Part shown: piece after piece, positions 1 to 64,000 of the stretch
Layout of the letters: every line of letters begins with the position of its first letter
Numbering within the stretch: position 1 is the stretch's first letter
DNA from: Methylobacterium sp. CB376
GTDB taxonomy: Bacteria; Pseudomonadota; Alphaproteobacteria; Rhizobiales; Beijerinckiaceae
Reading direction: 5' to 3'
DNA: 64,000 nucleotides
NCBI RefSeq assembly: GCF_029714205.1
Contig: NZ_CP121648.1
Location: forward strand, 4,291,001 to 4,355,000
The notes under the pieces: generated by a model
Told to the model about the DNA's origin: nothing
What the model saw: only the letters and a program-made list of their open reading frames with translations
The model's database searches: none
Translations under genes and position numbers: made by a program

Positions 1-1156
1 CGTTGAGCGAGAAGCCCATGGCGCTCATCGCCCAGAAGGTCGGGAAGACCGAGAGCGGCAGCGCCACCGCGGCGATCAGCGTCGCCCGCCAGTCGCGCAG
101 GAACAGGAACACCACCAGCACCGCCAGGGCCGCCCCCTCCATCAGGCCGTGCATGGCGGATTCGTAGTTGCCGATCGTGTTGGTGACCGAGGTGTCGATC
201 AGGTCGAAGTGGACGTTCGGGTGGGCGGCGCGCAGCTCGTCGATCTTCCTGGCCACCAGCTGGGCGACCGAGGCGTCGCTGGCGCCGCTGGCACGGGAGA
301 TCGCCAAGGCGACGACCGGCTCCCCGTTGAGGCGCGCGAAGACGCGGGGCTCCTCGGCCCCGTCCGTCAGGGTGGCGAGGTCGTCGAGGCGCACCTTGCG
401 CCCGCCCGGCAGCACGATCGTGGTGGCCGCGAGCGTGTCGAGGCTCGCCGAGGCCGCGAGGGTGCGGATCGACTGCTCCTGGCCGCCGAGCTCGGCCCGC
501 CCGCCCGCCATGTCGGCGCTGGTGAGGCGCAGCTGCCGGTTCACGTCGGCGGCGGTGATGCCGAGCGAGAGCAGCCGGTCCGGCTTGAGGGTGACGCGCA
601 CCTCGCGGTTGACGCCGCCCAGGCGCCCGACGCCGCCGACCCCGCGCAGGCCCTGGATCTGCCGCGCCACCACGTCGTCCACGAACCAGGACAGGTCCTC
701 GGGGGCCATCGCGGGCGCCGTGGCGCCGTAGACCATGATCGGCAGCCCGGCGATCTCGACGCGGTTGACGATCGGCTCCTCGATCGTCCGCGGCAGGTTC
801 GTGCGGATCTTGGCGACCGCGTCCTTGACGTCGTTCACCGCCCGATCGGTGTTGACCTCGAGCCGGAACTCGACCGTGGTGGTCGAACTGCCCTCGGTGA
901 TCGCCGAGGTGATGTGCTTGACGCCCTTCACGCCCGCCACGGCGTCCTCGACCCACTTCGTCACCTGGGTCTGGAGCTCCGAGGGCGCGGCGCCCGGCTG
1001 GTTGATCGACACCGAGACGAGCGGCACGTCGATGTTGGGGAAGCGGGTGATCGGCAGGGTGCGGAAGCTGACGAGCCCGAGCAGCCCCAGCACCAGGAAC
1101 AGCACGATCGAGGGGATCGGCTTGCGGATCGCCCAGGCGGAGACGTTGAGGCGCAT
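1..1156 (-). CDS. RND efflux transporter permease (AcrB family), N-terminal part only
   Basis: Inner-membrane pump of a tripartite RND exporter, which uses proton flux to drive drugs or other amphiphiles out of the periplasm. Only about the first 385 residues are present; the reading frame stays open to the left edge. The translation starts MRLNVSAWAIRKPIPSIVLF, with a first transmembrane helix at about residues 10-30. It then shows the periplasmic porter domain typical of the family, including FRTLPITRFPNIDVP and VVARQIQGLRGVGGV, and a second helix (ALAVLVVFLFLRDWRATL) close to the edge. The start at 1156 lies 48 bases after the stop of the adaptor gene, so the two genes form an operon with the adaptor first. 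The substrate cannot be told from the sequence. DNA is very GC-rich, like the chromosomal backbone. Confidence 0.93.
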   Translation of the reverse strand, partial: MRLNVSAWAIRKPIPSIVLFLVLGLLGLVSFRTLPITRFPNIDVPLVSVSINQPGAAPSELQTQVTKWVEDAVAGVKGVKHITSAITEGSSTTTVEFRLEVNTDRAVNDVKDAVAKIRTNLPRTIEEPIVNRVEIAGLPIMVYGATAPAMAPEDLSWFVDDVVARQIQGLRGVGGVGRLGGVNREVRVTLKPDRLLSLGITAADVNRQLRLTSADMAGGRAELGGQEQSIRTLAASASLDTLAATTIVLPGGRKVRLDDLATLTDGAEEPRVFARLNGEPVVALAISRASGASDASVAQLVARKIDELRAAHPNVHFDLIDTSVTNTIGNYESAMHGLMEGAALAVLVVFLFLRDWRATLIAAVALPLSVFPTFWAMSAMGFSLN

Positions 1157-1204
1157 CGGGTCGGGTCCTTCGGCGGCGGGGGCGGGCGCCGTCGGCGCCG
1201 TGGA

Positions 1205-2401
1205 TCAGGGGCGCGGGAGGGCGTCGGCGCTGACCTGCTGGGCGGGAAAGACCGGGCGGACCCGGTCCCCGTCGCGCAGGAAGCTGCCGGCCCGGGCCAC
1301 GACGGCGTCGCCGGCCCGCACCCCGTCGCGGATCTCGATGAAGCCCGCCGCCGAGAGGCCGGTGCGGACCCGGCGCGCCTCGACCCGGTCGCCCGCCACG
1401 ACGAGGACGGTCGCGCCGCCATTGCCGTAGACGACCGAGGCGACCGGCACCGCGACGCCGGTGCGGCGCGCCACCTCGACGCTGCCGCGGGCGAAGGCGC
1501 CGATGCGCAGGCGCGGATCGGGGTCGAGGCGCACGCGCACCTTGCCGAGGCGGGTCGCGCGGTCGATCTCCGGATAGACCGCGCGCACGCGGCCCGGCAC
1601 GCCGACGGACCCGTCCGGCGTGTCGAGATCGAGCTGGGCGGGCGCGCCGGGCTTGAGCCGCGGCATGCCGGTCTCGGTCACCTCGCCCTCGAGTTCGATC
1701 TCGCCGCGGGCGATCAGCCGGAACAGCGGCTCGGCGGTCGCGCTCGCGGTGGCGCCGATCCGGGCGGTGCGGCGGCTGACGATGCCGCCCTCGGGCGCGC
1801 GGATCTCCGTGCGGGCGAGCTTGAGGTCGAGTTCCTTGCGCTGGGCCCGGGCCTGCAGGAGGTCGGCCTCGGCGATCGAGAGCCCGTTGCGGGCCGCGGC
1901 GAGCCGCCCCTCCGCCGAGCGCGCCGCCGAGGTGCGCTGCTCCATCTGCACCTCGGTCGCGTTGCCGGTCCGGATCAGGGTCCGGGTGCGCTCCAGCGCC
2001 AGGGCCGCCTCGACCTGCGCCGCCTCGGCCTGCACGATGGTGCTGCGGGCCTGCTCCACGGCGGCCTCGGCCCGGGCGATGGCGGCGGCGTTCTGGGCGA
2101 GCTGGGTGTCGATCATCTCCCGGGACAGGCGGGCGAGCACCGCGCCCCTGGCGACCCGGTCCCCCTCCTCGACCAGGAGTTCGGTGATGCGGCAGCCCTC
2201 GATCTCGGGCGAGACCATGATCTCGTCGCGCGGGACCAGGGTGCCGGTGACCACCGTGCGCTCGACGATCTCGCGCTCGGCCGCCACCACCACGGTGACG
2301 GCGGGCACGGGTACCTCGGTCTCTAACGTACGATGGCCCGTCGCCGCCGGCACCAGGCACATGACGGCGAGTAGCCAAGCGAGGCGGCTGCGGCGACACA
2401 T
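1205..2401 (-). CDS. RND efflux periplasmic adaptor (membrane fusion protein, HlyD/AcrA family)
   Basis: Periplasmic adaptor that joins an RND pump to an outer-membrane channel. The 398-residue product begins with a basic, hydrophobic signal peptide (about residues 1-22). A lipoyl/barrel-sandwich half follows near residues 60-95 (PEIEGCRITELLVEEGDRVARG), then a long alpha-helical hairpin rich in Ala, Glu and Arg (about 95-190), the second lipoyl half (IRAPEGGIVSRR) and a beta-barrel domain. The order and length fit the MFP family. It is the first gene of the pair with the permease at 1-1156. Its 5' end lies almost exactly where base composition falls sharply towards the nod region, so it marks the last backbone gene before the acquired segment. 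Confidence 0.93.
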   Translation of the reverse strand: MCRRSRLAWLLAVMCLVPAATGHRTLETEVPVPAVTVVVAAEREIVERTVVTGTLVPRDEIMVSPEIEGCRITELLVEEGDRVARGAVLARLSREMIDTQLAQNAAAIARAEAAVEQARSTIVQAEAAQVEAALALERTRTLIRTGNATEVQMEQRTSAARSAEGRLAAARNGLSIAEADLLQARAQRKELDLKLARTEIRAPEGGIVSRRTARIGATASATAEPLFRLIARGEIELEGEVTETGMPRLKPGAPAQLDLDTPDGSVGVPGRVRAVYPEIDRATRLGKVRVRLDPDPRLRIGAFARGSVEVARRTGVAVPVASVVYGNGGATVLVVAGDRVEARRVRTGLSAAGFIEIRDGVRAGDAVVARAGSFLRDGDRVRPVFPAQQVSADALPRP

Positions 2402-2661
2402 GACAGGGTACCCCGGTCGGCAGCTACCAGACTACGCATGGCCCAACGCCGCGCCGCCGGTGGTGCTGCTCGGCAGCTCGACCAGCGCGCTGCGCGGCAT
2501 TGCGGCTATATGAACATAGCGTATGCATTGTCGTTACCGGCTTCTACAATGCTCACGCCGACCAATCGCGGTTCTCCGAATGGATCACGTGTTAGTCTCA
2601 GCTCACACCACATCCGCAGCCCTACCAAAAACTCAGCCGCGGATAAAAGCAGCTTTTAATG

Positions 2662-3438
2662 TCAGCGTGTATCTCTCGATTGAAAAAATTTCTGGTAAGG
2701 GCCGCCGGAGAAGTAGCGCCTTAATTCATCGAAATTTTGGACCGTTTCTATCAAAGGCCGCATCTCCTGGCGTTGAAGATCGGTCAAACCAGAAGGCTGA
2801 TGCGGTCGAACTCCCAAAAAGCTCCAAACTGAATTCACGCAAGCGTTCCGATCGCGAGTGACATCTTCATAACGAACCACCATAACAGCACCAGACCCAA
2901 AGGAATGTACAACTCGCGCGTTAAAACAATCAGAAAGCCTGAAGTATGCCTCACAGTCAGCTGTCGATAGCCGGACACGCGGCGGCAGCGCGCCTCCGCC
3001 GTCGGAGCTAAACTTCAGCCAACGGCCAGATTGTCTTGCCTGGACAAGCGAGCGAAGCGACTCCAAGACATTAACGCGAACCATAAGAATGACTTTAAGA
3101 CCAGGCCACGCAACAAGCTCGTCAAATATGCCGGGACGGTCGCGAAATTGAGGTTCGTTGATCTTGCAGCCAACGTGCGTCACTTCTGCCTTGACAGATT
3201 TTGCGGTATATTGCAGGTACGCAACCTCGAGGAGCCCTCGATCGCTAAGTAACAACCGACTTTTGTCGGGCCAATTGCCTTCATACTGATTTAAAAGCTC
3301 GCCTCTGCTGTAGATGTTGGGATGCTCGTTAAGCAATTCCTCGAGAAAGTGTGTACCCACTCTCGGCATTGCCAGTATAACGAAGGGATGATGCGAAGAC
3401 ATCTGGCTGTCCATTGGTAGCACCATTAGACTACACAT
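2662..3438 (-). CDS. nodH: NodH, Nod-factor sulfotransferase
   Basis: Transfers sulfate from PAPS to the reducing-end GlcNAc of the lipochitooligosaccharide Nod factor, a host-range determinant. The translation matches NodH along its length: FVILAMPRVGTHFLEELLNE (5'-phosphosulfate-binding region), NQYEGNWPDKSRLLLSDR, THVGCKINEPQFRDRP and AWPGLKVILMVR. The product is 258 residues, close to the family length. The start is uncertain: Met1, Met5, Met9 and Met13 are all in frame upstream of the conserved core, and known NodH proteins begin about ten residues before it, which favours Met9 (3414). It is the last gene of the nodABCIJH run, 42 bases after nodJ. Base composition is clearly lower in GC than the efflux genes to the left. 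Its presence predicts sulfated Nod factors. Confidence 0.95.
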   Translation of the reverse strand: MCSLMVLPMDSQMSSHHPFVILAMPRVGTHFLEELLNEHPNIYSRGELLNQYEGNWPDKSRLLLSDRGLLEVAYLQYTAKSVKAEVTHVGCKINEPQFRDRPGIFDELVAWPGLKVILMVRVNVLESLRSLVQARQSGRWLKFSSDGGGALPPRVRLSTADCEAYFRLSDCFNARVVHSFGSGAVMVVRYEDVTRDRNACVNSVWSFLGVRPHQPSGLTDLQRQEMRPLIETVQNFDELRRYFSGGPYQKFFQSRDTR

Positions 3439-3480
3439 ACGATTGCAGGCCTAAGTTACGGCTATTTTGCCGAACCGGTG

Positions 3481-4269
3481 TCACCGTAGGAGACACCGGC
3501 GAAGCATTGCTGTCGCAAAGAAAAATGGCAGTATCGCGTACGCGCAAAGCACGAAAATATGCACGCCGACACCGCTGGTCGACCGTCCGAGCATCACTGG
3601 GCGAATGAGCTCGATCGAATGGACCAATGGCAAGACCGAGGTTAAATTTTTAAGCTCGCTCGGCAACTGATTGACGGGGAATACTGCGCCACACAGAAAC
3701 AACATGGGTGTGATAAAAAGGGTCTGATAAAATACAAAATGATCGTAACTGCGCGCCAAAGCAGCAACAAGCATAGCTAAGCTTGCGAAGGCAAGACCAG
3801 TGAGCGCAATGACGGGCAGCGCATAAAATGCGGACGGCCAAGCGGCGTAGCCAAGCACGCCCGCGATGATGATGATTCCGGACCCCGCTAGAAAAGCCCT
3901 TGTGGCTGCCCACGCTAGTTCCCCGAGAATAACATCGCCAAGCGTGAGTTGTGTATACAGAATTGCTTCCCAAGTGCGCTGGGCGTGCATGCGTGCGAAA
4001 GCCGCGTGGATTATTTCGAAAGTCGCCGAGGTCATGGCGGCAGTCGCGACCATACCTGCAGCAAGAAAGGCGATATACGGACTTCCCTCAACTTGATCGA
4101 TCATCAGTCCGACGCCGAATCCAAGACCAACCAGGTAAATCGTTGGATCGGCAAGATTACCAAGAATTGATGCAGGTGCAATTTTCTTCCAGGCTTGATA
4201 GTTGCGGAGCCACACCGCTAGCCAGTTCCACGCATTGGCGGGAAGAGCCGCTGCAAAATCTCCCGTCAT
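3481..4269 (-). CDS. nodJ: NodJ, ABC-2 type permease for Nod-factor export
   Basis: Membrane component of the NodIJ exporter that secretes lipochitooligosaccharides across the inner membrane. The 262-residue product has the N-terminal NodJ signature ([20 protein letters not shown]) and about six hydrophobic segments spread over residues 45-255, typical of ABC-2 permeases. The family motif [20 protein letters not shown] sits near residues 190-210. It starts three bases after the nodI stop, so the two are translationally close and presumably made in fixed ratio. Full length, with no sign of decay. nodH follows 42 bases downstream. Confidence 0.96.
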
Positions 4270-4272
4270 CGC

Positions 4273-5187
4273 TCATCTCTCCATCTCGTGACCAGTTAGC
4301 CGCAAAAAAACATCCTCGAGGTTCGGAGGACGCTGTAGAAGGCGTAAGCCCGAGCGCCCAAGAAGCTGGAGGCAAACCTGCTCTGGATGTGGCGTGTAGC
4401 AATAGAGAGTCTCGCCGCTAGCTTCGATGTGCCGCGCGTATGGTCCAATTATCGCACGTAGTTCACGCGGATTACCACCATAGACCTCGACTACATTGCA
4501 ACCGATCTGCTCCTGGATGAGTACGCGGGGCCGACCTTCTGCAATTCTGCGTCCATCGTCGAGAACACACACCCGGTCACACAGTCGCTCGGCCTCCTCC
4601 ATGAAATGGGTAGTCATTAAGATCGTTTTTCCTTTAGCTAGAAGTGAGCGAAGACGCTCCCAGATTAGGTGGCGCGCGTGCGGGTCGAGACCGGTTGTCG
4701 GTTCATCCATCACGAGCATCTCAGGATTATTGATCAAAGCACGCGCCAGGGACAGGCGCCTTCTCATGCCTCCGGACAACGTCGCGATGCGCGCATCCAC
4801 CTTGTCCTCAAGACGGGCAAACTCTAGGAGCGACGGCGTAACCGCTTTAATGTCGCGAGCACTCATGCCGAAGTAACGCCCGAACACGATAAGGCCCTCG
4901 CGCACTGTAAACTCGCTGTCGAGATTGTCGAACTGTGTGACTACGCCAATGCGGGATCGCGCCAAGCGAACGCGCGCCGGCACGGGCTCGCCGAACACAT
5001 TGATACTACCCGAGTCTAGCGGCGCTATGCCCAGGATCATGCGCGTGACAGTGCTCTTGCCCGCACCGTTAGGCCCTAATAATCCGAAGCATTCTCCGGG
5101 TGTAACGACGAAGGACAAGTCATCGACAACGACATTTTTGCCGTATGACTTCCTCACACCTTCAAGACTTATTGCTGTTATGGGCAT
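4273..5187 (-). CDS. nodI: NodI, ATP-binding protein of the Nod-factor exporter
   Basis: ATPase of the NodIJ exporter. It has Walker A (GPNGAGKST), a Q-loop region (VVTQFDNLD), the signature [12 protein letters not shown], Walker B ([13 protein letters not shown]) and the H-loop ([11 protein letters not shown]), in the order expected for the ABC-2/NodI group. The frame opens at 5199 with ATG-TGT-GAT-TTA-ATG. The GAGAGG ribosome-binding site lies directly against the first ATG but 12 bases from the second, so the start at 5187 is preferred; it gives 304 residues. The gene sits 338 bases downstream of nodC, an unusually large gap in this otherwise tight operon. Confidence 0.95.
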
Positions 5188-5199
5188 TAAATCACACAT

Positions 5200-5537
5200 C
5201 CTCTCTCAGGCGGCATTGCACGGTAATCACTGGCGGGTGTAATAAGCATCCGAACGACATTATTCACCAGCCGGTTCAGTGAGGGCGGTGATCGTTACGC
5301 GCTTCTATTACTGGAACATAGAATCTGGCCTTCAACCTAGATACTTAACCAGAAAATGGGCAATCTGGTGCAGTACACCGGAGCCACTTGCTGCGGCGTC
5401 AAACACTTCCGCTACGCACGCCCCCTTTCGCAACCACAGTCTGCAACGAAGGGCTACCATAAAGAAGGCAATATAAGTCAGACCCGCCGTGCGAAAGAGC
5501 GCTGGAACGGTGCCAGACTTGAATGTATCTGATGCTG
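5200..5537. other. Long nodC-nodI spacer, no recognisable gene
   Basis: Between the nodC stop and the nodI ribosome-binding site lie 338 bases, in contrast to gaps of 3-42 bases elsewhere in the operon. A 92-codon minus-strand frame (5332-5610) overlaps the 3' end of nodC in another register; its product has one hydrophobic stretch but matches no family I know. No second nod box is visible. In many rhizobia nodS and nodU lie exactly here, so the spacer may be the scar of their loss. That is inference. Confidence 0.5.
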
Positions 5538-6785
5538 CTATGTGCTTACTGTCACGGATTTTATGTAAACGCTTTTCTGCCCGTCGTATGGAGAGCCGCG
5601 GGACAACCAATTGCTATTACTGATTGTAAATAATGCATAAATCTTCAGCGGTATCAGTAAAAAGATGTTTATTGGCATGTGAAACAAGAAGCCGAGAAAT
5701 CGAAGTTGGCGAGCACGGACAGATGCTACGCAGCAGCGAATTATTGTCATTAAGACGATCATTAAACTCGGCCACCACGGGACGGAGGCCGTCGAAAACA
5801 CCTGTGCTATTCCCGCGATCAACGAAACAGTGAGCAATAGAAGCCCTATGTTCTGCCCAATCACATCCAGGGTCAGATAGCCGTCCAGTCTGGGAAGAAT
5901 ATATAGCGCGAGCAGCGTGTCACGGTAAGTACTACGCGCCCATCGCAGCTGCTGGCGCAGATACGAACTAAGTCTATCCGGGACGACAGTTGCTACACAG
6001 GCATCTGGTACGTACTCGGTTCGAAATCCTGCTTCTAGCATCAGTATCGTGAGATGCCGATCCTCACCAAAATTGCTTATTCTACCGCGAAAAACTTGTG
6101 TCTCGTACCGGTCTATCAACAGAAGCAGCGCGGACCGGCGGTACATCGCACAAGGACCGCAGCAGCACATAACGGCACCGAATCGACCTTGTGCCGCTCG
6201 TTCCTCATTACAGGCCAGCCAGTATTCCATATCAATCAACCGAGTCAACCATGTTTTCCGGCGGTTGCTAGCTGTTAACTGGCCCATTACCGCACCTACA
6301 GATGGATCTCGCATTCTCAGTGCGAGCTTTGCTACCACATCGCTATCCGCGGTCGTATCGGAGTCGATGTTGAGCACCAAGTCTCCCGTGGACCGGCGTA
6401 TCGCCGAAATCTGGGCTTTGCGCTTCCCAACATTATCTTCCAAATTAATGAACACGAACCTCGGATCGTGGGCAAAAACATCGTGCACTTGTGCCAATGA
6501 GCCGCGGTTGTCTGAGCCATCATCAACCACGTATATCTGCAGTTTCCCACTATATTCCTGACTTGCAATTGAAGAAAGACACTCGAAAAGCGTACACGGA
6601 TCTTCATTAAAGCAGGGGACAATGACATCTACGCTTGGCATGATACCCGAACCGACGAAAGCACTCCTTTTCGCTGGCGAAATAGTTGCGGGATCTGAAT
6701 AAAAAATCTGCACGCCTTTGTAGAACGCCGAGAGTAGCGCGTATAGTGATACAGCGCCGATGCTGGTTGCCGCGAATTTATCCAT
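5538..6785 (-). CDS. nodC: NodC, N-acetylglucosaminyltransferase (chitin oligosaccharide synthase)
   Basis: Builds the beta-1,4-linked GlcNAc oligomer of the Nod factor from UDP-GlcNAc at the inner membrane. The 415-residue product starts MDKFAATSIGAVSLYALLSA, as in other NodC proteins, with an N-terminal membrane helix. It carries the processive GT2 motifs in order: VDDGS, the metal-binding DSDTTADSD, GEDRHLT and the product-channel QQLRWARS. Hydrophobic helices follow from about residue 305 to 395. The C-terminus is slightly shorter than the best-known NodC proteins but ends after the conserved ISNSNWLSRGS region, so it looks functional. It lies 24 bases after nodB. Confidence 0.97.
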   Translation of the reverse strand: MDKFAATSIGAVSLYALLSAFYKGVQIFYSDPATISPAKRSAFVGSGIMPSVDVIVPCFNEDPCTLFECLSSIASQEYSGKLQIYVVDDGSDNRGSLAQVHDVFAHDPRFVFINLEDNVGKRKAQISAIRRSTGDLVLNIDSDTTADSDVVAKLALRMRDPSVGAVMGQLTASNRRKTWLTRLIDMEYWLACNEERAAQGRFGAVMCCCGPCAMYRRSALLLLIDRYETQVFRGRISNFGEDRHLTILMLEAGFRTEYVPDACVATVVPDRLSSYLRQQLRWARSTYRDTLLALYILPRLDGYLTLDVIGQNIGLLLLTVSLIAGIAQVFSTASVPWWPSLMIVLMTIIRCCVASVRARQLRFLGFLFHMPINIFLLIPLKIYALFTISNSNWLSRGSPYDGQKSVYIKSVTVST

Positions 6786-6809
6786 CTTGCATCTGCCAGT
6801 TTAGTGATC

Positions 6810-7460
6810 TTAGGGAAGAAGGCAAATTTTGAACCCATGGTTATGCAACTCCGGAATGAGACGAGAAAGTGCGATGACGGTCTGCTCTCGCGGGCCGACA
6901 TGAGTGCACGGAGCTGCGTCGCCGGGAGGACTACCGTCGTGCAGGAGCACGATTGCACCTGGACGAACTGAGTTTAGCACGCTGTCTATAATCGCATTAA
7001 CACCGGGGCGCGACCAATCTCGGGGATCCACAGACCAGTGGAGAGCCGCAAGTCCAGCTCTGGACGCAATACTGATTACTTCCGTTGTCCATTTTCCGTA
7101 CGGCGCACGCACATGCCGCAACGTACACTGTGGACAGGCCATGCGGATCGCTCTATTTGCCTGCAAAATCTCCTGCTCAACCGTATTCGGATCGCATATC
7201 GAAAAATCCGGGTGAGTCATGGTGTGGTTTGCCACCTCATGCCCATCTGAGATCATGCGCCGGATTAGCAGCGGCTCCCTTGCCGCGTACGCGCCAATGA
7301 CACAGAACGTTGCCGGCACGCCGTATTCCGCCAGCACATCGAGAATACCGGGAGTGCAATGTGGATTAGGGCCGTCGTCGAAGGTCAAATATACACTGGA
7401 ACGGTCTCCGCTTCGACCCCATCGGGTGGACAACTCGGATATACAATTAAATTTCTTCAT
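6810..7460 (-). CDS. nodB: NodB, chitooligosaccharide deacetylase
   Basis: Removes the acetyl group from the non-reducing terminal GlcNAc so that NodA can acylate it. The 216-residue product is a carbohydrate esterase 4 (NodB homology) domain. It has the catalytic [12 protein letters not shown] motif near residue 26, the metal-binding [13 protein letters not shown] near 73, RAPYGKWT and the histidine-containing IVLLHDGSP near 170. The start overlaps the nodA stop by four bases, the usual nodA-nodB coupling. Length and all key residues are normal. Confidence 0.97.
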
Positions 7461-8101
7461 AGTTCTGGTCCATTGCGATCAATTAGTGTACCTGGCGGCC
7501 AATGACTGACCGGCAGTTGAATGGGGAAAATTAGGATCAGAAGGTCCTCGACTCTCGTCGGTGGCATGTCGAGGCTCATGTCTCGGAGAGTGGAACGGAC
7601 GCGAACCCCGGACACAGTGGCCGCCAAACCGGCCTTACCGAGCAGCCTGGTGAGGTGTTTCTGAAGCGCAGGCCGGACTGTGCCAAACCCGAAAGGGACA
7701 CCGAGGTTTTTCAAAGCTGGATACAGCTCGAGCATCGAATAACTAACTCGCAATCCCTCGAGATCCAAACGTACTGCATACAATCCCAGTTCGACGACGA
7801 GTAAATCAACCATCCCAATTTTGATGAAGCGGCGTAGTGCGGCTATGTGGGCTGCGACGCCCTTCGAGTCGTAGCCGATAGCACGAAGTTCTGGTCTAGC
7901 ACCGGCCCAACTGCGACCGCCTTCAAATGGCCTGGCATTATACGCGCCGCTCGGGTTGTAGGCGTTCCGCAAGAATTCAGCGAGTTCAGCGTGGTCAGCG
8001 AGATCCAACTCACTTTCCCAGCACAGACGCCATCGCACCTGCAAACGACCCGGATGCTCCTCCGTTCGGGAGATAGAGCAAAAATCTGGATTGATTTTCA
8101 T
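7457..8101 (-). CDS. nodA: NodA, Nod-factor N-acyltransferase
   Basis: Attaches a fatty acyl chain to the free amino group made by NodB, completing the core Nod factor. The 214-residue product carries the family signatures [45 protein letters not shown] and the C-terminal [13 protein letters not shown]. Compared with the shortest NodA proteins it has an N-terminal extension of about 18 residues, which I associate with Bradyrhizobium/Methylobacterium-type NodA. It is the first gene after the nod box at 8159-8204. nodA variants influence which fatty acids are used and are a common marker for host range. Confidence 0.97.
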
Positions 8102-8158
8102 GGTACGACTGCATGCCCAGCAAGTTTGGCACCGCCCTGTATGCTAGGACCACAGCAC

Positions 8159-8204
8159 ATTTGTAAAATCGATTGTTTTGATGTAACGCATCTGGGTGGT
8201 GGAT
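8159..8204 (-). promoter_or_regulatory. nod box, NodD-binding promoter of nodABCIJH
   Basis: On the minus strand the element starts ATCCACCACC, runs through GATG and CGTTACATC, and ends with AAAACAATCGATTTTAC. This is the full-length nod box pattern with its ATC-N9-GAT half-sites. It lies 58 bases upstream of the nodA start and controls the whole operon through NodD and host flavonoids. Its other end is directly adjacent to the ribosome-binding site of the divergent nodD gene. Confidence 0.95.
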
Positions 8205-8210
8205 AGGAGG
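8205..8210 (+). promoter_or_regulatory. Ribosome-binding site of nodD, abutting the nod box
   Basis: AGGAGG, four bases before the nodD ATG at 8215. It begins at the base after the end of the nod box, so no room is left for a separate nodD promoter between the two. The nodD start site must lie inside or beyond the nod box. Confidence 0.85.
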
Positions 8211-8214
8211 GTAG

Positions 8215-9141
8215 ATGCGCTTCAAGGGCCTCGATCTCAATCTTCTCGTTGCGCTCGACGCTTTGATGAAAGAGAGAAATCTCACCCGCGCGGCAAGCAG
8301 TCTCAACCTAAGCCAGCCCGCAATGAGCGCGGCTGTCGCGCGTTTGCGCGCATATTTCCGAGATGAGCTATTTATCATGCGGGGCCGCAAACTCGTTTTA
8401 ACGCCACGCGCGGAGGAACTTTCCGCCCCAGTCCGCGAAGCTTTGCTGCATATTCAGCTCGCAATTGTTTCTCGAGATACCTTTGAGCCATCCCAATCAG
8501 AGCGGTGTTTCAGAATCGCTCTTTCTGATTTCATGACGGTCGTATTTTTTAGACGTGTGATGGAGCGGCTTACGACGGAAGCACCCGACATCAGCTTCGA
8601 GTTACATGAGCTCGCCGATGACCCTGACGAACTTCTTCGGCGTGGCGAAGCCGATTTTCTAATCTGCCCAGAATTGTTTCTGTCGGATGCGCATCCAAGA
8701 GCGTCTCTTTTCTCTGACACACTTGTTTGTGTAGGCTGCCGCGCGAACGACAAGCTATCGCGACAGCTTACATTTGATAGCTACGTGTCGATGCGCCACG
8801 TCGTAGCGAAATTCGGGCGCAAGCGAAAGCCTTCCCTGGAAGAATGGTTCCTGCTGGAACATGGAATAAAGAGACATATAGACATTGTGGTGCAGAGTTT
8901 CACTATGATACCGCATATGATTTTGGGAACTGATCGGATTGGAACGATACCATTAAGCCTTGCCAGGTATTTTGAAAATATCCTGCCTCTGCGCATCGTC
9001 GATTTACCACTTCCGTTTCCTGAATTTTGTGAGTCCGTTCAATGGCCGGCCCTGCATAATTCTGATCCGGCAAGTATTTGGATGCGGGATGTGTTTTTCT
9101 TTGAAGCGTGTAGGGTGGGCTCGCCGGGCAACGCTGCCTGA
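8215..9141 (+). CDS. nodD: NodD, LysR-family flavonoid-responsive activator
   Basis: Binds the nod box and activates nodABCIJH when it senses plant flavonoids. The 308-residue product begins [18 protein letters not shown], the standard NodD N-terminus. An HTH follows at about residues 20-45 ([19 protein letters not shown]), then a LysR substrate-binding domain. [10 protein letters not shown] and the C-terminal [19 protein letters not shown] fit NodD closely. It is divergent from nodA and shares its upstream region. It is the last intact gene before the transposon debris at 9.2-12 kb. Confidence 0.96.
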
Positions 9142-9209
9142 TTGCTCAGAGTCTACCCCGTACCTGAATCACGGGTGATCAACCCCCACAGGGTGGCCCG
9201 AGTGGAATG

Positions 9210-10535
9210 TTAGTGGACCGTGGGCCTGTCCACCGCGGGTAGCTTGGCCGGCGGAGCCGGGCGGGCGAGCGCAGCCGGCCAAGCGGTCAAGGCCGGCACG
9301 AACACCTCCGGGGCCGGCGGTAGCCCAGGGAGGCGTGCGGCCGAACCCGTGCCGGGCTCGTCGAGCACGCCGCGATGGCGGCCTCGCTGCCATTGCCGAT
9401 CATCCCGCGTCGGGCCGATCAGATCGATCCCGTGGCGCTCCTGGGCCTCCACGAACAGCGCCGCGTTCACGAAGCCGGTGTCGGCGATGTGTGTCCTGGG
9501 CAGCAGGCCCCGTGCAGCGAGCGCCGCGTGGATGGTCGAGGTCGTCGCGTCGTCCGAGACCGCGGCGGTCGTCGTCTCGACGTGGGTGATCAGGTTCGGG
9601 GTGCCATCGTCACACGTCTCGGTCAGATGCACCTTATAGCCGCTCCACACCGTCGCGCCCTTGCTCGCGTAGCGCGCCTCCACGTCGTACGGCGAGCCGA
9701 TGTACCGACCCGACGGTGGCACCTGATCGTTCGTCCGCCACTCGACGCGGGCGCCGTCCGGGCCGTGCTCGACGAGGAAGTTCTGCACCCAGACGCGTCG
9801 CAGGATCTCGAGGGCCGCGACGTCCCGCAGGACCGGCGGCGCGCCGTCCGCTGTGGCGAGAGCCAGCAAGGTGAACCCATCGATACCGGTCTGCACCGCC
9901 CACGCCCGCCGGCCAGCCTGGCTCTTGGGCAGCCGGAACTCGCTCGCGCGAAGCCCGTAGCGTTCGACCCACGTCGGGGTCGTGCACGCGCGCAGCCAGT
10001 CGGGCGCCACCGTCGCCAGCTCGTTCAGCGCGTGGCGCAGTGTTTCCCCAACGGCTTCGAGCCGGCTCATTGTGCGCATCGCCCCGAGGACGTGCGTGGA
10101 GTCGCTGCGCTGGCGCCCGCCGCCCTTCAGCAGTCCACGCCCTCGTGCCAGTTCGAGGGTCGCGTCGAAGAGCCGGCTTTCCGCTCCATGAGCGAGAAGG
10201 CGCGTGCGGAACTCGCTCAAGACAGTGTGGTCGAAACCGGCGTCAGCCAGTTCCAGGCACAGCAGGTACTTCCAGCCGATCCGTGTACGGACCGCGTCGG
10301 CGGCTTGCCGATCGGTCAGCCCCTCCATGAATTGCAGCAGGGTCGCGAGGGCGAGCCGGACCGGCGCCTCTGCGGGCCGTCCCCGCGCTGGGAACAGGTC
10401 GGCGAAGTCGCCATCCTCCACGACCCTGTGCAGATCGTCGTAGAGGCGCATGACCGGATTGCCATTCGGAAAGATCGCGCGCGCGACCTGCGCGGTCCGG
10501 TCCGGCACGACATACGTGCGCTTCACGTCGAGCGA
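9210..10535 (-). pseudogene. IS1182-family transposase, C-terminus lost
   Basis: The frame starts (Met at 10535) with a typical IS1182-family N-terminus: IFPNGNPVMRLYDDLHRVVED, DLFPARGRPAEAPVRLALAT and FDHTVLSEFRTRLLAH. A DDE-type core follows (QRSDSTHVLGAM; HIADTGFVNAALFVEAQERH). After RDDRQWQ, near 9387, the match stops and is replaced by about 58 proline- and alanine-rich residues, where family members continue with a cysteine-containing C-terminal region. The element is therefore probably inactive, broken at about 9387. It sits 68 bases downstream of nodD and is far more GC-rich than the nod genes. Confidence 0.8.
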
Positions 10536-10680
10536 CATCACCCACCCCCGGCTGGCTTGGGGCCGCATCGTCGCTCAAACGCAGCGCGTGGGTCGTCCTC
10601 TCATCGCAGGAGCCGCGCCGAATTCGCCACCAATATCAAAATGCGGGAGAGCCACGGGAGCGGGTCAACATCACCTGCCA

Positions 10681-10797
10681 GACCCCGAGACCGTGATGCG
10701 GCTTCTGCCAGCCTGGTTCGAGTACTACAACACCGTCCACCCGCACTCCGGCCTGCGCATGCTCTCGCCCCGAGAGTTCCTCAGCCGGAGTGCCTAA
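10681..10797 (+). pseudogene. IS3-family transposase (OrfB) C-terminal fragment
   Basis: About 38 codons match the end of the IS3-family integrase core: WFEYYNTVHPHSGLRMLSPR, then EFLSRSA and a stop. The matching stretch is preceded by unrelated sequence, so only the last part of the gene is left. It overlaps no other coding frame. Confidence 0.7.
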
Positions 10798-10934
10798 ACC
10801 CGCCCCGCCGCTTGTCCGGTCAAACAGGGTGCACTCCACAAAACGGGCTCCCTCAATCCCGGCTCGACCGGTTCGTCATAATCTCCCAGCACTTCGCACC
10901 CCGCCTCCGTTGTCGATGGCCGGCAGGCGGGATC

Positions 10935-11632
10935 TCGTCAGAAGGCGGGCGCTCTGTAGACGTCGCCGCGCGTCATCACCGCCCAGGCGATCCGGCCGGT
11001 CTTGTTGGCCAGGGCGACGGACAGGACCCGCGCGGGCTTGCGCTCCAGGAGCCGCTTAGCCCGGGCGCGCCCGGGATCGTTTTGGCACGCCGTCCGGATC
11101 ACCGCCGTGCCCCCCACGACGAGCAACTGCCGGAGACCGTGCCGTCGCCCTGCTTGCTAATGCCCCCGAGCCGATCCTTGCCGCCACCGCTATGCGGTCG
11201 AGGCGTGAGGCCGAGTCAGGCTGCGAACTGCCGGCCAGACCGGAAGATAGTGGGGTCGCGCACGGCCACCGTGATCGCGCTGGCGGTGATCGGGCCAATG
11301 CCGGGGATCGTCAACAGGCGGCGGCTCGCGGCGTCGCTGCGGAACCAAGCGACGATGTCGGTCTCGGCGCTCCTCAACTGTTCGTCGACCTCCTCGAGTT
11401 GGCCGATGAGCTCACGGATCGCCGAACGGGCCAACTCCGGCAGGCTGGCCTGCTCGGTCCTGAACTGCGCGATGGCGCTCTTCAAGCCGGCGGCACCCTG
11501 CGCCGCCACGACGCCGAATTCGGCCAGATGCCCCCGCAAGGCGTTGATCAGCATGGTGCGCTGCAGAACGAGTAGATCGCGCACCTTGTGCAGCGTGAGC
11601 ATGGCCTGCTGATCGACAGAATCGCCGCGGAG
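10935..11632 (-). pseudogene. IS110-family transposase, truncated, with internal stop and frameshift
   Basis: From about 11632 the frame reads VDQQAMLTLHKVRDLLVLQ and goes on through the Tnp_IS116/IS110 region (LLTIPGIGPITASAITVAV, RQFAA). There, near 11214, a TGA replaces the usual tryptophan of the FAAWLGL motif. The same frame continues with LGLTPRPHS and then shifts near 11130 into LLVVGGTAVIR and KTGRIAWAVMTRGDVYR. The N-terminal DEDD domain is missing. This is a decayed copy, distinct from the intact IS110-family gene at 32.4-33.5 kb. Confidence 0.75.
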
Positions 11633-11670
11633 AGGTCTGAAGCCGCCGAGCGGCGGTGAGGCGCGGACGC

Positions 11671-11830
11671 CTAGTCGTACTCACCGGTGAGCGAGATGTG
11701 ATCCCACCCGAGCGGCGCGACGTGGGCCAACATCTCGTCCGGCCAGCGACGCCGTTGGCGCACAGCCGCCGCACCGCGAGGTCAACGTAGACGGCATTCC
11801 AACGGCCGATGGCTGCGGTGACAGCCTGCG
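11671..11830 (-). pseudogene. Tn3-family transposase (TnpA) C-terminal remnant
   Basis: Two frames on the minus strand together give the conserved end of Tn3-type TnpA. The first is AVTAAIGRWNAVYVDLAVR; after one frameshift comes PDEMLAHVAPLGWDHISLTG and a stop at 11671. The order and spacing are those of the family C-terminus, so this is a fragment with at least one frameshift. It lies between the IS110 remnant and the hydroxyproline locus. From here to 12130 I see no other gene. Confidence 0.65.
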
Positions 11831-12130
11831 TTCTCTGCATGCACGTGCAGCACTTGATGGGGTCAGCTAGGTGCGGGGCAGCTGGGTTGAAAACGCAGTC
11901 AGCGCAAGGCCGCACGCGGTACTCTTGGCATTGGACGCCAGGAGAATGGCTCCGTCCCGATCGCTTGGCACACTCCCACGGTGCCTGCTCACCGCGGCCG
12001 CGGCCAAGGCCGGGGTCCAACCCGCGGATATTCACCACGCCGAGGCATGAGACGCCTTGTGCTCCTTCAAATTAATGCTATAGGACAATGACCACCGCGA
12101 CATATGTCAATGGGGAGGGTTCGGGCCGCT

Positions 12131-13102
12131 ATGCATACGAGGCGTCTGTTCACTGTCATCGACAGCCATACGGCCGGTCACCCGACACGGGTGGTGACGT
12201 CAGGCATACCGGCGCTGCAGGGGCGCAGCGTGCGCGAGCAGCGGGATGATTTTCGCGCTCGTTACGACGGGCTTAGGACGCTTCTGCTTCATGAGCCGCG
12301 CGGGCACGCTGCCATGGCAGGTGCGATCCCAGTCCCTTCCATGATCGCGGACCAAGGGCTGTTCTTCGTCTTCTCGTATTCCTACGCTGACATGTGCGGT
12401 CATGCGACCATAGGTTACGTGGCGAGTCTAGCAGCTTTAGGTTCGCTCCCTGCGAGTTTTGAACAGAACGGCATGTCGATTGAGACGCCGGCCGGGATCG
12501 TGCACGTCAAAGGGAAATTTGAGGCGGGTCGGCTGACCTCAGTGATACTGCGAAACGTGCCATGCCACGTCTTGGCCAGCGACGTTGCCGTCGAAGCGGA
12601 TGGCTTCGGTCAAGTGATCTGCGACCTCGCCTATAGCGGCATCACCTATGCCCTTGTGGATGCTGGCATGTTCGAACTTCCATTCGACATCGCAAATGCC
12701 GGCCACTGGTGCCGCGCGGGCATGGCCATCAAGGACGCGCTGAACTCAATTTCCGAAAATCCGAAGATCGACAGCGTCTTGTTCTATCACTCTGTGGATG
12801 GAGGAGCTCGCCACCTCGTGGTTCTGGCTGGCAACAAGTTCGACCGTTCACCTTGCGGGACGGGCACCTCTGCACGCCTTGCTCAACTTCACAGGCGTGG
12901 GGAAATCGCCCCGGGAGCAAGCTACCGCGCCGAGAACATCATGGGCGTGCCTTTCGTCGCTACGATCGCTGAACTCGCTGAGACCCGGTCCGGACAGCCC
13001 GCTGTGATTCCAGAAGTCCGCGGTATGGCGCACCTGAGTGCCTTCTCGACGCTCGTTCTCGAGGCTGAGGATCCGATCCCCTCGGGCTTTCTGCCCGGCT
13101 GA
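12131..13102 (+). CDS. Proline racemase family protein, probable 4-hydroxyproline 2-epimerase
   Basis: Probable first step of hydroxyproline catabolism, converting trans-4-hydroxy-L-proline to cis-4-hydroxy-D-proline. The family fold is evident from IDSHTAGHPTRVV at the N-terminus. Both catalytic cysteines are present, in ADMCGHATIG (Cys89) and DRSPCGTGTSA (Cys242). Two cysteines indicate a racemase/epimerase, not the 3-hydroxyproline dehydratase branch, where one is replaced by threonine. The frame opens at 12104, but GGGGAGGG at 12112-12119 points to the ATG at 12131 (323 residues). Genes for each later step lie within 12 kb, which favours epimerase over proline racemase. First gene of the plus-strand run that continues into the amidohydrolase and transporter. 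Confidence 0.87.
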   Translation: MHTRRLFTVIDSHTAGHPTRVVTSGIPALQGRSVREQRDDFRARYDGLRTLLLHEPRGHAAMAGAIPVPSMIADQGLFFVFSYSYADMCGHATIGYVASLAALGSLPASFEQNGMSIETPAGIVHVKGKFEAGRLTSVILRNVPCHVLASDVAVEADGFGQVICDLAYSGITYALVDAGMFELPFDIANAGHWCRAGMAIKDALNSISENPKIDSVLFYHSVDGGARHLVVLAGNKFDRSPCGTGTSARLAQLHRRGEIAPGASYRAENIMGVPFVATIAELAETRSGQPAVIPEVRGMAHLSAFSTLVLEAEDPIPSGFLPG

Positions 13103-13243
13103 GTGGGTCGTCGGCCGACCATCTTATCGAGAAAATGCATTTATCGGCCAAGTGAATCTTCAGATGACACCCGAGTCATCTGTTGGAATAAGGACAAGTT
13201 TCAAAAATTTTTTCCTTCTAGATTGGAAGATAAGGAACCCGCC

Positions 13244-14479
13244 ATGACAACGTACATGTTCAAGAACAGCCGTATCGTCGACGGAAGCATGGACAGGCCG
13301 ACCGATCCAATGCAAGTCCTTGTCGAAAGCGGCAAAATCCGCGAAGTCGGCAAGGCAATCACCGCATCCGCAGACGAGACGATCGATCTCAGCGGTAAGG
13401 TGCTGATGCCGGGCCTAATTGATTGCCATGTTCACACGATTGCCGTGGGGGCCTCATTTGGGCGAAATGCGGAGCTTCCCGACTCGCTAGTGACGGCGCG
13501 GGCCTCACTCGTCCTACGAGGAATGCTGATGAGAGGTTTCACCACAGTCCGCGATGCGGGTGGGGCCGACTACGGCATCAAATGCGCGGTCGGAGAAAAG
13601 ATCTTTCCGAGTCCGCGGCTCGTTATCTCAGGCAAGGCTCTCAGCCAGACCGGCGGTCACTGCGATTTCCGAGGCCGTTTCAACAGCCGACCCCAGGTCC
13701 ATTCGGGCTTTCCGCTCGGGGCCCTAGGGCGCATATGCGATGGGGTTCCTGAAGTGCGTCTGGCGGCCCGAGAGGAGATCAAAGCCGGCGCCGACTTCAT
13801 CAAAATCATGGCAAACGGAGGAGCCGCGTCGCCAACCGATCCCATTCACTTCCTCGGCTTCTCGCGTGAGGAACTCCTCGCCGTAGTCGAGGAGGCGAAA
13901 AACGCGGGTACATACGTGGCGGCCCATCTCTACACCGATGATGCGATCCGTCGCGCCGCCGAGGCAGGCATCCACTCGCTGGAACATTGCAATCTGATCC
14001 AGCCGGACACGGCCAAATTCGCCGCTGCTAAAGGGGCTATTGCGGTCCCGACCCTCGTTACATTCGATAAGCTTCTGAGCGAAGGCGCCCTGAACGGTTA
14101 TCCGGCTGATGCAATCGAAAAGGTTAAGGTTGTGCAGGCTGCCGGAATTGAATCACTCACCATCATGCGGAAGGCCGGCCTGCCGATGGCCTACGGTTCT
14201 GACCTTCTGGGAGAGATGCACCGCCACCAGTCTGAGGAATTCGTTATCAGAGGGAAAGTGCTTTCCGCTCACGATGTTATCGCTTCCGCGACCACGGTAG
14301 CAGCAAAACTTTGCCACATGGATGGAAAGATAGGAACCGTGGCTCCAGATGCATTCGCTGATCTGATCGTGGTCGACGGCAATCCCCTCGACGATCTTTC
14401 TCTTCTAACCCGACAGGGTCAGCATCTGTCCCTCATCATGCAAGAGGGCGCGATCGTAAAAAGGAACGGTCTTAACTAA
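13244..14479 (+). CDS. Metal-dependent amidohydrolase, possible Xaa-(hydroxy)proline dipeptidase
   Basis: A 411-residue amidohydrolase-superfamily enzyme of the imidazolonepropionase/prolidase-like group. It has the metal site HxH (DCHVHT, about residue 63), a likely carbamylated lysine (FIKIMANGG), two further histidines (AAHLYTDD, HSLEHCN) and the catalytic aspartate (AYGSDLLG). Relatives of this group cleave Xaa-Pro or Xaa-basic dipeptides. Next to a hydroxyproline epimerase, the natural guess is release of hydroxyproline from small peptides, but the specificity is inferred. The open frame reaches back to 13103; the ATG at 13244 fits the family N-terminus (MFKNSRIVDG). No signal peptide, so cytoplasmic. 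Confidence 0.8.
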   Translation: MTTYMFKNSRIVDGSMDRPTDPMQVLVESGKIREVGKAITASADETIDLSGKVLMPGLIDCHVHTIAVGASFGRNAELPDSLVTARASLVLRGMLMRGFTTVRDAGGADYGIKCAVGEKIFPSPRLVISGKALSQTGGHCDFRGRFNSRPQVHSGFPLGALGRICDGVPEVRLAAREEIKAGADFIKIMANGGAASPTDPIHFLGFSREELLAVVEEAKNAGTYVAAHLYTDDAIRRAAEAGIHSLEHCNLIQPDTAKFAAAKGAIAVPTLVTFDKLLSEGALNGYPADAIEKVKVVQAAGIESLTIMRKAGLPMAYGSDLLGEMHRHQSEEFVIRGKVLSAHDVIASATTVAAKLCHMDGKIGTVAPDAFADLIVVDGNPLDDLSLLTRQGQHLSLIMQEGAIVKRNGLN

Positions 14480-14511
14480 GGCGTACCCTGAAAGAAAAGA
14501 AGGGTTAACCG

Positions 14512-15729
14512 ATGATTAACCGTAGACGAGCTATTGCTGCTCTGGCGAGTGCGACGTTGCTGTCGTCGGTCCGCAGCGGCGGCGCCCAGACAGGCGCGAC
14601 CTTCCGGATTGGCGCTCTGAATCCCATCACCGGCGCCGGCGCCGCCTACGGCACCGGTATGCAGAAGATGATCCTTGCGGCCGCGGAAGAGGTGAATGCG
14701 GCCGGAGGCGCCGGAGGGCGGAGGATCGAGGTCTTGGCCGAGGACGATCAAAGCCAGCCACAGGCGGGCGTCCTCGCTGCCAAGAAGCTAGTCGAGATCA
14801 ACAAGGTCCAAGCGCTGGTCGGAGTTTGGTCCTCCGGCGTCGCTCTGGCGACGATTCCCATCGCGAATGACGCAAACGCCATCTTCATGGCCACCTCCGG
14901 CGCGCCAGAGTTGACGAGTCCGCATGTTAACGCTAAGAAACTGGTCTATCGGTTCAACACAACGGGTGACGGATTCGGGAAGGCATTTGCCGAAGTCTGT
15001 ACAAAGGAAGGCTTCAAGCGGCCTGCAACGATGGCCTTCAACAACGCCTCAGCCATCGGCATCGTCGAAGGCTTTCGCAAGGCGTGGGTAGCGAAGGGCG
15101 GCAAGGTCGTCGAAGCCGTAGTTTATGAGCCCAGCCAGCCCAGCTACCGGTCGGAACTACAGCGGGTACTGTCGGCCAAGCCCGACGTGATCGTCCTAGG
15201 ATCCTACCTGGCCGACACCACCATCATCGTGCGTGAATGGTTCCAGACAGGTGACGCCCAGAAATGGCTCATTCCCGGCCATGCTGCGAATGCCGACCTA
15301 ATCAAGGCTGTTGGACCGAATGCGAGTGAAGGCTTGCTGGTGGTGAACTCTATTTCAAACGAGGCGTCCACAGCTTACAGCAGGTATGACGCAGCCTACC
15401 GAAAGGCAATGCGCGAATCGGGCGCGGTGAACATCTACGCTGCCATGGCGTGGGATATGGTGATTGTGCTAGCGCTCGCGATAGAAGCTGCTGGCCCGAA
15501 TGCGGAAGTCTACGATGTTAACGCCAAAATCAAAGAAATTGCAAATCCCCCTGGCAAGCAGGTCTCGAGCTTTTCTGAAGGCAAGGAGGCGCTCAGGACC
15601 GGAAAAATCAACTACGATGGCGCGTCATCTACAGTCGATTTCAACGACAGCTCTGACGTGATGCCGGACTTCGATCTTGCAATCGTCGAGCATGGCAAGA
15701 TCAATCGTAAGTATATCGTCAAGATCTGA
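14512..15729 (+). CDS. Branched-chain-amino-acid-type ABC transporter, periplasmic binding protein
   Basis: Periplasmic receptor of a Liv-type importer (Peripla_BP_6 fold, 405 residues). An N-terminal signal peptide (INRRRAIAALASATLLSSVRSGGAQ) carries consecutive arginines. The mature part begins FRIGALNPITGAGAAYGTGM and includes VLAEDDQSQPQAG and NKVQALVGVWSSGVALA, both typical of the family. It starts 33 bases after the amidohydrolase and is followed by two permeases and two ATPases. Position suggests hydroxyproline or small hydroxyproline peptides as substrate; sequence alone does not settle this. Confidence 0.9.
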   Translation: MINRRRAIAALASATLLSSVRSGGAQTGATFRIGALNPITGAGAAYGTGMQKMILAAAEEVNAAGGAGGRRIEVLAEDDQSQPQAGVLAAKKLVEINKVQALVGVWSSGVALATIPIANDANAIFMATSGAPELTSPHVNAKKLVYRFNTTGDGFGKAFAEVCTKEGFKRPATMAFNNASAIGIVEGFRKAWVAKGGKVVEAVVYEPSQPSYRSELQRVLSAKPDVIVLGSYLADTTIIVREWFQTGDAQKWLIPGHAANADLIKAVGPNASEGLLVVNSISNEASTAYSRYDAAYRKAMRESGAVNIYAAMAWDMVIVLALAIEAAGPNAEVYDVNAKIKEIANPPGKQVSSFSEGKEALRTGKINYDGASSTVDFNDSSDVMPDFDLAIVEHGKINRKYIVKI

Positions 15730-15785
15730 CCGGCTTCGAGGAAGGTCGGCGTCCCCGCCGCACTTCCTACGCCAATGGAGCTAGC

Positions 15786-16652
15786 ATGCCAGCTTTCGCT
15801 GAACTTTTCATCGGCGGCCTCATGTCGGGATTGGTCGTGGGCCTATCTGCTCTCGCGATCACACTTGTCTTCGGCATCGCACGATTTCCGAACGCAGCGA
15901 CGGGTGATGTGATGACAGCTGGCGCTTATATCGCGCTGTCGGTGGCTGCCTTGACGGATTCAGTCATCATCGGAGGCCTCTTCGGCGCGCTAACGGGTGG
16001 AGCCCTCGCCATCCTCGCCTACCTGCTAGTGTTCCGGAAGCTATCGGGCCGCTCCTCTGTAACCAATCTTCTCGCGTCGATCGGCATAGCGTTCTTCTTG
16101 CGCGCCGTGATCGGTGTCGGTTTCGGGCATCAGCAGCAGGTCTTTCAGCTTCCCCTCGAACGACCCTGGCGCATCCTCGATGTCCGGTTCCAACCCGCCG
16201 ATCTGAACCTGGTGATTGTAGCCGTAATCGCTCTGTCAGTCGTCTTCTTAATCCTCTACGCGACGCCGATTGGCCGCTGCATGCGAGCCGTCGCCGACGA
16301 CCCTGGTCTGGCGAAGGTCTCCGGCATTTCTCCCTCCCGCATCATGATCGCGCTGTGGGTTTTGGCCGGCTCTGTCTCCGCAGTGGCTGGCGTCATGTAT
16401 GGGATCAAGACTGTTGTAACGCCGGAGATGGGGTGGGACATGCTCCTTCCAGCGTTCGCCGCCGCGATCCTGGGCGGAATTGGTAATCCGGTTGGCGCGA
16501 TCTGCGCTGGCATCCTCCTCGGAACCTTGCAGGAGGTCGCGACGCCTCTCGTCGGGTTCACCTACAAGATAGCTATCTCGTTCTTCGTTCTGCTGCTCGT
16601 GTTGCTTGTGCGCCCGCGGGGTTTATTCGGTCAAATTGAAGGGGTTCGCTGA
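15786..16652 (+). CDS. Liv-type ABC transporter permease (LivH-like)
   Basis: Inner-membrane channel subunit, 288 residues with about eight hydrophobic segments. It shows the LivH pattern GLMSGLVVGLSALAITLVFG at the N-terminus and GRCMRAVADDPGLAKVSGIS, the cytoplasmic loop that contacts the ATPase, near residue 160. The stop at 16652 overlaps the start of the next permease by one base. No sign of decay. Confidence 0.92.
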   Translation: MPAFAELFIGGLMSGLVVGLSALAITLVFGIARFPNAATGDVMTAGAYIALSVAALTDSVIIGGLFGALTGGALAILAYLLVFRKLSGRSSVTNLLASIGIAFFLRAVIGVGFGHQQQVFQLPLERPWRILDVRFQPADLNLVIVAVIALSVVFLILYATPIGRCMRAVADDPGLAKVSGISPSRIMIALWVLAGSVSAVAGVMYGIKTVVTPEMGWDMLLPAFAAAILGGIGNPVGAICAGILLGTLQEVATPLVGFTYKIAISFFVLLLVLLVRPRGLFGQIEGVR

Positions 16653-17535
16653 TGGAAGCTTACATCATCGCGATTCTGATCATTAGCGGAATCTATGTAC
16701 TTTTAGCTCTTGGGCTGAATCTACAATACGGGCTAACTGGCATTACCAATTTCGGTCATGTTGGATTCTTCTGTATCGGAGCCTACACAGCGGCGTTATT
16801 AAGCCAAGTATCGGTTCCTTGGCCTTTCGCCTTTCTCGCAGGCGCAGCCCTCGCCGCCCTCGCGGCTTGGCCCCTCGGCCTCATTAGCCTCAAACTTCGG
16901 GACGATTACTTCGCCATCGTCTCGCTGGGCTTCTCGGAAGTGGTGCGGATCGTCGTCACGAGCGAGAAATGGCTGACGAAGGGCGTGCAGGGCATTACCG
17001 GTATACCCAAGCTGTTCGCTTTCCTCGGGACGGGCACCGCCCAGGCCCTAGCCGTGCTACTCCTTCTAGTCGCCGTAAACATGCTGGCTGGTCTGTCCAA
17101 GTCGCGCATCGTCCGATCTCCGTTCGGTCGAATGATCGAGGCAATTCGAGACAACGAAGAAGCTGTGAAGGCGCTTGGCAAAGACCCGTCGACGTTCAAG
17201 ATCCAAGTTCTCATGCTTGGCGCTGCTCTCGCTGGTATTGCTGGGGGGTTTTATGCACACTACATCGGGTACATCGTCCCCGAGCAATTCATACCGCTGA
17301 TCACATTTTACATTTGGATGGCAATCATTATCGGCGGAGTCGGGCCAATCTCGGGCGCGCTTGTTGGCACACTCATTCTAATGTTCTTCCTGGAGGGATC
17401 ACGCTTTCTGCGAGGCTTCATCCCGTTCGTTTCCGAGGTCGAGATGGCCAGCATCCGCCTCGGTGTGATCGGGCTCGCTCTGGTCCTCTTCACGCTCTAC
17501 CGGCCCCAAGGCCTCATGGGGGATTATACAAAGCG

Positions 17536-17539
<4 letters not shown>
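16652..17539 (+). CDS. Liv-type ABC transporter permease (LivM-like)
   Basis: Second channel subunit of the importer, 295 residues, strongly hydrophobic. LALGLNLQYGLTGITNFGHV and GRMIEAIRDNEEAVKALGKD are the family N-terminal and ATPase-contact motifs. It overlaps the upstream permease by one base and the downstream ATPase by four (ATGA), so translation of the three is coupled. Confidence 0.92.
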
Positions 17540-18290
<751 letters not shown>

Positions 18291-18294
<4 letters not shown>

Positions 18295-18998
18295 TTGTTC
18301 TGTCCATCGAGGGCCTGAAGGGTGGCTACGGCGAGGTCGACATCCTGAATGGCATCGACCTTGAACTCGAAGCAGGTGAAATACTGACGGTTGCCGGAAC
18401 AAACGGTGCGGGGAAATCTACTCTTGCGAAGGCCGTGGTCGGGCTGCTGCCGCGCGTTGAGGGGAGTGTGCGGCTCGGAGGAAGAGATGTTACGCGACTA
18501 GCAACCGAGAAGCGGGCCCAGAATGGTATCGGCTATGTGCCGCAGGTGGCTAATGTCTTTCCTTCATTGACGATCATCGAGAACCTCGAAGTTGTTCAGG
18601 GAGTGCGTGATTCAAAATCGCGAATTGCCGAGGTGTTCAGACAGTTCCCTGCCTTGGCCGAACGCAAGCGGGCGCGTGCAGGGAGACTCTCCGGCGGCGA
18701 GCGTCAGCAATTGGCGTATGCGAGAGCCCTCATGACACGACCTCGCGTGGTGGTGCTCGACGAGCCAACGGCTGCCCTATCTCCGGCATTGGTCGCCGAC
18801 AGCTTCTCTCGCATTGCGTCCCTGGCAGCAGACGGCACCGGTATCCTGCTGATCGAGCAAAGGGCTCGGCAAGCGTTGGCTATCTCAAACCGCGGAGCGA
18901 TCATGGATGGTGGGCGCGTCGAGATGGCGGGTTCGGCGAACAAATTGCTGAACGATGAGAAGGCAGCGGATCTGTATCTGGGGCGTTACTCCACTTGA
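18291..18998 (+). CDS. Liv-type ABC transporter ATPase (LivF-like)
   Basis: Second ATPase of the importer, 235 residues, with Walker A as GTNGAGKST, signature LSGGERQQLAYARAL, Walker B VVVLDEPTAALSP and an H-loop replaced by LLIEQRARQAL (glutamine instead of histidine-aspartate). That form is seen in LivF proteins. It overlaps the LivG-like gene by four bases and ends the plus-strand operon that starts at 12131. The next gene, at 19120-19947, is on the other strand. Confidence 0.91.
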
Positions 18999-19119
18999 TT
19001 GCCGGACCAGGCAGTTTTAAGCTCCCGAGACTCGCTGTAATGATCGGCGGCCCGTCGAGTGTCTCGCCGAGCCGAACGTCCGAAGTACCGGACCGGTCGA
19101 CGGCCAGGCCGGCCCGCGA

Positions 19120-19947
19120 TCACTCCTGTGCTGGTACTCTCAGGCGCTGCATGTGACCGAGCATCTTGCCGACGATAGCGCCAAGTTGTTCGCTCACCTG
19201 CGTAGAGTATGACAGGGCCACCTCCGTGACGCCTCCCGGCGTGGCCCTGTGGCCCTCCGCTTGCTTCGAGGCCGCGTGGTGTCCACGCAGCCTCCTGGTT
19301 AGTTCATCGAACACGACGTGCATCACATCGTCCAGCGCTGCGGGCGTGAGACCACGTTCGGTTAAACTGTCCTCTATCGTCCTTGCGAGTGATGACCTGA
19401 TTAGTGTCAGGAGCGGACCCGCTAGGAGCGTCATCAGATCATAGGCCTGTTCCTCTTCCATCCAACTGGTCGGGCCCAGTAGCTGGAGAGCCGCGATCGC
19501 TGATGAAATTCGAGGATCGGCCCGCGCGACATCGTCCAGAAGTCCGATCGAACGAACTTCGCCCCCGTCCTGGGGAATGGCCGGGCTGAGCCGCGTCACC
19601 AGCGCATTCGGGAGAGCCTGGCGCACGATGCTCACCTCGGCGTCGATCCCCATGGCGAACATGACGCCATCGAAGCTGCGAAGACCACGGCGCTCAGCTA
19701 GCCCCACCAAGGCTTGGTTCGGGATTGCGGAGAAAATGACGCGAGACTGTATGACAACATTGAAATCGTTGCCAGATTTCTTGCCAGCTACCGGAGGCGA
19801 TGCGGAATCACCGAAGCGACGGCTCCACGTAATGACGTGCTTGCCTCCCTCCCTCATTCGGGTGGCGACCGCGTCCCCGAGGCGTCCGGCGCCAAAAACA
19901 CCGACCGCGTCGGTCGATCCCGATACATGCGTGATAGAAGGTTTCAT
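19120..19947 (-). CDS. Pyrroline-5-carboxylate reductase-like protein (ProC family)
   Basis: An NAD(P)H-binding Rossmann domain starts at about residue 14 (VGVFGAGRLGDAVATRM), and the C-terminal dimer domain carries the ProC hallmark RATPGGVTEVALS. The 275-residue length is normal. ProC makes proline from P5C; the nucleotide loop here is GAGRLG where classical ProC has a G-x-G-x-M/I-G form, and overall similarity looks distant. Lying between the transporter and the deaminase gene of the hydroxyproline locus, it could reduce a cyclic imine such as pyrroline-4-hydroxy-2-carboxylate, but that is a guess. It is divergent from the gene at 20576, with a 628-base region between them. Confidence 0.72.
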   Translation of the reverse strand: MKPSITHVSGSTDAVGVFGAGRLGDAVATRMREGGKHVITWSRRFGDSASPPVAGKKSGNDFNVVIQSRVIFSAIPNQALVGLAERRGLRSFDGVMFAMGIDAEVSIVRQALPNALVTRLSPAIPQDGGEVRSIGLLDDVARADPRISSAIAALQLLGPTSWMEEEQAYDLMTLLAGPLLTLIRSSLARTIEDSLTERGLTPAALDDVMHVVFDELTRRLRGHHAASKQAEGHRATPGGVTEVALSYSTQVSEQLGAIVGKMLGHMQRLRVPAQE

Positions 19948-20575
19948 GTGATGTCATCCTCGGGCCTGTGACGGACATGTCGAGCGCCGACGCCGAGAGC
20001 TGGGCCTCGACCTACCTCAAGACGGGAAATCCTCTCTCGGCGGGCTAAGACGGCTCGTCCACAGAGGCGTGACGAGTCGATGCTCGCTCCGCGAACAGCG
20101 ACGGCGGTCGGAAAAACGCCACGAGGCGTGCACCACGCCTGCGAAGATGGTGCAAGACGGGCCCATTGGGCGCTGGATTGCGGACCAATGTGCCGGCATT
20201 GCGCGCATCGTGTTTCCATATGCCGTAGTTTTGTGGACCGAACAAGACCGAAAAACCGCAGATCGTGCTTGTGTCATGCGCCCGGATTGATATATAGCAT
20301 GATGCGAATGACATAGGACGCGGCGGGCCAGGAATGAGTATGGAACGGCAATCGTCGAGGCGCCTGTGTTCGCAGGGGGCTTCCGTGGCCTTAATAAGTG
20401 GCGCGCCCGAGCCGGCCTAAAGATGCCCGATTGGGTCTTGGCCGGATCAAGGTTCGCGAGAGGCTGGGGCTCCCTGCCATAGGCGGTGAGGAAGTCGGCT
20501 ACATCAAAGCGTGCATACTCGGTCCGCTCGCGGCCGCTCTCGCTCAAACATCAACTCATTCTGGAGGACACTGCT
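19948..20575. other. 628-base divergent intergenic region
   Basis: Lies between the ProC-like gene (minus) and the DHDPS-family gene (plus) and must hold the promoters of both. A GGAGG at 20563-20567 serves the plus-strand gene. Short open frames exist on both strands (for example 20017-20547 minus) but none resembles a known protein. I recognise no riboswitch or RNA gene. An AT-rich patch near 20290-20315 is a plausible promoter location. Confidence 0.4.
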
Positions 20576-21475
20576 ATGGCAAATATTGACTGGGGCGGCA
20601 TCTTCCCGGTTCTCGTAACCCCGTTTGGGCCAGACGGGTCTATCAACGAGCTGCGATACAAGGAGCTGATCGATGAAGCGATCAGGAACGGTGCTCGCGG
20701 CATCGTTGCGGCCGGTAGCACGGGCGAGTTCTATGCACTCACGATCAGTGAGCGCGCCCGCCTCTATAAGCTCACGGTCGATCATGTAGCCGGTCGAATT
20801 CCCGTCTTGGCCGGAGTTGCCGACCTCCGCGTTGAGGATGTGGTTGATGCCTGCCAGGCCGCGGTCGCAGCGGGTTGCGTCGGTGGGATGATTCTGCCGC
20901 CCATTTACGCCATGCCAAGCCCGCGTGAGATCGTCGCCTTCTTTGAGCACGTCTCTCGGAGCAGCTCGCTGCCGTTGATGCTGTACAACAGCCCAAGGCG
21001 CGCAGGTATTGATATCAATCCGGCGCTGGTCGAGCAGCTCTCCAAGCTTCCCACGGTCGTTGCAATCAAGGACAGCTCCGGGCTGATTAATCAGGTCACC
21101 GAGCTAGTGCAGCGTGTCGGCGGCAGCCTTCGCGTGTTCGTGGGGTACGAAACCATGATCGTACCGGCCCGTGCGGTAGGTGCTCACGGCGTCATCGCCA
21201 TGGCACATCAGATCGCGGGGCCTCTCATTCGCGATTACTGGGATCAAGCGTTGAAAGGCGGTGAGTCCGTGGATGACATGGGCCGCGATGTCTTCGCATT
21301 CTACCGCTGCTTCCAATCAGGCGCCTATTACGCCGCAATCAAAGAGACCATGACACAGCTTGGACGTGACGCAGGTGGGCCGCGTCTGCCGCTGCTTCCC
21401 CTGACCGGCGACCAGAAAGCTGCGATTGCCAAGATTATCGGAGAGGCCGGGCTGAGCCGCTGGGCGAAGACCTGA
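20576..21475 (+). CDS. DHDPS/NAL-family lyase, probable pyrroline-4-hydroxy-2-carboxylate deaminase
   Basis: A class I aldolase-fold enzyme of 299 residues with GSTGEFYAL, the catalytic tyrosine (LPLMLYNSPRRAGIDI) and the Schiff-base lysine (VVAIKDSSG). DHDPS-family proteins in hydroxyproline loci convert delta1-pyrroline-4-hydroxy-2-carboxylate to 2-oxoglutarate semialdehyde and ammonia. The assignment rests on the adjacent epimerase, aldehyde dehydrogenase and FAD dehydrogenase. The frame opens at 20486, but GGAGG at 20563-20567 selects the ATG at 20576. Dihydrodipicolinate synthase itself or another aldolase role is less likely in this context. Confidence 0.84.
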   Translation: MANIDWGGIFPVLVTPFGPDGSINELRYKELIDEAIRNGARGIVAAGSTGEFYALTISERARLYKLTVDHVAGRIPVLAGVADLRVEDVVDACQAAVAAGCVGGMILPPIYAMPSPREIVAFFEHVSRSSSLPLMLYNSPRRAGIDINPALVEQLSKLPTVVAIKDSSGLINQVTELVQRVGGSLRVFVGYETMIVPARAVGAHGVIAMAHQIAGPLIRDYWDQALKGGESVDDMGRDVFAFYRCFQSGAYYAAIKETMTQLGRDAGGPRLPLLPLTGDQKAAIAKIIGEAGLSRWAKT

Positions 21476-21677
21476 AGCATCACGGCGTCCGCCCACGCCT
21501 CTCTCCGGAACGTCCGATCAAACAAAGGGTGACGTTGCGAGCACGTAGATGGTTGCGTGCGCACCGGGATCGTGGGCGCGTTAGGTGAGAGGACCTCGTA
21601 AATTTCCGGACCGAGCTATCCGGGCTCGTTTCGATCGGCATTCGCGTGCGAAAGCCCGCACTTTCTGAAGGACGGCT

Positions 21678-23111
21678 ATGTATACGAAATTGGCCCTATT
21701 TATTGATGGCGAGTGGATTGAGGAAGCCAGTGCCGGCAGCGAAGTGGTTCTCAATCCGGCAACAGAGCAGCCGCTCGGCACGCTGCCTCACGCCGGCCGG
21801 CCGGAGTTGGATCGAGCGCTCGCGGCGGCAGATCGCGCCTTCCACGGCTGGAAGCGCACGTCGCCTTATGAGCGTGGGCAGATCCTGCGGCGCGCCGCCA
21901 TCCTCATGCGTGAGCGACTCGTTCACATCGCGACTGTGCTGACGCTCGAGGAGGGCAAGACGCTTGCAGAGGCCAAGGGAGAGATCACAGCTGCGGCAGA
22001 GTTCTTCGATTGGTTCGCCGAAGAGGGACGGCGGAGTTACGGGCGCATCATCCCTGCCCGACTCGCCGGCATGCTTCAAACCGTGACGCAGGAGCCGATC
22101 GGCCCCGTCGCCTGTTTTACCCCGTGGAACTTCCCGGCCGTGACCCCGGCCCGAAAGATCGCGCCTGCTCTGGCGGCAGGGTGCACCTGCATCATCAAGC
22201 CGGCTGAGGAAACTCCGGGCACGACGCTAGAGATTGCGCGTGCGCTTAGCGATGCCGGCCTACCGGCCGGCGTGCTCAACGTTGTATTCGGCAACCCGGC
22301 AGAAGTCTCGGAGTATCTTCTGAGATCTCCCGTGATCCGCAAGATCTCGTTCACCGGATCGACCCCAGTTGGCCGCCATCTTGCGCGCATCGCGGGAGAG
22401 ACGCTGACGCTGGCCACGATGGAACTCGGCGGACATGCCCCAGTCATTGTTGCGAAGGACGCCGATATCCGTCGCGCCGCCGAGCTGTCGATGGCGGTCA
22501 AGCTGCGTAACACGGGGCAGGTTTGCACGTCGCCGACGCGCTTCTTCGTAGAACGCCCCGCTTACGAGGAGTATCTGGAGCACGCGCGCGCTCTCGTCGA
22601 GAAGCAGGTGGTCGGCGACGGCCTGTGGCCCGAGACGACGGTCGGACCTGTCGCGAACGCCCGCCGCGTCGCTGCCATGGACGACCTGATTTCGGATGCT
22701 CTCTCGCACCAGGCTCGGCTCATCGCCGGCGGAGAGCGTATCGACGGGGTCGGGCTCATGTACAAGCCTACTATCCTCGCGGACATTCCGGATCACGCTA
22801 AGGCGATGTCGCACGAACCATTCGGCCCGCTGGCCCTCGTGCAGCCGGTCGAAGACATCGGCCACGCGCTCGCGCGGGCGAATTCGCTGCCCTACGGCCT
22901 AGCCGGATACGCTTTCACGAGTTCCTCAGCGACGGCGAACCGCATCTCCGAAGAACTAGCTGTCGGTGTCATCGGGATCAACCAGATGGTTGTTACAATC
23001 CCTGAGACGCCCTTCGGCGGCGTCGGAGATAGTGGCTGGGGGCGTGAGGGCGGGATTGAGGGTCTTGAGGCCTATATGAGTAAGAAATACGTAGGCCACC
23101 TTCACGTCTGA
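21678..23111 (+). CDS. NAD(P)-dependent aldehyde dehydrogenase, probable 2-oxoglutarate semialdehyde dehydrogenase
   Basis: A 477-residue ALDH. TPWNFPAVTPARKIAPALAA is the cofactor region, FTGSTPVGRHLA the Rossmann motif, MELGGHAPVIV the general-base glutamate and NTGQVCTSPTRFFV the nucleophilic cysteine. The succinate-semialdehyde-type subfamily includes the 2-oxoglutarate semialdehyde dehydrogenases of hydroxyproline, arabinose and glucarate pathways. Placement directly after the DHDPS-family gene makes the last step of hydroxyproline breakdown its probable job. A 202-base gap separates it from the upstream gene. Confidence 0.86.
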   Translation: MYTKLALFIDGEWIEEASAGSEVVLNPATEQPLGTLPHAGRPELDRALAAADRAFHGWKRTSPYERGQILRRAAILMRERLVHIATVLTLEEGKTLAEAKGEITAAAEFFDWFAEEGRRSYGRIIPARLAGMLQTVTQEPIGPVACFTPWNFPAVTPARKIAPALAAGCTCIIKPAEETPGTTLEIARALSDAGLPAGVLNVVFGNPAEVSEYLLRSPVIRKISFTGSTPVGRHLARIAGETLTLATMELGGHAPVIVAKDADIRRAAELSMAVKLRNTGQVCTSPTRFFVERPAYEEYLEHARALVEKQVVGDGLWPETTVGPVANARRVAAMDDLISDALSHQARLIAGGERIDGVGLMYKPTILADIPDHAKAMSHEPFGPLALVQPVEDIGHALARANSLPYGLAGYAFTSSSATANRISEELAVGVIGINQMVVTIPETPFGGVGDSGWGREGGIEGLEAYMSKKYVGHLHV

Positions 23112-23240
23112 GCGCGACGTGGTTCTTTCTACGTCGGGAGAACCTTCCGTCGACCCACAGAGCTAGCGCGAGTCCGATCTACCGAAGAGCCGTAGAGCTT
23201 TTCGCTTAGCATAGACTCGCCCTAATCTCGGGAGGTTCGA

Positions 23241-24476
23241 ATGGTACAAGCGAGGTCTATTGCCGTTGTGGGAGGAGGGCTCATCGGCATCAGCTGCGCC
23301 CTCTCCCTCTCCAGGGAAGGCCATCGCGTGACTGTGTTCGAGGAAGGCAAGGTCGGTCATGGTTGCTCCTGGGGCAACGGTGCCCAGTACAATGCCGGGA
23401 CCTCGCTGCCGATGTCCTATCCGGGGGTGATGTGGCGTGCGCTGAGATGGCTTGCTGACAGGAATGGACCCGTACATCTCGCTGCTCGAGAGCTTCCTCG
23501 GAATATCGGATGGCTCCTGCGTTTCATTGAGACGGGTTCTCCGAAGAGATGGGAGAAAACATACACTGCTCTCAACGCGCTTAATGCGCCGTGCTCCGAT
23601 CTATACAAAGACCTGCTGGGCGATGACGAATGGACTAAAATCTTCCGACCTAGCGGTGCTCTTCATGTCTATCGAGAGTCCACGCGCGGCCGACTCGACG
23701 ATCAAATCGAGCGGTTGCGGATGAGCCACGGGGCCACCTTTGAGAAAATTTCCGCTGAAGACATCCGGCAACTAGAACCGAACCTGTCCAAGGACTATCA
23801 GCGCGGCGTCTACTTTCCGGGCAGCGGTTACGTTGATTCTCCTGTGGCGCTAGTGGAGCGCTTAAATGCACGCGCTACATCATTCGACACGAAGGTGCAG
23901 CACGCGCGCGTCTTGTCCATTGAGCCGGGATCGGAGGCTGTGACGCTCCATACAACGTTGGGTTCTCATCGCTGCGACTTGATCGTCATTGCCGCCGGCA
24001 TCGCCAGTCGTGATTTGGCGAGAAGCCTCGGCGTATACTTGTCCATGGCGAGTGAGCGAGGCTACCATGTGGCGCTGTCGGATGTCGCTGGCGCGATCAG
24101 CCGCCCCGTCACCGACACGGCTTCAGCCTTTGTCGCGACTCCGCTCTCAGAAGAGTTGAGAGTGGTCGGCATAGCGGAATTCGACAAGGCCGACGCGCCT
24201 ATCAGGAGTAGTCAGACGGACAAGCTTCTCGTGGCAGCCCGCCGTATGATACCGGACCTTCAAGTCAGTACGGTGCGACATTGGATGGGCATCCGTCCAT
24301 CCACTCCGGACAGCCTACCCATTATAGGACCGCATCCGAAGCACACCGCCATCCTGTTCGCGACAGGGCACGGTCACCTGGGGATCAGCGGGGCGCCTAT
24401 GACGGCTGCCTTGATTTCCGACATCGTCGCGGGCCGGCGCCCTCGCATCCCACTCGCGCCGTACGGCGTCAGGTAG
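23241..24476 (+). CDS. FAD-dependent D-amino-acid dehydrogenase (DadA family), probable cis-4-hydroxy-D-proline dehydrogenase
   Basis: A single-subunit flavoenzyme of 411 residues. The N-terminal dinucleotide fold is AVVGGGLIGISCALSLSREG with the acidic residue EEGKVG; the C-terminal FAD part includes HWMGIRPSTPDSLPIIG and FATGHGHLGISGAPMTA, both DadA/DAO hallmarks. It would oxidise the D-hydroxyproline made by the epimerase to the pyrroline intermediate. Some bacteria use a multi-subunit enzyme here; this locus appears to use the simple DadA-like type. GGGAGG just upstream is a strong ribosome-binding site. Confidence 0.86.
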   Translation: MVQARSIAVVGGGLIGISCALSLSREGHRVTVFEEGKVGHGCSWGNGAQYNAGTSLPMSYPGVMWRALRWLADRNGPVHLAARELPRNIGWLLRFIETGSPKRWEKTYTALNALNAPCSDLYKDLLGDDEWTKIFRPSGALHVYRESTRGRLDDQIERLRMSHGATFEKISAEDIRQLEPNLSKDYQRGVYFPGSGYVDSPVALVERLNARATSFDTKVQHARVLSIEPGSEAVTLHTTLGSHRCDLIVIAAGIASRDLARSLGVYLSMASERGYHVALSDVAGAISRPVTDTASAFVATPLSEELRVVGIAEFDKADAPIRSSQTDKLLVAARRMIPDLQVSTVRHWMGIRPSTPDSLPIIGPHPKHTAILFATGHGHLGISGAPMTAALISDIVAGRRPRIPLAPYGVR

Positions 24477-24807
24477 GTGTGGGGGCGACTGCGGGGCGGC
24501 CGCGCAAATCTCCTGCGAAACGACTGAACAAGCGCTTCACTTTCAACGCTTTGACCTGGTACATGTACCGCACTGCCCCTTCTTGCATCAGGCCTGATCA
24601 ATGTCAATGTGGAGTTCGGTTGCCGCGTTCCTCCTGTGTTCACGGATTGAAGCCGTGTATCCCAGAGATCGTGGTGAAAGAGTGTCTCAGCCGCGCCACT
24701 GGTGCCACCTGCCTGAACCCATACGAACGAAGAGCTAATTCGTTGGTCACACGCGGTCGCTAGAGTCGGACCTACGGTTGATAGATCAGCGCAAGGAAAA
24801 TTGCTTC
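24477..24807. other. 331-base spacer before the MocR regulator
   Basis: No supportable gene or RNA seen. The frame of the regulator opens at 24778, so its promoter probably lies here. Short frames on both strands look like shadows. Confidence 0.4.
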
Positions 24808-26199
24808 ATGGCCTCGGAGAAGACCAAGTTTTTCGGCTGGCTGCCCCGGGAGCTGTCGTCGGAAGGTCCGCGCTACCTTGCTCTGGTAAATGCGCTTGAG
24901 CAGGACGTCGTGGAGAACCGTCTAGTCGACGGCTCGCGCCTCCCGCCGCACCGTGAACTGGCTGCGCAGATCGGATTATCAGTTGGTACTGTCAGCAAAG
25001 CATATCAAGAGGCGGAGCAACGGGGCATCGTCAGCAGCCATGTCGGGCAGGGGACTTTTGTGCGCAGGCGCGCATCGACCGTCCCAATCGGCGCGGCCGC
25101 GCCGCAAGCCGTGAACATGGCCCTCAATGTGCCAGCTCATGGTCGCGAGGCGGATGTTCTCTCTGGGCTCCTGAGCGATGTCTACCGTCCCCAAGAACTA
25201 GCGCCACTACTCGATTATCATCCCCATTCAGGCATCGGGCATCATCGCGAAGTCATTGCCCGCTCCATTTCGGATGATGCGTTCAGCGTTGATCCCGCGC
25301 TGCTGTATCTGTGCAACGGCGCTCAGCATGCCCTCGACATTGCCGTGCGTCTCGTGGCACAGCCAGGCGACAAGATACTCGTCGATCGGCTCACCTACTC
25401 GGGCTTCAAGGCGATCGCAGTCGCGAACTCACTCACGCTCGTGCCGGTTGATCTTGATGATGAAGGCACCGATCCTGACGCCTTGGAGGCAGCGTGCCGG
25501 CTTTCTGGTGCCCGCGTCTATTACTCTATGCCGACTCTACAAAGTCCGACAGCGCGGACCATGAGTCTCCAGCGACGAAAGCGCATTGCCGAATTGGCCG
25601 AAAAACTTGACCTCCTCATTATTGAGGACGACGTCTACAGTTTCTTCTATCCTGAAAGGCCGCTTCCGATCGCGGCGCTCGTGCCCGAAAGAAGTTTCTA
25701 TGCAACGTCTTATTCTAAGTGTGTCGCACCGGGTTTTCGGCTCGGAACACTCTCGGTTCCTCCCGCGTTCAAGGGTCGGGCTGAATTATTTGTCCACGCC
25801 TCCTCATGGTTCGCTGCACCCATCTTGGGTGACCTGGCGGTTCGTCTTCTCGAGAGCGGCAGGCTCGATGAGCTGATTCGTGAGCGGAGGCGGCAGGCAA
25901 CCGAGCGGTATCGTCTCTTCGCGAAGTTCTTTCCGTTTGTGGAGAAGCTGGACAATCCCCCTTTCTACGCCTGGCTGCCCTTGCCGCAGGAATGGTCCGC
26001 ATCGCGTTTCACTTCGGCGGCACGCGGGCAGGGCATCCTCGTAACGCCTCCGACCGCCTCCACTGTTGATGACGACGATCCGGGCGCCGTTCGCGTGTGC
26101 CTAGGTGCGCCAGACGATCTAAGCGAGCTTTCCGGTGCTCTCTCCATCCTTAGCGAGATCCTTGCTCGGCCACCTCTGAGCGTCTTCTCTGTCGCTTGA
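24808..26199 (+). CDS. MocR-type transcriptional regulator (GntR HTH + aminotransferase-like domain)
   Basis: A DNA-binding winged helix of the GntR family (LPPHRELAAQIGLSVGTVSK and GIVSSHVGQGTFV, about residues 50-95) is fused to a class I aminotransferase-fold domain. The latter has an intact PLP lysine in YATSYSKCVAPGFRLG and the aspartate region LLIIEDDVYSFFYP. MocR proteins sense amino compounds through PLP. Position at the end of the plus-strand hydroxyproline genes makes it their likely regulator. ATG 24778 is also in frame, ten codons earlier; the ATG at 24808 (463 residues) is preferred because the family usually starts just before this conserved region. Confidence 0.86.
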   Translation: MASEKTKFFGWLPRELSSEGPRYLALVNALEQDVVENRLVDGSRLPPHRELAAQIGLSVGTVSKAYQEAEQRGIVSSHVGQGTFVRRRASTVPIGAAAPQAVNMALNVPAHGREADVLSGLLSDVYRPQELAPLLDYHPHSGIGHHREVIARSISDDAFSVDPALLYLCNGAQHALDIAVRLVAQPGDKILVDRLTYSGFKAIAVANSLTLVPVDLDDEGTDPDALEAACRLSGARVYYSMPTLQSPTARTMSLQRRKRIAELAEKLDLLIIEDDVYSFFYPERPLPIAALVPERSFYATSYSKCVAPGFRLGTLSVPPAFKGRAELFVHASSWFAAPILGDLAVRLLESGRLDELIRERRRQATERYRLFAKFFPFVEKLDNPPFYAWLPLPQEWSASRFTSAARGQGILVTPPTASTVDDDDPGAVRVCLGAPDDLSELSGALSILSEILARPPLSVFSVA

Positions 26200-27098
26200 A
26201 CTTGATAATAGGCAGCGAAGAGGCGCCAATGATTTTTACTGTCGAGAGGTGTCGAAGGCGAGTGCAACCACTCCGTCGTTATTTCGGACGGCTGACTTGA
26301 GAATTTGAGCGTGCGCTTAGTGGCTCGCGCTTCAAAATTCAGAAGCGATGAATGTCATGTTGTGCGTCGCGGTTGTTTGAAATCTGAGCGCGTCAAAGGC
26401 CATCGGAGTTTACGACTGCCATGCAAATCCGCAACGATGGGGCGAATGCACGCCTCCTCGATTGTCCCGGCTTTATAGGCGCCCCAATGGATGTGCTGCA
26501 CGAATATGCGCGCGGGGAGATCGAGAGCGTGGAACGGACGGTCGGTCGCTGCGGCGAAGGTGACGGTGCGGCGGATCCCGCGCGTCTCGTGATCGGGGTA
26601 GGCACCTATCGCCTCGGCATAATCGAGATCGGTGCCCGCTCGACCCGGGGCAGCCAGCTTTACATGGACGACACTGTCGGTGCGCCGGGCGAGGCGGGCG
26701 ACGTCGTTGCGGCTGAGACCGACTGGGCGTCGGTCAAATCGCTTGCTACCGCGCTCGACGAGCCTCCGGATTTCTCCCGACCGATCTTCCTGAAAAGCGT
26801 GCGTTGTGGTGCTTGGGATCTGGCTGCTTGCCGGGTGGCGCGGGCACGTCCCGCTTGCTGAGACAGCGCGAGCAGAAATGATGAAGTAATCCGTGCGGGT
26901 CCAATGACGATTTCATTAAAATTGGAAAATCTGAGTTATGTGGACGGTGCGAGCCTACCCGTCTCTGATGGAGCGATCCGAACCATTTTATCGTTATTTC
27001 CGATTAATCGTACGTCACGAGCTAGAAAAAAAACGCTGTGTGTTGCGCATCGATATTGATACTTGTTGGTGCGCTCACGATCCGAATGGGGAAGAGCT
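26200..27098. other. About 900 bases without a convincing gene; possible decayed coding sequence
   Basis: Separates the lower-GC hydroxyproline locus from the GC-rich glutamate dehydrogenase gene. On the minus strand a frame without a start codon runs over roughly 26360-26870. It reads like protein in places (ARIFVQHIHWGAYKAGTIEE), but I cannot match it to a family. It could be a gene remnant. An AT-rich stretch at 26890-27060 immediately precedes the dehydrogenase gene and is the likely promoter region. Confidence 0.4.
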
Positions 27099-30000
27099 GT
27101 GACACGTGAGACCACCCCCGTACTGCCGTCCTCTGACGCAGAGAATGCCTGCACCGGCCTCATCAAGACGGCCGCCGAAGCGGTCACGCGAGCAGGTGGG
27201 CGGGGAGGCTTCGTGCGTGACCTGTTCGGACGGGTGCCCCCGGAGGATCTGACCTCTTATCCCGCCGCGGTGCTCGCCGACCTCGCCTGCGACGCTCGCG
27301 CTTTCCTGGCTGAGCCCCGACGGCCGGGCGATCCGGCGCGGCTGCGGCTGCGCGATGCCACGATCGAGCGCAGCGCCCAGCCATGTGAGATCACCGTGAT
27401 TGAGGTGATCAACGACAACCGTCCTTACCTGCTCGACTCGACGCTGGCCGCGCTGACTGAGCACGGCCTGACCCCTGACTTCGTGGCCCACCCGATCCTT
27501 GGCGTCGAGCGCGACGCGGGCGGCGCCCTCGTCCGGGTCGTCGGCGAGACCACGGCCGAGGCACACGGCGGGCTCGCCCGCGAGAGCCTGATCCACATCC
27601 ATCTCGACCGGATCGAGGGGGCGGCGCGGGAGCGGCTGGAGGCCGAGCTCGGCGAGGTTTACCGCGACGTAGCGCTGGTGAGTGACGACGCTGAGGCGAT
27701 GCGCGTCCGCCTCGCCGCTCTGTCTGCAGGCATCGGGCAAGGGTCCCCGCTGCTCTCGGAGGTCGAGACGATTGAGGCGCGCGCCTTCCTCGACTGGCTC
27801 GCGGACGGCCATTTCACCCTGCTCGGCATGCAGGAACACGGCATTGCGGGTGAGACGTACTCGCTGGTGCCCGAGTCTAGCCTCGGCGTGCTGCGTGATC
27901 GCGGCGCGGCAGTGCTGCGGCCCGGTCCCGGCTGGATCGACTACACTCCGGAGATCCTCACCTTCCTGCAGGAGCCGCAGGCGCTCATCATCACCAAGGC
28001 CAGCGCTAAGGCGCGAGTGCACCGAGCGGGCTACCTCGACTACATCGGGATCAAGCTGTTCTCAGCGGACGGCAAGCTGTCTGGCGAGGTGCGGGTGGTG
28101 GGTCTGTTCACGGCCTCCGCTTACGCCAATCCCGCCCACGAGGTGCCGATCCTGCGCCGCAAGGCGGCGGCGGCGGCCGATCGCGCTGGCCTCGACCCTA
28201 CGAGCCATGCAGGGCGCAGCCTGCTCGCGGTGCTGGAGACCTATCCGCGCGACGAACTGTTTCAGATCGACCTCGACCGGCTGACCCACTTCACCCTGGC
28301 GATTGCAAGCCTTGCCGATCGGCCGCGCCTGCGTGTGCTGTCGCGACCGGATCAGTTTGGCCGCTTCGTCTCACTGCTCGTCTACGTGCCGAAAGACCGC
28401 TACGACTCGACTGTGCGCGCCCGGATCGGTGCCCACCTCGCCGAGACTTACGGCGGCCATCTCTCCGCGGCCTACCCGGATTTCCCTGAGGGGCCGCTGG
28501 CGCGAACCCACTACATCATCGGCTTGTCCGAGCCAGGCGTGCCGGAGCGCGATCCCAGCGCGCTGGAGGCCGAGATCGCGGGGATCGTGCGCACCTGGGG
28601 CGACAGCCTGCGCGCGGCGCTGGCCACGCTCAGCGACGGCGCCCGTGCTCGCATGTTGGCCGCGCGCTATGCCGAGGCATTCTCCGTCGCATACCGTGAC
28701 AATTACTTGCCGGAGGTAGCGGTCGCTGACGTCGCGATCCTCGAACGCTTGAAGGCCGACCGGCCGCGGGGAGTCGACATCGGTCGCCGCGATACCGATC
28801 CCGCGAACCAGATCCGCCTCAAAGCTTTCTCGCGCGGCACCTCGATTGCCCTGTCCGACCGCGTGCCGGCCCTGGAAAACCTGGGCTTCCGGGTAATCAA
28901 CGAACGCACCTACCAGGTGCGGCCCTCTGGCGTCGGCGAGGGTGACCGCGTCTGGCTATATGACATGCTCCTGGAGCGTGCCACGGGTGCGGATATAAGC
29001 CTCGCCGAGGCGGCGGTGCTCGAAGAGGCTATGCTGGCAGTCGCCGATGGGCTCGCCGAGTCCGATGGCTACAACCGCCTTGTCCTTGAGGCCGCCCTGC
29101 CATGGCGCGAGGCGGCGCTGCTGCGAGCGCTCGGGAGGTACTTGCGCCAGCTCCGCATCCGCTACGGGCAGGACTACATCGCTGGCACGCTCGCGCGGCA
29201 CCCGGTGATCGCCAAGGGGCTAGTCGCCCTGTTTCGCGCCCGGTTCGATCCGGCTGCTACAGGCGACCGGGTGGCAGCCGAAGCTGTGGCGCGGGCCGAG
29301 ATCGAGGCTGCGTTGTCCGGTGTCACCAGCCTCGATGAGGATCGGATCCTGCGCCGCTTCGTGAACCTTGTCGAAGCGGCCCTGCGTACGGACTTCTTCC
29401 AGGTGGCTGAGGAAGGAGGCCCGCGCGACACGATCAGTTTCAAGTTCGCCTGCGCGAAAGTCGTGGGAATGCCGCTGCCGCGGCCGCTCTTCGAGATCTT
29501 CGTCTACTCGCCGCGCGTCGAGGGCGTGCACCTGCGCTTCGGCTACGTCGCCCGCGGGGGCCTGCGCTGGTCGGATCGGCCGGAGGATTTCCGCACCGAG
29601 GTCCTCGGCCTCGTGAAGGCGCAGCAGGTCAAGAACGCCGTGATCGTGCCGGTGGGCGCCAAGGGCGGCTTCTTCCCCAAGCGCCTGCCGCCGGCCTCCG
29701 ACCGCCAGGCCTGGATGGCCGAGGGCACCGAGAGCTACCGGATCTTCATCCGCACCCTGCTCTCGCTCACCGACAACATCGTGGACGGCGCCATCGCGCC
29801 TCCAAAGGACACCGTGCGGCACGATCCCGCCGACGACGCTTACCTCGTGGTCGCGGCGGACAAGGGCACCGCGACCTTCTCGGACGTGGCGAACGCCATC
29901 TCGCTGGAGCGCGGCCACTGGCTCGGGGACGCCTTCGCGTCGGGCGGGAGCCAGGGCTACGACCACAAGGGCATGGGCATCACTGCGCGGGGCGCCTGGG

Positions 30001-31940
30001 AGGCGGTCAAGCGCCACTTCCGCGAGATGGACGTGGACACCCAATCCGATCCCTTCACCGTGGTCGGCGTTGGCGACATGTCCGGCGATGTGTTCGGCAA
30101 CGGCATGCTGCTGTCGCCGACCCTCCGGCTGCTGGCAGCCTTCGACCATCGTGACATCTTCCTCGACCCGAACCCCGACGCTGCGCGAAGCTTCGCCGAG
30201 CGCAAGCGGCTGTTCGATCTCGGCCGCTCGTCCTGGGTGGACTACGATCGGTCGCTGATCTCGGCCGGCGGCGGCGTGTTCTCCCGCTTGCTGAAGACGA
30301 TCCCGCTTTCGCCAGAAGCCCAGGCGGCGCTCCACTTCGACCGAAGCGAGGTAACACCGGCCGAGTTAATGCAGGCGATTCTCAAGGCCCCTGCCGACTT
30401 GCTCTGGTTCGGCGGCATCGGCACCTACGTCCGCTCCACGAGCGAGACCGACGACGAGGCGGGCGACCGCGCCAACGATGCCATCCGGGTGACGGGCACG
30501 GACCTGCGGGCGCGGGTGGTCGGCGAGGGCGCTAATCTCGGGCTGACGCAGCGCGGGCGCATCGAGGCGGCGCGCAGGGGCGTGAGGCTCAACACCGACG
30601 CCATCGACAACTCGGCTGGAGTCAACACTTCAGACGTGGAAGTGAACATCAAGATCGCGCTGATGGGCCCGGAGCGCGACGGGCGGCTCACCGATAAGTC
30701 CCGCAACGCGCTGCTCGCTGACATGACGGAGGAGGTCAGCCGCCTTGTCCTGCGCAACAACGAATTGCAGACGCTCGCCCTGTCGCTGGCGCTGCACGGT
30801 GGCGTCGGCGAGACCGGCTTCGCGATGCGGACTATGCAGGCCTTGGAGGCGGAAGGCCGCCTTGACCGGGCGGTGGAGTTTCTGCCTGACGACGCAGCGC
30901 TCGCCGAGCGCATGCGCCGCGGTGAGGGGCTGACGCGGCCGGAATATGCGGTGCTGCTCGCTTACGCCAAGCTGTGGCTGCATGATGCGATCTTCGACAG
31001 CACAGTGCCGAACGATCTGTACTTCGACCGAGAGTTGCAGCGCTATTTCCCAAAAGCGCTGCGTGAGCGCTTTCCGCACGAAGTGAAGGGTCACCGGCTG
31101 CGCCGAGAGATCATCGCGACGGCGCTCGCCAACATCATCGTCAATCGCGGCGGCCCCTCCCTCGTAACGCGACTTGTAGACAGCACGGGAGCGGACGCGG
31201 CGGCTATCGCCAAGGCCTACGCGGTGACGCGGGACGCCTTCGGGCTAATGGAGCTGAACCTCGCGATCGACGGACTCGGGGGGCGGATTGGGGGCCAGGC
31301 GCAGCTTAGCCTCTACGCCGAGGTGCAGGACCTACTCGCCAATCGCATCGTCTGGTTCATTCGCAACCTCGACCTCGCGGTCGGACTATCGCCGATCATC
31401 GCTCGCTACCGCGACGGCGTTGCGGCCGTCGAGGCAGCTTTGCCCAAGGTGCTCGGCGAGGAGGCGTGGGCAGTGATCGAGGCAAGAGTGGCGGAGCTGA
31501 CCGGGGCGGGCATGGCCCCGGTGCAAGCCAGGCGGCTCGCCTCGCTCACTGCGATGGTCTCGGCTCCCGACATCGTGCGCGTCGCCGAGGTTAGCGGCCG
31601 GCCGGTTGAGGAGGTGGCGGCAACTCACTTCGCTATAGAGCACGCCTTCCGCCTCGGCGACCTTGCCGCCGCGGCGCGGACGGTGGCTGTCGCTGACACA
31701 TTCGACCGGGTCGCTTTGGACCGGGCGGTGACGGGGATCGCGAGCGCCCACCGCAAGCTGACGGCGGAGGTGATTGCAGACATCGGCGCCGGCCCAGAAG
31801 CGGTATCGGCATGGATCCGGGCGCGCGGCTCCGCGCGCACCCGGATCCGCGACACAGTAGACGCCATCGCCGCCTCGGGACTCACACTCTCGAAAACGAC
31901 CGTGGCAGCGAGCCTGCTCGGTGACCTCGTGCGGGGCTAG
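27099..31940 (+). CDS. gdhB: NAD-specific glutamate dehydrogenase, large (GDH-180 type)
   Basis: Oxidative deamination of glutamate to 2-oxoglutarate and ammonia with NAD. At about 1613 residues it belongs to the very large bacterial GDH class, with long N-terminal regulatory (ACT-like) regions, a central catalytic domain and a C-terminal helical extension. The catalytic part shows [35 protein letters not shown] with the active lysine, [16 protein letters not shown] and IFLDPNPDA. The frame opens at 27063, but GTG 27099 has GGGGAAGAG two bases upstream and gives the usual N-terminus. Strong GC bias and full length mark it as core genome. It can recycle nitrogen from amino-acid catabolism, but there is no evidence of co-regulation with the neighbours. 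Confidence 0.95.
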   Translation: [1613 protein letters not shown]

Positions 31941-31954
31941 TTCACTCACACCGA

Positions 31955-32050
31955 CGAGTGCAACACACGCTCGTCTTCTATGCGGCGCAGAAGATGCGGC
32001 GGCAGGGCCTGGCGACCGCCGCCGTCGCCGTGATGGTACCCGACCAACCG
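31955..32050 (+). pseudogene. Possible remnant of a Y-family DNA polymerase (UmuC-like) C-terminal region
   Basis: A short plus-strand frame reads LVFYAAQKMRRQGLATAAVA, which resembles the motif near the C-terminal domain of UmuC/DinB-type polymerases (family form FYAARAAEKLRRQGL). No flanking polymerase sequence is visible on either side. The rest of the 31941-32385 gap holds nothing I recognise. Weak evidence because of the short length. Confidence 0.35.
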
Positions 32051-32385
32051 CCACAAACCTGAGCTCGACACTTATGAGGCGTTTCCGCAAGGTGGCAACG
32101 ACCGTTTCGGACGGGCGGGAGCCGGGATGTTGTGCGGGCGCTGGGCCCGCGGATCCACTCGTATCCGGCGGAACAGGACGTTCCTGACCAAGGTGCCTCA
32201 TGCGAGGCGCACCGGCTGAAGGCGGCGGGACCCATCTTTGGCGACGGCAGCAAACCCCGTCGAGCTCCGGTCACACACCTGCCCCGCTCGCCCGACGTGC
32301 CGTCTATCGGCCCGGCGGACGAACCTCGATCCTCAGGCTCCCTTCAGGTGCGCGCCCTCGGAACCAGCCCAGTGGCGAGGTAGCG

Positions 32386-33486
32386 CTATAGGGCGAACAG
32401 CAGCTTGCGCGCCAGGGCGACCGCCGTGATCTTGCGGATGCGCCCGCGTCCCGTGCCGACCCGCTCGACGAACCAGCGGGCCAGCCCGCTACCCGGCTGA
32501 TAGCGCAGCCACAGCCAAGCCAACTCGATCATCGACTTGCGGAGCAGCGGGTTGCCGGCCTCCGAGATGCCCTGGTCACGCTGACGGTCGCCACTGGCGT
32601 ATGGGCTTGGCGTGAGGCCAGCGTAGGCGGCCACCTGCTTGCAGTTGTCGAATGGCCCGTACAGCGCCTCGCGCACCAGCACCGTGGCTAACTCGGTGCC
32701 GATGCCGCCGAGACGGGCCAGACGCACCACCTTCTCGGCGTCGGCGTCCTCGATCGCGGGATTGGCCGCGGCGGCGTCCCGCTCAGCCTCGGCTGCCGCG
32801 ATCTGCTCGAGCACGAGTTCCAGCCGCCGGAACTCACGTTCGACCTCACCGCGCAGGCGCTGAGGCAGCTCGCGCCCATCGCCGGTGCGGACCTCTGCCA
32901 GCCGCTCCGAACGATCCCGGCGCAGCGGTTGGAAGGTGTACACGCCTTGTGTCGCGAGCAGGCCCTTGATCCGGCTGACGTGCTGAACCCGCTCGGCGAT
33001 CAGGCGCTGCCGCTCGCGATGGGTGCGCCGGGCATCCTCGCGTTCGACCGAGGGCACCTGAACCATGCGGCAGGCGGCGTAATCGCCGCGGCACCACGCC
33101 ATGAGAGCTCGGAGCAGCATGGCCGCGTCGAGTCGGTCGGTCTTGGCCCGTCGGGCACGGCGGTCCACCTGGAGACTGCCGGGATCTATGACGAAGCAGG
33201 TGATCGCCTCGGCCGCGAGGCGGCGCTGCAGCCAGAAGCCGTCGTAACCAGCCTCGTAGCCGAGGATGACCGCCAACTCCCGGCCAGAGCTGCGCTGTTC
33301 GCGGGCTTGCAGGCGGCGCAGCAGAGCGAGCAGACCCTCCACATCTCCGCCGCTGAGCCGGTGTGCCGAGGTCTTCCCACTCGGGATGGCCTGCGCGGCC
33401 AGGAACCTGGCCGACTTGCTGAGTTCCAGCGTCACGAACACAGCAAGGTCAGGCAGGTTCGTCTGGATCTGTTCGCGGTCAGACAT
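32386..33486 (-). mobile_element. IS110-family transposase, apparently intact
   Basis: DEDD transposase of 366 residues. The N-terminal RuvC-like part has FVTLELSKSARFLAAQ, VILGYEAGYDGFW and RRAKTDRLDAAMLLRAL; the C-terminal Tnp_20 part has LARLGGIGTELATVLVREAL, AAYAGLTPSPYASG and ISEAGNPLLRKSMIELAW with its conserved serine. The frame opens at 33561; the ATG at 33486 (MSDREQIQTNLPDL) fits the family better. IS110 elements lack classical inverted repeats, so the ends could not be set. This is the only complete transposase gene in the window. Confidence 0.88.
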
Positions 33487-33861
33487 GGCCAACTCCGGTC
33501 CGATTTCAGGAAGTTGGTGGATGATCCAAGCTCCAGCTTCCTGCATGGTATCTTTGGCCAATCCGCGGTCGGCGGCCTCGGGTTACGCACGTGGTCAGGA
33601 GCAGGGCCAGCAAGCGACTTCGTTCCGCCGATGCGCCGGAAGCAATCCAGCCCGGTTACAGTAACGAGCAGCGGTAATCCGAGGCGAGCTTGTAATACGC
33701 CTGTCAGGAATTTCCACGATGTGCCGTGGACTGCGTGAGCGCACGAAACTCCTTCGGTATGCTCGGACGTGTAGGAGGATACGGTCCGCCAGGCCGTGGT
33801 GATTGGCCAAAGTCGAGATCAGGGGGCAAAAAATCAGCTTCTTGTCGTGGGTATTGCTATT
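33487..33861. other. Spacer between the IS110 element and the amidohydrolase
   Basis: About 375 bases with no gene I can support. It probably contains the 5' flank of the IS110 element, including its upstream non-coding bridge-RNA/recombination region, but I cannot define it. Confidence 0.3.
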
Positions 33862-34713
33862 TCAGATACGCAAGAAATCTGCGGCATTCTGGTAAGCCCA
33901 TTTGCGCCGCACCATATTCGTAAGTGGGAGAGCGTCGAGCTCCGCAACGGTCCGCTCGATGGGCAGCATTGGGTGGCCGGTGCCGAACAAGAACTGATCT
34001 TGAAGATTGCGGCTTCCGAACGCCAGAAGGGGCTCGTAGCCCGATTGGGAGGTGGTCAGCAGCTTCGGCCGGATCGCGACAACGCCGATGCGAAGGTTCC
34101 GATGTCGCCACGCGACCGCGATCAGCTCCTGCACCCACGGCCAGCCTGGCGGCGAGGCGCAGGCCCTGAGCTCGGGAAAGTGAGTCATCACCTCGTCGAG
34201 GTGAGAAGGCCGCCCGTACTCGATCAGGCTCTCGGTCGAGAAGTTGAGCCCGGTATGGATGTTGACCGGGATGTCGAGGTCGATGCAGGCACTATAGAGT
34301 GGGTAGAGGCGCTTGTCGTTGGGCGCGAGCCTGTGCTCGAAGCACTGGATGTTGAGGCCTCTCAGCCCAAGGTCCCGGACAGCACGGCGCAGCTCGCGCA
34401 CCGCGTCCATGCCCTTGTGGGGGTCCACGCCCGCGAAGCCGACGAACCGGCCGCCCTGCGCCGTGCAGAAGGCCGCAACATCCTCGTTTGCGATTTTGAA
34501 GCCGAAGGTCGTCTCAAGGTCGCGCGCCTTGACCACGACATGACGCGCATCGACGGCATCGTAGGCCGCGAGGTAGGCCTTCAGCGCCTCCGGCCCGGTC
34601 TCCTTCGACACTTTCGCTTCGCTCGCTTGGTAGACCCGCCGGTAGTTCGCGAGATGACCCGCCTGCCGGCTGAATTCCGGCAGCGGCGGCCGGCTCGAAA
34701 AATCGATGATCAT
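33862..34713 (-). CDS. Amidohydrolase-2 family protein (TIM-barrel), first metal motif not conserved
   Basis: A 283-residue product starting MIIDFSSRPPLPEF. Members of this family often begin with an I-D-x-H-x-H zinc motif; here it is IDFSSRPP, as in a subgroup with an RPP start. FCTAQGGRFVGFAGVDPHKG, IPVNIHTGLNFSTES and FLFGTGHPMLPIERTV follow the family order. The frame is open back to 34977, but ATG 34713 lies eight bases after the ABC ATPase stop and fits the family start. Last gene of the seven-gene minus-strand operon that begins at 41906. The substrate is unknown. Confidence 0.75.
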   Translation of the reverse strand: MIIDFSSRPPLPEFSRQAGHLANYRRVYQASEAKVSKETGPEALKAYLAAYDAVDARHVVVKARDLETTFGFKIANEDVAAFCTAQGGRFVGFAGVDPHKGMDAVRELRRAVRDLGLRGLNIQCFEHRLAPNDKRLYPLYSACIDLDIPVNIHTGLNFSTESLIEYGRPSHLDEVMTHFPELRACASPPGWPWVQELIAVAWRHRNLRIGVVAIRPKLLTTSQSGYEPLLAFGSRNLQDQFLFGTGHPMLPIERTVAELDALPLTNMVRRKWAYQNAADFLRI

Positions 34714-34720
34714 GTGATCC

Positions 34721-35794
34721 TCACGCCGGGGGCAGGACGCGCGCGTCCTGCTCGCGCCATCCGACGAAGACGCCGACGCCAATCTCCAGCTTCTCGCGGT
34801 GGCGGTGGTTGAATTCCTGGACGAGGAACCGCGCCCCGGTCGCGAGCCGCACGACGTGTCGGACGTTGGCTCCGACGACGAGAGACGCCTCCAAGGCCCC
34901 CGCGAGCGGATGGGTCGGCGACGGTGCGGTGGCGAGGGCCGCCAACTCGGGCCGGACGAGGAGCGTGATCTCTTCACCGACTTCGACCGGAAAGGACGGA
35001 CGCGGTGCGGTCATCCTCACGTCGCCCAGGCTTAGCGTGAGATCCGATCCCTGCTGAGACACGATGCGTCCCGGCATCAGGTTGGACTCGCCGATGAAGT
35101 CGGCAACGTAGGGGGAGTTCGGCTCGAAGTAGAGCTCGTCGGCCGTGCCGCACTGCGCCGCCCGCCCGTCCTTCATGAGAACGATCCGATCGGACATCGT
35201 GAGTGCCTCCTCCTGATCGTGCGTCACGTACAGCATGGTGATGCCGGATTCGCGGTGAAGCCGGCTGATCTCGATCTGCATCTCCTGCCGCAGTTTCTTG
35301 TCGAGTGCGCCGAGCGGCTCGTCCATGAGGATGAGGGCCGGCTTGTAGACGATGCAGCGGGCAAGCGAGATGCGTTGCTGCTGCCCACCCGAGAGTTCCT
35401 TCGGCCGTCTTTCGGCGACGTGCGGCATCCGGATGAGGTCGAGCACTTCGCCGACCCGCCGCCGGATCTCCGCCTTGCCGACGCCCCTGACCTCAAGCGG
35501 GAAGGCGATGTTCTCGAACACGGTCATGTGGGGCATGAGCGCGTAGTTCTGGAACACCATCCCGAGCTTGCGCTTGCTCGGCGGCACGTGCGTCACGTCC
35601 AGGCCGTCGATCAGGATCCGGCCGCTCGACGGCCGCGTCATACCGGCGATGAGGTTCAGAAGGGTCGTCTTGCCGGAGCCGCTCGGCCCGAGCAGGCTGA
35701 CGAACTCGCCGCTCGCGACCTCGAGGCTGAAATCTGTGAGGGCGCGAAATTCGCCATACCGCTTGCTGAGCGCCTCCAGGCTGATCTTCGACAC
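34721..35794 (-). CDS. ABC transporter ATPase, PotA/spermidine-putrescine type
   Basis: Cytoplasmic ATPase of importer 1, 357 residues. Walker A GPSGSGKTT, Q-loop MVFQNYALMPHMTV, signature LSGGQQQRISLARC, Walker B LILMDEPLGALD and H-loop YVTHDQEEAL are intact. A C-terminal TOBE regulatory domain follows from about residue 250. The frame opens at 35923; GTG 35794 (VSKISLEALSKRYGEF) is chosen because the upstream part is not protein-like. It is encoded after the FAD enzyme, away from its permeases at 39084-40740 but on the same transcript. Confidence 0.9.
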   Translation of the reverse strand: MSKISLEALSKRYGEFRALTDFSLEVASGEFVSLLGPSGSGKTTLLNLIAGMTRPSSGRILIDGLDVTHVPPSKRKLGMVFQNYALMPHMTVFENIAFPLEVRGVGKAEIRRRVGEVLDLIRMPHVAERRPKELSGGQQQRISLARCIVYKPALILMDEPLGALDKKLRQEMQIEISRLHRESGITMLYVTHDQEEALTMSDRIVLMKDGRAAQCGTADELYFEPNSPYVADFIGESNLMPGRIVSQQGSDLTLSLGDVRMTAPRPSFPVEVGEEITLLVRPELAALATAPSPTHPLAGALEASLVVGANVRHVVRLATGARFLVQEFNHRHREKLEIGVGVFVGWREQDARVLPPA

Positions 35795-35829
35795 GGGACG
35801 GCTTCCTGGGCTGGTGTCGCGGGGGCGGC

Positions 35830-37422
35830 TCAATGCCGGCGGAGGTCCTTGAGGATGTCCCGGGCAGCGTTGTGGCCCGGCACGCCGGTGACTCCCCCGC
35901 CCGGATGGGCGGACGCACCGCACAGGTGCAGACCGCGGATCGGCGACCGATAATCCGCGTAGCCCGGGGCGGGGCGGCGGAAGAAGATCTGGTCGGCGCT
36001 GATCTCTCCGTGGTGGACGTGCCCGCCCGGGAGGTCGAAAACCCGCTCGAGATCGGCGGGCGAGTAGACGTGGGTGTGAACGATCCTGTCCCGGTTGCCG
36101 GGCGCGTAGTCCGACAGGGTGTCGGTCACGACCGTGATCAGGTCCTGCCTCGCGTCCTCCGTCCAGCCGCCCCGCAGATCGTAGGCGGCGTGGCCCGCCA
36201 TCACGCTCATTAGGTGGCGCCCCGGCGGGGCGAGCGTCGGATCGACCACGCTCGGCGTCATGGCGACCACGAAGGGGCGGCGCGCATAGGACCCGTACTT
36301 GACCGGGTCGAAGGACTGTTCGAGGTAGTCGATGCTCGGGCCGATCCGCACCTGGGCCGGGTAAGCGAAGCCGGCCGCCTGCGGATCGAAGGCCGTGAAG
36401 CGCGGCAGGTCGTCGAGTGCAAGGTGCACTTTGTAGACCGAGCCTTTGGATCGGAAGGCACGGATCGTCCCCTTGAACTCGTTCGAGAGTTCGCGGCCGT
36501 CGACGAGCTTCAGGAAGGTCGTCTTCGCGCTGGCATTCGCGATCACGCGCTTGGCCCGGATCTCCTCACCGGACGCCAGGGTCACGCCCGTGGCGGCGCC
36601 GTCCCTGACCGTGATGGCGGCGACCTCGGCGTCGGTCCGGATCTCGAGCCCGTGACGCCGCCCGGACGCAGCAATGGCGTCGCTGATCGTGCCCATCCCG
36701 CCGCGGATGAAGCCCCAGCCGCCCGCCGCGGTCTCGTGGTCACGCACGAGCGGCCGCAGGAGGACGTAGGCGGTCCCCGGCGTGCGGGGCCCGGCGCTGC
36801 CGCCGCCGCCCGCCGCGTAGAACCCCAGCGCCGCCTTGATCGCGTCGTTCTCGAACCAGCGGCCGAGGTACTCGTAGGCGCTCAACGTCAGGAGATCGTA
36901 GAGCTTGTAGAAGTCGGCCCCAATGTCGTGGTAACGCCAAAGAAACTTGGCCGTCTTGATCAGGTCCCTGGGACCCATGGCGGTGATGTCGACCGGCGTC
37001 TCCCAGATGATGCGGCGCATGAACGGCGCGAGCGCCTGCAGGTGCTGGCGGTACTCGGGATACGCGGCGGCATCCTTGGCCGAGAATTTCGCAATCTCGG
37101 CGCAGGTGCGGGCCTCTTCGTCGAAGAAGATGAGCGAGCGGCCGTCCGGGAAGGGCTGGAACATCGGCGGCGGCTTCAGCGCCTCGAAGCCGAACCGGGC
37201 GAGTTCGAGGTCGAGGATCACCTTCGGCTGCATCAGCGCCATGACGTAGGACGCGGTCGAAACCCGGTAGCCGGGCCAGACCTCCTCCGTCACGCAGGCG
37301 CCGCCGATCATCGGGCGGCGCTCCAGGACGAGCGTGCTCAGGCCGGCCCGGGCGAGGTAGGCCCCGCAGACGAGGCCGTTATGGCCGGCTCCGACGATCA
37401 CCGCGTCATAGTTGTCCGCCAT
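35830..37422 (-). CDS. FAD-dependent oxidoreductase, phytoene desaturase/PYROXD2-like
   Basis: A 530-residue flavoprotein with the N-terminal FAD fold DAVIVGAGHNGLVCGAYLARAG and ERRPMIGGACVTEE. The C-terminal signature is GLHLCGASAHPGGGVTGVPG, typical of the phytoene-dehydrogenase-like NAD(P)/FAD group. No carotenoid genes are nearby, so a role on a small substrate brought in by the linked transporter is more likely than carotenoid synthesis. It lies 13 bases after the CoA ligase gene. Confidence 0.82.
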   Translation of the reverse strand: MADNYDAVIVGAGHNGLVCGAYLARAGLSTLVLERRPMIGGACVTEEVWPGYRVSTASYVMALMQPKVILDLELARFGFEALKPPPMFQPFPDGRSLIFFDEEARTCAEIAKFSAKDAAAYPEYRQHLQALAPFMRRIIWETPVDITAMGPRDLIKTAKFLWRYHDIGADFYKLYDLLTLSAYEYLGRWFENDAIKAALGFYAAGGGGSAGPRTPGTAYVLLRPLVRDHETAAGGWGFIRGGMGTISDAIAASGRRHGLEIRTDAEVAAITVRDGAATGVTLASGEEIRAKRVIANASAKTTFLKLVDGRELSNEFKGTIRAFRSKGSVYKVHLALDDLPRFTAFDPQAAGFAYPAQVRIGPSIDYLEQSFDPVKYGSYARRPFVVAMTPSVVDPTLAPPGRHLMSVMAGHAAYDLRGGWTEDARQDLITVVTDTLSDYAPGNRDRIVHTHVYSPADLERVFDLPGGHVHHGEISADQIFFRRPAPGYADYRSPIRGLHLCGASAHPGGGVTGVPGHNAARDILKDLRRH

Positions 37423-37434
37423 CGGATGCCCCCT

Positions 37435-39087
37435 CTACGACGCCTTGAGCCACGCACCCGCGACCCTGTCGTAGCTGCCGAGCCTGAGGTCGGGCAGCTC
37501 CGCGGTGAGCCGGTGCTTGGCGATCTTGTTCGAGGCCGTCTTGGGCAGGTCCGGCCGGAACTCGTAGAAGCGCGGGACCTTGAACGGCGCGAGGTTGGCA
37601 CGGCAATGCGCGATGATGGAGGCCAGGGCGGCCTCGTCGCCCGCCGACCCCGGTTCCAGGACGAGGTAGGCCTTGATCTCCTCGCCGCGGACCTCGTCCG
37701 GCACCGGCACGACCGCGGCCTCCACGACCTCTCTGGCGCCCTGCAGCACCGCTTCGACTTCCCGGGCCGCGATATTCTCGCTCGATCGCCGGATCATGTC
37801 CTTGGTCCGGCCGAGAATGGAGAAGTAGCCGTCCCGGTCGCGCTGGAACACGTCGCCCGTCCGGAACCACTCGCCGAAGAAGGCATCGGCCGTTGCCTCC
37901 GGCCGGTTGTAGTAACCCTTGAAGATCCCCCGACCGCGCACGACGAGTTCGCCGAATGCGCCCGCCGGAACGGTGTCGCCCTGCTCATCGACGACGCGGC
38001 ACTCCCGGAACGGGCCGGGCACGCCGCACGAGCCGGACCCCACCTTGTCGACCGCCTCGATGGGCATGAACATGGTCGGACCGAGCTCGGTCATGCCGAA
38101 GGCCTCGCGGGCGAAGAGATCGAACCGCTCCTCGACCGCGGCATGCAGATCGCGCGGTACGCCGTACATGTTGGCGCGTACGACCGCGTTCCGGCGGTCG
38201 TCGGGATGAGGCGGCTGCTTGAAGACGAGCAGCGGCAGCAGGCAGAAGTTGATCGCGTGCTCGCGCACCCACCCCATGAAGCGGGTCGCGCTCTGGCGCT
38301 CCGCGACGAACAGCGTCCCCCGCTGATAGAGGGTCATCAGAAGGAGCCACTGCGGGTCCATGTAGAAGAACGGGGTCGAGGCGAGGATGCGCTCGTAGGC
38401 ACGCCCGTCGCGGCGCGCGTTCACCTTGCCGGCGATGATCCAGTATTCCTGGGTGAGGAGGCAGCCCTTGGGAAATCCGGTTGTTCCCGACGTGTACTGG
38501 ATGTTGAGCAGGTCCGCGTGGCCGACCGGCTCGGGCGCCGTGAAGGGCTCGGAGCCGGGTTCGAACGCATCGCGGAAGGCGGTGTAGGGGCCCGCGGCTC
38601 CATCGACGAGGAGCACCCGCTCGGCCGGCAGGGCGATGCTGCCGCCCGCCCGCGCGCGCTCGTACACGTCGCGAGCCGTCTCGTGCAGGATCAGGAACTC
38701 GGCCTCGCTGTCGTTCAGCACGTAGGCGAGTTCCCGCTCGCGATAGGTGACGTTGATCGGCACCATCACGGCCCCGATCGTGCCGATAGCAAGCCAGGAG
38801 AGCGGAAAGGCCGCGATGTTCGGCAGCATCACGCCGACGTGCACGCCCTTGCGGACGCCACGCGCGAGGAGCCCGCGCGCGAGCGCGCCGACGCGCTCGC
38901 GCACCTCGCCGTAGGTCGCCTGCTCTCCGCTCTCGAAGAAGTTCCAGGCCAGGCGGTCGCGCGCCGCGTCCGCGGCCTCCTCCAGAAGGACCGCAATGTT
39001 CGCGGGAAGCGGCTCCGCCTCGATCGTCCGCCGGCGCTCGGTGACCGACGGCACGGGCTGGTTCAGGATGTCGGCGCGCTTGGTCAT
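37435..39087 (-). CDS. AMP-forming acyl-CoA ligase, crotonobetaine/carnitine-CoA ligase-like
   Basis: Activates a carboxylic acid to its CoA thioester through an acyl-adenylate. The 550-residue product has the phosphate-binding loop NIQYTSGTTGFPKGCLLTQE, the FGMTELGPTM motif, GEWFRTGDVFQRDRDGYFSI and the hinge/lysine region DMIRRSSENIAAREVE, ending in LPKTASNKIAKHRL. The overall pattern recalls CaiC, which would suit betaine-type substrates. Overlaps the permease stop by four bases (ATGA). Confidence 0.82.
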   Translation of the reverse strand: MTKRADILNQPVPSVTERRRTIEAEPLPANIAVLLEEAADAARDRLAWNFFESGEQATYGEVRERVGALARGLLARGVRKGVHVGVMLPNIAAFPLSWLAIGTIGAVMVPINVTYRERELAYVLNDSEAEFLILHETARDVYERARAGGSIALPAERVLLVDGAAGPYTAFRDAFEPGSEPFTAPEPVGHADLLNIQYTSGTTGFPKGCLLTQEYWIIAGKVNARRDGRAYERILASTPFFYMDPQWLLLMTLYQRGTLFVAERQSATRFMGWVREHAINFCLLPLLVFKQPPHPDDRRNAVVRANMYGVPRDLHAAVEERFDLFAREAFGMTELGPTMFMPIEAVDKVGSGSCGVPGPFRECRVVDEQGDTVPAGAFGELVVRGRGIFKGYYNRPEATADAFFGEWFRTGDVFQRDRDGYFSILGRTKDMIRRSSENIAAREVEAVLQGAREVVEAAVVPVPDEVRGEEIKAYLVLEPGSAGDEAALASIIAHCRANLAPFKVPRFYEFRPDLPKTASNKIAKHRLTAELPDLRLGSYDRVAGAWLKAS

Positions 39088-39929
39088 GAGTGTCCGGTCG
39101 TATCGGTTTGCAGGCGAAGCATCGCGAGGCTGAAGGCCAGCGAGATCGCGGTGAGGATCGCGGAGACGGCCGCGATCACGGGTGAAATTTCCCAGCGCAG
39201 AGCGCTGTACATCTTCACCGGAAGGGTCATCGTGGCTGGACCGCTGACGAAATACGAAGCCACGACCTCGTCGAAGGACAGGAGGAACGCGAACAGGGCA
39301 CCGACGGCGAGGGAGCCGCGGATCTGAGGCAGCACGATCTTCAAGAACACCCGCGCGCGGCCCGCGCCCATGATCGTCGCGGCGGTCTCAAGCGCGGGAT
39401 CGATCTGCCGCAGGCCGGCCGAGACGGACACGATCACGAATGGTGAAACCAGGACCGTGTGAGCCAGAACGAGGCTCAGGTCGGTGCCGCCGATGCCGAG
39501 CCCAGCGAACTGGAGGTAGAAGCCGAGCCCGAGAACGACGACCGGTACGAGGATCGGGCTGACCAGGAAAAGGTTGAGAGCCCGGCGCCCGCGAAAGGCC
39601 CCGCGCACGAGCGCGTAGGAGGCCGGCACCGCCAGGACGAGGCTCGTCACCATCGTGAGAATGCCGATCTTCAGGCTCTGGAGTGTCGCGCCCCACCAGG
39701 ACGGGTCCGTGAAGAACTCCCGGTAGAGGCCGAACGAGAGCTCCCGCGGCGGGAAGCTGAGCTCGCGCGCCCCGCCGAGCGAGATCGGGACGATGATCAG
39801 CGTCGGCATGAGCAGGAACAGGAACCCGGCCCAGGCCGCCAAGCCCCCGGCGAGGCGCCATGCGCGGGTCGGTCGATCGACGAGAGCGCGGTTCACGGCG
39901 CGCGGCTCACAGGATCGCGGCGTCGCCAC
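39084..39929 (-). CDS. ABC transporter permease, PotC-like (importer 1)
   Basis: Inner-membrane subunit, 281 residues with about six helices. The EAA-loop that docks to the ATPase is AATIMGAGRARVFLKIVLPQ near residue 195. Overlaps the partner permease by 23 bases and the CoA ligase by four, so translation of these genes is tightly coupled. The product ends with a soluble tail of about 15 residues. Confidence 0.9.
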   Translation of the reverse strand: MATPRSCEPRAVNRALVDRPTRAWRLAGGLAAWAGFLFLLMPTLIIVPISLGGARELSFPPRELSFGLYREFFTDPSWWGATLQSLKIGILTMVTSLVLAVPASYALVRGAFRGRRALNLFLVSPILVPVVVLGLGFYLQFAGLGIGGTDLSLVLAHTVLVSPFVIVSVSAGLRQIDPALETAATIMGAGRARVFLKIVLPQIRGSLAVGALFAFLLSFDEVVASYFVSGPATMTLPVKMYSALRWEISPVIAAVSAILTAISLAFSLAMLRLQTDTTGHS

Positions 39930-40740
39930 GGCGAACGCGCGTGAGGAGCAGCACCATCGCGCCCGTGATGGCGAGCAGCACCATCGCGACCGCGGACGCC
40001 ATTGGCCAGTCGAGGGTCTGGCGCGTGTAGAAGTCGATGAGGTTGGCCATCATCATGTCGGTGCGCCCGCCGAGCAGGGCCGGCGTGATGTAGGACCCCA
40101 CGGACAGGGCGAACGACATGATCACGCCCGACAGCACGCCCGGCAGGCTGAGCGGGAGCGTGATGCGCCAGAAGATGCGCACCGGCCCCGCCCCCATTGT
40201 CTCCGCCGCGCGGCGCAGGGCCGGATCCTGCGCGAGGAGGTTCGCGAAGATCGGCAGGACCATGAACGGCAGCAGGAAGTTCATCATCCCGAGCAGCACG
40301 CCGACGCGGTTGAACAGCATCGAGACCGAGACCGCCCCGCCCGAGATCCAGCGGAGTGCCGTATTGACGAGCCCGGCATCGCCGAGGACGATCGTGAAGG
40401 CGAAGCTCTTCACCAGGATGCTGGTCCAGAACGGCAGCATCACCAGGATCATCAGGAGGGCGCGGCGGCGCGGCGGTTGCCGCATCAAGTATATCGCCAT
40501 GGCGTAGCCGAGGACGAGGCTCGCCGCCGTGGCCTCCAGGCTGATCTCGAACGTGGCCGAGAGCACCCGCCGGATGAGGGTGCTCGTGGCCATCTCGCGG
40601 TAGGCTGTCGGGTCGAGCGCGGCTCCCCCGACGCTCGTCCAGGCGATGGTCAGCGTCGGGAACAGAAAGAACGCCAGCATCACGAGGACGAGCGGGGCGA
40701 GCAGCAGCACGGCGGCCCGCGTGTCGATGGCGTGGCTCAC
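39907..40740 (-). CDS. ABC transporter permease, PotB-like (importer 1)
   Basis: Inner-membrane subunit, 277 residues, about six helices, with EAA-loop RRAAETMGAGPVRIFWRITL. The open frame extends far upstream to 41244, but that part is a shadow of the binding-protein gene. GTG 40740 follows GGAGAGGGAT and matches the family start (VSHAIDTRAAVLLLAPLVLV). Confidence 0.9.
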   Translation of the reverse strand: MSHAIDTRAAVLLLAPLVLVMLAFFLFPTLTIAWTSVGGAALDPTAYREMATSTLIRRVLSATFEISLEATAASLVLGYAMAIYLMRQPPRRRALLMILVMLPFWTSILVKSFAFTIVLGDAGLVNTALRWISGGAVSVSMLFNRVGVLLGMMNFLLPFMVLPIFANLLAQDPALRRAAETMGAGPVRIFWRITLPLSLPGVLSGVIMSFALSVGSYITPALLGGRTDMMMANLIDFYTRQTLDWPMASAVAMVLLAITGAMVLLLTRVRRGDAAIL

Positions 40741-40829
40741 ATCCCTCTCCGTTGATATCCGACCATGACCGCTCGGTCGCTGACCGCGGCCCTCGCGCAG
40801 GCGTCGCGTCATTAAGTCCGGGGATTCCG

Positions 40830-41906
40830 TCAGACCAGGAGCCACTCCGTGAAGCGCTTCTGAAGCGGCGTGTAGCGGTCCGCCCACCAATCGTCGTTGA
40901 GGATCGCGTTCTTCGGGCTCGCCATGTCGGGCATGTACTGGCGGGCGGCCGGGGTGGAGGCCTCGAATCCCTTGCGCGAATTTGGGCTGAAGAACAGCAT
41001 TTCGCCGAAGGCCGCTTGGCGGTCGGGCCTCAGGCAGAACGCGATGTAGCGGAACGCGGCCTCCCGGTTGCGGGAGCCTTTGGCGACGGCCAGATATTCG
41101 AGGGAGTTGAGCGTCTGCTGCGTCGACAGGGAGACGGAGCTCCCGGCCAGCTGCGCCGGCCGCACGCGCGACATGTAGGTGTAGGAGAAGTCGATTTCGT
41201 TCGTGGTGACGAGAGACAGCGATTGTGGCGTGGTCTCGATCCACTTCTTCACGGCAGGCTTGATCTGATCGAGCAACCGAAAGGCTCTCTCGACGTCCAG
41301 CGGATAGAGGTCCTTCGGGGCGACGCCGTCGGCGAGCAGCGCGATCTCAAGGTTCTCGCTCACCCTGGTGCGCAGGCCGCGGCGGCCCGGAAAGCCGTCG
41401 ACGTTCCAGAAATCCTTGAAGGTGACGGGATACTTGCCTTCGGGAAACCGCTTGGGATCGTACGCGATCCCGCCCGCGAACAGGTAGGTCCCGACATAGC
41501 TCGGCCCGCCGGGAGCGGTGAGGTCCGAGCGGTCCACGATCTTGCCGTCGACCTCCTCCCAGAGGCCCTCCTTCGCGCCGGCCGTGATCTGCGGTCCGAC
41601 ACTGTCGAAAACGTCCCATTCGACGCGGCCGGTCTGGACCTGCGCCTTCATGCGAGCGAGGTCGGCATTGTCAACGAGACGGACGGCGATCCCGGTTTCC
41701 TTCGTGAAGGGCTGCGCGAAGATCCTGTCGATGCCCGCCCGGTAGTCGCCGCCCCAGCAGGTCACCGTCAGGGTCGTGTCCGCGCGCGCTCTGCCGGTGA
41801 GGACGGCCGGGGCCGCCAGGAATCCGGCGGCTCCGGCGAGGAGAGAGCGGCGCGTCGGCCGCGTTCCACTCGCGACACCAAGTCCGGGTGCGCTCGGCTT
41901 CGACAT
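40830..41906 (-). CDS. ABC transporter substrate-binding protein, PotD/spermidine-putrescine type (importer 1)
   Basis: Periplasmic receptor, 358 residues, with a Tat-like signal peptide (PTRRSLLAGAAGFLAAPAVL, then a signal-peptidase site near ARA). The mature part starts DTTLTVTCWGGDYRAGIDRI, and WDVFDSVGPQITAGAKEGLW fits the PotD/PotF fold. First gene of the seven-gene operon. The ligand is probably a small cation such as a polyamine, betaine or opine-like compound. Confidence 0.88.
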   Translation of the reverse strand: MSKPSAPGLGVASGTRPTRRSLLAGAAGFLAAPAVLTGRARADTTLTVTCWGGDYRAGIDRIFAQPFTKETGIAVRLVDNADLARMKAQVQTGRVEWDVFDSVGPQITAGAKEGLWEEVDGKIVDRSDLTAPGGPSYVGTYLFAGGIAYDPKRFPEGKYPVTFKDFWNVDGFPGRRGLRTRVSENLEIALLADGVAPKDLYPLDVERAFRLLDQIKPAVKKWIETTPQSLSLVTTNEIDFSYTYMSRVRPAQLAGSSVSLSTQQTLNSLEYLAVAKGSRNREAAFRYIAFCLRPDRQAAFGEMLFFSPNSRKGFEASTPAARQYMPDMASPKNAILNDDWWADRYTPLQKRFTEWLLV

Positions 41907-42022
41907 GTCGGCTCTCCATCGCTAGAGCTGGCTTCGTTCGTAGTGCCTGGTGCTGCTGTGCGCCTCGTTCCGCAGCATCCTGCGAGGGGCCGGGCTCCGG
42001 TCCGTCGCAGGAGGCTGAAGGC

Positions 42023-43516
42023 TCAGGTCGCGAACCAGACCGCCTTCAGGTCCATGTACTTGTCGATGGCGTGCAAGGACTTGTCGCGTCCGAAGCCGGA
42101 CTGTTTGAAGCCGCCGAAGGGCACGGACATCGACCCTTTGTCGAAGCAGTTCACGTAGACGACGCCGGACCGGATCGCGCGGGCCGCCCGGTGCGCCTTG
42201 GTCAGGTCAGTCGTCCAGATCGAAGCGGCGAGGCCGTAGATCGTGTCGTTCGCGACGGCGATCGCCTCGTCGAAGCCGGACACGGAGATCGTGGAGAGGA
42301 CCGGCCCGAAGATCTCCTCCTGGGCGATCGCCATGCGGTTCTCGACGCGGTCGAACACGGTCGGCTCGACGAAGTAGCCGCCGGTGTCGAGCAGGGTGCG
42401 CCCGCCGCCGGCGACGACCGCCGCGCCTGCCTCCTGGCCCTTCCGGATGTAGCCGAGCACGCGCTCCATCTGGGGCTCGCTGACCAGCGGCCCCAGCCGG
42501 GTCTCGGGATCGAGCGGGTCGCCGGGCTTGAGCGCGCGGGCGCGGGCCACCACCTTCTCGAGCAGTTCCTCGCGGACGCTCTCCTGGACGATCAGCCGCG
42601 AGCCCGCGTTGCAGACCTGCCCGGCATTGGTGAAGATCCCGGCGGCGACCGCCTGCGCGGCGGCGTCGAGATCCGCGCAATCCGCCATGACGATCTGGGG
42701 CGACTTGCCGCCGAGTTCGAGGCTCACCCGCTTCGCGTTCGATCGTCCCGCATATTGCAGGAAGAGCTTCCCGACCTCCGTCGATCCGGTGAAGGTAACG
42801 CAGTCGACGTCCATGTGGAGGCCGAGCGCTCGGCCGGCCGTCTCGCCCAGGCCCGGCACGACGTTGAGCACCCCCGGCGGGAGTCCGGCCTCCATCGCGA
42901 GTTCGGCGATCCGCAGCGCCGTGAACGGCGACTGCTCGGCCGGCTTCACGACGACCGAGTTCCCGGCGGCCAGGGCGGGGCCGAGCTTCCAGGCCGTCAT
43001 CGACAGGGGGTAGTTCCACGGCACCACGGCCGCGACCACCCCGAGGGGCTCGCGCGTCACCAGGGTGGTGAAGTCGGCGGGCGCGGGGGCGACCTCGCCG
43101 TAGATCTTGTCGATCGCCTCGCCGTAGAACGCGATGCAGTTCGCCGCGCTCGGGATGTCTCCGGACAGCGCGCTCGTGATGGGCTTGCCGACGTTCAGGG
43201 TCTCCAGCAGCGCGAGTTCGTCGCGGTTCGCCAGGAGGAGGTCCGCGAAGCGCAGCATGACGCGCTTGCGATCGGCCGGCGCCATCCGCGACCAGGATCC
43301 CGCCTCGAAGGCGCGCCGGGCCGAGCGGACCGCGCGATCGACGTCGTCCGCTTCGCAGGCCGCCACCTGGCTCACCCGCCGTCCGGTGCCCGGGAAGACG
43401 CAGTCGAACGTCCGGCCCGATGCCGCAGGTACGAAGCGGCCCTCGACGAACGCGTCGTTGCGGATAGAGAGGGCCCGTGCCCGCTCGCTCCAGCTGCCTA
43501 GGGTTTGATCCGTCAT
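42023..43516 (-). CDS. Aldehyde dehydrogenase, PuuC/betaine-aldehyde dehydrogenase-like
   Basis: A 497-residue NAD(P)-dependent ALDH. It has VVPWNYPLSMTAWKLGPALA, FTGSTEVGKLFLQYAG, SLELGGKSPQIV and the catalytic cysteine in NAGQVCNAGSRLIVQE. The C-terminal FGGFKQSGFGRDKSLHAIDK is the pattern of PuuC and related omega-aminoaldehyde dehydrogenases. It likely oxidises aminoaldehydes from polyamine or betaine breakdown, consistent with the polyamine-type importers on either side. It is 117 bases upstream of the importer-1 operon on the same strand. Confidence 0.86.
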   Translation of the reverse strand: MTDQTLGSWSERARALSIRNDAFVEGRFVPAASGRTFDCVFPGTGRRVSQVAACEADDVDRAVRSARRAFEAGSWSRMAPADRKRVMLRFADLLLANRDELALLETLNVGKPITSALSGDIPSAANCIAFYGEAIDKIYGEVAPAPADFTTLVTREPLGVVAAVVPWNYPLSMTAWKLGPALAAGNSVVVKPAEQSPFTALRIAELAMEAGLPPGVLNVVPGLGETAGRALGLHMDVDCVTFTGSTEVGKLFLQYAGRSNAKRVSLELGGKSPQIVMADCADLDAAAQAVAAGIFTNAGQVCNAGSRLIVQESVREELLEKVVARARALKPGDPLDPETRLGPLVSEPQMERVLGYIRKGQEAGAAVVAGGGRTLLDTGGYFVEPTVFDRVENRMAIAQEEIFGPVLSTISVSGFDEAIAVANDTIYGLAASIWTTDLTKAHRAARAIRSGVVYVNCFDKGSMSVPFGGFKQSGFGRDKSLHAIDKYMDLKAVWFAT

Positions 43517-43636
43517 GAGAGCCCGCGACTTCGTTGGTCAGCCGACGCTATAGGGCCGCGCCTATAGCTCCCAATACAAAATCCGCAGCGAGTTCGTGCG
43601 CAAAAGCTATGGTTACCGGAACGGACGGGCGAGGGC

Positions 43637-44557
43637 TCAGGCCCGCGCCCGAATGTTCGGGTCCGAGGCGGCGAACAGGGCGATGACCGCGCGAAGCTCC
43701 TGCTCGAACGCCAGGGCGGGCTGGGAGGGCGGACGGTCGAAGCGGCGCAGGACGGCCGGCCGGACCAGGATGTGGGGAACGAAGGGCCGGGTGATCAGGC
43801 CGCCGAAGGCGCCGGCCGCGACCGGGAACGGGTCGATCAGCGCCACCCCGACCCCCTGTCCGACCAGCGCGCAGGCCACGGTGGACTGGTTGATCGTGCT
43901 GGCGACCTGGTAGCGGGGGTTGCGCTCGTTCAGCGCCTCGCGGATGGCGCGGCCGAGCACAGTGTCCTCGGAGAAGGCGATCACGGGCTCGGCGAGCAGG
44001 TCCGACACCCTCACCTCGGCGTGCCCGGCCAGGGGATGGTCGGCGCGCATCACGCAGACCATCTGGGCTTCGCAGAGCTCCTCCACCCGCAGTTCGGGGT
44101 CCCGCACGGGCGTGTCAGCGATGCCGAGATCGGCCTCGTTGCGGGCGACGCGCTCGACCACCTCCTTCGTGGCGTAGGCCATGACGTCGACGGTGACGCC
44201 GGGCCACAGCGCCCGGAAGCGGGCCACGGCCTCGGGCACGACCGAGTTCGCGACCGTGGAGTTGCAGACGATCCGGATCCGGCCCGTCCTCCCGTCGCGG
44301 ATCTGGTCGGCGAGCTCCTTCAGGGTCTCGACGAAGCCGGACAGGCGCCTGACCTCGGGCAGGAGGAGCCGGGCTTCCGGCGTCGGCTGGAGGCGCCCTC
44401 CGACCCGCAGGAAGAGGCTGATGCCGAGTTCCTGCTCCGCCATCCGGACGGTCTTGGTGATGGAGGGCTGGGAGATGCGCAGCCGCCGGGCTGCCGCGCT
44501 CACGGAGCCGAGTTCCATCACGAGGTTCACGACGAGGAGGTGGCGGATGTTGATCAC
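43637..44557 (-). CDS. LysR-family transcriptional regulator
   Basis: A 306-residue regulator with an N-terminal HTH (SVSAAARRLRISQPSITKTV) and a LysR effector domain (GRTGRIRIVCNSTVANSVVP onward). It lies directly upstream of the PuuC-like aldehyde dehydrogenase on the same strand, which is a likely target. The effector cannot be deduced. Upstream, 44558-44796 holds no gene I can support. Confidence 0.88.
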   Translation of the reverse strand: MINIRHLLVVNLVMELGSVSAAARRLRISQPSITKTVRMAEQELGISLFLRVGGRLQPTPEARLLLPEVRRLSGFVETLKELADQIRDGRTGRIRIVCNSTVANSVVPEAVARFRALWPGVTVDVMAYATKEVVERVARNEADLGIADTPVRDPELRVEELCEAQMVCVMRADHPLAGHAEVRVSDLLAEPVIAFSEDTVLGRAIREALNERNPRYQVASTINQSTVACALVGQGVGVALIDPFPVAAGAFGGLITRPFVPHILVRPAVLRRFDRPPSQPALAFEQELRAVIALFAASDPNIRARA

Positions 44558-44796
44558 GGGGACACGGCGGCGTGCGCGCGGCCCCGCTCCCCCGTGTCGA
44601 GCCCCTGCATCCCGCTATCCGCGGGTCGCAGGAGCCCGGCGCGCGGGAGGTCGAGCGGGCTCGAGGGCATCGGACTCTCCCTTCCGGCGGCCGCCGGAGC
44701 GACGCAGCACCTTGCCACCGTCATGCTGAACGATCGCTGCGGAGGGCGTCGCCGTCGTAGTCCGGCGCATGCCCGAGCCGTCGCACCGGCGGCCGA

Positions 44797-46752
44797 TCAG
44801 AGGCCACGCGCGACCACGAACCCTTCCAGGATGGCTTCCTCCGCGCTGCGGGGCGAGAGGCAATCCCCGATGGGATGAACCGGCACCGGCAGGCCGTCGA
44901 GCTCCCGCTCCAGATCGGTCGCGGAGGCGTGGCCGGTGGCCAGCACGATCGTGTCGACGTCGTCCCGGACGATCGCCTCGTTCGACGCATTGTGGACCAG
45001 GTAGGCGGTCGTTCCGTCGGCGCCGTAGATGCGCGCATCCGTGACGATCTGGACACCGAGCTTGTGCAGCTTGGAGATCCAGTAGTTGCGCAGGTAGATC
45101 TGCAGATTGTAACCGGCATGGGGCGCATTGACCGCCAGCGTCACCTGATGCCCGTCGCGCACCAGCTTCTCGGCCACGCCCATCCCGACCCAGTCGGCGC
45201 GCCAATCCGCGACCAGGACCCGGGTCCCGAGATTGGCGCCGCCGTTCAGCACCGCCCAGGCGCCGACGACGTGGGCGTCCTCCCGGCCCTCGATCGCGGG
45301 TTCGTACGGGAGGGCGCCGGTGGCCACCACCACCTCGTCGGGCCGCAGCTCCTCCACGAGGGCGCGGTCGACTCGGGTGTCGAGGCGGATCTCGATGCCG
45401 GCCTGCGCGATCTCGCGCTCCAAGTTGGTGATCAGGCCGCCGAACTCGGCGCGGTCGGGAAGCAGCTGCGCGAGCAGCGCCTGGCCGCCGAGCCGACGTC
45501 CCGCCTCGCACAGGACGACGTCGTGTCCGCGCGCGGCCGCGGTGGCGGCGGCCTTCATGCCCCCGGGGCCGCCGCCCGCCACGAGGACGCGCTTGCGCCC
45601 CGACCGGGGCATCGCGGGCAGCCGCGCCTCGCGGCCCGTGACCGGGTTCTGGATACACGAGATGGAGTAGCCGGCGTGAAAATGGCCGATGCAGGCCTGA
45701 TTGCAGGCGATGCAGGCCCGGATGTCGTCGAAGCGGCCCGCCGCGGCCTTGTTGCCCAGGTCTGGGTCGGAGATCATCGCGCGGGTCATGCCGCACATGT
45801 CGGCGAGGCCTGCCCGCAGGACCTCCTCGGCGACCTGCGGCTGGTTGATCCGGCCGGCGACGAAGACCGGCAGGCCGACCTGCGCGCGCAGGGTCCCGGC
45901 CTGCGGCGCCACATAGGCCGGTGCGATCCCCATCGGCGGCACGACGTGGACCGAGCCGCCGGGCCCCGCCATCGATCCCGTCGTGGTGTTGACGTAGTCG
46001 AGGATCCCCAGCGCCGCCAGCGCCTTGCAGGCGGCCAGCACCTCGGCCGCGTCGAGGCCGTCGAGCTCCACCTCCTCGACCGAGATCCGCATGCCGACAA
46101 CGCGGCCGCCCACCGCCTTGCGGACGGCCGAGAGGCACTCGGCCAGGAAGCGGAGCCGGTTCTCGGGCGTCCCGCCGTATCGGTCGGTGCGCAGGTTGGT
46201 CCGCGGGTTCAGGAACTGGGCGAAGAGCAGCCCGTGGCTGGCCACGATCTCGACCCCGTCCAGGCCGGCCTCGGCGAAGCGGCCCGCCGCCGCCCCGCAG
46301 GCCTCGACCACCTCCTCGACCATCGCCGTCGGCATCTCCCGTGGCATGGTCTGGAAGCGGTTGTCGGGCACCGCGGAGGGCGCGAACGCGACCTCGCGCA
46401 CGCCGCCCCGGATCCGCCGCGTCAGGCGCCCGGCGTGGGAGAGCTGCCCGAACACCCTGCCGCCGTGACGGTGGACCGCCTCGGCGAGCGCCCGGTAGCC
46501 CGGGATGCAGCGGTCGTCGCTGACGTTCAGTTCGGGCGCGTCGCTCAGGGCCGAGGCGTGAAAGCGGGCCGACTCGACGATGATGAGGCCGGCGCCCCCC
46601 CGCGCCCGGGCCTCGTGGTAGGCGACCAAGTCCTCGCCGGGCACGCCATCCCGGGCGAGGAAGGTCTGATGCCCCGTCGAGAGGATCCGGTTGCGGATCT
46701 CGACGTCGCGGATCCGCAGCGGTGAGAACAGGTGTTCGAGCCGGCGTGACAT
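44797..46752 (-). CDS. Flavin/iron-sulfur N-demethylase, N-methylproline (stachydrine) or dimethylglycine demethylase-like
   Basis: A two-part enzyme of 651 residues. The N-terminal Old-Yellow-Enzyme TIM barrel begins LEHLFSPLRIRDVEIRNRIL, with EIVASHGLLFAQFLNP. A 4Fe-4S motif spaced C-x2-C-x3-C-x11-C follows (CIACNQACIGHFHAGYSISC), then an NAD(P)/FAD domain (RVLVAGGGPGGMKAAATAAA). The architecture is that of 2,4-dienoyl-CoA reductase, trimethylamine dehydrogenase and the StcD/DgcA demethylases. Neighbouring transporter and dimethylglycine dehydrogenase-like genes favour a methylated amino-acid substrate. The frame is open to 47616, but ATG 46752 fits the family start. Confidence 0.86.
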   Translation of the reverse strand: MSRRLEHLFSPLRIRDVEIRNRILSTGHQTFLARDGVPGEDLVAYHEARARGGAGLIIVESARFHASALSDAPELNVSDDRCIPGYRALAEAVHRHGGRVFGQLSHAGRLTRRIRGGVREVAFAPSAVPDNRFQTMPREMPTAMVEEVVEACGAAAGRFAEAGLDGVEIVASHGLLFAQFLNPRTNLRTDRYGGTPENRLRFLAECLSAVRKAVGGRVVGMRISVEEVELDGLDAAEVLAACKALAALGILDYVNTTTGSMAGPGGSVHVVPPMGIAPAYVAPQAGTLRAQVGLPVFVAGRINQPQVAEEVLRAGLADMCGMTRAMISDPDLGNKAAAGRFDDIRACIACNQACIGHFHAGYSISCIQNPVTGREARLPAMPRSGRKRVLVAGGGPGGMKAAATAAARGHDVVLCEAGRRLGGQALLAQLLPDRAEFGGLITNLEREIAQAGIEIRLDTRVDRALVEELRPDEVVVATGALPYEPAIEGREDAHVVGAWAVLNGGANLGTRVLVADWRADWVGMGVAEKLVRDGHQVTLAVNAPHAGYNLQIYLRNYWISKLHKLGVQIVTDARIYGADGTTAYLVHNASNEAIVRDDVDTIVLATGHASATDLERELDGLPVPVHPIGDCLSPRSAEEAILEGFVVARGL

Positions 46753-46808
46753 GTTCTCTCGCTCCTCCGTATCCTGGCCTTTGCAGAGTCCGTCGATGTC
46801 GAGGCGCC

Positions 46809-47855
46809 TCAGGACAGCAGGAACTTCTGCCACTCCTGTTCGTACCGGGTCGCGTAGCGCGCCACTTCCTCGTCGTTGAAGATGCAGGCCTGCGCGAGGT
46901 TGGCCGGATAGCTGACGTAGGCCTTGGCTTGGTCCGGGGTCGCCTTGGCGGCCGCGCTCTTCAGCACGGGCCCGTAGACGCCGAGCGGCAGGAGGGCCTC
47001 CTGGGCCTCCTCGGAGATCGCGTAGTTGATGACCCTCATCGCCGTCTCGGCGTTCGGGGCGCCCTTGGGCACCACGAACGCCTCGCCCCAGGCGATCGAG
47101 TCCTCGTACGTGAAGGCGACCGGCGCGCCCTCCTTGATGACGTCGAGCACCCGTCCGCTCCAGACCAGCGCCATTGCCACCTCGCCGGTCGAGACGAGCT
47201 GGGCCGGCTGCGCGCCCGTCGTCCACCAGACCTTCACGTGCGGCTTGATCTCGCGCAGCTTCTCTAAGGCGAGCTTGATCTTGTCCTCGGTCGCCGGGTA
47301 GACCTCGCCGCGCGGCACCCCCGCGGCCAGCAGGGCCGCCTCGTAATTGTAATAGAATCGTGTGTAGAGCGTCCGAGGACCCGGGAAGCTCTTCACATCC
47401 CAGAAATCCTTCCAGGTGTTCGGAGTGGCGCCGGCCGGCATCTGCTTCGTGTTGTAGGCCATCACGGTCGCCCCGACCAGGACGTAGATGCCATAGTCGG
47501 TGACCCAGGCGCGATCGAGCCGGGACGCGTCGATGATCGAGTAGTCGAGTTTCTCCAGCAGGCCCTGGTCGCGGCCCTGGAAGATGAATTGGCCGCCGGT
47601 ATCGACCAGATCCCACTCGACGGCCTTGGCCTCGACCATCGCCTTGAGCTTGGCGTAATTGGTGGGAGAGGTGTTGGCGATGCGGATGCCGAACTTCCGT
47701 GCGGCCGGATCCATGAAGGCGGTCTTGAACACGGTGCCGATGGCGCCGCCGAAGGAGCAGAAGGTGAAGGGCCGCCCCTGTGCGGCGGCCGGCGCCACGC
47801 CTCCGGCGAAGGCGGCACCGGTCAGCCCCTGGAGGAGGATGCGTCTGTTGAGCAT
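46809..47855 (-). CDS. ABC transporter substrate-binding protein, PotD type (importer 2)
   Basis: Periplasmic receptor of the second importer, 348 residues, with signal peptide LLQGLTGAAFAGGVAPAAAQ. FTFCSFGGAIGTVFKTAF and DLVDTGGQFIFQGRDQGLLE follow the PotD fold. It lies 15 bases after the importer-2 ATPase gene and 56 bases before the demethylase, so all three are probably co-transcribed. Confidence 0.88.
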   Translation of the reverse strand: MLNRRILLQGLTGAAFAGGVAPAAAQGRPFTFCSFGGAIGTVFKTAFMDPAARKFGIRIANTSPTNYAKLKAMVEAKAVEWDLVDTGGQFIFQGRDQGLLEKLDYSIIDASRLDRAWVTDYGIYVLVGATVMAYNTKQMPAGATPNTWKDFWDVKSFPGPRTLYTRFYYNYEAALLAAGVPRGEVYPATEDKIKLALEKLREIKPHVKVWWTTGAQPAQLVSTGEVAMALVWSGRVLDVIKEGAPVAFTYEDSIAWGEAFVVPKGAPNAETAMRVINYAISEEAQEALLPLGVYGPVLKSAAAKATPDQAKAYVSYPANLAQACIFNDEEVARYATRYEQEWQKFLLS

Positions 47856-47870
47856 GGTCGGCCTCTCGTG

Positions 47871-48950
47871 TCAGGTGGGGTCAGCGGGAAGGATCAGGAT
47901 CGCGGCCGGATCGCACGCGAGTGTCGTCTGCGCCCCTTCCGCGGGCTGATCGCCCGAGGAGAAGGTGCGCACCCAGACGGACTGCCCGGGTGCCAGTTCC
48001 ACCCGGGCGGCGAAGATCTCGCCGAGGAAGATCGTCTCCTCGACCCGGCCCCTGAAACCGCCGTGGGGTGCGAAAGACAGGGTCTCGGGCCGCAGCAGCG
48101 CCGCCGCCTCCTCGCCGACCCGGAACGGCCGGGCCGCGCGCCCGCGCAGCGTAGTGCGCAGGGCCGGCAGGTCGATCGCGGCCGCGCCGCCCTCGCACCG
48201 CGTCACCCGCCCGCGCAGCAGGTTCGATTCGCCGAGGAAGGCCGCCACGAAGGCATTGGCTGGGCGGGCGTAGAGGTCCCGTGGGCTGCCGACCTGTTCG
48301 AGGCGGCCGGCCCGCATGACACCGACGCGGTCGGCCATCATCAGCGCCTCCTCCTGGTCGTGGGTCACGAAGACCGTGGTGCAGCCGAGGGCGCGATGGA
48401 GGCGGCGGATCTCGAGCTGCACATGCTTGCGCAACTGCCGATCGAGCGCGCCGAGCGGCTCGTCCATCAGCAGCACGTCCGGCTCGGTCACGACCGCCCG
48501 AGCCAGGGCGACGCGCTGCTGCTGGCCGCCCGAGAGCCCGCGGATCCGCCGCTGGCCCAGTCCGTCGAGCTGCACCATGGCGAGCGCCGCCTCGACGCGC
48601 TCCGCGACCTCGGCCCGCGGCCGGTTGCGGACCCGCAGCCCGTAGGCGACGTTCTCGAACACGCTCAGGTGCGGGAACAGGGCGTAGCTCTGGAACATCA
48701 TGCCGATATTCCGCTTGCGCGGCGGCAGCGGCGTCACGTCCTGGCCGGCGATAACGACCCGGCCGGCGCTCGGGGCGACGAAGCCGGCCGCGATGTTGAG
48801 AAGTGTCGTCTTACCCGATCCGCTCGGCCCGAGCAGTGCCAGGAACTCGCCGGGTTCGAGGGCGATGTCGATGGCGGACAACGCCTCGAAGCTGCCGTAG
48901 CGCTTCGCGATGCCCGCGAACGCGACCGGGCGTCCCGCCTTGGTGTGCAT
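47871..48950 (-). CDS. ABC transporter ATPase, PotA type (importer 2)
   Basis: ATPase of importer 2, 359 residues. Walker A GPSGSGKTT, Q-loop MMFQSYALFPHLSV, signature LSGGQQQRVALARA, Walker B VLLMDEPLGALD, H-loop VTHDQEEALMM and a C-terminal TOBE domain are all intact. GTG 48959, overlapping the permease stop, is an alternative start three codons earlier than ATG 48950. Confidence 0.9.
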   Translation of the reverse strand: MHTKAGRPVAFAGIAKRYGSFEALSAIDIALEPGEFLALLGPSGSGKTTLLNIAAGFVAPSAGRVVIAGQDVTPLPPRKRNIGMMFQSYALFPHLSVFENVAYGLRVRNRPRAEVAERVEAALAMVQLDGLGQRRIRGLSGGQQQRVALARAVVTEPDVLLMDEPLGALDRQLRKHVQLEIRRLHRALGCTTVFVTHDQEEALMMADRVGVMRAGRLEQVGSPRDLYARPANAFVAAFLGESNLLRGRVTRCEGGAAAIDLPALRTTLRGRAARPFRVGEEAAALLRPETLSFAPHGGFRGRVEETIFLGEIFAARVELAPGQSVWVRTFSSGDQPAEGAQTTLACDPAAILILPADPT

Positions 48951-48955
48951 GGCGT

Positions 48956-49741
48956 TCACCCTTCCGTCTCGCTGCGGCCGCGGATCGCCTGGACGGCGGC
49001 GAACAGCACCACCGTGATGGCGATGAGGATCGTCGCGGCGACGGCCGAGACCGGCGTGAACTCGACCCGGATGACCTCCCACATCTTCACCGGCAGGGTC
49101 TTGGCTTCGATCCCGGAGAGGAAGATCGACAGCACGACCTCGTCGAAGGAGGTGATAAAGGCGAAAGCGGCGGCACCGGCGAGGCCCGGGGCGATTAGCG
49201 GCAGCGTGACGGTGCGGAACACGCGCCAGGGCGCGGCACCGAGGCATTCGGCCGCCCGGGCGTAGTTCGGATCGAGGGCAGAGAGTGCCAGGCCGACATT
49301 GATGACCACGAAGGGCAGGGCGAGCAGCGTGTGGCCCAGCGCGAGCCCGAGGACCGTGCCGTGCAGCCCGAGCGGGCGCGCCACGGCGTACAGCGCGATG
49401 CTGATCATGATGACCGGCACGATCAGCGGCGAGAGCACGACCGCCATGATGGCGGCGCGCGGCCTGGGCGAGACCTGCTGCAGGCCGAGCGCCGCGAGCG
49501 TCCCGATCCCCAGGGAGAGCGCGCTCGCGAGCACGGCGACCCGGATGCTGGTCTCGAACGAGCTGAACCATTCCGGATCGGACCAGAACGCCTCGTACCA
49601 GCGGGTCGACCAGATCGCGGGCGGGATCTGGATGAACGACGCGCGGCTGAACGAAGCCGGCACGACCGCGGCGAGCGGCGAGACGAGGAAGGCCAGGGTC
49701 GCCGAGCCGACGGCGTAGACCAGGATGCGGGCCGCGCTCAT
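48956..49741 (-). CDS. ABC transporter permease, PotC-like (importer 2)
   Basis: Inner-membrane subunit, 261 residues, with EAA-loop ARAAECLGAAPWRVFRTVTL. The open frame reaches 50284 but the part above 49741 is a shadow. ATG 49741 overlaps the stop of the partner permease by four bases. Confidence 0.9.
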   Translation of the reverse strand: MSAARILVYAVGSATLAFLVSPLAAVVPASFSRASFIQIPPAIWSTRWYEAFWSDPEWFSSFETSIRVAVLASALSLGIGTLAALGLQQVSPRPRAAIMAVVLSPLIVPVIMISIALYAVARPLGLHGTVLGLALGHTLLALPFVVINVGLALSALDPNYARAAECLGAAPWRVFRTVTLPLIAPGLAGAAAFAFITSFDEVVLSIFLSGIEAKTLPVKMWEVIRVEFTPVSAVAATILIAITVVLFAAVQAIRGRSETEG

Positions 49742-50589
49742 CGGGCGGCCACCACGTTGACGAGGCCGACGAACCGGCTCGCCACGGCCATCAGCAGCAC
49801 GATCACGGCCAGGAGCCAGACCGAGGCCGCCGCCGCGAGCGGCCAGACCAGCCGCTCGGTGACGAACTGGTCGATCAGCATCGCGATGGTCATGTTGCCC
49901 GGCCCCCCGAGGATCGCGGGCGTGATGTAGAAGCCGAGGCCGAGCAGGAAGACGAGCGTGAAGCCCGCCATCACGCCCGGAAGCGTCAGGGGCAGGTAGA
50001 CGCGCCAGAAGGTCGTGATCGGGCGGGCGCCGAGCGCGTCGCTGGCGAGCAGGAGCCGCCCGTCGAAGGTCCGCATCGACGTCAGGATCGGCAGCAGCGC
50101 ATAGGGCAGGAGCACCTGGACCATGCCGATATGCACGCCGGCCGAGTTGAACAGCAGGCTCACCGGCGTGTCGACGAGGCCGGAGGCGAGCAGGAGCCGG
50201 TTGACCGGTCCGTTCCGCTCTAGGAGCAGGATCCACGAGAAGGTCCGGACGAGGACGCTGATCCAGAGCGGGAACAGCACGCACCAGAGGGCGAGGCTCC
50301 GCTTCCAGCCCCTCAGTTCCGAGACCATGTAGGCGGTCGGATAGGCGAGGAGCGTCGTCAGGGCCGCCACCGACAGCGCCAGCACCACCGTGTTGGCGAA
50401 CACCGCCCGGTAGACGGAGCTGCTCGCGATCTCGATGTAGGACGCGAAGGCGCCTTCCGGCGAGGAGAGCGAGAGTTCGATCAGCCTCAGCATCGGCAGC
50501 GCGAAGGCCAGGGCGACGAAGAGCACGAACGGCAGCAGCAGGGCCGCCGTCACCAAGCGTGCGCGCAGGGAATGCGGAGCGGACCTCAT
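49738..50589 (-). CDS. ABC transporter permease, PotB-like (importer 2)
   Basis: Inner-membrane subunit, 283 residues, about six helices. The EAA-like region (LASDALGARPITTFWRVYLP) and the conserved LGLGFYITPAILGG are present. It starts four bases inside the end of the dimethylglycine dehydrogenase-like gene, so the enzyme and its importer are translationally coupled. Confidence 0.9.
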   Translation of the reverse strand: MRSAPHSLRARLVTAALLLPFVLFVALAFALPMLRLIELSLSSPEGAFASYIEIASSSVYRAVFANTVVLALSVAALTTLLAYPTAYMVSELRGWKRSLALWCVLFPLWISVLVRTFSWILLLERNGPVNRLLLASGLVDTPVSLLFNSAGVHIGMVQVLLPYALLPILTSMRTFDGRLLLASDALGARPITTFWRVYLPLTLPGVMAGFTLVFLLGLGFYITPAILGGPGNMTIAMLIDQFVTERLVWPLAAAASVWLLAVIVLLMAVASRFVGLVNVVAAR

Positions 50590-53117
50590 GGCGTTTCGGA
50601 TCGCAGTTGCCGAGGCAGCGGCATCGATGGCGTGATGGCAGGTCCCCGGCCGAGTTCCGTCTCGGCTGGCAGATCCTGGATCCGCCGGTCCTCGGGATCG
50701 TAGAATGGCTCTAGGCTCAGGCGGGCCGGTACGCGCTCACCCGCCACGTCGACTTCGATGCGATGGGCTGCGAGGGCGTCGGCCGTGAGGGCTTGGCCGT
50801 TGGTCGCGACGTAGCCGAGGCCGAGCGCCCTGCCCACCGTATGCCCGAACATGCCCGAGGTGACACGGCCGATGATCCGGCCGTCCCGGAGAATCGGCTC
50901 GTTGTGGTAGAGCAGGTGGTCCGGGCTCTCGAGGGCGATGCCGACGAGGCGGCGAGAGGGGACGTGATCGCGCCGGCGCAGGAGTGCCTCGCGGCCGATG
51001 AAGCCGCCGTTCTTGTCCCACGCCACCGCGAAGGAGAGGCCGCTCTCGAGGGGGGTGTCCTCGTCGGTGATGTCGTGCCCCCAGTGGCGATACCCCTTCT
51101 CCATCCGCAGGGAGTTGAGGGCGTGGTAACCGGCGAGGCGCAGGCCGAGATCCCGGCCGGCTGCCATGAGGGCGTCGAACACGCCCTGGGCGAACTCGGT
51201 CGGGATGAAGAGCTCCCAGCCCAGTTCCCCGACATAGGTAATCCGGCTCGCCCGGACGCGTGCATAGGCGAGGTCAACGACCCGCGACGTCCCGAACGGA
51301 AAGGCCGCGTTGGAGAGATCGGCATCCGTCAGCAGTGAGAGGAGCTCGCGCGAGCGCGGGCCCATGATCCCAAGAACGGCCTGCGCGGAGGTGACGTCGA
51401 GGGCCGTGGCCCGCGCCTCCGCCGGTATGTTCCGCGTCAGCCACGCGAAATCCCGCGCCTGCGTCGCCGCCGCCGTCACGATCAGGAAGCGGGTCTCGCT
51501 CTCCCGGGTCACCGTGACGTCCGCCTCGATGCCGCCGCGCTCGTTCAGCCACGGGGTGTAGACGACTTGGCCGACCGGGATCGCGATGTCATTGGCGCAG
51601 ATCCGGTTGAGCGCCGCCTCGGCATCGGCGCCGTCGAGCACGAATTTGGCGAAGGAGGACAGGTCGAAGAGGCCGACCGCCTCGCGCGTCGCGCGATGCT
51701 CCGCGGCGGAGTGCGGGAACCAGTTCTGGCGCCCGAAGGTGTAGCGGTACTGCGCCGCCTCGCCCTCCGGCGCGAACCAGTTGGGACGCTCCCATCCCGC
51801 CGCCTCGCCGAAGCAGGCCCCCCTTTCCGCGAGGCGGTCGTGGAGGGTCGAGCGGCGCACGCCGCGCGCCGTCGTCGGCTGCCGGAAGGGCCAGTGCATG
51901 TCGTAGAGGAGGCCGAGCGACTCGACGGTCCGGTCCCGCAGGTAGCGGCGGTTGCGCTGGAACGGCAGGGTGCGCCGGATGTCCACGTCCCACAGGTCCA
52001 TCGGCGGGTGGCCGTCGATGATCCAATCCGACAGGACCTTGCCGGCTCCCCCCGCCGACTGGATGCCGATCGAATTGAAGCCGGCCGCCACGAAGAGGCC
52101 CCGGACCTCGGCCGTCTCGCCGAGGAGGTAGCGGTCGTCCGGCGTGAAGCTCTCCGGGCCGTTGAAGAACAGCTGGATGCCGGCCTCGCCGAGGGCCGGG
52201 ACGCGCCGGACCGCCGCCTCGAGCAGGGGCTCGATGTGCTCCAGGTCGTCGGGAAGCGAATCGAACGCGAAGCTCTCCGGGATCCCGTCCATGCCCCAGG
52301 GCTTGGCGACCGGCTCGAACCATCCGACGAGGAGCTTGCCGGCGTCCTCTTTGATGTAGGTGCAGTTGTCGGCATCGCGCAGGACCGGCAGGTGGGGCGG
52401 CAGGCCGGGCATGGGCTCGGTCACGACGTAGAAGTGCTCGGCGGCGTGCAGCGGCACCGTCGCGCCGGCGCGGGCCCCGAGGTCGTGCGCCCACATGCCC
52501 GCGCAGTTCACGACGGCCTCGGCGCGGATGTCGCCCAAAGCCGTCCGCACGCCCACCGCGCGGCCGCCCTCCACCACGATCTCGTCCACGGCCAGGTTCT
52601 CGAAGATCCGCGCGCCGCGCATCCGGGCGCCCTTTGCAAGGGCCTGCGTGGTGTCGATCGGGTTCGTCTGCCCGTCCCGCGGCAGGTGGACGGCGCCGAC
52701 GAGGTCGTCGGCCGCCATGAGCGGCCAGAGCGCCCGCGCCTCGTCGGAAGTGAGCACGTTGACCTCCAGCCCGAAGCAGCGGGCCATGGCGGCGCCGCGC
52801 CGGAGCTCCTCCATGCGCTCGGCGTTCGTGGCGAGGCCGAGCGAGCCGATCTGGAGAAAGCCGGTGGCCTGTCCGGTCTGGGCTTCGAGCGTGGCGTAGA
52901 GTTCGGTCGTGTACTGCGCCAGCCGGGTGAGGTTGTGGGTGGCCCGAAGCTGTCCGACGAGGCCGGCCGCGTGCCACGTGGTGCCGGAGGTGAGCTGCTT
53001 GCGTTCGAGCAGCACGACGTCGGTGCAGCCCCGCAGGGTCAGATGGTAGGCGACGCTGCATCCGACGATGCCGCCGCCGACGATCACCACCTGCGCGCGT
53101 TCGGGAAGAGAAGCCAC
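50586..53117 (-). CDS. Dimethylglycine/sarcosine dehydrogenase-like FAD enzyme with GcvT (aminomethyl) domain
   Basis: An 843-residue oxidative demethylase. The FAD domain starts VVIVGGGIVGCSVAYHLTLR and has the KQLTSGTTWHAAGLVGQLR motif, in which a histidine covalently binds FAD in this family. A C-terminal folate-binding GcvT half runs from about residue 420, with FDLSSFAKFVLDG, SRITYVGELGWELFIPTEFA and FIGREALLRRR. Family members oxidise dimethylglycine or sarcosine and pass the methyl carbon to tetrahydrofolate. The frame is open to 53303; GTG 53117 is preferred. It heads the importer-2/demethylase operon (53117 to 44797). Confidence 0.88.
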   Translation of the reverse strand: MASLPERAQVVIVGGGIVGCSVAYHLTLRGCTDVVLLERKQLTSGTTWHAAGLVGQLRATHNLTRLAQYTTELYATLEAQTGQATGFLQIGSLGLATNAERMEELRRGAAMARCFGLEVNVLTSDEARALWPLMAADDLVGAVHLPRDGQTNPIDTTQALAKGARMRGARIFENLAVDEIVVEGGRAVGVRTALGDIRAEAVVNCAGMWAHDLGARAGATVPLHAAEHFYVVTEPMPGLPPHLPVLRDADNCTYIKEDAGKLLVGWFEPVAKPWGMDGIPESFAFDSLPDDLEHIEPLLEAAVRRVPALGEAGIQLFFNGPESFTPDDRYLLGETAEVRGLFVAAGFNSIGIQSAGGAGKVLSDWIIDGHPPMDLWDVDIRRTLPFQRNRRYLRDRTVESLGLLYDMHWPFRQPTTARGVRRSTLHDRLAERGACFGEAAGWERPNWFAPEGEAAQYRYTFGRQNWFPHSAAEHRATREAVGLFDLSSFAKFVLDGADAEAALNRICANDIAIPVGQVVYTPWLNERGGIEADVTVTRESETRFLIVTAAATQARDFAWLTRNIPAEARATALDVTSAQAVLGIMGPRSRELLSLLTDADLSNAAFPFGTSRVVDLAYARVRASRITYVGELGWELFIPTEFAQGVFDALMAAGRDLGLRLAGYHALNSLRMEKGYRHWGHDITDEDTPLESGLSFAVAWDKNGGFIGREALLRRRDHVPSRRLVGIALESPDHLLYHNEPILRDGRIIGRVTSGMFGHTVGRALGLGYVATNGQALTADALAAHRIEVDVAGERVPARLSLEPFYDPEDRRIQDLPAETELGRGPAITPSMPLPRQLRSETP

Positions 53118-53434
53118 TCGCTTGCCTTTCGTCAGTCTGCGCAGGGCCGGCCTCGCTTCGGCGGCCGGCTCGTCGTGTTCGAGGTCGATCGCACGGCCGA
53201 CGCGGCCTGCCGCGCAACCGGTTGGAACGACGGCCGTGGAACGCGAATCCGCCATCCGTGAAAAAATGAACATACTTTTTTTCATATGTGAAGCGGATTT
53301 CATGAGGCACGCGGTCTCCGCCTGAAGCAGAATGAGCCGCCGGCCCCTGCATGCGGCTCGGGCGACCGGCGGACCGCGTTGGTCCGCCCCCGAACTTCGC
53401 TTAGAAGCCCCGAGAGGTTCGAACGACCGTCCCC
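53118..53434. promoter_or_regulatory. Divergent promoter/operator region with AT-rich core
   Basis: Between the dimethylglycine dehydrogenase-like operon (minus) and the XRE-cupin regulator gene (plus). An AT-rich island at about 53258-53295 stands out in GC-rich DNA and includes the dyad TTCA-N4-TGAA at 53281-53292 and further TGAA/TTCA boxes. This is a plausible operator for the adjacent regulator; the site is inferred from pattern only. Confidence 0.5.
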
Positions 53435-54085
53435 ATGCCTTCAGCCCGTTCCTCCCGCCCGAGACCCGAGCCGGCCGACATGCCGCGCGACGAGGTGGAC
53501 GCCGCCTCTCCCGCGGCTGCCGGCAACGAGCAGGAGCTCCTGCTCGGCGAGCAGATCCGCGCCCTGCGGAAGATCAAGGGCCTGACCCTGCAGCAGATCG
53601 CCGGCGAGATCGGTGTGTCGATCGGGTATCTCAGCCAGATCGAGCGCAACCGCTCGAAACTGCCGATCGGCGTCCTCAAGCGCATTGCGACGATCCTGGG
53701 GGTCCAGCTGAGCTGGTTCTTTCAGCCGCAGACCCTCGGCCCGCCCGAGGAGCAGGATTTCATCGTGCGGGCCGGCCGCCGCCGCAGGATGTCGTTCACG
53801 GGCACGGGCATCGCGGAGGAACTGCTCTCGCCGAACCTGAACGGTCCGCTGGAAGTGCTGCTCAGCACGATCGCTCCCGGCTCCGACAGCGATTTCTACA
53901 GCCACGACGGCATGGAGGCCGGGCTGGTGCTCGCAGGCACGCTCGACCTGTGGATCGGGGACAGGACGTTCCGCCTCGAGGTCGGCGACAGCTTCTCCTT
54001 CAGCAGTAGGGAGCGGCATCGCTGCGCCAACCCTGGCGAGATCGAGACCAAGGTGGTCTGGATCATCACGCCACCGCACTATTGA
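53435..54085 (+). CDS. XRE-cupin transcriptional regulator (PuuR-like)
   Basis: A 216-residue regulator with an N-terminal Cro/CI-type HTH (QIRALRKIKGLTLQQIAGEI, then IGYLSQIERNRSK) and a C-terminal cupin fold (SHDGMEAGLVLAGTLDLWIG to SRERHRCANPGE). PuuR-type proteins bind polyamines or related amines in the cupin and repress catabolic operons. It is divergent from the dimethylglycine dehydrogenase-like operon, its likely target. A start at the second Met (about residue 16) is possible. Confidence 0.88.
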   Translation: MPSARSSRPRPEPADMPRDEVDAASPAAAGNEQELLLGEQIRALRKIKGLTLQQIAGEIGVSIGYLSQIERNRSKLPIGVLKRIATILGVQLSWFFQPQTLGPPEEQDFIVRAGRRRRMSFTGTGIAEELLSPNLNGPLEVLLSTIAPGSDSDFYSHDGMEAGLVLAGTLDLWIGDRTFRLEVGDSFSFSSRERHRCANPGEIETKVVWIITPPHY

Positions 54086-54141
54086 TCCGTGCGGCCGAGC
54101 GCGGCCCGCTGGGCAAGCGCCCGGCGCGGCCGCGTGGGGTC

Positions 54142-55479
54142 TCAGGCCGCGCGCCCGAGCGCGTCCGCCAGCATCGACACCATGTCATCGACGTGCCGGC
54201 GCTCGGCGATGAGCGGCGGCGAGAGGGCAATGATGTCCCCGGTGACCCGGATCAGCAGGCCCTTCTCGAAACAGTCGACGAAGGCGTCGTAGGCGCGGGC
54301 TCCGGGCGCGCCCGCCCGGGGCGCGAGTTCGATGCCGGCGATCAGCCCGATCGTGCGGACGTCGATGACGTTGCGCGCGGCACGCAGGCCGTGCATGGCC
54401 TCGTGCCAGAATTCCTGCAGTTCCGCCACCCGGGTCAGCAGGCCCTCCTCCTCGTAGACGTCGAGGGTGGCCAGGCCCGCCGCGCAGCCGGCCGGGTGGC
54501 CCGAATAGGTGTAGCCGTGAAACAGCTCGATCGCGTCCTGGGGGCCGCGCATCAGGGCATCGTGCACGGCCCGGCTGGCGAAGACCGCGCCCATCGGGAC
54601 CGTGCCGTTGGTCAGGCCCTTGGCGGCGGTCACGAGGTCGGGGGTGACGCCAAAGAAGTCCGTCGCGAAGGGGGCGCCGAGCCGCCCGAAGCCCGTGATC
54701 ACCTCGTCGAAGATCAGCAGGACGCCGTGGCGGGTCGCGATGTCGCGCAGGCGCTCGAGGTAGCCCTTCGGAGGCACCAGGACGCCGGTGGAGCCTGCCA
54801 CCGGCTCGACGATCACGGCCGCGATCGTCTCGGCCCCGTGCAGCGCCACCATGCGCTCGAGGTCGTCGGCGAGTTCGGCGCCGTGCTCGGGCTGGCCCTT
54901 GACGAAGGCGTTGCGGGCGAGGTCGTGCGTGTGGCGCAGATGGTCGGCGCCCGGCAGGAGCGGGAACATCCGGCGGTTGCTGACGAGCCCCCCGACCGAG
55001 ATGCCGCCGAAGCCAACGCCGTGATAGCCGCGCTCGCGTCCGATCAGCCGCGTGCGCGTGCCCTGGCCGACGGCACGCTGGTAGGCCAGCGCGATCTTCA
55101 GCGCCGTGTCGACGGATTCGGAGCCGGAGCCGGTGAAGAAGACCCGATCCAGGCGGCTCCCGTCCGGCCCGGGAGCGATCGCGGCCAAGCGCTCGGCGAA
55201 GTCGAAGGCGATCGGATGGCCCATCTGGAACGAGGGCGCGTAGTCGAGGGTGGAGAGCTGATGCGCCACCGCCTCGACGATGCGCCGTCGGCCGTGGCCG
55301 GCATTGACGCACCACAGGCCGGCGGTGCCGTCGAGGACCGTTCGGCCGTCGTCGGCGGTGTAGTGCATGCCCTCGGCCGCGACGAGCAGCCGGGGCGCCG
55401 CCTTGAATTGGCGGTTGGCCGTGAAGGGCATCCAGTAGGCGTCGAGGCGCGGGCGGTTGGCCCGCAGCGGGGTGGTCAT
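54142..55479 (-). CDS. Omega-amino-acid:pyruvate aminotransferase (class III)
   Basis: PLP-dependent transaminase, 445 residues. LDAYWMPFTANRQFKAAPRL, LDGTAGLWCVNAGHGRRRI, GYHGVGFGGISVGG, LIFDEVITGFGRLG and the PLP lysine in TAAKGLTNG match the omega-amino-acid:pyruvate group closely. These enzymes take beta-alanine, putrescine, GABA-like or similar primary amines to aldehydes. The frame opens at 55587; ATG 55479 follows GGAGAG and fits the family start. It could feed aminoaldehydes to the PuuC-like dehydrogenase at 42023. It converges with the gene at 53435-54085 and is divergent from the regulator at 55625. Confidence 0.9.
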   Translation of the reverse strand: MTTPLRANRPRLDAYWMPFTANRQFKAAPRLLVAAEGMHYTADDGRTVLDGTAGLWCVNAGHGRRRIVEAVAHQLSTLDYAPSFQMGHPIAFDFAERLAAIAPGPDGSRLDRVFFTGSGSESVDTALKIALAYQRAVGQGTRTRLIGRERGYHGVGFGGISVGGLVSNRRMFPLLPGADHLRHTHDLARNAFVKGQPEHGAELADDLERMVALHGAETIAAVIVEPVAGSTGVLVPPKGYLERLRDIATRHGVLLIFDEVITGFGRLGAPFATDFFGVTPDLVTAAKGLTNGTVPMGAVFASRAVHDALMRGPQDAIELFHGYTYSGHPAGCAAGLATLDVYEEEGLLTRVAELQEFWHEAMHGLRAARNVIDVRTIGLIAGIELAPRAGAPGARAYDAFVDCFEKGLLIRVTGDIIALSPPLIAERRHVDDMVSMLADALGRAA

Positions 55480-55624
55480 GGCACGCTCTCCACAATGGGA
55501 CAGGGGCAGACACACCGTTCTGGCGAGGCCAACAAGTCCTTTTCTGCCCGCGTTTAACCCTTTGACAGAGCACATGCGGCGCATCAATGTTGGGGAATAG
55601 GCATCAACCCGAACAGGGGCCCTG

Positions 55625-56176
55625 GTGACGAACGACGAGGTGGGGGCGCGGCTGCGCTACGTGCGAACCCTGCATGGCCTGTCGCAGCGGGCGCTCGCCC
55701 GGAAGGCGGGCATCGTGAACTCGACGATCTCGCTGATCGAGTCGGGGCAGACGAACCCCTCGGTGGGGGCGCTCAAGCGCATCCTCGACGCCGTGCCAAT
55801 CGGCCTCGCGGAGTTCTTCTCGCTCGAGCCCGCGCGCACCGAGAAGGCGTTCTACGCCGCCGAGGACTTGGTCGAGATCGGGAAGGGGCGGATCTCCTAC
55901 CGGCAGGTCGGCGAGACCCTGATCGGGCGCGCGCTCCAGATCCTGAAAGAACGCTACGAGCCGGGGTCGGACACGGGGCGGGTGCCGCTCGTCCACGACG
56001 GCGAGGAGGGTGGGCTCGTCCTGTCGGGCCGGCTGGAGGTCACGGTGGACGATGAGCGCAAGGTGCTGGGGCCGGGCGACGCCTACTACTTCGCGAGTCG
56101 TCGCCCGCACCGATTCCGCTGTGTGGGCCCTCTGCCGTGCGAGGTCGTCAGCGCCTGCACCCCGCCGACGTTCTGA
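55625..56176 (+). CDS. XRE-cupin transcriptional regulator (PuuR-like), second copy
   Basis: A 183-residue regulator starting at GTG 55625. HTH LSQRALARKAGIVNSTISLI is followed by ESGQTNPSVGALKRIL; the C-terminal cupin includes LVHDGEEGGLVLSGRLEVTV and ASRRPHRFRCVG, the usual PuuR ending. Divergent from the aminotransferase, with 145 bases between the starts, so it probably controls that gene. It shares family and domain order with the regulator at 53435 but is clearly a different sequence. Confidence 0.88.
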   Translation: MTNDEVGARLRYVRTLHGLSQRALARKAGIVNSTISLIESGQTNPSVGALKRILDAVPIGLAEFFSLEPARTEKAFYAAEDLVEIGKGRISYRQVGETLIGRALQILKERYEPGSDTGRVPLVHDGEEGGLVLSGRLEVTVDDERKVLGPGDAYYFASRRPHRFRCVGPLPCEVVSACTPPTF

Positions 56177-56319
56177 CCCTTGGTTGAGCCGCCCTGATTT
56201 GCTTGAAGCCATTTGGCTCGTCCCGGCAGATGAGGATACCATGGCGGAAGGCCGAGTGTCCGGACAGGGCTCAGGACCGGCCATTCCCGACGTGCGCCGC
56301 CAGAGACCGCTTTGGGTTC

Positions 56320-56488
56320 AGGCTGTGTGAAAACTCAGGCGCATTCCGGAATTGTAGAACAATCTTCTAAGCGGCAGACATGCGCGTCCACCGGATGGCC
56401 ATTCCGATGTCGTCAGAATGCCCGTTTCGATGCTGCCAGGGTGCTCACGAGAAGATCCTTCTAACCCCGCTGTGTTTTCACACACCCT
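56320..56488. mobile_element. MITE-like element with about 20-base inverted repeats
   Basis: The left end AGGCTGTGTGAAAACTCAG (56320-56338) pairs with the right end (about 56467-56488), whose complement begins AGGGTGTGTGAAAACACAG. The two ends match at most positions, with TGTGTGAAAAC perfect. The interior (about 130 bases) has no gene. The size and termini fit a non-autonomous derivative of an IS element; TGTGTGAAAAC-type ends are common in transposons, but no transposase here can be tied to it. Confidence 0.65.
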
Positions 56489-56562
56489 AGGTCACGAGCT
56501 TCCGTTGATTAGACACCAGGCAAGTTGGCAGCAGCCAGCATGCGGCCAGTGAACGGCTAGGT

Positions 56563-57069
56563 TCAATGGCAGGGGCCCGCTCCGTGCCGCGTGAAGAAGG
56601 CACACTCAAGCGAATCAGCATCAGTCGGATATCCACCAGCAGGGGCGAGATCCTCGCCCCACTCAGTACCGTCTCCCGCTGTCTGCGCTTCGCGATGAGC
56701 CCGCTCCTTCTTCCCGAGCTTCGCGGGCTTCGGCTCGGCTGCGAGACGTTTCTCCGCTTCGATGGCAGTCATGCGCGCCAGCAGCCACTGGATGGCCTGC
56801 CAGTTGCCCGCTCGCGCCTTCGCCCACACCAATCCGATCAGCTCGGCGCGTAGCCGCGCGGAGCCGCGCAGCAGTTGGTCACGGTATTCCCGCTGCAGTT
56901 GGGTATACGTGATGCTGAGCGCTCGCGCGATGACCTTGGGAGCCTCGCCGAGCGCCGCCATTTCCTCAACCATGTCGTCCGGTGCGGCACAGGACACTGG
57001 CAGTGGGCCCGGCTTGCGCCCCGCACCTGGCCTTGCACCACCGCGGCCGATTCCCAATGACTTCGTCAT
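56563..57069 (-). CDS. Small basic DNA-binding-like protein of prophage/island type
   Basis: A 168-residue product starting MTKSLGIGRGGARPGAGRKP, a glycine/arginine N-terminus common in phage small-terminase-like and island proteins. A predicted HTH-like stretch (APKVIARALSITYTQLQREY) follows, and then an acidic, charged tail. I do not recognise a specific function. Marks the beginning of the accessory region. Confidence 0.6.
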   Translation of the reverse strand: MTKSLGIGRGGARPGAGRKPGPLPVSCAAPDDMVEEMAALGEAPKVIARALSITYTQLQREYRDQLLRGSARLRAELIGLVWAKARAGNWQAIQWLLARMTAIEAEKRLAAEPKPAKLGKKERAHREAQTAGDGTEWGEDLAPAGGYPTDADSLECAFFTRHGAGPCH

Positions 57070-57184
57070 GTTGCGTCCCTTTGATTTAATTCACATGCTG
57101 GAAAAAAGATCTGCGAATGAGACCCGATGCGGTATTTTGCCCTTGTAACTCTAAACTTTCGAGCCCCCCCTGGGGCACACCTCG

Positions 57185-57448
57185 TTGAATACGGTTGGGA
57201 GCATGCTGACATCTGGACCAGAGAGGATGAGGAGGAGAGCCATAGCAGACGCCAATCACAGCCGGCCTGTTGGTGATCCGGAGGTCGTGCTTCTGGACGA
57301 TCCGGGTACGCGAGCGTTCTGGGCCCGGCGCTTCCAGGAGCCTGCCAAGAAGATCGAGCAGGCAGTCGAGGATGTCGGAAACGATCCGGCTCGCGTGGCC
57401 CAGTACCTCGGGAAGCCCTGGCCGTACGAGAAGAGCGGCATCGTCTGA
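57185..57448 (+). CDS. DUF3606-like small protein
   Basis: An 87-residue product whose C-terminal half (TRAFWARRFQEPAKKIEQAV, then EDVGNDPARVAQYLGK) resembles the DUF3606 family, small proteins of unknown function frequent in Hyphomicrobiales. Alternative Met starts at residues 8 and 15 would give a more typical length. No operon partners on this strand. Confidence 0.55.
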   Translation: MNTVGSMLTSGPERMRRRAIADANHSRPVGDPEVVLLDDPGTRAFWARRFQEPAKKIEQAVEDVGNDPARVAQYLGKPWPYEKSGIV

Positions 57449-57489
57449 CACGCGCCGAGTAGGCCCATGGCAAGTGGCGTGGCTCACCA

Positions 57490-57960
57490 TCAGGAGGCTG
57501 GCCCCGGCCTCGCGGCTTCCTGCTGCCGACGCTTCTGCTCGGCCCACTCGCGATCGCGGCGTGCCTGCTCCTCTCGAATCGGTGCCCAGTATGCCTCCTG
57601 CTCGGCGATGATCCTGGCGTCCTCTCGCTGTTGCCGTGTGGCTCTACGCTTGAGGTGCTCGGCGTACTTGGCCCTTTGCCGAAGCAGCTCTTCGACGGTG
57701 ATGGGCTCGACCACAGGCTTGGAAGGTGCTGGACGCGTTCGCTGTGCGCGAGGTGGGCCGCTGGGATGGCTCGGTGACGGCTTAGGCGAGGCGCCACCGA
57801 CGATCTTGACCGCCTCGTCGAGCCTGAGGCCGGCAGACCTGGCAACGCGCTCGGCAGCGGCCCGAGCAGCCGCGCGCTCGCCGGCAGTGGCACCACGTTC
57901 GGCCAGAGCAATGCACTTCGCGAGGCGGTCGCGATCCAGGGATGTCGGTGAGTCCGTCAT
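57490..57960 (-). CDS. Hypothetical protein with DUF2786-like N-terminus
   Basis: The frame opens at 58014, but Met 57960 is preferred, giving 156 residues. The N-terminal LAKCIALAERGATAGERAAA resembles the helical start of DUF2786 proteins. The rest is proline-rich and then a charged coiled-coil-like segment (ELLRQRAKYAEHLKRRATRQ). Function unknown; typical of mobile-island cargo. Confidence 0.5.
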   Translation of the reverse strand: MTDSPTSLDRDRLAKCIALAERGATAGERAAARAAAERVARSAGLRLDEAVKIVGGASPKPSPSHPSGPPRAQRTRPAPSKPVVEPITVEELLRQRAKYAEHLKRRATRQQREDARIIAEQEAYWAPIREEQARRDREWAEQKRRQQEAARPGPAS

Positions 57961-58050
57961 CGGGTCTTTTCTCGGGCTGGCAGATGGAGAAACGCGAAGC
58001 CGCCCCTCGTTCACGGAGGCTGGCAGTTAAAAAGCGATCGTAATGGTGAT

Positions 58051-58263
58051 CTAGGTGGTGCTGCCGTTACCGACGGTGCGGACCTCGCCAGCCCAATGTT
58101 TGTTCATCACGCGCTTGGCGCCCTCAATGGTCAGGCCAGCTCGGTGCAGCAGCGCCTGCAGCCCACGCAGCAAGGCCATGTCGTCCGGCTGGTAGTAGCG
58201 CCTTTCGTTCCGAGCTACTGGCTGCAGATCTGGATTACCAGTAGTCCTTAAAGACACCATCAA
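58051..58263 (-). pseudogene. MerR-type HTH fragment
   Basis: A 70-residue frame includes RRYYQPDDMALLRGLQALLH and RAGLTIEGAKRVM, which match the second half of a MerR winged-helix domain. The recognition helix before RRYY is missing and there is no effector domain. It overlaps the neighbour at 58235 by 29 bases. Probably a broken regulator; a very small functional protein is the alternative. Confidence 0.5.
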
Positions 58264-58633
58264 GTGGGTCAGAATCGTCGCGTTCGTTCTCTGCCTCGAT
58301 CATTTGCTCCAGAGTGTCAATTGCATCTGGATACGTAAGCACCTCCTCTCCCGGCGGAATAGCTTGGCCCAGCAAAACCACGTTGTGGAAGAGTTGCTTG
58401 ACGTGCTCTGGCACCGGGCCGATCAGCAGGCCAGTCGCATACTGACAGATTTTCGAGATTTTTACGTATTCACCTTCGAACATTATCGATGGCTCAGATT
58501 GGTAGCGATGGCTCCCGTCTGCCTGCCGAGTACCATTGTGCTTGATATCATCATTCCACTTCTCCCAAGCCACATACTCAACTACAGCACACAAAAAAGC
58601 CTGCTCCAAGCAGGGCGAATTATGAATGAACAT
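58235..58633 (-). CDS. Hypothetical protein, low GC
   Basis: A 132-residue product, acidic at its C-terminus (EAENERDDSDPLDGVFKDYW), with no recognised domain. Base composition is much lower in GC than the window average, which points to recent transfer. Coding is likely because the frame is long for this AT-richer DNA, but function is unknown. Confidence 0.5.
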   Translation of the reverse strand: MFIHNSPCLEQAFLCAVVEYVAWEKWNDDIKHNGTRQADGSHRYQSEPSIMFEGEYVKISKICQYATGLLIGPVPEHVKQLFHNVVLLGQAIPPGEEVLTYPDAIDTLEQMIEAENERDDSDPLDGVFKDYW

Positions 58634-59084
58634 CGCAGCCTATCTCCTAATTTGATTATCATTCGACGTCGTCGTTTTCAAGATTAGCGTGGCATATGCG
58701 GTTAATACGCGATCTGAGCGATTTGTTTATTCAAGCCGAACATGCGTATTAGAAAATTCTCTGTGCCGGGCGTGACCAGACGGCCAGCACAGGTGAATGG
58801 CGACGCTTCTATCCGACGCACCTATGAAGGTTGCCGGTTTCCATTCGCCTCTGCCTGGGCGATGACGTTGATGATGGCGCGGCCATCGCCTGCTCGCGTG
58901 TGTTGCTCTTGGTCATCGTTCTCCTCGTCGGTGGCTAGCCTCAAACAGCCGGCAGGCTTCACGCACCAGGGTGGCGCGCGATCGGTGGGCTTTCGATTTT
59001 CAGATCCCAGGTTCGGGAAGGTGGCGGACTTAGCAGTGAGCAGGCGCTGCACGTGCCACACCCCACCCGGAGATATTTATAGAT
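58634..59084. other. Spacer between island genes
   Basis: About 450 bases. A 79-codon minus-strand frame at 58822-59061 is possible coding sequence but has no recognisable feature; I do not call it. The tandem palindromes start at 59085. Confidence 0.3.
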
Positions 59085-59182
59085 GTACCGGAAGTGGTAC
59101 TGGAGATTCCCGGTACCGGAAGTGGTGGTACTAGATGTACCGGAACTGGTACTGGAGAGAGTACCGGAACTGGTACTGGGGA
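59085..59182. repeat. Four tandem palindromic repeats (GTACCGGAA-S-TGGTAC type)
   Basis: Units begin at 59085, 59113, 59137 and 59161, spaced 28, 24 and 24 bases. The third and fourth carry the perfect form GTACCGGAACTGGTAC, in which GTACC and GGTAC are inverted around six bases; the first has GTACCGGAAGTGGTAC. Each unit can form a hairpin or bind a dimeric protein. They lie just downstream of the gene at 59190-59738. Possible roles are iterons, operators or a transcription-blocking array; none can be decided here. Confidence 0.75.
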
Positions 59183-59189
59183 AAAATCC

Positions 59190-59738
59190 TCACGCCGCAT
59201 TTGGAACGGGGTTGACCCGGTTGCGGCGAGCCGGCCGGCTGGAGGCACTCTCTTCGACCCGCTGCCGTGCGTTCTTGGCGGCTTGCTCAGCTTCCTCACG
59301 GCTGCCGAACCGCTTCCACTCGTTGCTCGGGGGGCGTCCGTCGACCGTTCCGAACCAAGTCAGTCCGAACATGGCCGCCCGGCCCTTGAACGCTCCCCAG
59401 GCGCGGTGCCCTTCACGCTCCCGCCGGATGAGACCGAGGGCGATCGCTTCTTCGATGGCTGGCAGAACGGAGTTGCCCCGGATGCCATGCCGCCCGAAGT
59501 CGGCGTGAGTGACCGCCAGGGCGCCGTTCGTGAGTCCACCATGCCCGATGTGCTCCAGGAGGATCCTGTCGATCACACGGCGGCAGTTGATCGACTGGGC
59601 CCGCCAGGCATGGCTGTCGAGCAGATCCCGACCGAGCGAGGTCCAGTGGCCCTGCCAGATCGCAGGACCCTGCTGGGGGTCGCTCTGGACGGTCGAGCGG
59701 CCCGTCTTGTCCGCTTTGGCCGGTTTCCGACGCCTCAC
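59190..59738 (-). CDS. Hypothetical island protein, possibly winged-helix
   Basis: A 182-residue product (core WTSLGRDLLDSHAWRAQSIN, IDRILLEHIGHGGLTNGALA and SVLPAIEEAIALGLIRRERE). This looks like a family widespread in Hyphomicrobiales prophages and islands, with a predicted DNA-binding fold. Function unknown. Its start overlaps the preceding gene's stop by four bases, so it belongs to the operon 60234-59190. Confidence 0.6.
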   Translation of the reverse strand: MRRRKPAKADKTGRSTVQSDPQQGPAIWQGHWTSLGRDLLDSHAWRAQSINCRRVIDRILLEHIGHGGLTNGALAVTHADFGRHGIRGNSVLPAIEEAIALGLIRREREGHRAWGAFKGRAAMFGLTWFGTVDGRPPSNEWKRFGSREEAEQAAKNARQRVEESASSRPARRNRVNPVPNAA

Positions 59739-59989
59739 GCGGCACCTCCCGGCGCGAGCAGGAGGCTCCAGACAACCGCCCTGACGTGACCCTGGATGTC
59801 CTGGAGCTCAGCGTCGATCGTCGCGGAGTTGATCCCGCGGCGCTCCATGGTCTGGCGCTGCAACTCGAGCTGCCGGCGGAGGTGTGCCTCAGCCTTCGCC
59901 GTCGTCGCGGCCGCAGTCATGATGCTCGCGTGCCTGGAGATGAACGCCCGGTCCCGCGACCGGGGGAAGGGCAAGACGATGGCGCTCAC
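59735..59989 (-). CDS. DUF6074-like small protein
   Basis: An 84-residue product beginning VSAIVLPFPRSRDRAFISRH; the short hydrophobic IVLPFP start followed by a basic stretch is the pattern I associate with DUF6074 island proteins. GTG 59989 overlaps the excisionase-like stop (GTGA). The middle (about residues 25-60) is helical and charged. Function unknown. Confidence 0.55.
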   Translation of the reverse strand: MSAIVLPFPRSRDRAFISRHASIMTAAATTAKAEAHLRRQLELQRQTMERRGINSATIDAELQDIQGHVRAVVWSLLLAPGGAA

Positions 59990-60234
59990 GACACCCCTTC
60001 CTGCTTCTCGATCCACGCCAGGATGGTGGAACGGCGGGCGTGCACACGCCCCCCCAGCTTGAATGTCGGCAGGTCGCCTTTCGCGATTGCGTGGTAGATT
60101 CGCCGGATGTTGGTCTCGCGGATCCCTTCCTCGGGCCCGTAGATCGCGACGGAGATGCCTTCCGCGCCGATGATCACGTCGTCGGGCATGGCTCCGCCGT
60201 TCACGCCTTCGTGGCGCGCTGTTCCAGCGTTCAT
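59986..60234 (-). CDS. Excisionase-like HTH protein (AlpA/Xis type)
   Basis: An 82-residue product with a MerR-like/excisionase winged helix: TNIRRIYHAIAKGDLPTFKL, then GGRVHARRSTILAWIEKQ. Such proteins direct excision by the cognate integrase. GGGAG lies seven bases before ATG 60234. It starts the small operon that runs to 59190 and lies about 0.7 kb from the integrase at 60939, its likely partner. Confidence 0.72.
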   Translation of the reverse strand: MNAGTARHEGVNGGAMPDDVIIGAEGISVAIYGPEEGIRETNIRRIYHAIAKGDLPTFKLGGRVHARRSTILAWIEKQEGVS

Positions 60235-60246
60235 TTTGAACTCCCG

Positions 60247-60819
60247 TTAGCTGGCCAAAGCTCTCGCGACAGCGATGAGTGTCTTATGCGAGATTATCGT
60301 TTGATCTAAGCGATCTCCGTACGAATCCAATTTATCGTGGTCAACCGAGCCGTACTCGACATGTACAAATCTGTCTTCTACCCACTTCTCCTCAAAAATT
60401 AGAAAAATCTCCGCCCTCAGGATAGGTCGCTCGAATCTAATGGATATAGAGCCCGGATAATCATCCGTTACACCGAGATAGTTCTGGATCCCCATTTCCT
60501 TGATTAAGGTCTCAAGGTCGTCACCGAGCGTTGACCACCGCTCTCCGACTCCGGTATAGTTTTTGGCTCCGGCTTTACTCACGCGTAGATCTCTAAATAG
60601 AGGCAGGTTCTCCTTTACATCTTTGGCAAGAGCACAACCGTTGACGGCGATCAGCAAGTTGGCAGCGTCTCTCTCATTCATTTTTGCAGCAGAGCGTCCC
60701 CTACCACCTTGGGATAGGTACCCAGATTCACGTGCAGCGCGCGCGAAGATGCCGACAGAAACTTCGTCGAGTCCTTCGACCAGAGCCACAGTGCGGACCA
60801 GATCGCTTAGGAGCGCCAT
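60247..60819 (-). CDS. Hypothetical protein of prophage/island type, low GC C-terminal part
   Basis: A 190-residue product from Met 60819 (MALLSDLVRTVALVEGLDEV). The N-terminal half (VSVGIFARAARESGYLSQGG, then RGRSAAKMNERDAANLLIAV) is a recurring pattern in Hyphomicrobiales mobile elements. The C-terminal half is more acidic and AT-rich. The frame opens at 60867. Function unknown; context suggests island regulation or maintenance. Confidence 0.6.
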   Translation of the reverse strand: MALLSDLVRTVALVEGLDEVSVGIFARAARESGYLSQGGRGRSAAKMNERDAANLLIAVNGCALAKDVKENLPLFRDLRVSKAGAKNYTGVGERWSTLGDDLETLIKEMGIQNYLGVTDDYPGSISIRFERPILRAEIFLIFEEKWVEDRFVHVEYGSVDHDKLDSYGDRLDQTIISHKTLIAVARALAS

Positions 60820-60938
60820 GAACCCTGCTCCCTCATATGAAATAGCTTCAGATGGTTGACGGGTCAAGGCCCATCTGAGCTTATATCAGAAGGGCGCGGA
60901 CCGCGTGAACCTCGCGCCCCTTCATGGAAGAGGTGTCA

Positions 60939-62081
60939 ATGGCTACGATTCGTAAGAGGGAACTGCCGAGCGGCAAGATCGCTTGGCTCGCCTCCTACAC
61001 GGATGGAGGCGGCAAGCGCCGTTTTAGGCAGTTCGCGACCCGAAAAGAGGCAGACGCGTTCCTGACACGGGCACGCTCAGAGGTCGCACACGGCGTCCAC
61101 ATTCCGGACTCTCAGAGCATGACGGTCGGGCAGGCCGCCGACGCTTGGCTGAAGCACGCGGAGGAGGGCGGCCTGGAGTGGTCGACGGTGCTGCACTACC
61201 AGCAGCACGTGAACGAGCACATCCGGCCGCTGATCGGGAGTCTCCGGCTGACGCAGGTCACGACGCCACGGGTCTACAGCTTCGCCGAGGAGCTTCGGGC
61301 GAAGGGACGGTCGCCGGAGATGGTGCGCCGAGCCGTACAGTCGCTCGGGCGGATTTTCCGCTTCGCGAAGGGCAGGGGGCTTGCCGGTCAGAACCCGGTA
61401 GCGGACGTGAAGCTGAAGCGCTCGAAGCGCGATCAGGCCCGGGTTGAGATTCCGACCCGCGAGGAGCTGCGCGCGATCCTCGGTGCGGCTCAGGGTCGCT
61501 GGCGGCCGCTCATTGTCACGGCGATGTTCACGGCCCTGCGGGCTAGCGAGCTTCGAGGCCTGCGGTGGTCCGACGTCGACCTGAAGCGGCGCGTCCTCAC
61601 GGTGAGGCAGCGCGCCGATGCCTGGAAGCGGATCGGGCCGCCGAAGAGCGAAGCTGGCACTCGTGACGTGCCGCTCGCGCCCATGGTGGTGAACACGCTT
61701 CGGGAGTGGCGCCTCGCGTGCCCGAAGGGCGAACTCGACCTCGTTTTCCCGTCCGGGGCCGGGCAGGTGGAGCACCACCCCAACATCATCGCCCGCGGCT
61801 GGGAGCCGACGCAGATCGCGGCAGGCGTGGTCGAGATGGTCGACGGCAAGGACAAGGCCGGAAACCCGGCGAAGGCCGCCAAGGGGCGCTACAACTTCCA
61901 CGCCCTCCGGCACGCGGCCGCCTCGATGTTTATCGAGAGCGGCATGACGCCCAAGCGCGTACAGGCGATCATGGGCCATTCGAGCATCATCGTAACCTAT
62001 GACACCTATGGGCACCTTTTCAGCGACGACGAGGCTGACCAGAACGCGATGCGAACCATCGAGGAGCGTCTCCTCGGCTAA
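60939..62081 (+). CDS. Tyrosine-family site-specific integrase (island A)
   Basis: A 380-residue integrase. The N-terminal arm-binding/SAM-like region includes SYTDGGGKRRFRQFATRKEA, and the catalytic domain has the first Arg in TALRASELRGLRWSDVDLKR, HALRHAAASMF with the His-x-x-Arg pair, MGHSSIIVTYDTYGHL and its tyrosine. All catalytic residues are present. ATG 60939 is chosen over 60924 because GGAAGAGG lies just upstream. The gene ends 55 bases before the tRNA-Gln fragment, the standard arrangement for an element integrated at a tRNA. Confidence 0.92.
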   Translation: MATIRKRELPSGKIAWLASYTDGGGKRRFRQFATRKEADAFLTRARSEVAHGVHIPDSQSMTVGQAADAWLKHAEEGGLEWSTVLHYQQHVNEHIRPLIGSLRLTQVTTPRVYSFAEELRAKGRSPEMVRRAVQSLGRIFRFAKGRGLAGQNPVADVKLKRSKRDQARVEIPTREELRAILGAAQGRWRPLIVTAMFTALRASELRGLRWSDVDLKRRVLTVRQRADAWKRIGPPKSEAGTRDVPLAPMVVNTLREWRLACPKGELDLVFPSGAGQVEHHPNIIARGWEPTQIAAGVVEMVDGKDKAGNPAKAAKGRYNFHALRHAAASMFIESGMTPKRVQAIMGHSSIIVTYDTYGHLFSDDEADQNAMRTIEERLLG

Positions 62082-62136
62082 TTGCACAACACGGCTGCAA
62101 CACCGCTGGAAAAACTCTTAATAATTCAAATAGGTT

Positions 62137-62187
62137 GGTTGGACTCTGACTCCGTTAGTCGTGGTTCGAATCCACGTCCCCCAGCCA
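62137..62187 (+). tRNA. 3' part of tRNA-Gln(CUG): probable attachment site at the island junction
   Basis: About 50 bases form the anticodon arm, T arm and 3' acceptor of a tRNA, ending CCCCCAGCCA. The loop CTCTGAC (62144-62150) places anticodon CTG at 62146-62148, which reads CAG (Gln). The T arm is CGTGG-TTCGAAT-CCACG, followed by the acceptor TCCCCCA, discriminator G and CCA. No 5' acceptor or D arm is found upstream, so the gene is not complete here. It is most likely an attL/attR copy left by integration. Two integrase genes point at it from either side. Confidence 0.8.
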
Positions 62188-62228
62188 CTTGAATTCCCTA
62201 CGCTTTCTCCATTCCTTGATAAGAGCAT

Positions 62229-63278
62229 TCAGGCACGGTCGGGTGTCCGGTCGGGAGAATTCATTCTCGTTTCGAGCTTGCGCACCGCGGCCAGGGCCAG
62301 TGCCGGATCGCGGTTGAGGTAATGGGCATCGAGGATTGACCTGACGTCTCGCAGCGAGTGCCCGGTCAGCGTCGCGATCTCGGCCTCGGAGCAGCCCGCC
62401 AGCGCCAGCCGGCTCACAGCAGTGCCGCGCAGGTCGTGGAAGGTGAGCCCCCGGATGCCGGCCGCGCGGCACGCCTTACCCCACGACGAGCGGAAGCCGT
62501 CGCCGGTCCAGGGCCGGCCCTCCGAGTTCACCAGGATCACGGGGCTCACCCGAGGCGCCGCGTCGAGCGCGGCCCTGAGCGGGGCACCGACCGGGATGAC
62601 GACGCGCGCGCCGGTCTTGCCCTGCTTCAGGCGGACCGTCTCCCCGTCGTAGGCGGACCAGGGCAGGCGCAGCAGGTCGCCCTGCCGCTGACCTGTCCAG
62701 AGCGCCAGGATGAGCGGCAGGTGCAGGTGGGCGGGCGCCGAGGCGAGGAATCGCCGCTCGTCGTCATCGGTCCAGACCTTGTCCGTGCGACTGGCCCGGT
62801 AGAGGCGTCCGCCGCGCTCACAGGGGTTCGCCAGGATCAGCCCGCGGTCGAGGGCCCACGACAGGATCCGGGCGAGCACGCTCCACGCGTAGTCGGCTTG
62901 TCGGCGGGAGCGCACCGCGAGCCGGTCGCGCCAGGTCAGGAATTCGCCGCGCGTGCGCCGATCAGTCAGGGCACCGAGCGGGAAGTCGCCGAACTCCTGT
63001 TCGATGACCTTAATGTGCCTGACGTAGTCGGCCCGGGTCCGCGGCTCCTTCCCGAGGAAGGAATCGCTCGCCTGGAAGCCCTGGATGAGGGAGAGCAGGA
63101 CGCCCTGCTTCGTCTCCACCCTCCGCGCCACGGCGGTGTTGTAGGACGCCATGAACTCGGGCGTGCCGGGTTCGCCCTCCAGGCGCGGGCCGCCTTTCCA
63201 CGCGTACCAGTACGTGCGCCACGTGCCGTCCGCGAGTCGCTTGCGACGGGAGTTGATGCCCTTAAGCCGGACGCGCAT
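62229..63278 (-). CDS. Tyrosine-family site-specific integrase (island B)
   Basis: A 349-residue integrase, different in sequence from the one at 60939. Catalytic motifs: ILALWTGQRQGDLLRLPWSA (first Arg), HDLRGTAVSRLALAGCSE (His-x-x-Arg), LTGHSLRDVRSILDAHYLNR (His and Tyr). N-terminal SAM-like domain from about residue 60. It is oriented towards the tRNA fragment, and its 5' end overlaps the small gene at 63262 by 17 bases. This is the first gene of the element to the right. Confidence 0.92.
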   Translation of the reverse strand: MRVRLKGINSRRKRLADGTWRTYWYAWKGGPRLEGEPGTPEFMASYNTAVARRVETKQGVLLSLIQGFQASDSFLGKEPRTRADYVRHIKVIEQEFGDFPLGALTDRRTRGEFLTWRDRLAVRSRRQADYAWSVLARILSWALDRGLILANPCERGGRLYRASRTDKVWTDDDERRFLASAPAHLHLPLILALWTGQRQGDLLRLPWSAYDGETVRLKQGKTGARVVIPVGAPLRAALDAAPRVSPVILVNSEGRPWTGDGFRSSWGKACRAAGIRGLTFHDLRGTAVSRLALAGCSEAEIATLTGHSLRDVRSILDAHYLNRDPALALAAVRKLETRMNSPDRTPDRA

Positions 63279-63456
63279 CGCGTTTGGCCCTCCACGCGTC
63301 GAATTCAGTGGCCGTCTCGGCCTTCGCTGGCTCGCCGGAGTGGATCACGATCGTGCCGTCCGCAATCTCGACGCGATCGACCTTGAGGCCTCCAGCCTGT
63401 GCGCCGGATACAGCCCGGGCGATCTGTGCCTTGGTGATGGTGCGGCGGCGCGGCAC
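63262..63456 (-). CDS. Small hypothetical protein upstream of the integrase
   Basis: A 64-residue product (ITKAQIARAVSGAQAGGLKV, DRVEIADGTIVIHSGE). Similar short proteins often lie immediately upstream of integrases in Hyphomicrobiales islands. Overlap with the integrase suggests translational coupling. Function unknown. Confidence 0.6.
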   Translation of the reverse strand: MPRRRTITKAQIARAVSGAQAGGLKVDRVEIADGTIVIHSGEPAKAETATEFDAWRAKRDARPA

Positions 63457-63467
63457 GGTCAGCTCTC

Positions 63468-64000
63468 CTAACTGCCCCGGCGATTGCTGCGAAGATCAGC
63501 AAGTCTTTCATTCACGCGATTGTACAATATATTTAGATTGATTATCAGCCTTGTAGACTTGCTACTAAATGTTTCGCTGCCCTCGAAAAGTTGTGCATAC
63601 TGGTCGCCCGTCCTTACATTTACTAAATTGACTGCGGCGGAATTGACAACTCCCTCTTCCGGATCTTGGAAAGTTTCGTGACCAAATGTTACCAGAAACG
63701 TCTTTCCTTCTGGAAACAATTGCCCGGGCTCGAGATCGACCAAATCTTCTGGATTATGAGCTACAGAAACGAATAATGTGTAACGAACCGCTTCTGTAGC
63801 GACTATGCCCGCCTTATCTGGAGAGAATCCGAATTTAACGAGTTCATTCATTATAGCATAGCAATACATACTCCTTAACGTTATAATAGTTCTGCCTCCT
63901 TTTGATTTAGGTTTTTGGTCGAATTTACTAAGATAAACTGCCCCTCTCTGAATCCATGAGCGCAATGTGTTGAATTCCATTCCGACAACATCTGCCGCAT
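63468..64000 (-). CDS. Hypothetical HTH-type island protein, 5' end probably outside the window
   Basis: The frame from Met 63980 gives 170 residues, but it stays open to the right edge (AADVVG before that Met), so the start may be outside the window. The N-terminus (FNTLRSWIQRGAVYLSKFDQ) reads like a MerR-type or excisionase winged helix, followed by GGRTIITLRSMYCYAIMNEL. The C-terminal half has no recognised domain. Low-GC DNA, typical of the island. Confidence 0.55.
   Translation of the reverse strand, partial: AADVVGMEFNTLRSWIQRGAVYLSKFDQKPKSKGGRTIITLRSMYCYAIMNELVKFGFSPDKAGIVATEAVRYTLFVSVAHNPEDLVDLEPGQLFPEGKTFLVTFGHETFQDPEEGVVNSAAVNLVNVRTGDQYAQLFEGSETFSSKSTRLIINLNILYNRVNERLADLRSNRRGS

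Follow-up and report, generated by a model that had tools for sequence, protein, structure and literature searches.

Neighbouring Nod-factor and putative proline-class catabolic gene blocks in Methylobacterium sp. CB376

The window analysed here, a stretch of 64,000 nucleotides from Methylobacterium sp. CB376, appears to hold two symbiotic blocks that were acquired separately and are now neighbours, a Nod-factor operon and a catabolic operon for an imino acid of the proline class; we give this reading a probability of about 0.68. The first block is an ordinary Nod-factor operon. For the second, gene families and neighbourhood make 4-hydroxyproline or a close analogue the likeliest substrate, which would probably be imported as an amide or dipeptide conjugate.

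Gene content and composition of the two blocks

The features on which the argument rests are as follows (positions in the window, strand, assignment).

2662..9141, nodH, nodJ, nodI, nodC, nodB and nodA (all -) and nodD (+); Pfam matches, low GC
8157..8205, -, nod box between nodA and nodD, 5' of nodA; consensus match
9210..10568, -, IS1182-type transposase ORF between the blocks; NCBIfam NF033551, 242.6 bits, below the cut-off of 270
11216..11602, -, IS110-type transposase fragment; PF02371, partial
12131..13102, +, proline-racemase-superfamily enzyme (PRS) of the Cys/Cys type; PF05544, 266.6 bits
13103..14479, +, prolidase-type amidohydrolase; solved relatives, and NF051886 (Xaa-Pro dipeptidase) below its cut-off
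14512..18998, +, whole Liv-type ABC importer; Pfam, and NCBIfam for three of its five parts
14512..15729, +, Liv SBP
15786..16652 and 16652..17539, +, Liv permeases
about 17539..18294 and 18291..18998, +, Liv ATPases
19120..19947, -, P5C-reductase/imine-reductase-like NAD(P) enzyme; homologues and Foldseek
20573..21475, +, DHDPS-superfamily enzyme; PF00701, 194 bits
21678..23111, +, aldehyde dehydrogenase (ALDH), SSADH/KGSADH-like; PF00171, 497 bits; TIGR01780, 451 bits, below its cut-off
23241..24476, +, FAD D-amino-acid dehydrogenase-like enzyme (DAO); PF01266, 195 bits
24778..26199, +, MocR-type (GntR/aminotransferase) regulator; PF00392 and PF00155; nearest NCBIfam model EhuR, below its cut-off
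27063..31940, +, large NAD-glutamate dehydrogenase (GDH), second copy; PF05088, 831 bits

The nodABCIJH and nodD genes named in an earlier, sequence-only reading are confirmed by Pfam matches and a nod box, so that nodABC, nod box and nodD, the elements of a Nod-factor operon, are all present. NodA scores 310 bits, and the other products match a NodB-type deacetylase, a NodC-type glycosyltransferase, NodI/NodJ-type ABC parts, a sulfotransferase (NodH) and a LysR protein (NodD). The best plasmid matches of the block are rhizobial nod regions, at 68-69%. Scored against the nod-box consensus, it has 4 mismatches in 41 informative positions and is the sole match in the 64 kb at up to 14 mismatches. 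The transposon debris said to part the two gene sets was recovered as the IS1182-type ORF and the IS110-type fragment.

Beyond this debris lies the catabolic block, which occupies 14 kb (12131-26199). The epimerase-type, DHDPS-family, ALDH, FAD dehydrogenase, Liv importer and dipeptidase-like genes proposed in the sequence-only reading are present, as judged from Pfam, NCBIfam or solved relatives, and the P5C-reductase-like gene (19120-19947), missing from the earlier gene list, has to be added. None of the enzymes queried reaches the cut-off of any NCBIfam model listed; the best score of the DHDPS protein, against the DapA model, is 189 of 206. The PRS carries the Cys/Cys motifs MCGH and DRSPC, within ADMCGHATI and FDRSPCGTGTS. 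In the DHDPS enzyme the Schiff-base Lys and active-site Tyr are kept relative to S. meliloti and native DapA-like proteins, a comparison compatible with more than one reaction, and its close relatives that carry names so far belong to rhizobial genera only. A closest kinship of this enzyme to MosA was rejected, as 2vc6 (MosA), at 107.6 bits, was outscored by several DapA entries. The P5C-reductase-like protein found 18 homologues, 12 of them with an organism name and all 12 from rhizobial genera; its predicted structure (pLDDT 69.6) retrieved MtP5CR on top, with PYCR1 and an IRED among the best Foldseek hits, at a TM of about 0.5. The GDH has another genomic copy in CB376, at 67%, and also adjoins the catabolic block on scaffold 4 of the same-species genome WSM2598. 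About 29 kb past it, at 60924-62081, is a tyrosine integrase.

As the sequence-only reading had noted, both segments are poorer in GC than their flanks: 0.50-0.56 for the nod genes (GC3 0.52-0.60) and 0.55-0.64 for the catabolic genes (GC3 0.62-0.73), against 0.76 (GC3 0.96) at the HlyD flank and 0.68 (GC3 0.84) at the GDH flank. Because the IS stretch between them (9-12 kb) has a GC of 0.67-0.68, however, there are two AT-richer blocks rather than one. Across the whole window, no Rfam family reached its gathering score and no tRNA gene was found. A plasmid-borne copy within CB376 was rejected: comparison of its 57,931-base plasmid with the window at DNA level gave nothing at E 1e-20. Neither a nod box nor a convincing NifA/RpoN site was found at the window's catabolic genes; one RpoN-like site of the window falls within the P5C-reductase-like gene, and a comparison of intergenic regions for a common operator gave five loose 15-mer matches.

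Hydroxyproline as a candidate substrate

Gene families and their neighbourhood lead us to propose the following working. The Liv importer would bring a conjugate into the cell, where the prolidase-type amidohydrolase would release the free imino acid. The Cys/Cys PRS would then invert its alpha carbon, the FAD dehydrogenase would produce a cyclic imine, the DHDPS enzyme would open and deaminate that imine, and the ALDH would deliver 2-oxoglutarate or an analogue. The neighbouring GDH may serve the glutamate/ammonium balance, MocR may sense the substrate, and imine reduction by the P5C-reductase-like enzyme could form a side branch.

In the specific form of the sequence-only reading, the cluster would convert host trans-4-hydroxyproline, free or peptide-bound and derived from the cell-wall glycoproteins of roots and infection threads, to 2-oxoglutarate. 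We consider this a serious possibility, if somewhat short of an even chance. In published work, 4-hydroxyproline catabolism is recognised by a neighbourhood of PRS, DAAO, DHDPS and ALDH genes (PMC4113996), and DAAO, DHDPS and ALDH superfamily genes do lie beside the PRS gene in the window. When compared with the 4HypE Q4KGU2, described as having a C88/C236 pair, H90 and D232 (PMC4113996), the PRS retains the two catalytic cysteines and the prolyl-nitrogen His and Asp; in one published 4HypE family the first catalytic Cys is a Ser. An importer adjoins the enzymes, and the amidohydrolase resembles, over most of its length, the solved proteins 3mkv (406 bits) and 3feq/3n2c (364 bits; molecule name PROLIDASE); both features also favour the hydroxyproline route. 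Prolidases of the amidohydrolase superfamily prefer Xaa-Pro and N-acyl-Pro; the window enzyme, whose activity is predicted, differs from these relatives in belonging to a symbiosis-linked cluster. That the genes needed to convert 4-hydroxyproline to 2-oxoglutarate are assembled here is a prediction made at the level of enzyme superfamilies.

Other observations argue against host hydroxyproline. The CB376 genome already contains, elsewhere, a canonical-type 4HypE/HypO pair at 3.87 Mb, which matches the S. meliloti genes at 65% (PRS) and 44% (DAO), and the window PRS stays below all three cut-offs of the curated 4HypE equivalogs (219.7 of 376, 194.5 of 450 and 168.3 of 442 bits). The S. meliloti hyp genes share with the block four enzyme superfamilies and an importer, but the PRS and DHDPS lineages are distant from them: identities are 33% for PRS, 29% for DAO (28.7%, to the protein in the HypO position) and 27.5% for ALDH, and the hyp-locus DHDPS, with 24% over 169 residues (E 3e-5), is not close. 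The window block differs further in its Liv-type importer, its extra amidohydrolase and its extra P5C-reductase-like gene. Finally, a general host compound alone leaves unexplained the nfe2-like and OCD genes that recur beside these genes in other rhizobia.

nfe2-like neighbours and a possible nodule-made compound

These neighbours can be accommodated if the cluster serves to break down a proline-like compound or dipeptide made in the nodule by nitrogen-fixing rhizobia, comparable to an opine or rhizopine, a reading that we put forward tentatively and hold to be rather unlikely. The synthesis arm would comprise an Nfe2-like (GluTR-like) protein, an OCD-like enzyme (cyclising or imine-reducing) and an L-amino-acid ligase, some of them behind NifA/RpoN-type promoters; the catabolic arm would consist of a Liv or polar importer, a prolidase or Xaa-Pro peptidase, PRS, DAO, DHDPS, ALDH and MocR. 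The product would be re-imported and eaten by free-living kin, with CB376 as a consumer strain and WSM2598 holding genes of both arms, and the system, unrecognised so far, would have spread over several rhizobial genera. Both the compound and the chemistry of Nfe2 are hypothetical. Rhizopine systems (mos/moc) likewise have a regulator of the MocR type and, in MosA, an enzyme of the DHDPS family. Rhizopine is described as a compound that rhizobia produce inside nodules and that their free-living counterparts consume, its genes being in close linkage on the Sym plasmid (PMC7825764). Rhizopines are scyllo-inosamine derivatives, in contrast with the proline-type enzymes of the window cluster.

The linkage of synthesis and catabolism that marks opines may have a counterpart, if a synthetic role is granted, in several rhizobia in which nfe2-like and OCD genes lie beside PRS, DHDPS and MocR genes, though not in the window. 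In an M. nodulans-like genome, each of the five DHDPS copies outside its two PRS clusters is directly 3' of an nfe2-like gene, and in Mesorhizobium AR02 a single strand carries nfe2-like, OCD, SBP, PRS, permease, ATPase, DHDPS, ligase and MocR genes. Both nfe2-like and OCD genes also lie close to genes of the cluster in AR10, Mim1, Bradyrhizobium 187, M. loti UFLA and S. meliloti GR4. The nfe locus on GR4 plasmid pRmeGR4b has relatives of the window amidohydrolase, Liv, MocR and ALDH genes (65-86%) at 8-18 kb from the annotated nfe1/nfe2, which adjoin an OCD gene; it differs from the window in that, over the 26 kb read, PRS is absent and the DHDPS reaches only 32%. CB376 differs in turn in that an nfe2-like gene is absent both from the window and from the 360 kb read around it, which counts against a nodule-made compound, as does the finding that the NifA/RpoN pair was not detected at the nfe2-like genes of WSM2598. 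That genome does hold nfe2-like, DHDPS and OCD genes within a 24-kb stretch that CB376 lacks at the same spot.

Of 17 regions 5' of nfe2-like genes, 6 have a NifA plus RpoN site pair, each with a chance probability of 0-0.003 in 300 Markov resamples; of 109 regions 5' of catabolic genes, 1 has such a pair. As four of the six are near-identical copies in one genome, only three genomes stand behind them. One is R. leguminosarum BIHB 1217, where the pair is as far as 500-580 bp upstream of the gene. Such promoters at some nfe2-like genes suggest a nodule-made, opine-like substrate, and in some rhizobia the genes beside the cluster may be active within nodules. The nfe2-like neighbours of the cluster in relatives thus leave room for a nodule-made substrate.

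Distribution among nodulating bacteria

The expected tie between the catabolic block and nodulation was borne out in Methylobacterium. Close PRS and DHDPS relatives occur in all three nodA-positive genomes and in none of the 108 nodA-negative ones (Fisher 4.5e-6, a value that ignores relatedness, two of the three positives being one species); the cluster in non-nodulating relatives, the finding that would have spoken against the tie, were thus sought among these 108 and not found. For a second genus, probably Bradyrhizobium, DHDPS relatives are present in 5 of 139 nodA-positive and 0 of 126 nodA-negative genomes (P 0.04, relatedness ignored). Full NodA accompanies PRS of at least 67% in nine of ten genomes, and PRS of 42-55% in 3 of 26 (P 2e-5, again ignoring relatedness). 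The PRS tree places 18 rhizobial rows from six genera in one clade (support 100/99), and in the collections searched the close clade is nearly restricted to rhizobia. The full gene set is also found in Microvirga zambiensis, and Microvirga VF16, which lacks nodA, shows all cluster genes except the reductase-like one. Among the matches listed from open-licence PMC papers, none dealt with this cluster or its nfe2 link; one review, on proline in the symbiosis of legumes, does not use the word 'hydroxyproline' in its main text (PMC9197100).

It could be argued that the cluster is ordinary soil amino-acid catabolism that rides symbiotic plasmids or islands without a symbiotic role, an explanation that we find doubtful. 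Consistent with such hitch-hiking, distribution among nodulators is patchy: the majority of those examined lack the cluster, and an order-wide draw of 397 genomes had it in one of nine with full NodA. In addition, 23 of the 26 genomes with the more distant PRS are without a full NodA, and the regulatory sites sought at the window's catabolic genes are missing. Against hitch-hiking stand the near-confinement of the close clade to nodulators of six genera and the fact that the M. nodulans-like genome has retained and multiplied it. Our own reading of a symbiotic catabolic block has against it, besides the patchiness, that NodA is on two of the five plasmid records with cluster genes, that Microvirga VF16 has the cluster without nodA, and that a genome without NodA (G367) has a DHDPS at 57%.

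A single symbiosis island holding both gene sets, as the sequence-only reading had proposed from their adjacency and shared low GC, is largely refuted and very improbable, since GC3 is unequal between the blocks, IS debris intervenes, the window is without tRNA, some 54 kb separates the blocks in the M. nodulans-like genome, and in WSM2598 they occupy separate scaffolds. The WSM2598 joint (G050:C1:6511901-6512197) holds 100 N and so may be an assembly gap rather than a clean deletion. Earlier work had already noted that GC in the symbiosis region of CB376 is not consistently low, as it would be in an island (PMC11837538).

Close relatives were found almost exclusively among nodule-forming bacteria, in six genera, which points to a nutrient peculiar to the niche of nodulation. 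Should this be hydroxyproline from the host, the block would offer a concrete benefit to symbionts that live in infection threads or in nodules that are dying. Should it instead be a bacterial product controlled along with nitrogen fixation, it would join the rhizopines as a new nutrient made in nodules and offer a possible tool to favour inoculant strains, and an opine-like system would assign a biochemical function to the long-known nfe genes for nodulation competitiveness.

Two blocks of different composition

The Methylobacterium sp. CB376 genome (7,694,389 bases) comprises two contigs of 7,636,458 and 57,931 bases, and its best match to nifH lies at 3,971,512. PMC11837538 gives a 7.69 Mb genome (chromosome 7.64, plasmid 0.06), already describes a nodD-nodABCIJH region of about 6.5 kb with a GC of 52.5%, against 71.6% for the chromosome, and states that the symbiosis region of about 330 kb is not uniformly low in GC as an island would be. 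In the window the nod genes, the insertion-sequence (IS) debris and the catabolic genes lie where the sequence-only reading placed them, and a nod box is also present. The proposal that they form a single low-GC island is not supported. The nod genes have a GC3 of 0.52-0.60 and the catabolic genes one of 0.62-0.73 (0.84 in the adjacent NAD-glutamate dehydrogenase gene, GDH, and 0.96 in the HlyD flank), the IS DNA separating the blocks has an overall GC of 0.67-0.68, and the blocks are separate in both an M. nodulans-like genome (G030) and WSM2598, a strain of the same species as CB376. On the 7,772,460-base chromosome of G030 the nod genes (4,094,830-4,101,562) are about 54 kb from the full catabolic set (4,026,396-4,040,497), which is adjoined by another cluster, a partial one that ends at 4,049,842. 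WSM2598 carries its nod genes on the main scaffold; a 56-kb scaffold contains a GDH and the catabolic set, about 94-96% identical in DNA to that of CB376. On the WSM2598 chromosome the equivalents of window positions 9618 and 28126 are joined, with a truncated GDH; the joint contains 100 N, so it may be an assembly gap and not a loss.

The window GDH (27063-31940) is a second copy, 67% identical to the other CB376 copy at 4,122,913, and its closest counterparts are in other Methylobacterium lineages, at 85% identity in G095 and up to 79% in the rest. On scaffold 4 of WSM2598 a large NAD-GDH likewise adjoins the catabolic block. The HlyD-type gene that flanks the nod genes (1205-2401) is duplicated in CB376, a 98% identical copy lying at chromosomal positions 511888-513006, and the M. 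nodulans-like genome likewise has two copies, one adjoining nod. A tyrosine (phage-type) integrase gene occupies 60924-62081, near GC dips to about 0.54-0.55.

Distribution among nodulating bacteria

The association of the catabolic genes with nodulation was borne out within the genus: when sought in non-nodulating Methylobacterium, close relatives of the proline-racemase-superfamily enzyme (PRS) and of DHDPS were seen only in the three of 111 genomes that contain NodA. These relatives are at least 74% (PRS) and 76% (DHDPS) identical, the next best being 39% and, by E-value, 32%. The window DHDPS is the sole member of its clade in CB376, and G030 contains the clade at seven places, one a fragment. 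In the genus of G145, five of 265 genomes contain the DHDPS clade, all within the 139 with NodA (P 0.04); the genus is probably Bradyrhizobium, since match coordinates in G724 and G716 coincide with those in named Bradyrhizobium records. The PRS search returned 51 loci, and NodA was looked for in the 10 genomes whose PRS is at least 67% identical and, of the 39 loci in the 42-55% range, at 26. Full NodA was found in nine of the former, the exception being Microvirga VF16, and in three of the latter, plus one weak match (Fisher 2e-5, counting each genome as independent and ignoring kinship). NodA is on the same record in 2/5 plasmid records with cluster genes. In an even, order-wide draw of 397 genomes only one of nine with full NodA had the DHDPS clade; a 57% relative was present in one genome, G367, that lacks NodA. 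Including the window's own, 37 database proteins are at least 69% identical to its DHDPS, as scored among the 7,997 candidates with the most words in common; the 17 with an organism name are all from rhizobial genera.

In a PRS tree of 36 rows chosen from 106 matches, the 18 rhizobial rows, drawn from Methylobacterium, Microvirga, Bradyrhizobium, Rhizobium, Mesorhizobium and Neorhizobium, fall into one clade (support 100/99), whose inner branches are short and which lies far from the canonical HypRE group. That so shallow a clade spans several bacterial families suggests that PRS spread horizontally. Transfers between genera need not have been many, since rows within the clade group mostly by genus. 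The second G030 copy branches separately from the first.

A divergent, probably proline-type catabolic system

The window PRS retains both catalytic cysteines and the prolyl-nitrogen residues, and the nearest solved relatives of the amidohydrolase are 3mkv and 3feq/3n2c, the latter sequence being named prolidase. At the hyp locus of S. meliloti pSymB, where the record has no annotation, the counterparts are distant: 33% for PRS, 29% for the FAD dehydrogenase, 27.5% for ALDH and 24% over 169 residues for DHDPS. CB376 also contains, at about 3.87 Mb (chromosomal position about 3875000; L153:8641-10894 of the stretch read), a canonical-type pair with 65% (4HypE-like) and 44% (HypO-like) identity to the S. 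meliloti genes. Given this distance and the presence of the canonical-type pair, the window set is predicted to be a second, divergent proline-type system. The combination of PRS, DAAO, DHDPS and ALDH is described in PMC4113996 as the signature of 4-hydroxyproline breakdown. A proline-class imino acid, or a conjugate of one, is the likely substrate; host 4-hydroxyproline is possible.

The sequence-only reading overlooked a minus-strand gene at 19120-19947, which has 18 homologues among 5.8 billion proteins, the 12 with an organism name all being from rhizobial genera. Its product contains GAGRLG and TPGGVT motifs, and its model (pLDDT 69.6) most closely resembles P5C and imine reductases; most of the top structure matches have a TM of about 0.5 and 14-18% identity. 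On the R. etli Mim1 and Mesorhizobium NZP2077 plasmids, an annotated Xaa-Pro peptidase and a serine hydrolase (a beta-lactamase-family protein in NZP2077) lie beside the core genes, and the Mim1 plasmid additionally has an M20 aminoacylase; these genes hint at a conjugated substrate.

Nfe2-like genes and a candidate rhizopine-like system

Nfe genes increase competitiveness for nodulation and are NifA-dependent; in the open-licence PMC literature, no paper on them was among the matches listed. G030 has five DHDPS copies (one a fragment) outside its two PRS clusters, each directly downstream of a same-strand nfe2-like gene.

Nfe2-like (GluTR-domain) genes of the M. nodulans-like genome, by stretch read
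L030:14450-15469, same strand as the adjoining DHDPS, GluTR N-terminal domain
L157:6797-7813, same strand as the adjoining DHDPS
L029:628-1644, same strand as the adjoining DHDPS
L158:9394-10368, same strand as the adjoining DHDPS, aligns in pieces
L159:12124-13071, same strand as the adjoining DHDPS

The L030 gene is 46.6% identical to the annotated nfe2 of S. meliloti GR4, whose product is barely above the GlutR_N cut-off (27.2 vs 27). At E 1e-15 the search for this family gave 50 homologues, and the 43 with an organism name are all from rhizobial genera; on plasmids it is found in 18 rhizobial records and, at 25-30%, three actinobacterial ones. Mesorhizobium AR02 has, on a single strand, nfe2-like, ornithine cyclodeaminase-like (OCD), substrate-binding protein, PRS, permease, ATPase, DHDPS, ATP-grasp (with an L-amino-acid-ligase domain) and MocR genes in that order. 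Nfe2-like and OCD genes are likewise found close to genes of the cluster in AR10, Mim1, Bradyrhizobium 187, M. loti UFLA and GR4. Five other plasmid stretches have nfe2-like with ATP-grasp genes; in three of these an MFS transporter lies no more than about 7 kb away, and in that of Rhizobium NLR16a nifH is about 7 kb from nfe2-like. Of the eight plasmid records that contain the DHDPS clade, two being from one strain, four also carry nfe2-like genes, a very rough P of 9e-4 if placement is random among the 267 records matching the nod region. The NLR16a stretch L187:333-12435 contains, within about 12 kb, nifHD and then ectB-like, ATP-grasp, Ddl-like, nfe2-like, ATP-grasp and MFS-transporter genes, possibly a small-molecule biosynthetic cluster.

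Paired NifA and RpoN sites were sought within 600 bp upstream, chance being estimated from 300 first-order resamples. Six of 17 nfe2-like regions contain the pair (chance 0-0.003 each): four in G030, whose near-identical copies have the same NifA/RpoN-type promoter, one in GR4 and one in R. leguminosarum BIHB 1217, in which the pair lies 500-580 bp upstream. Among 109 regions upstream of catabolic genes (identity at least 57%, overlapping loci included) the only one with the pair is a stretch in M. loti UFLA that is shared with nfe2-like.

Gene content also differs within the species. WSM2598 has a stretch of about 24 kb (chromosomal positions 1167793-1192155) with nfe2-like, DHDPS, an ALDH fragment, MocR, a second nfe2-like piece and OCD, in which no upstream NifA/RpoN pair was found. 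This stretch is missing from CB376 at the equivalent site, 4015351-4015426, and no nfe2-like gene was found in the window or the 360 kb read on both sides.

The pattern resembles the rhizopine systems described in PMC7825764: putative synthesis genes with nodule-type promoters adjoin catabolic genes that lack them, and the content of putative synthesis and catabolic genes differs between strains of one species. It is tentatively proposed, short of a verdict and at a probability of roughly one in four, that the nfe2-like and OCD genes may form, with the catabolic cluster, an opine/rhizopine-like system.
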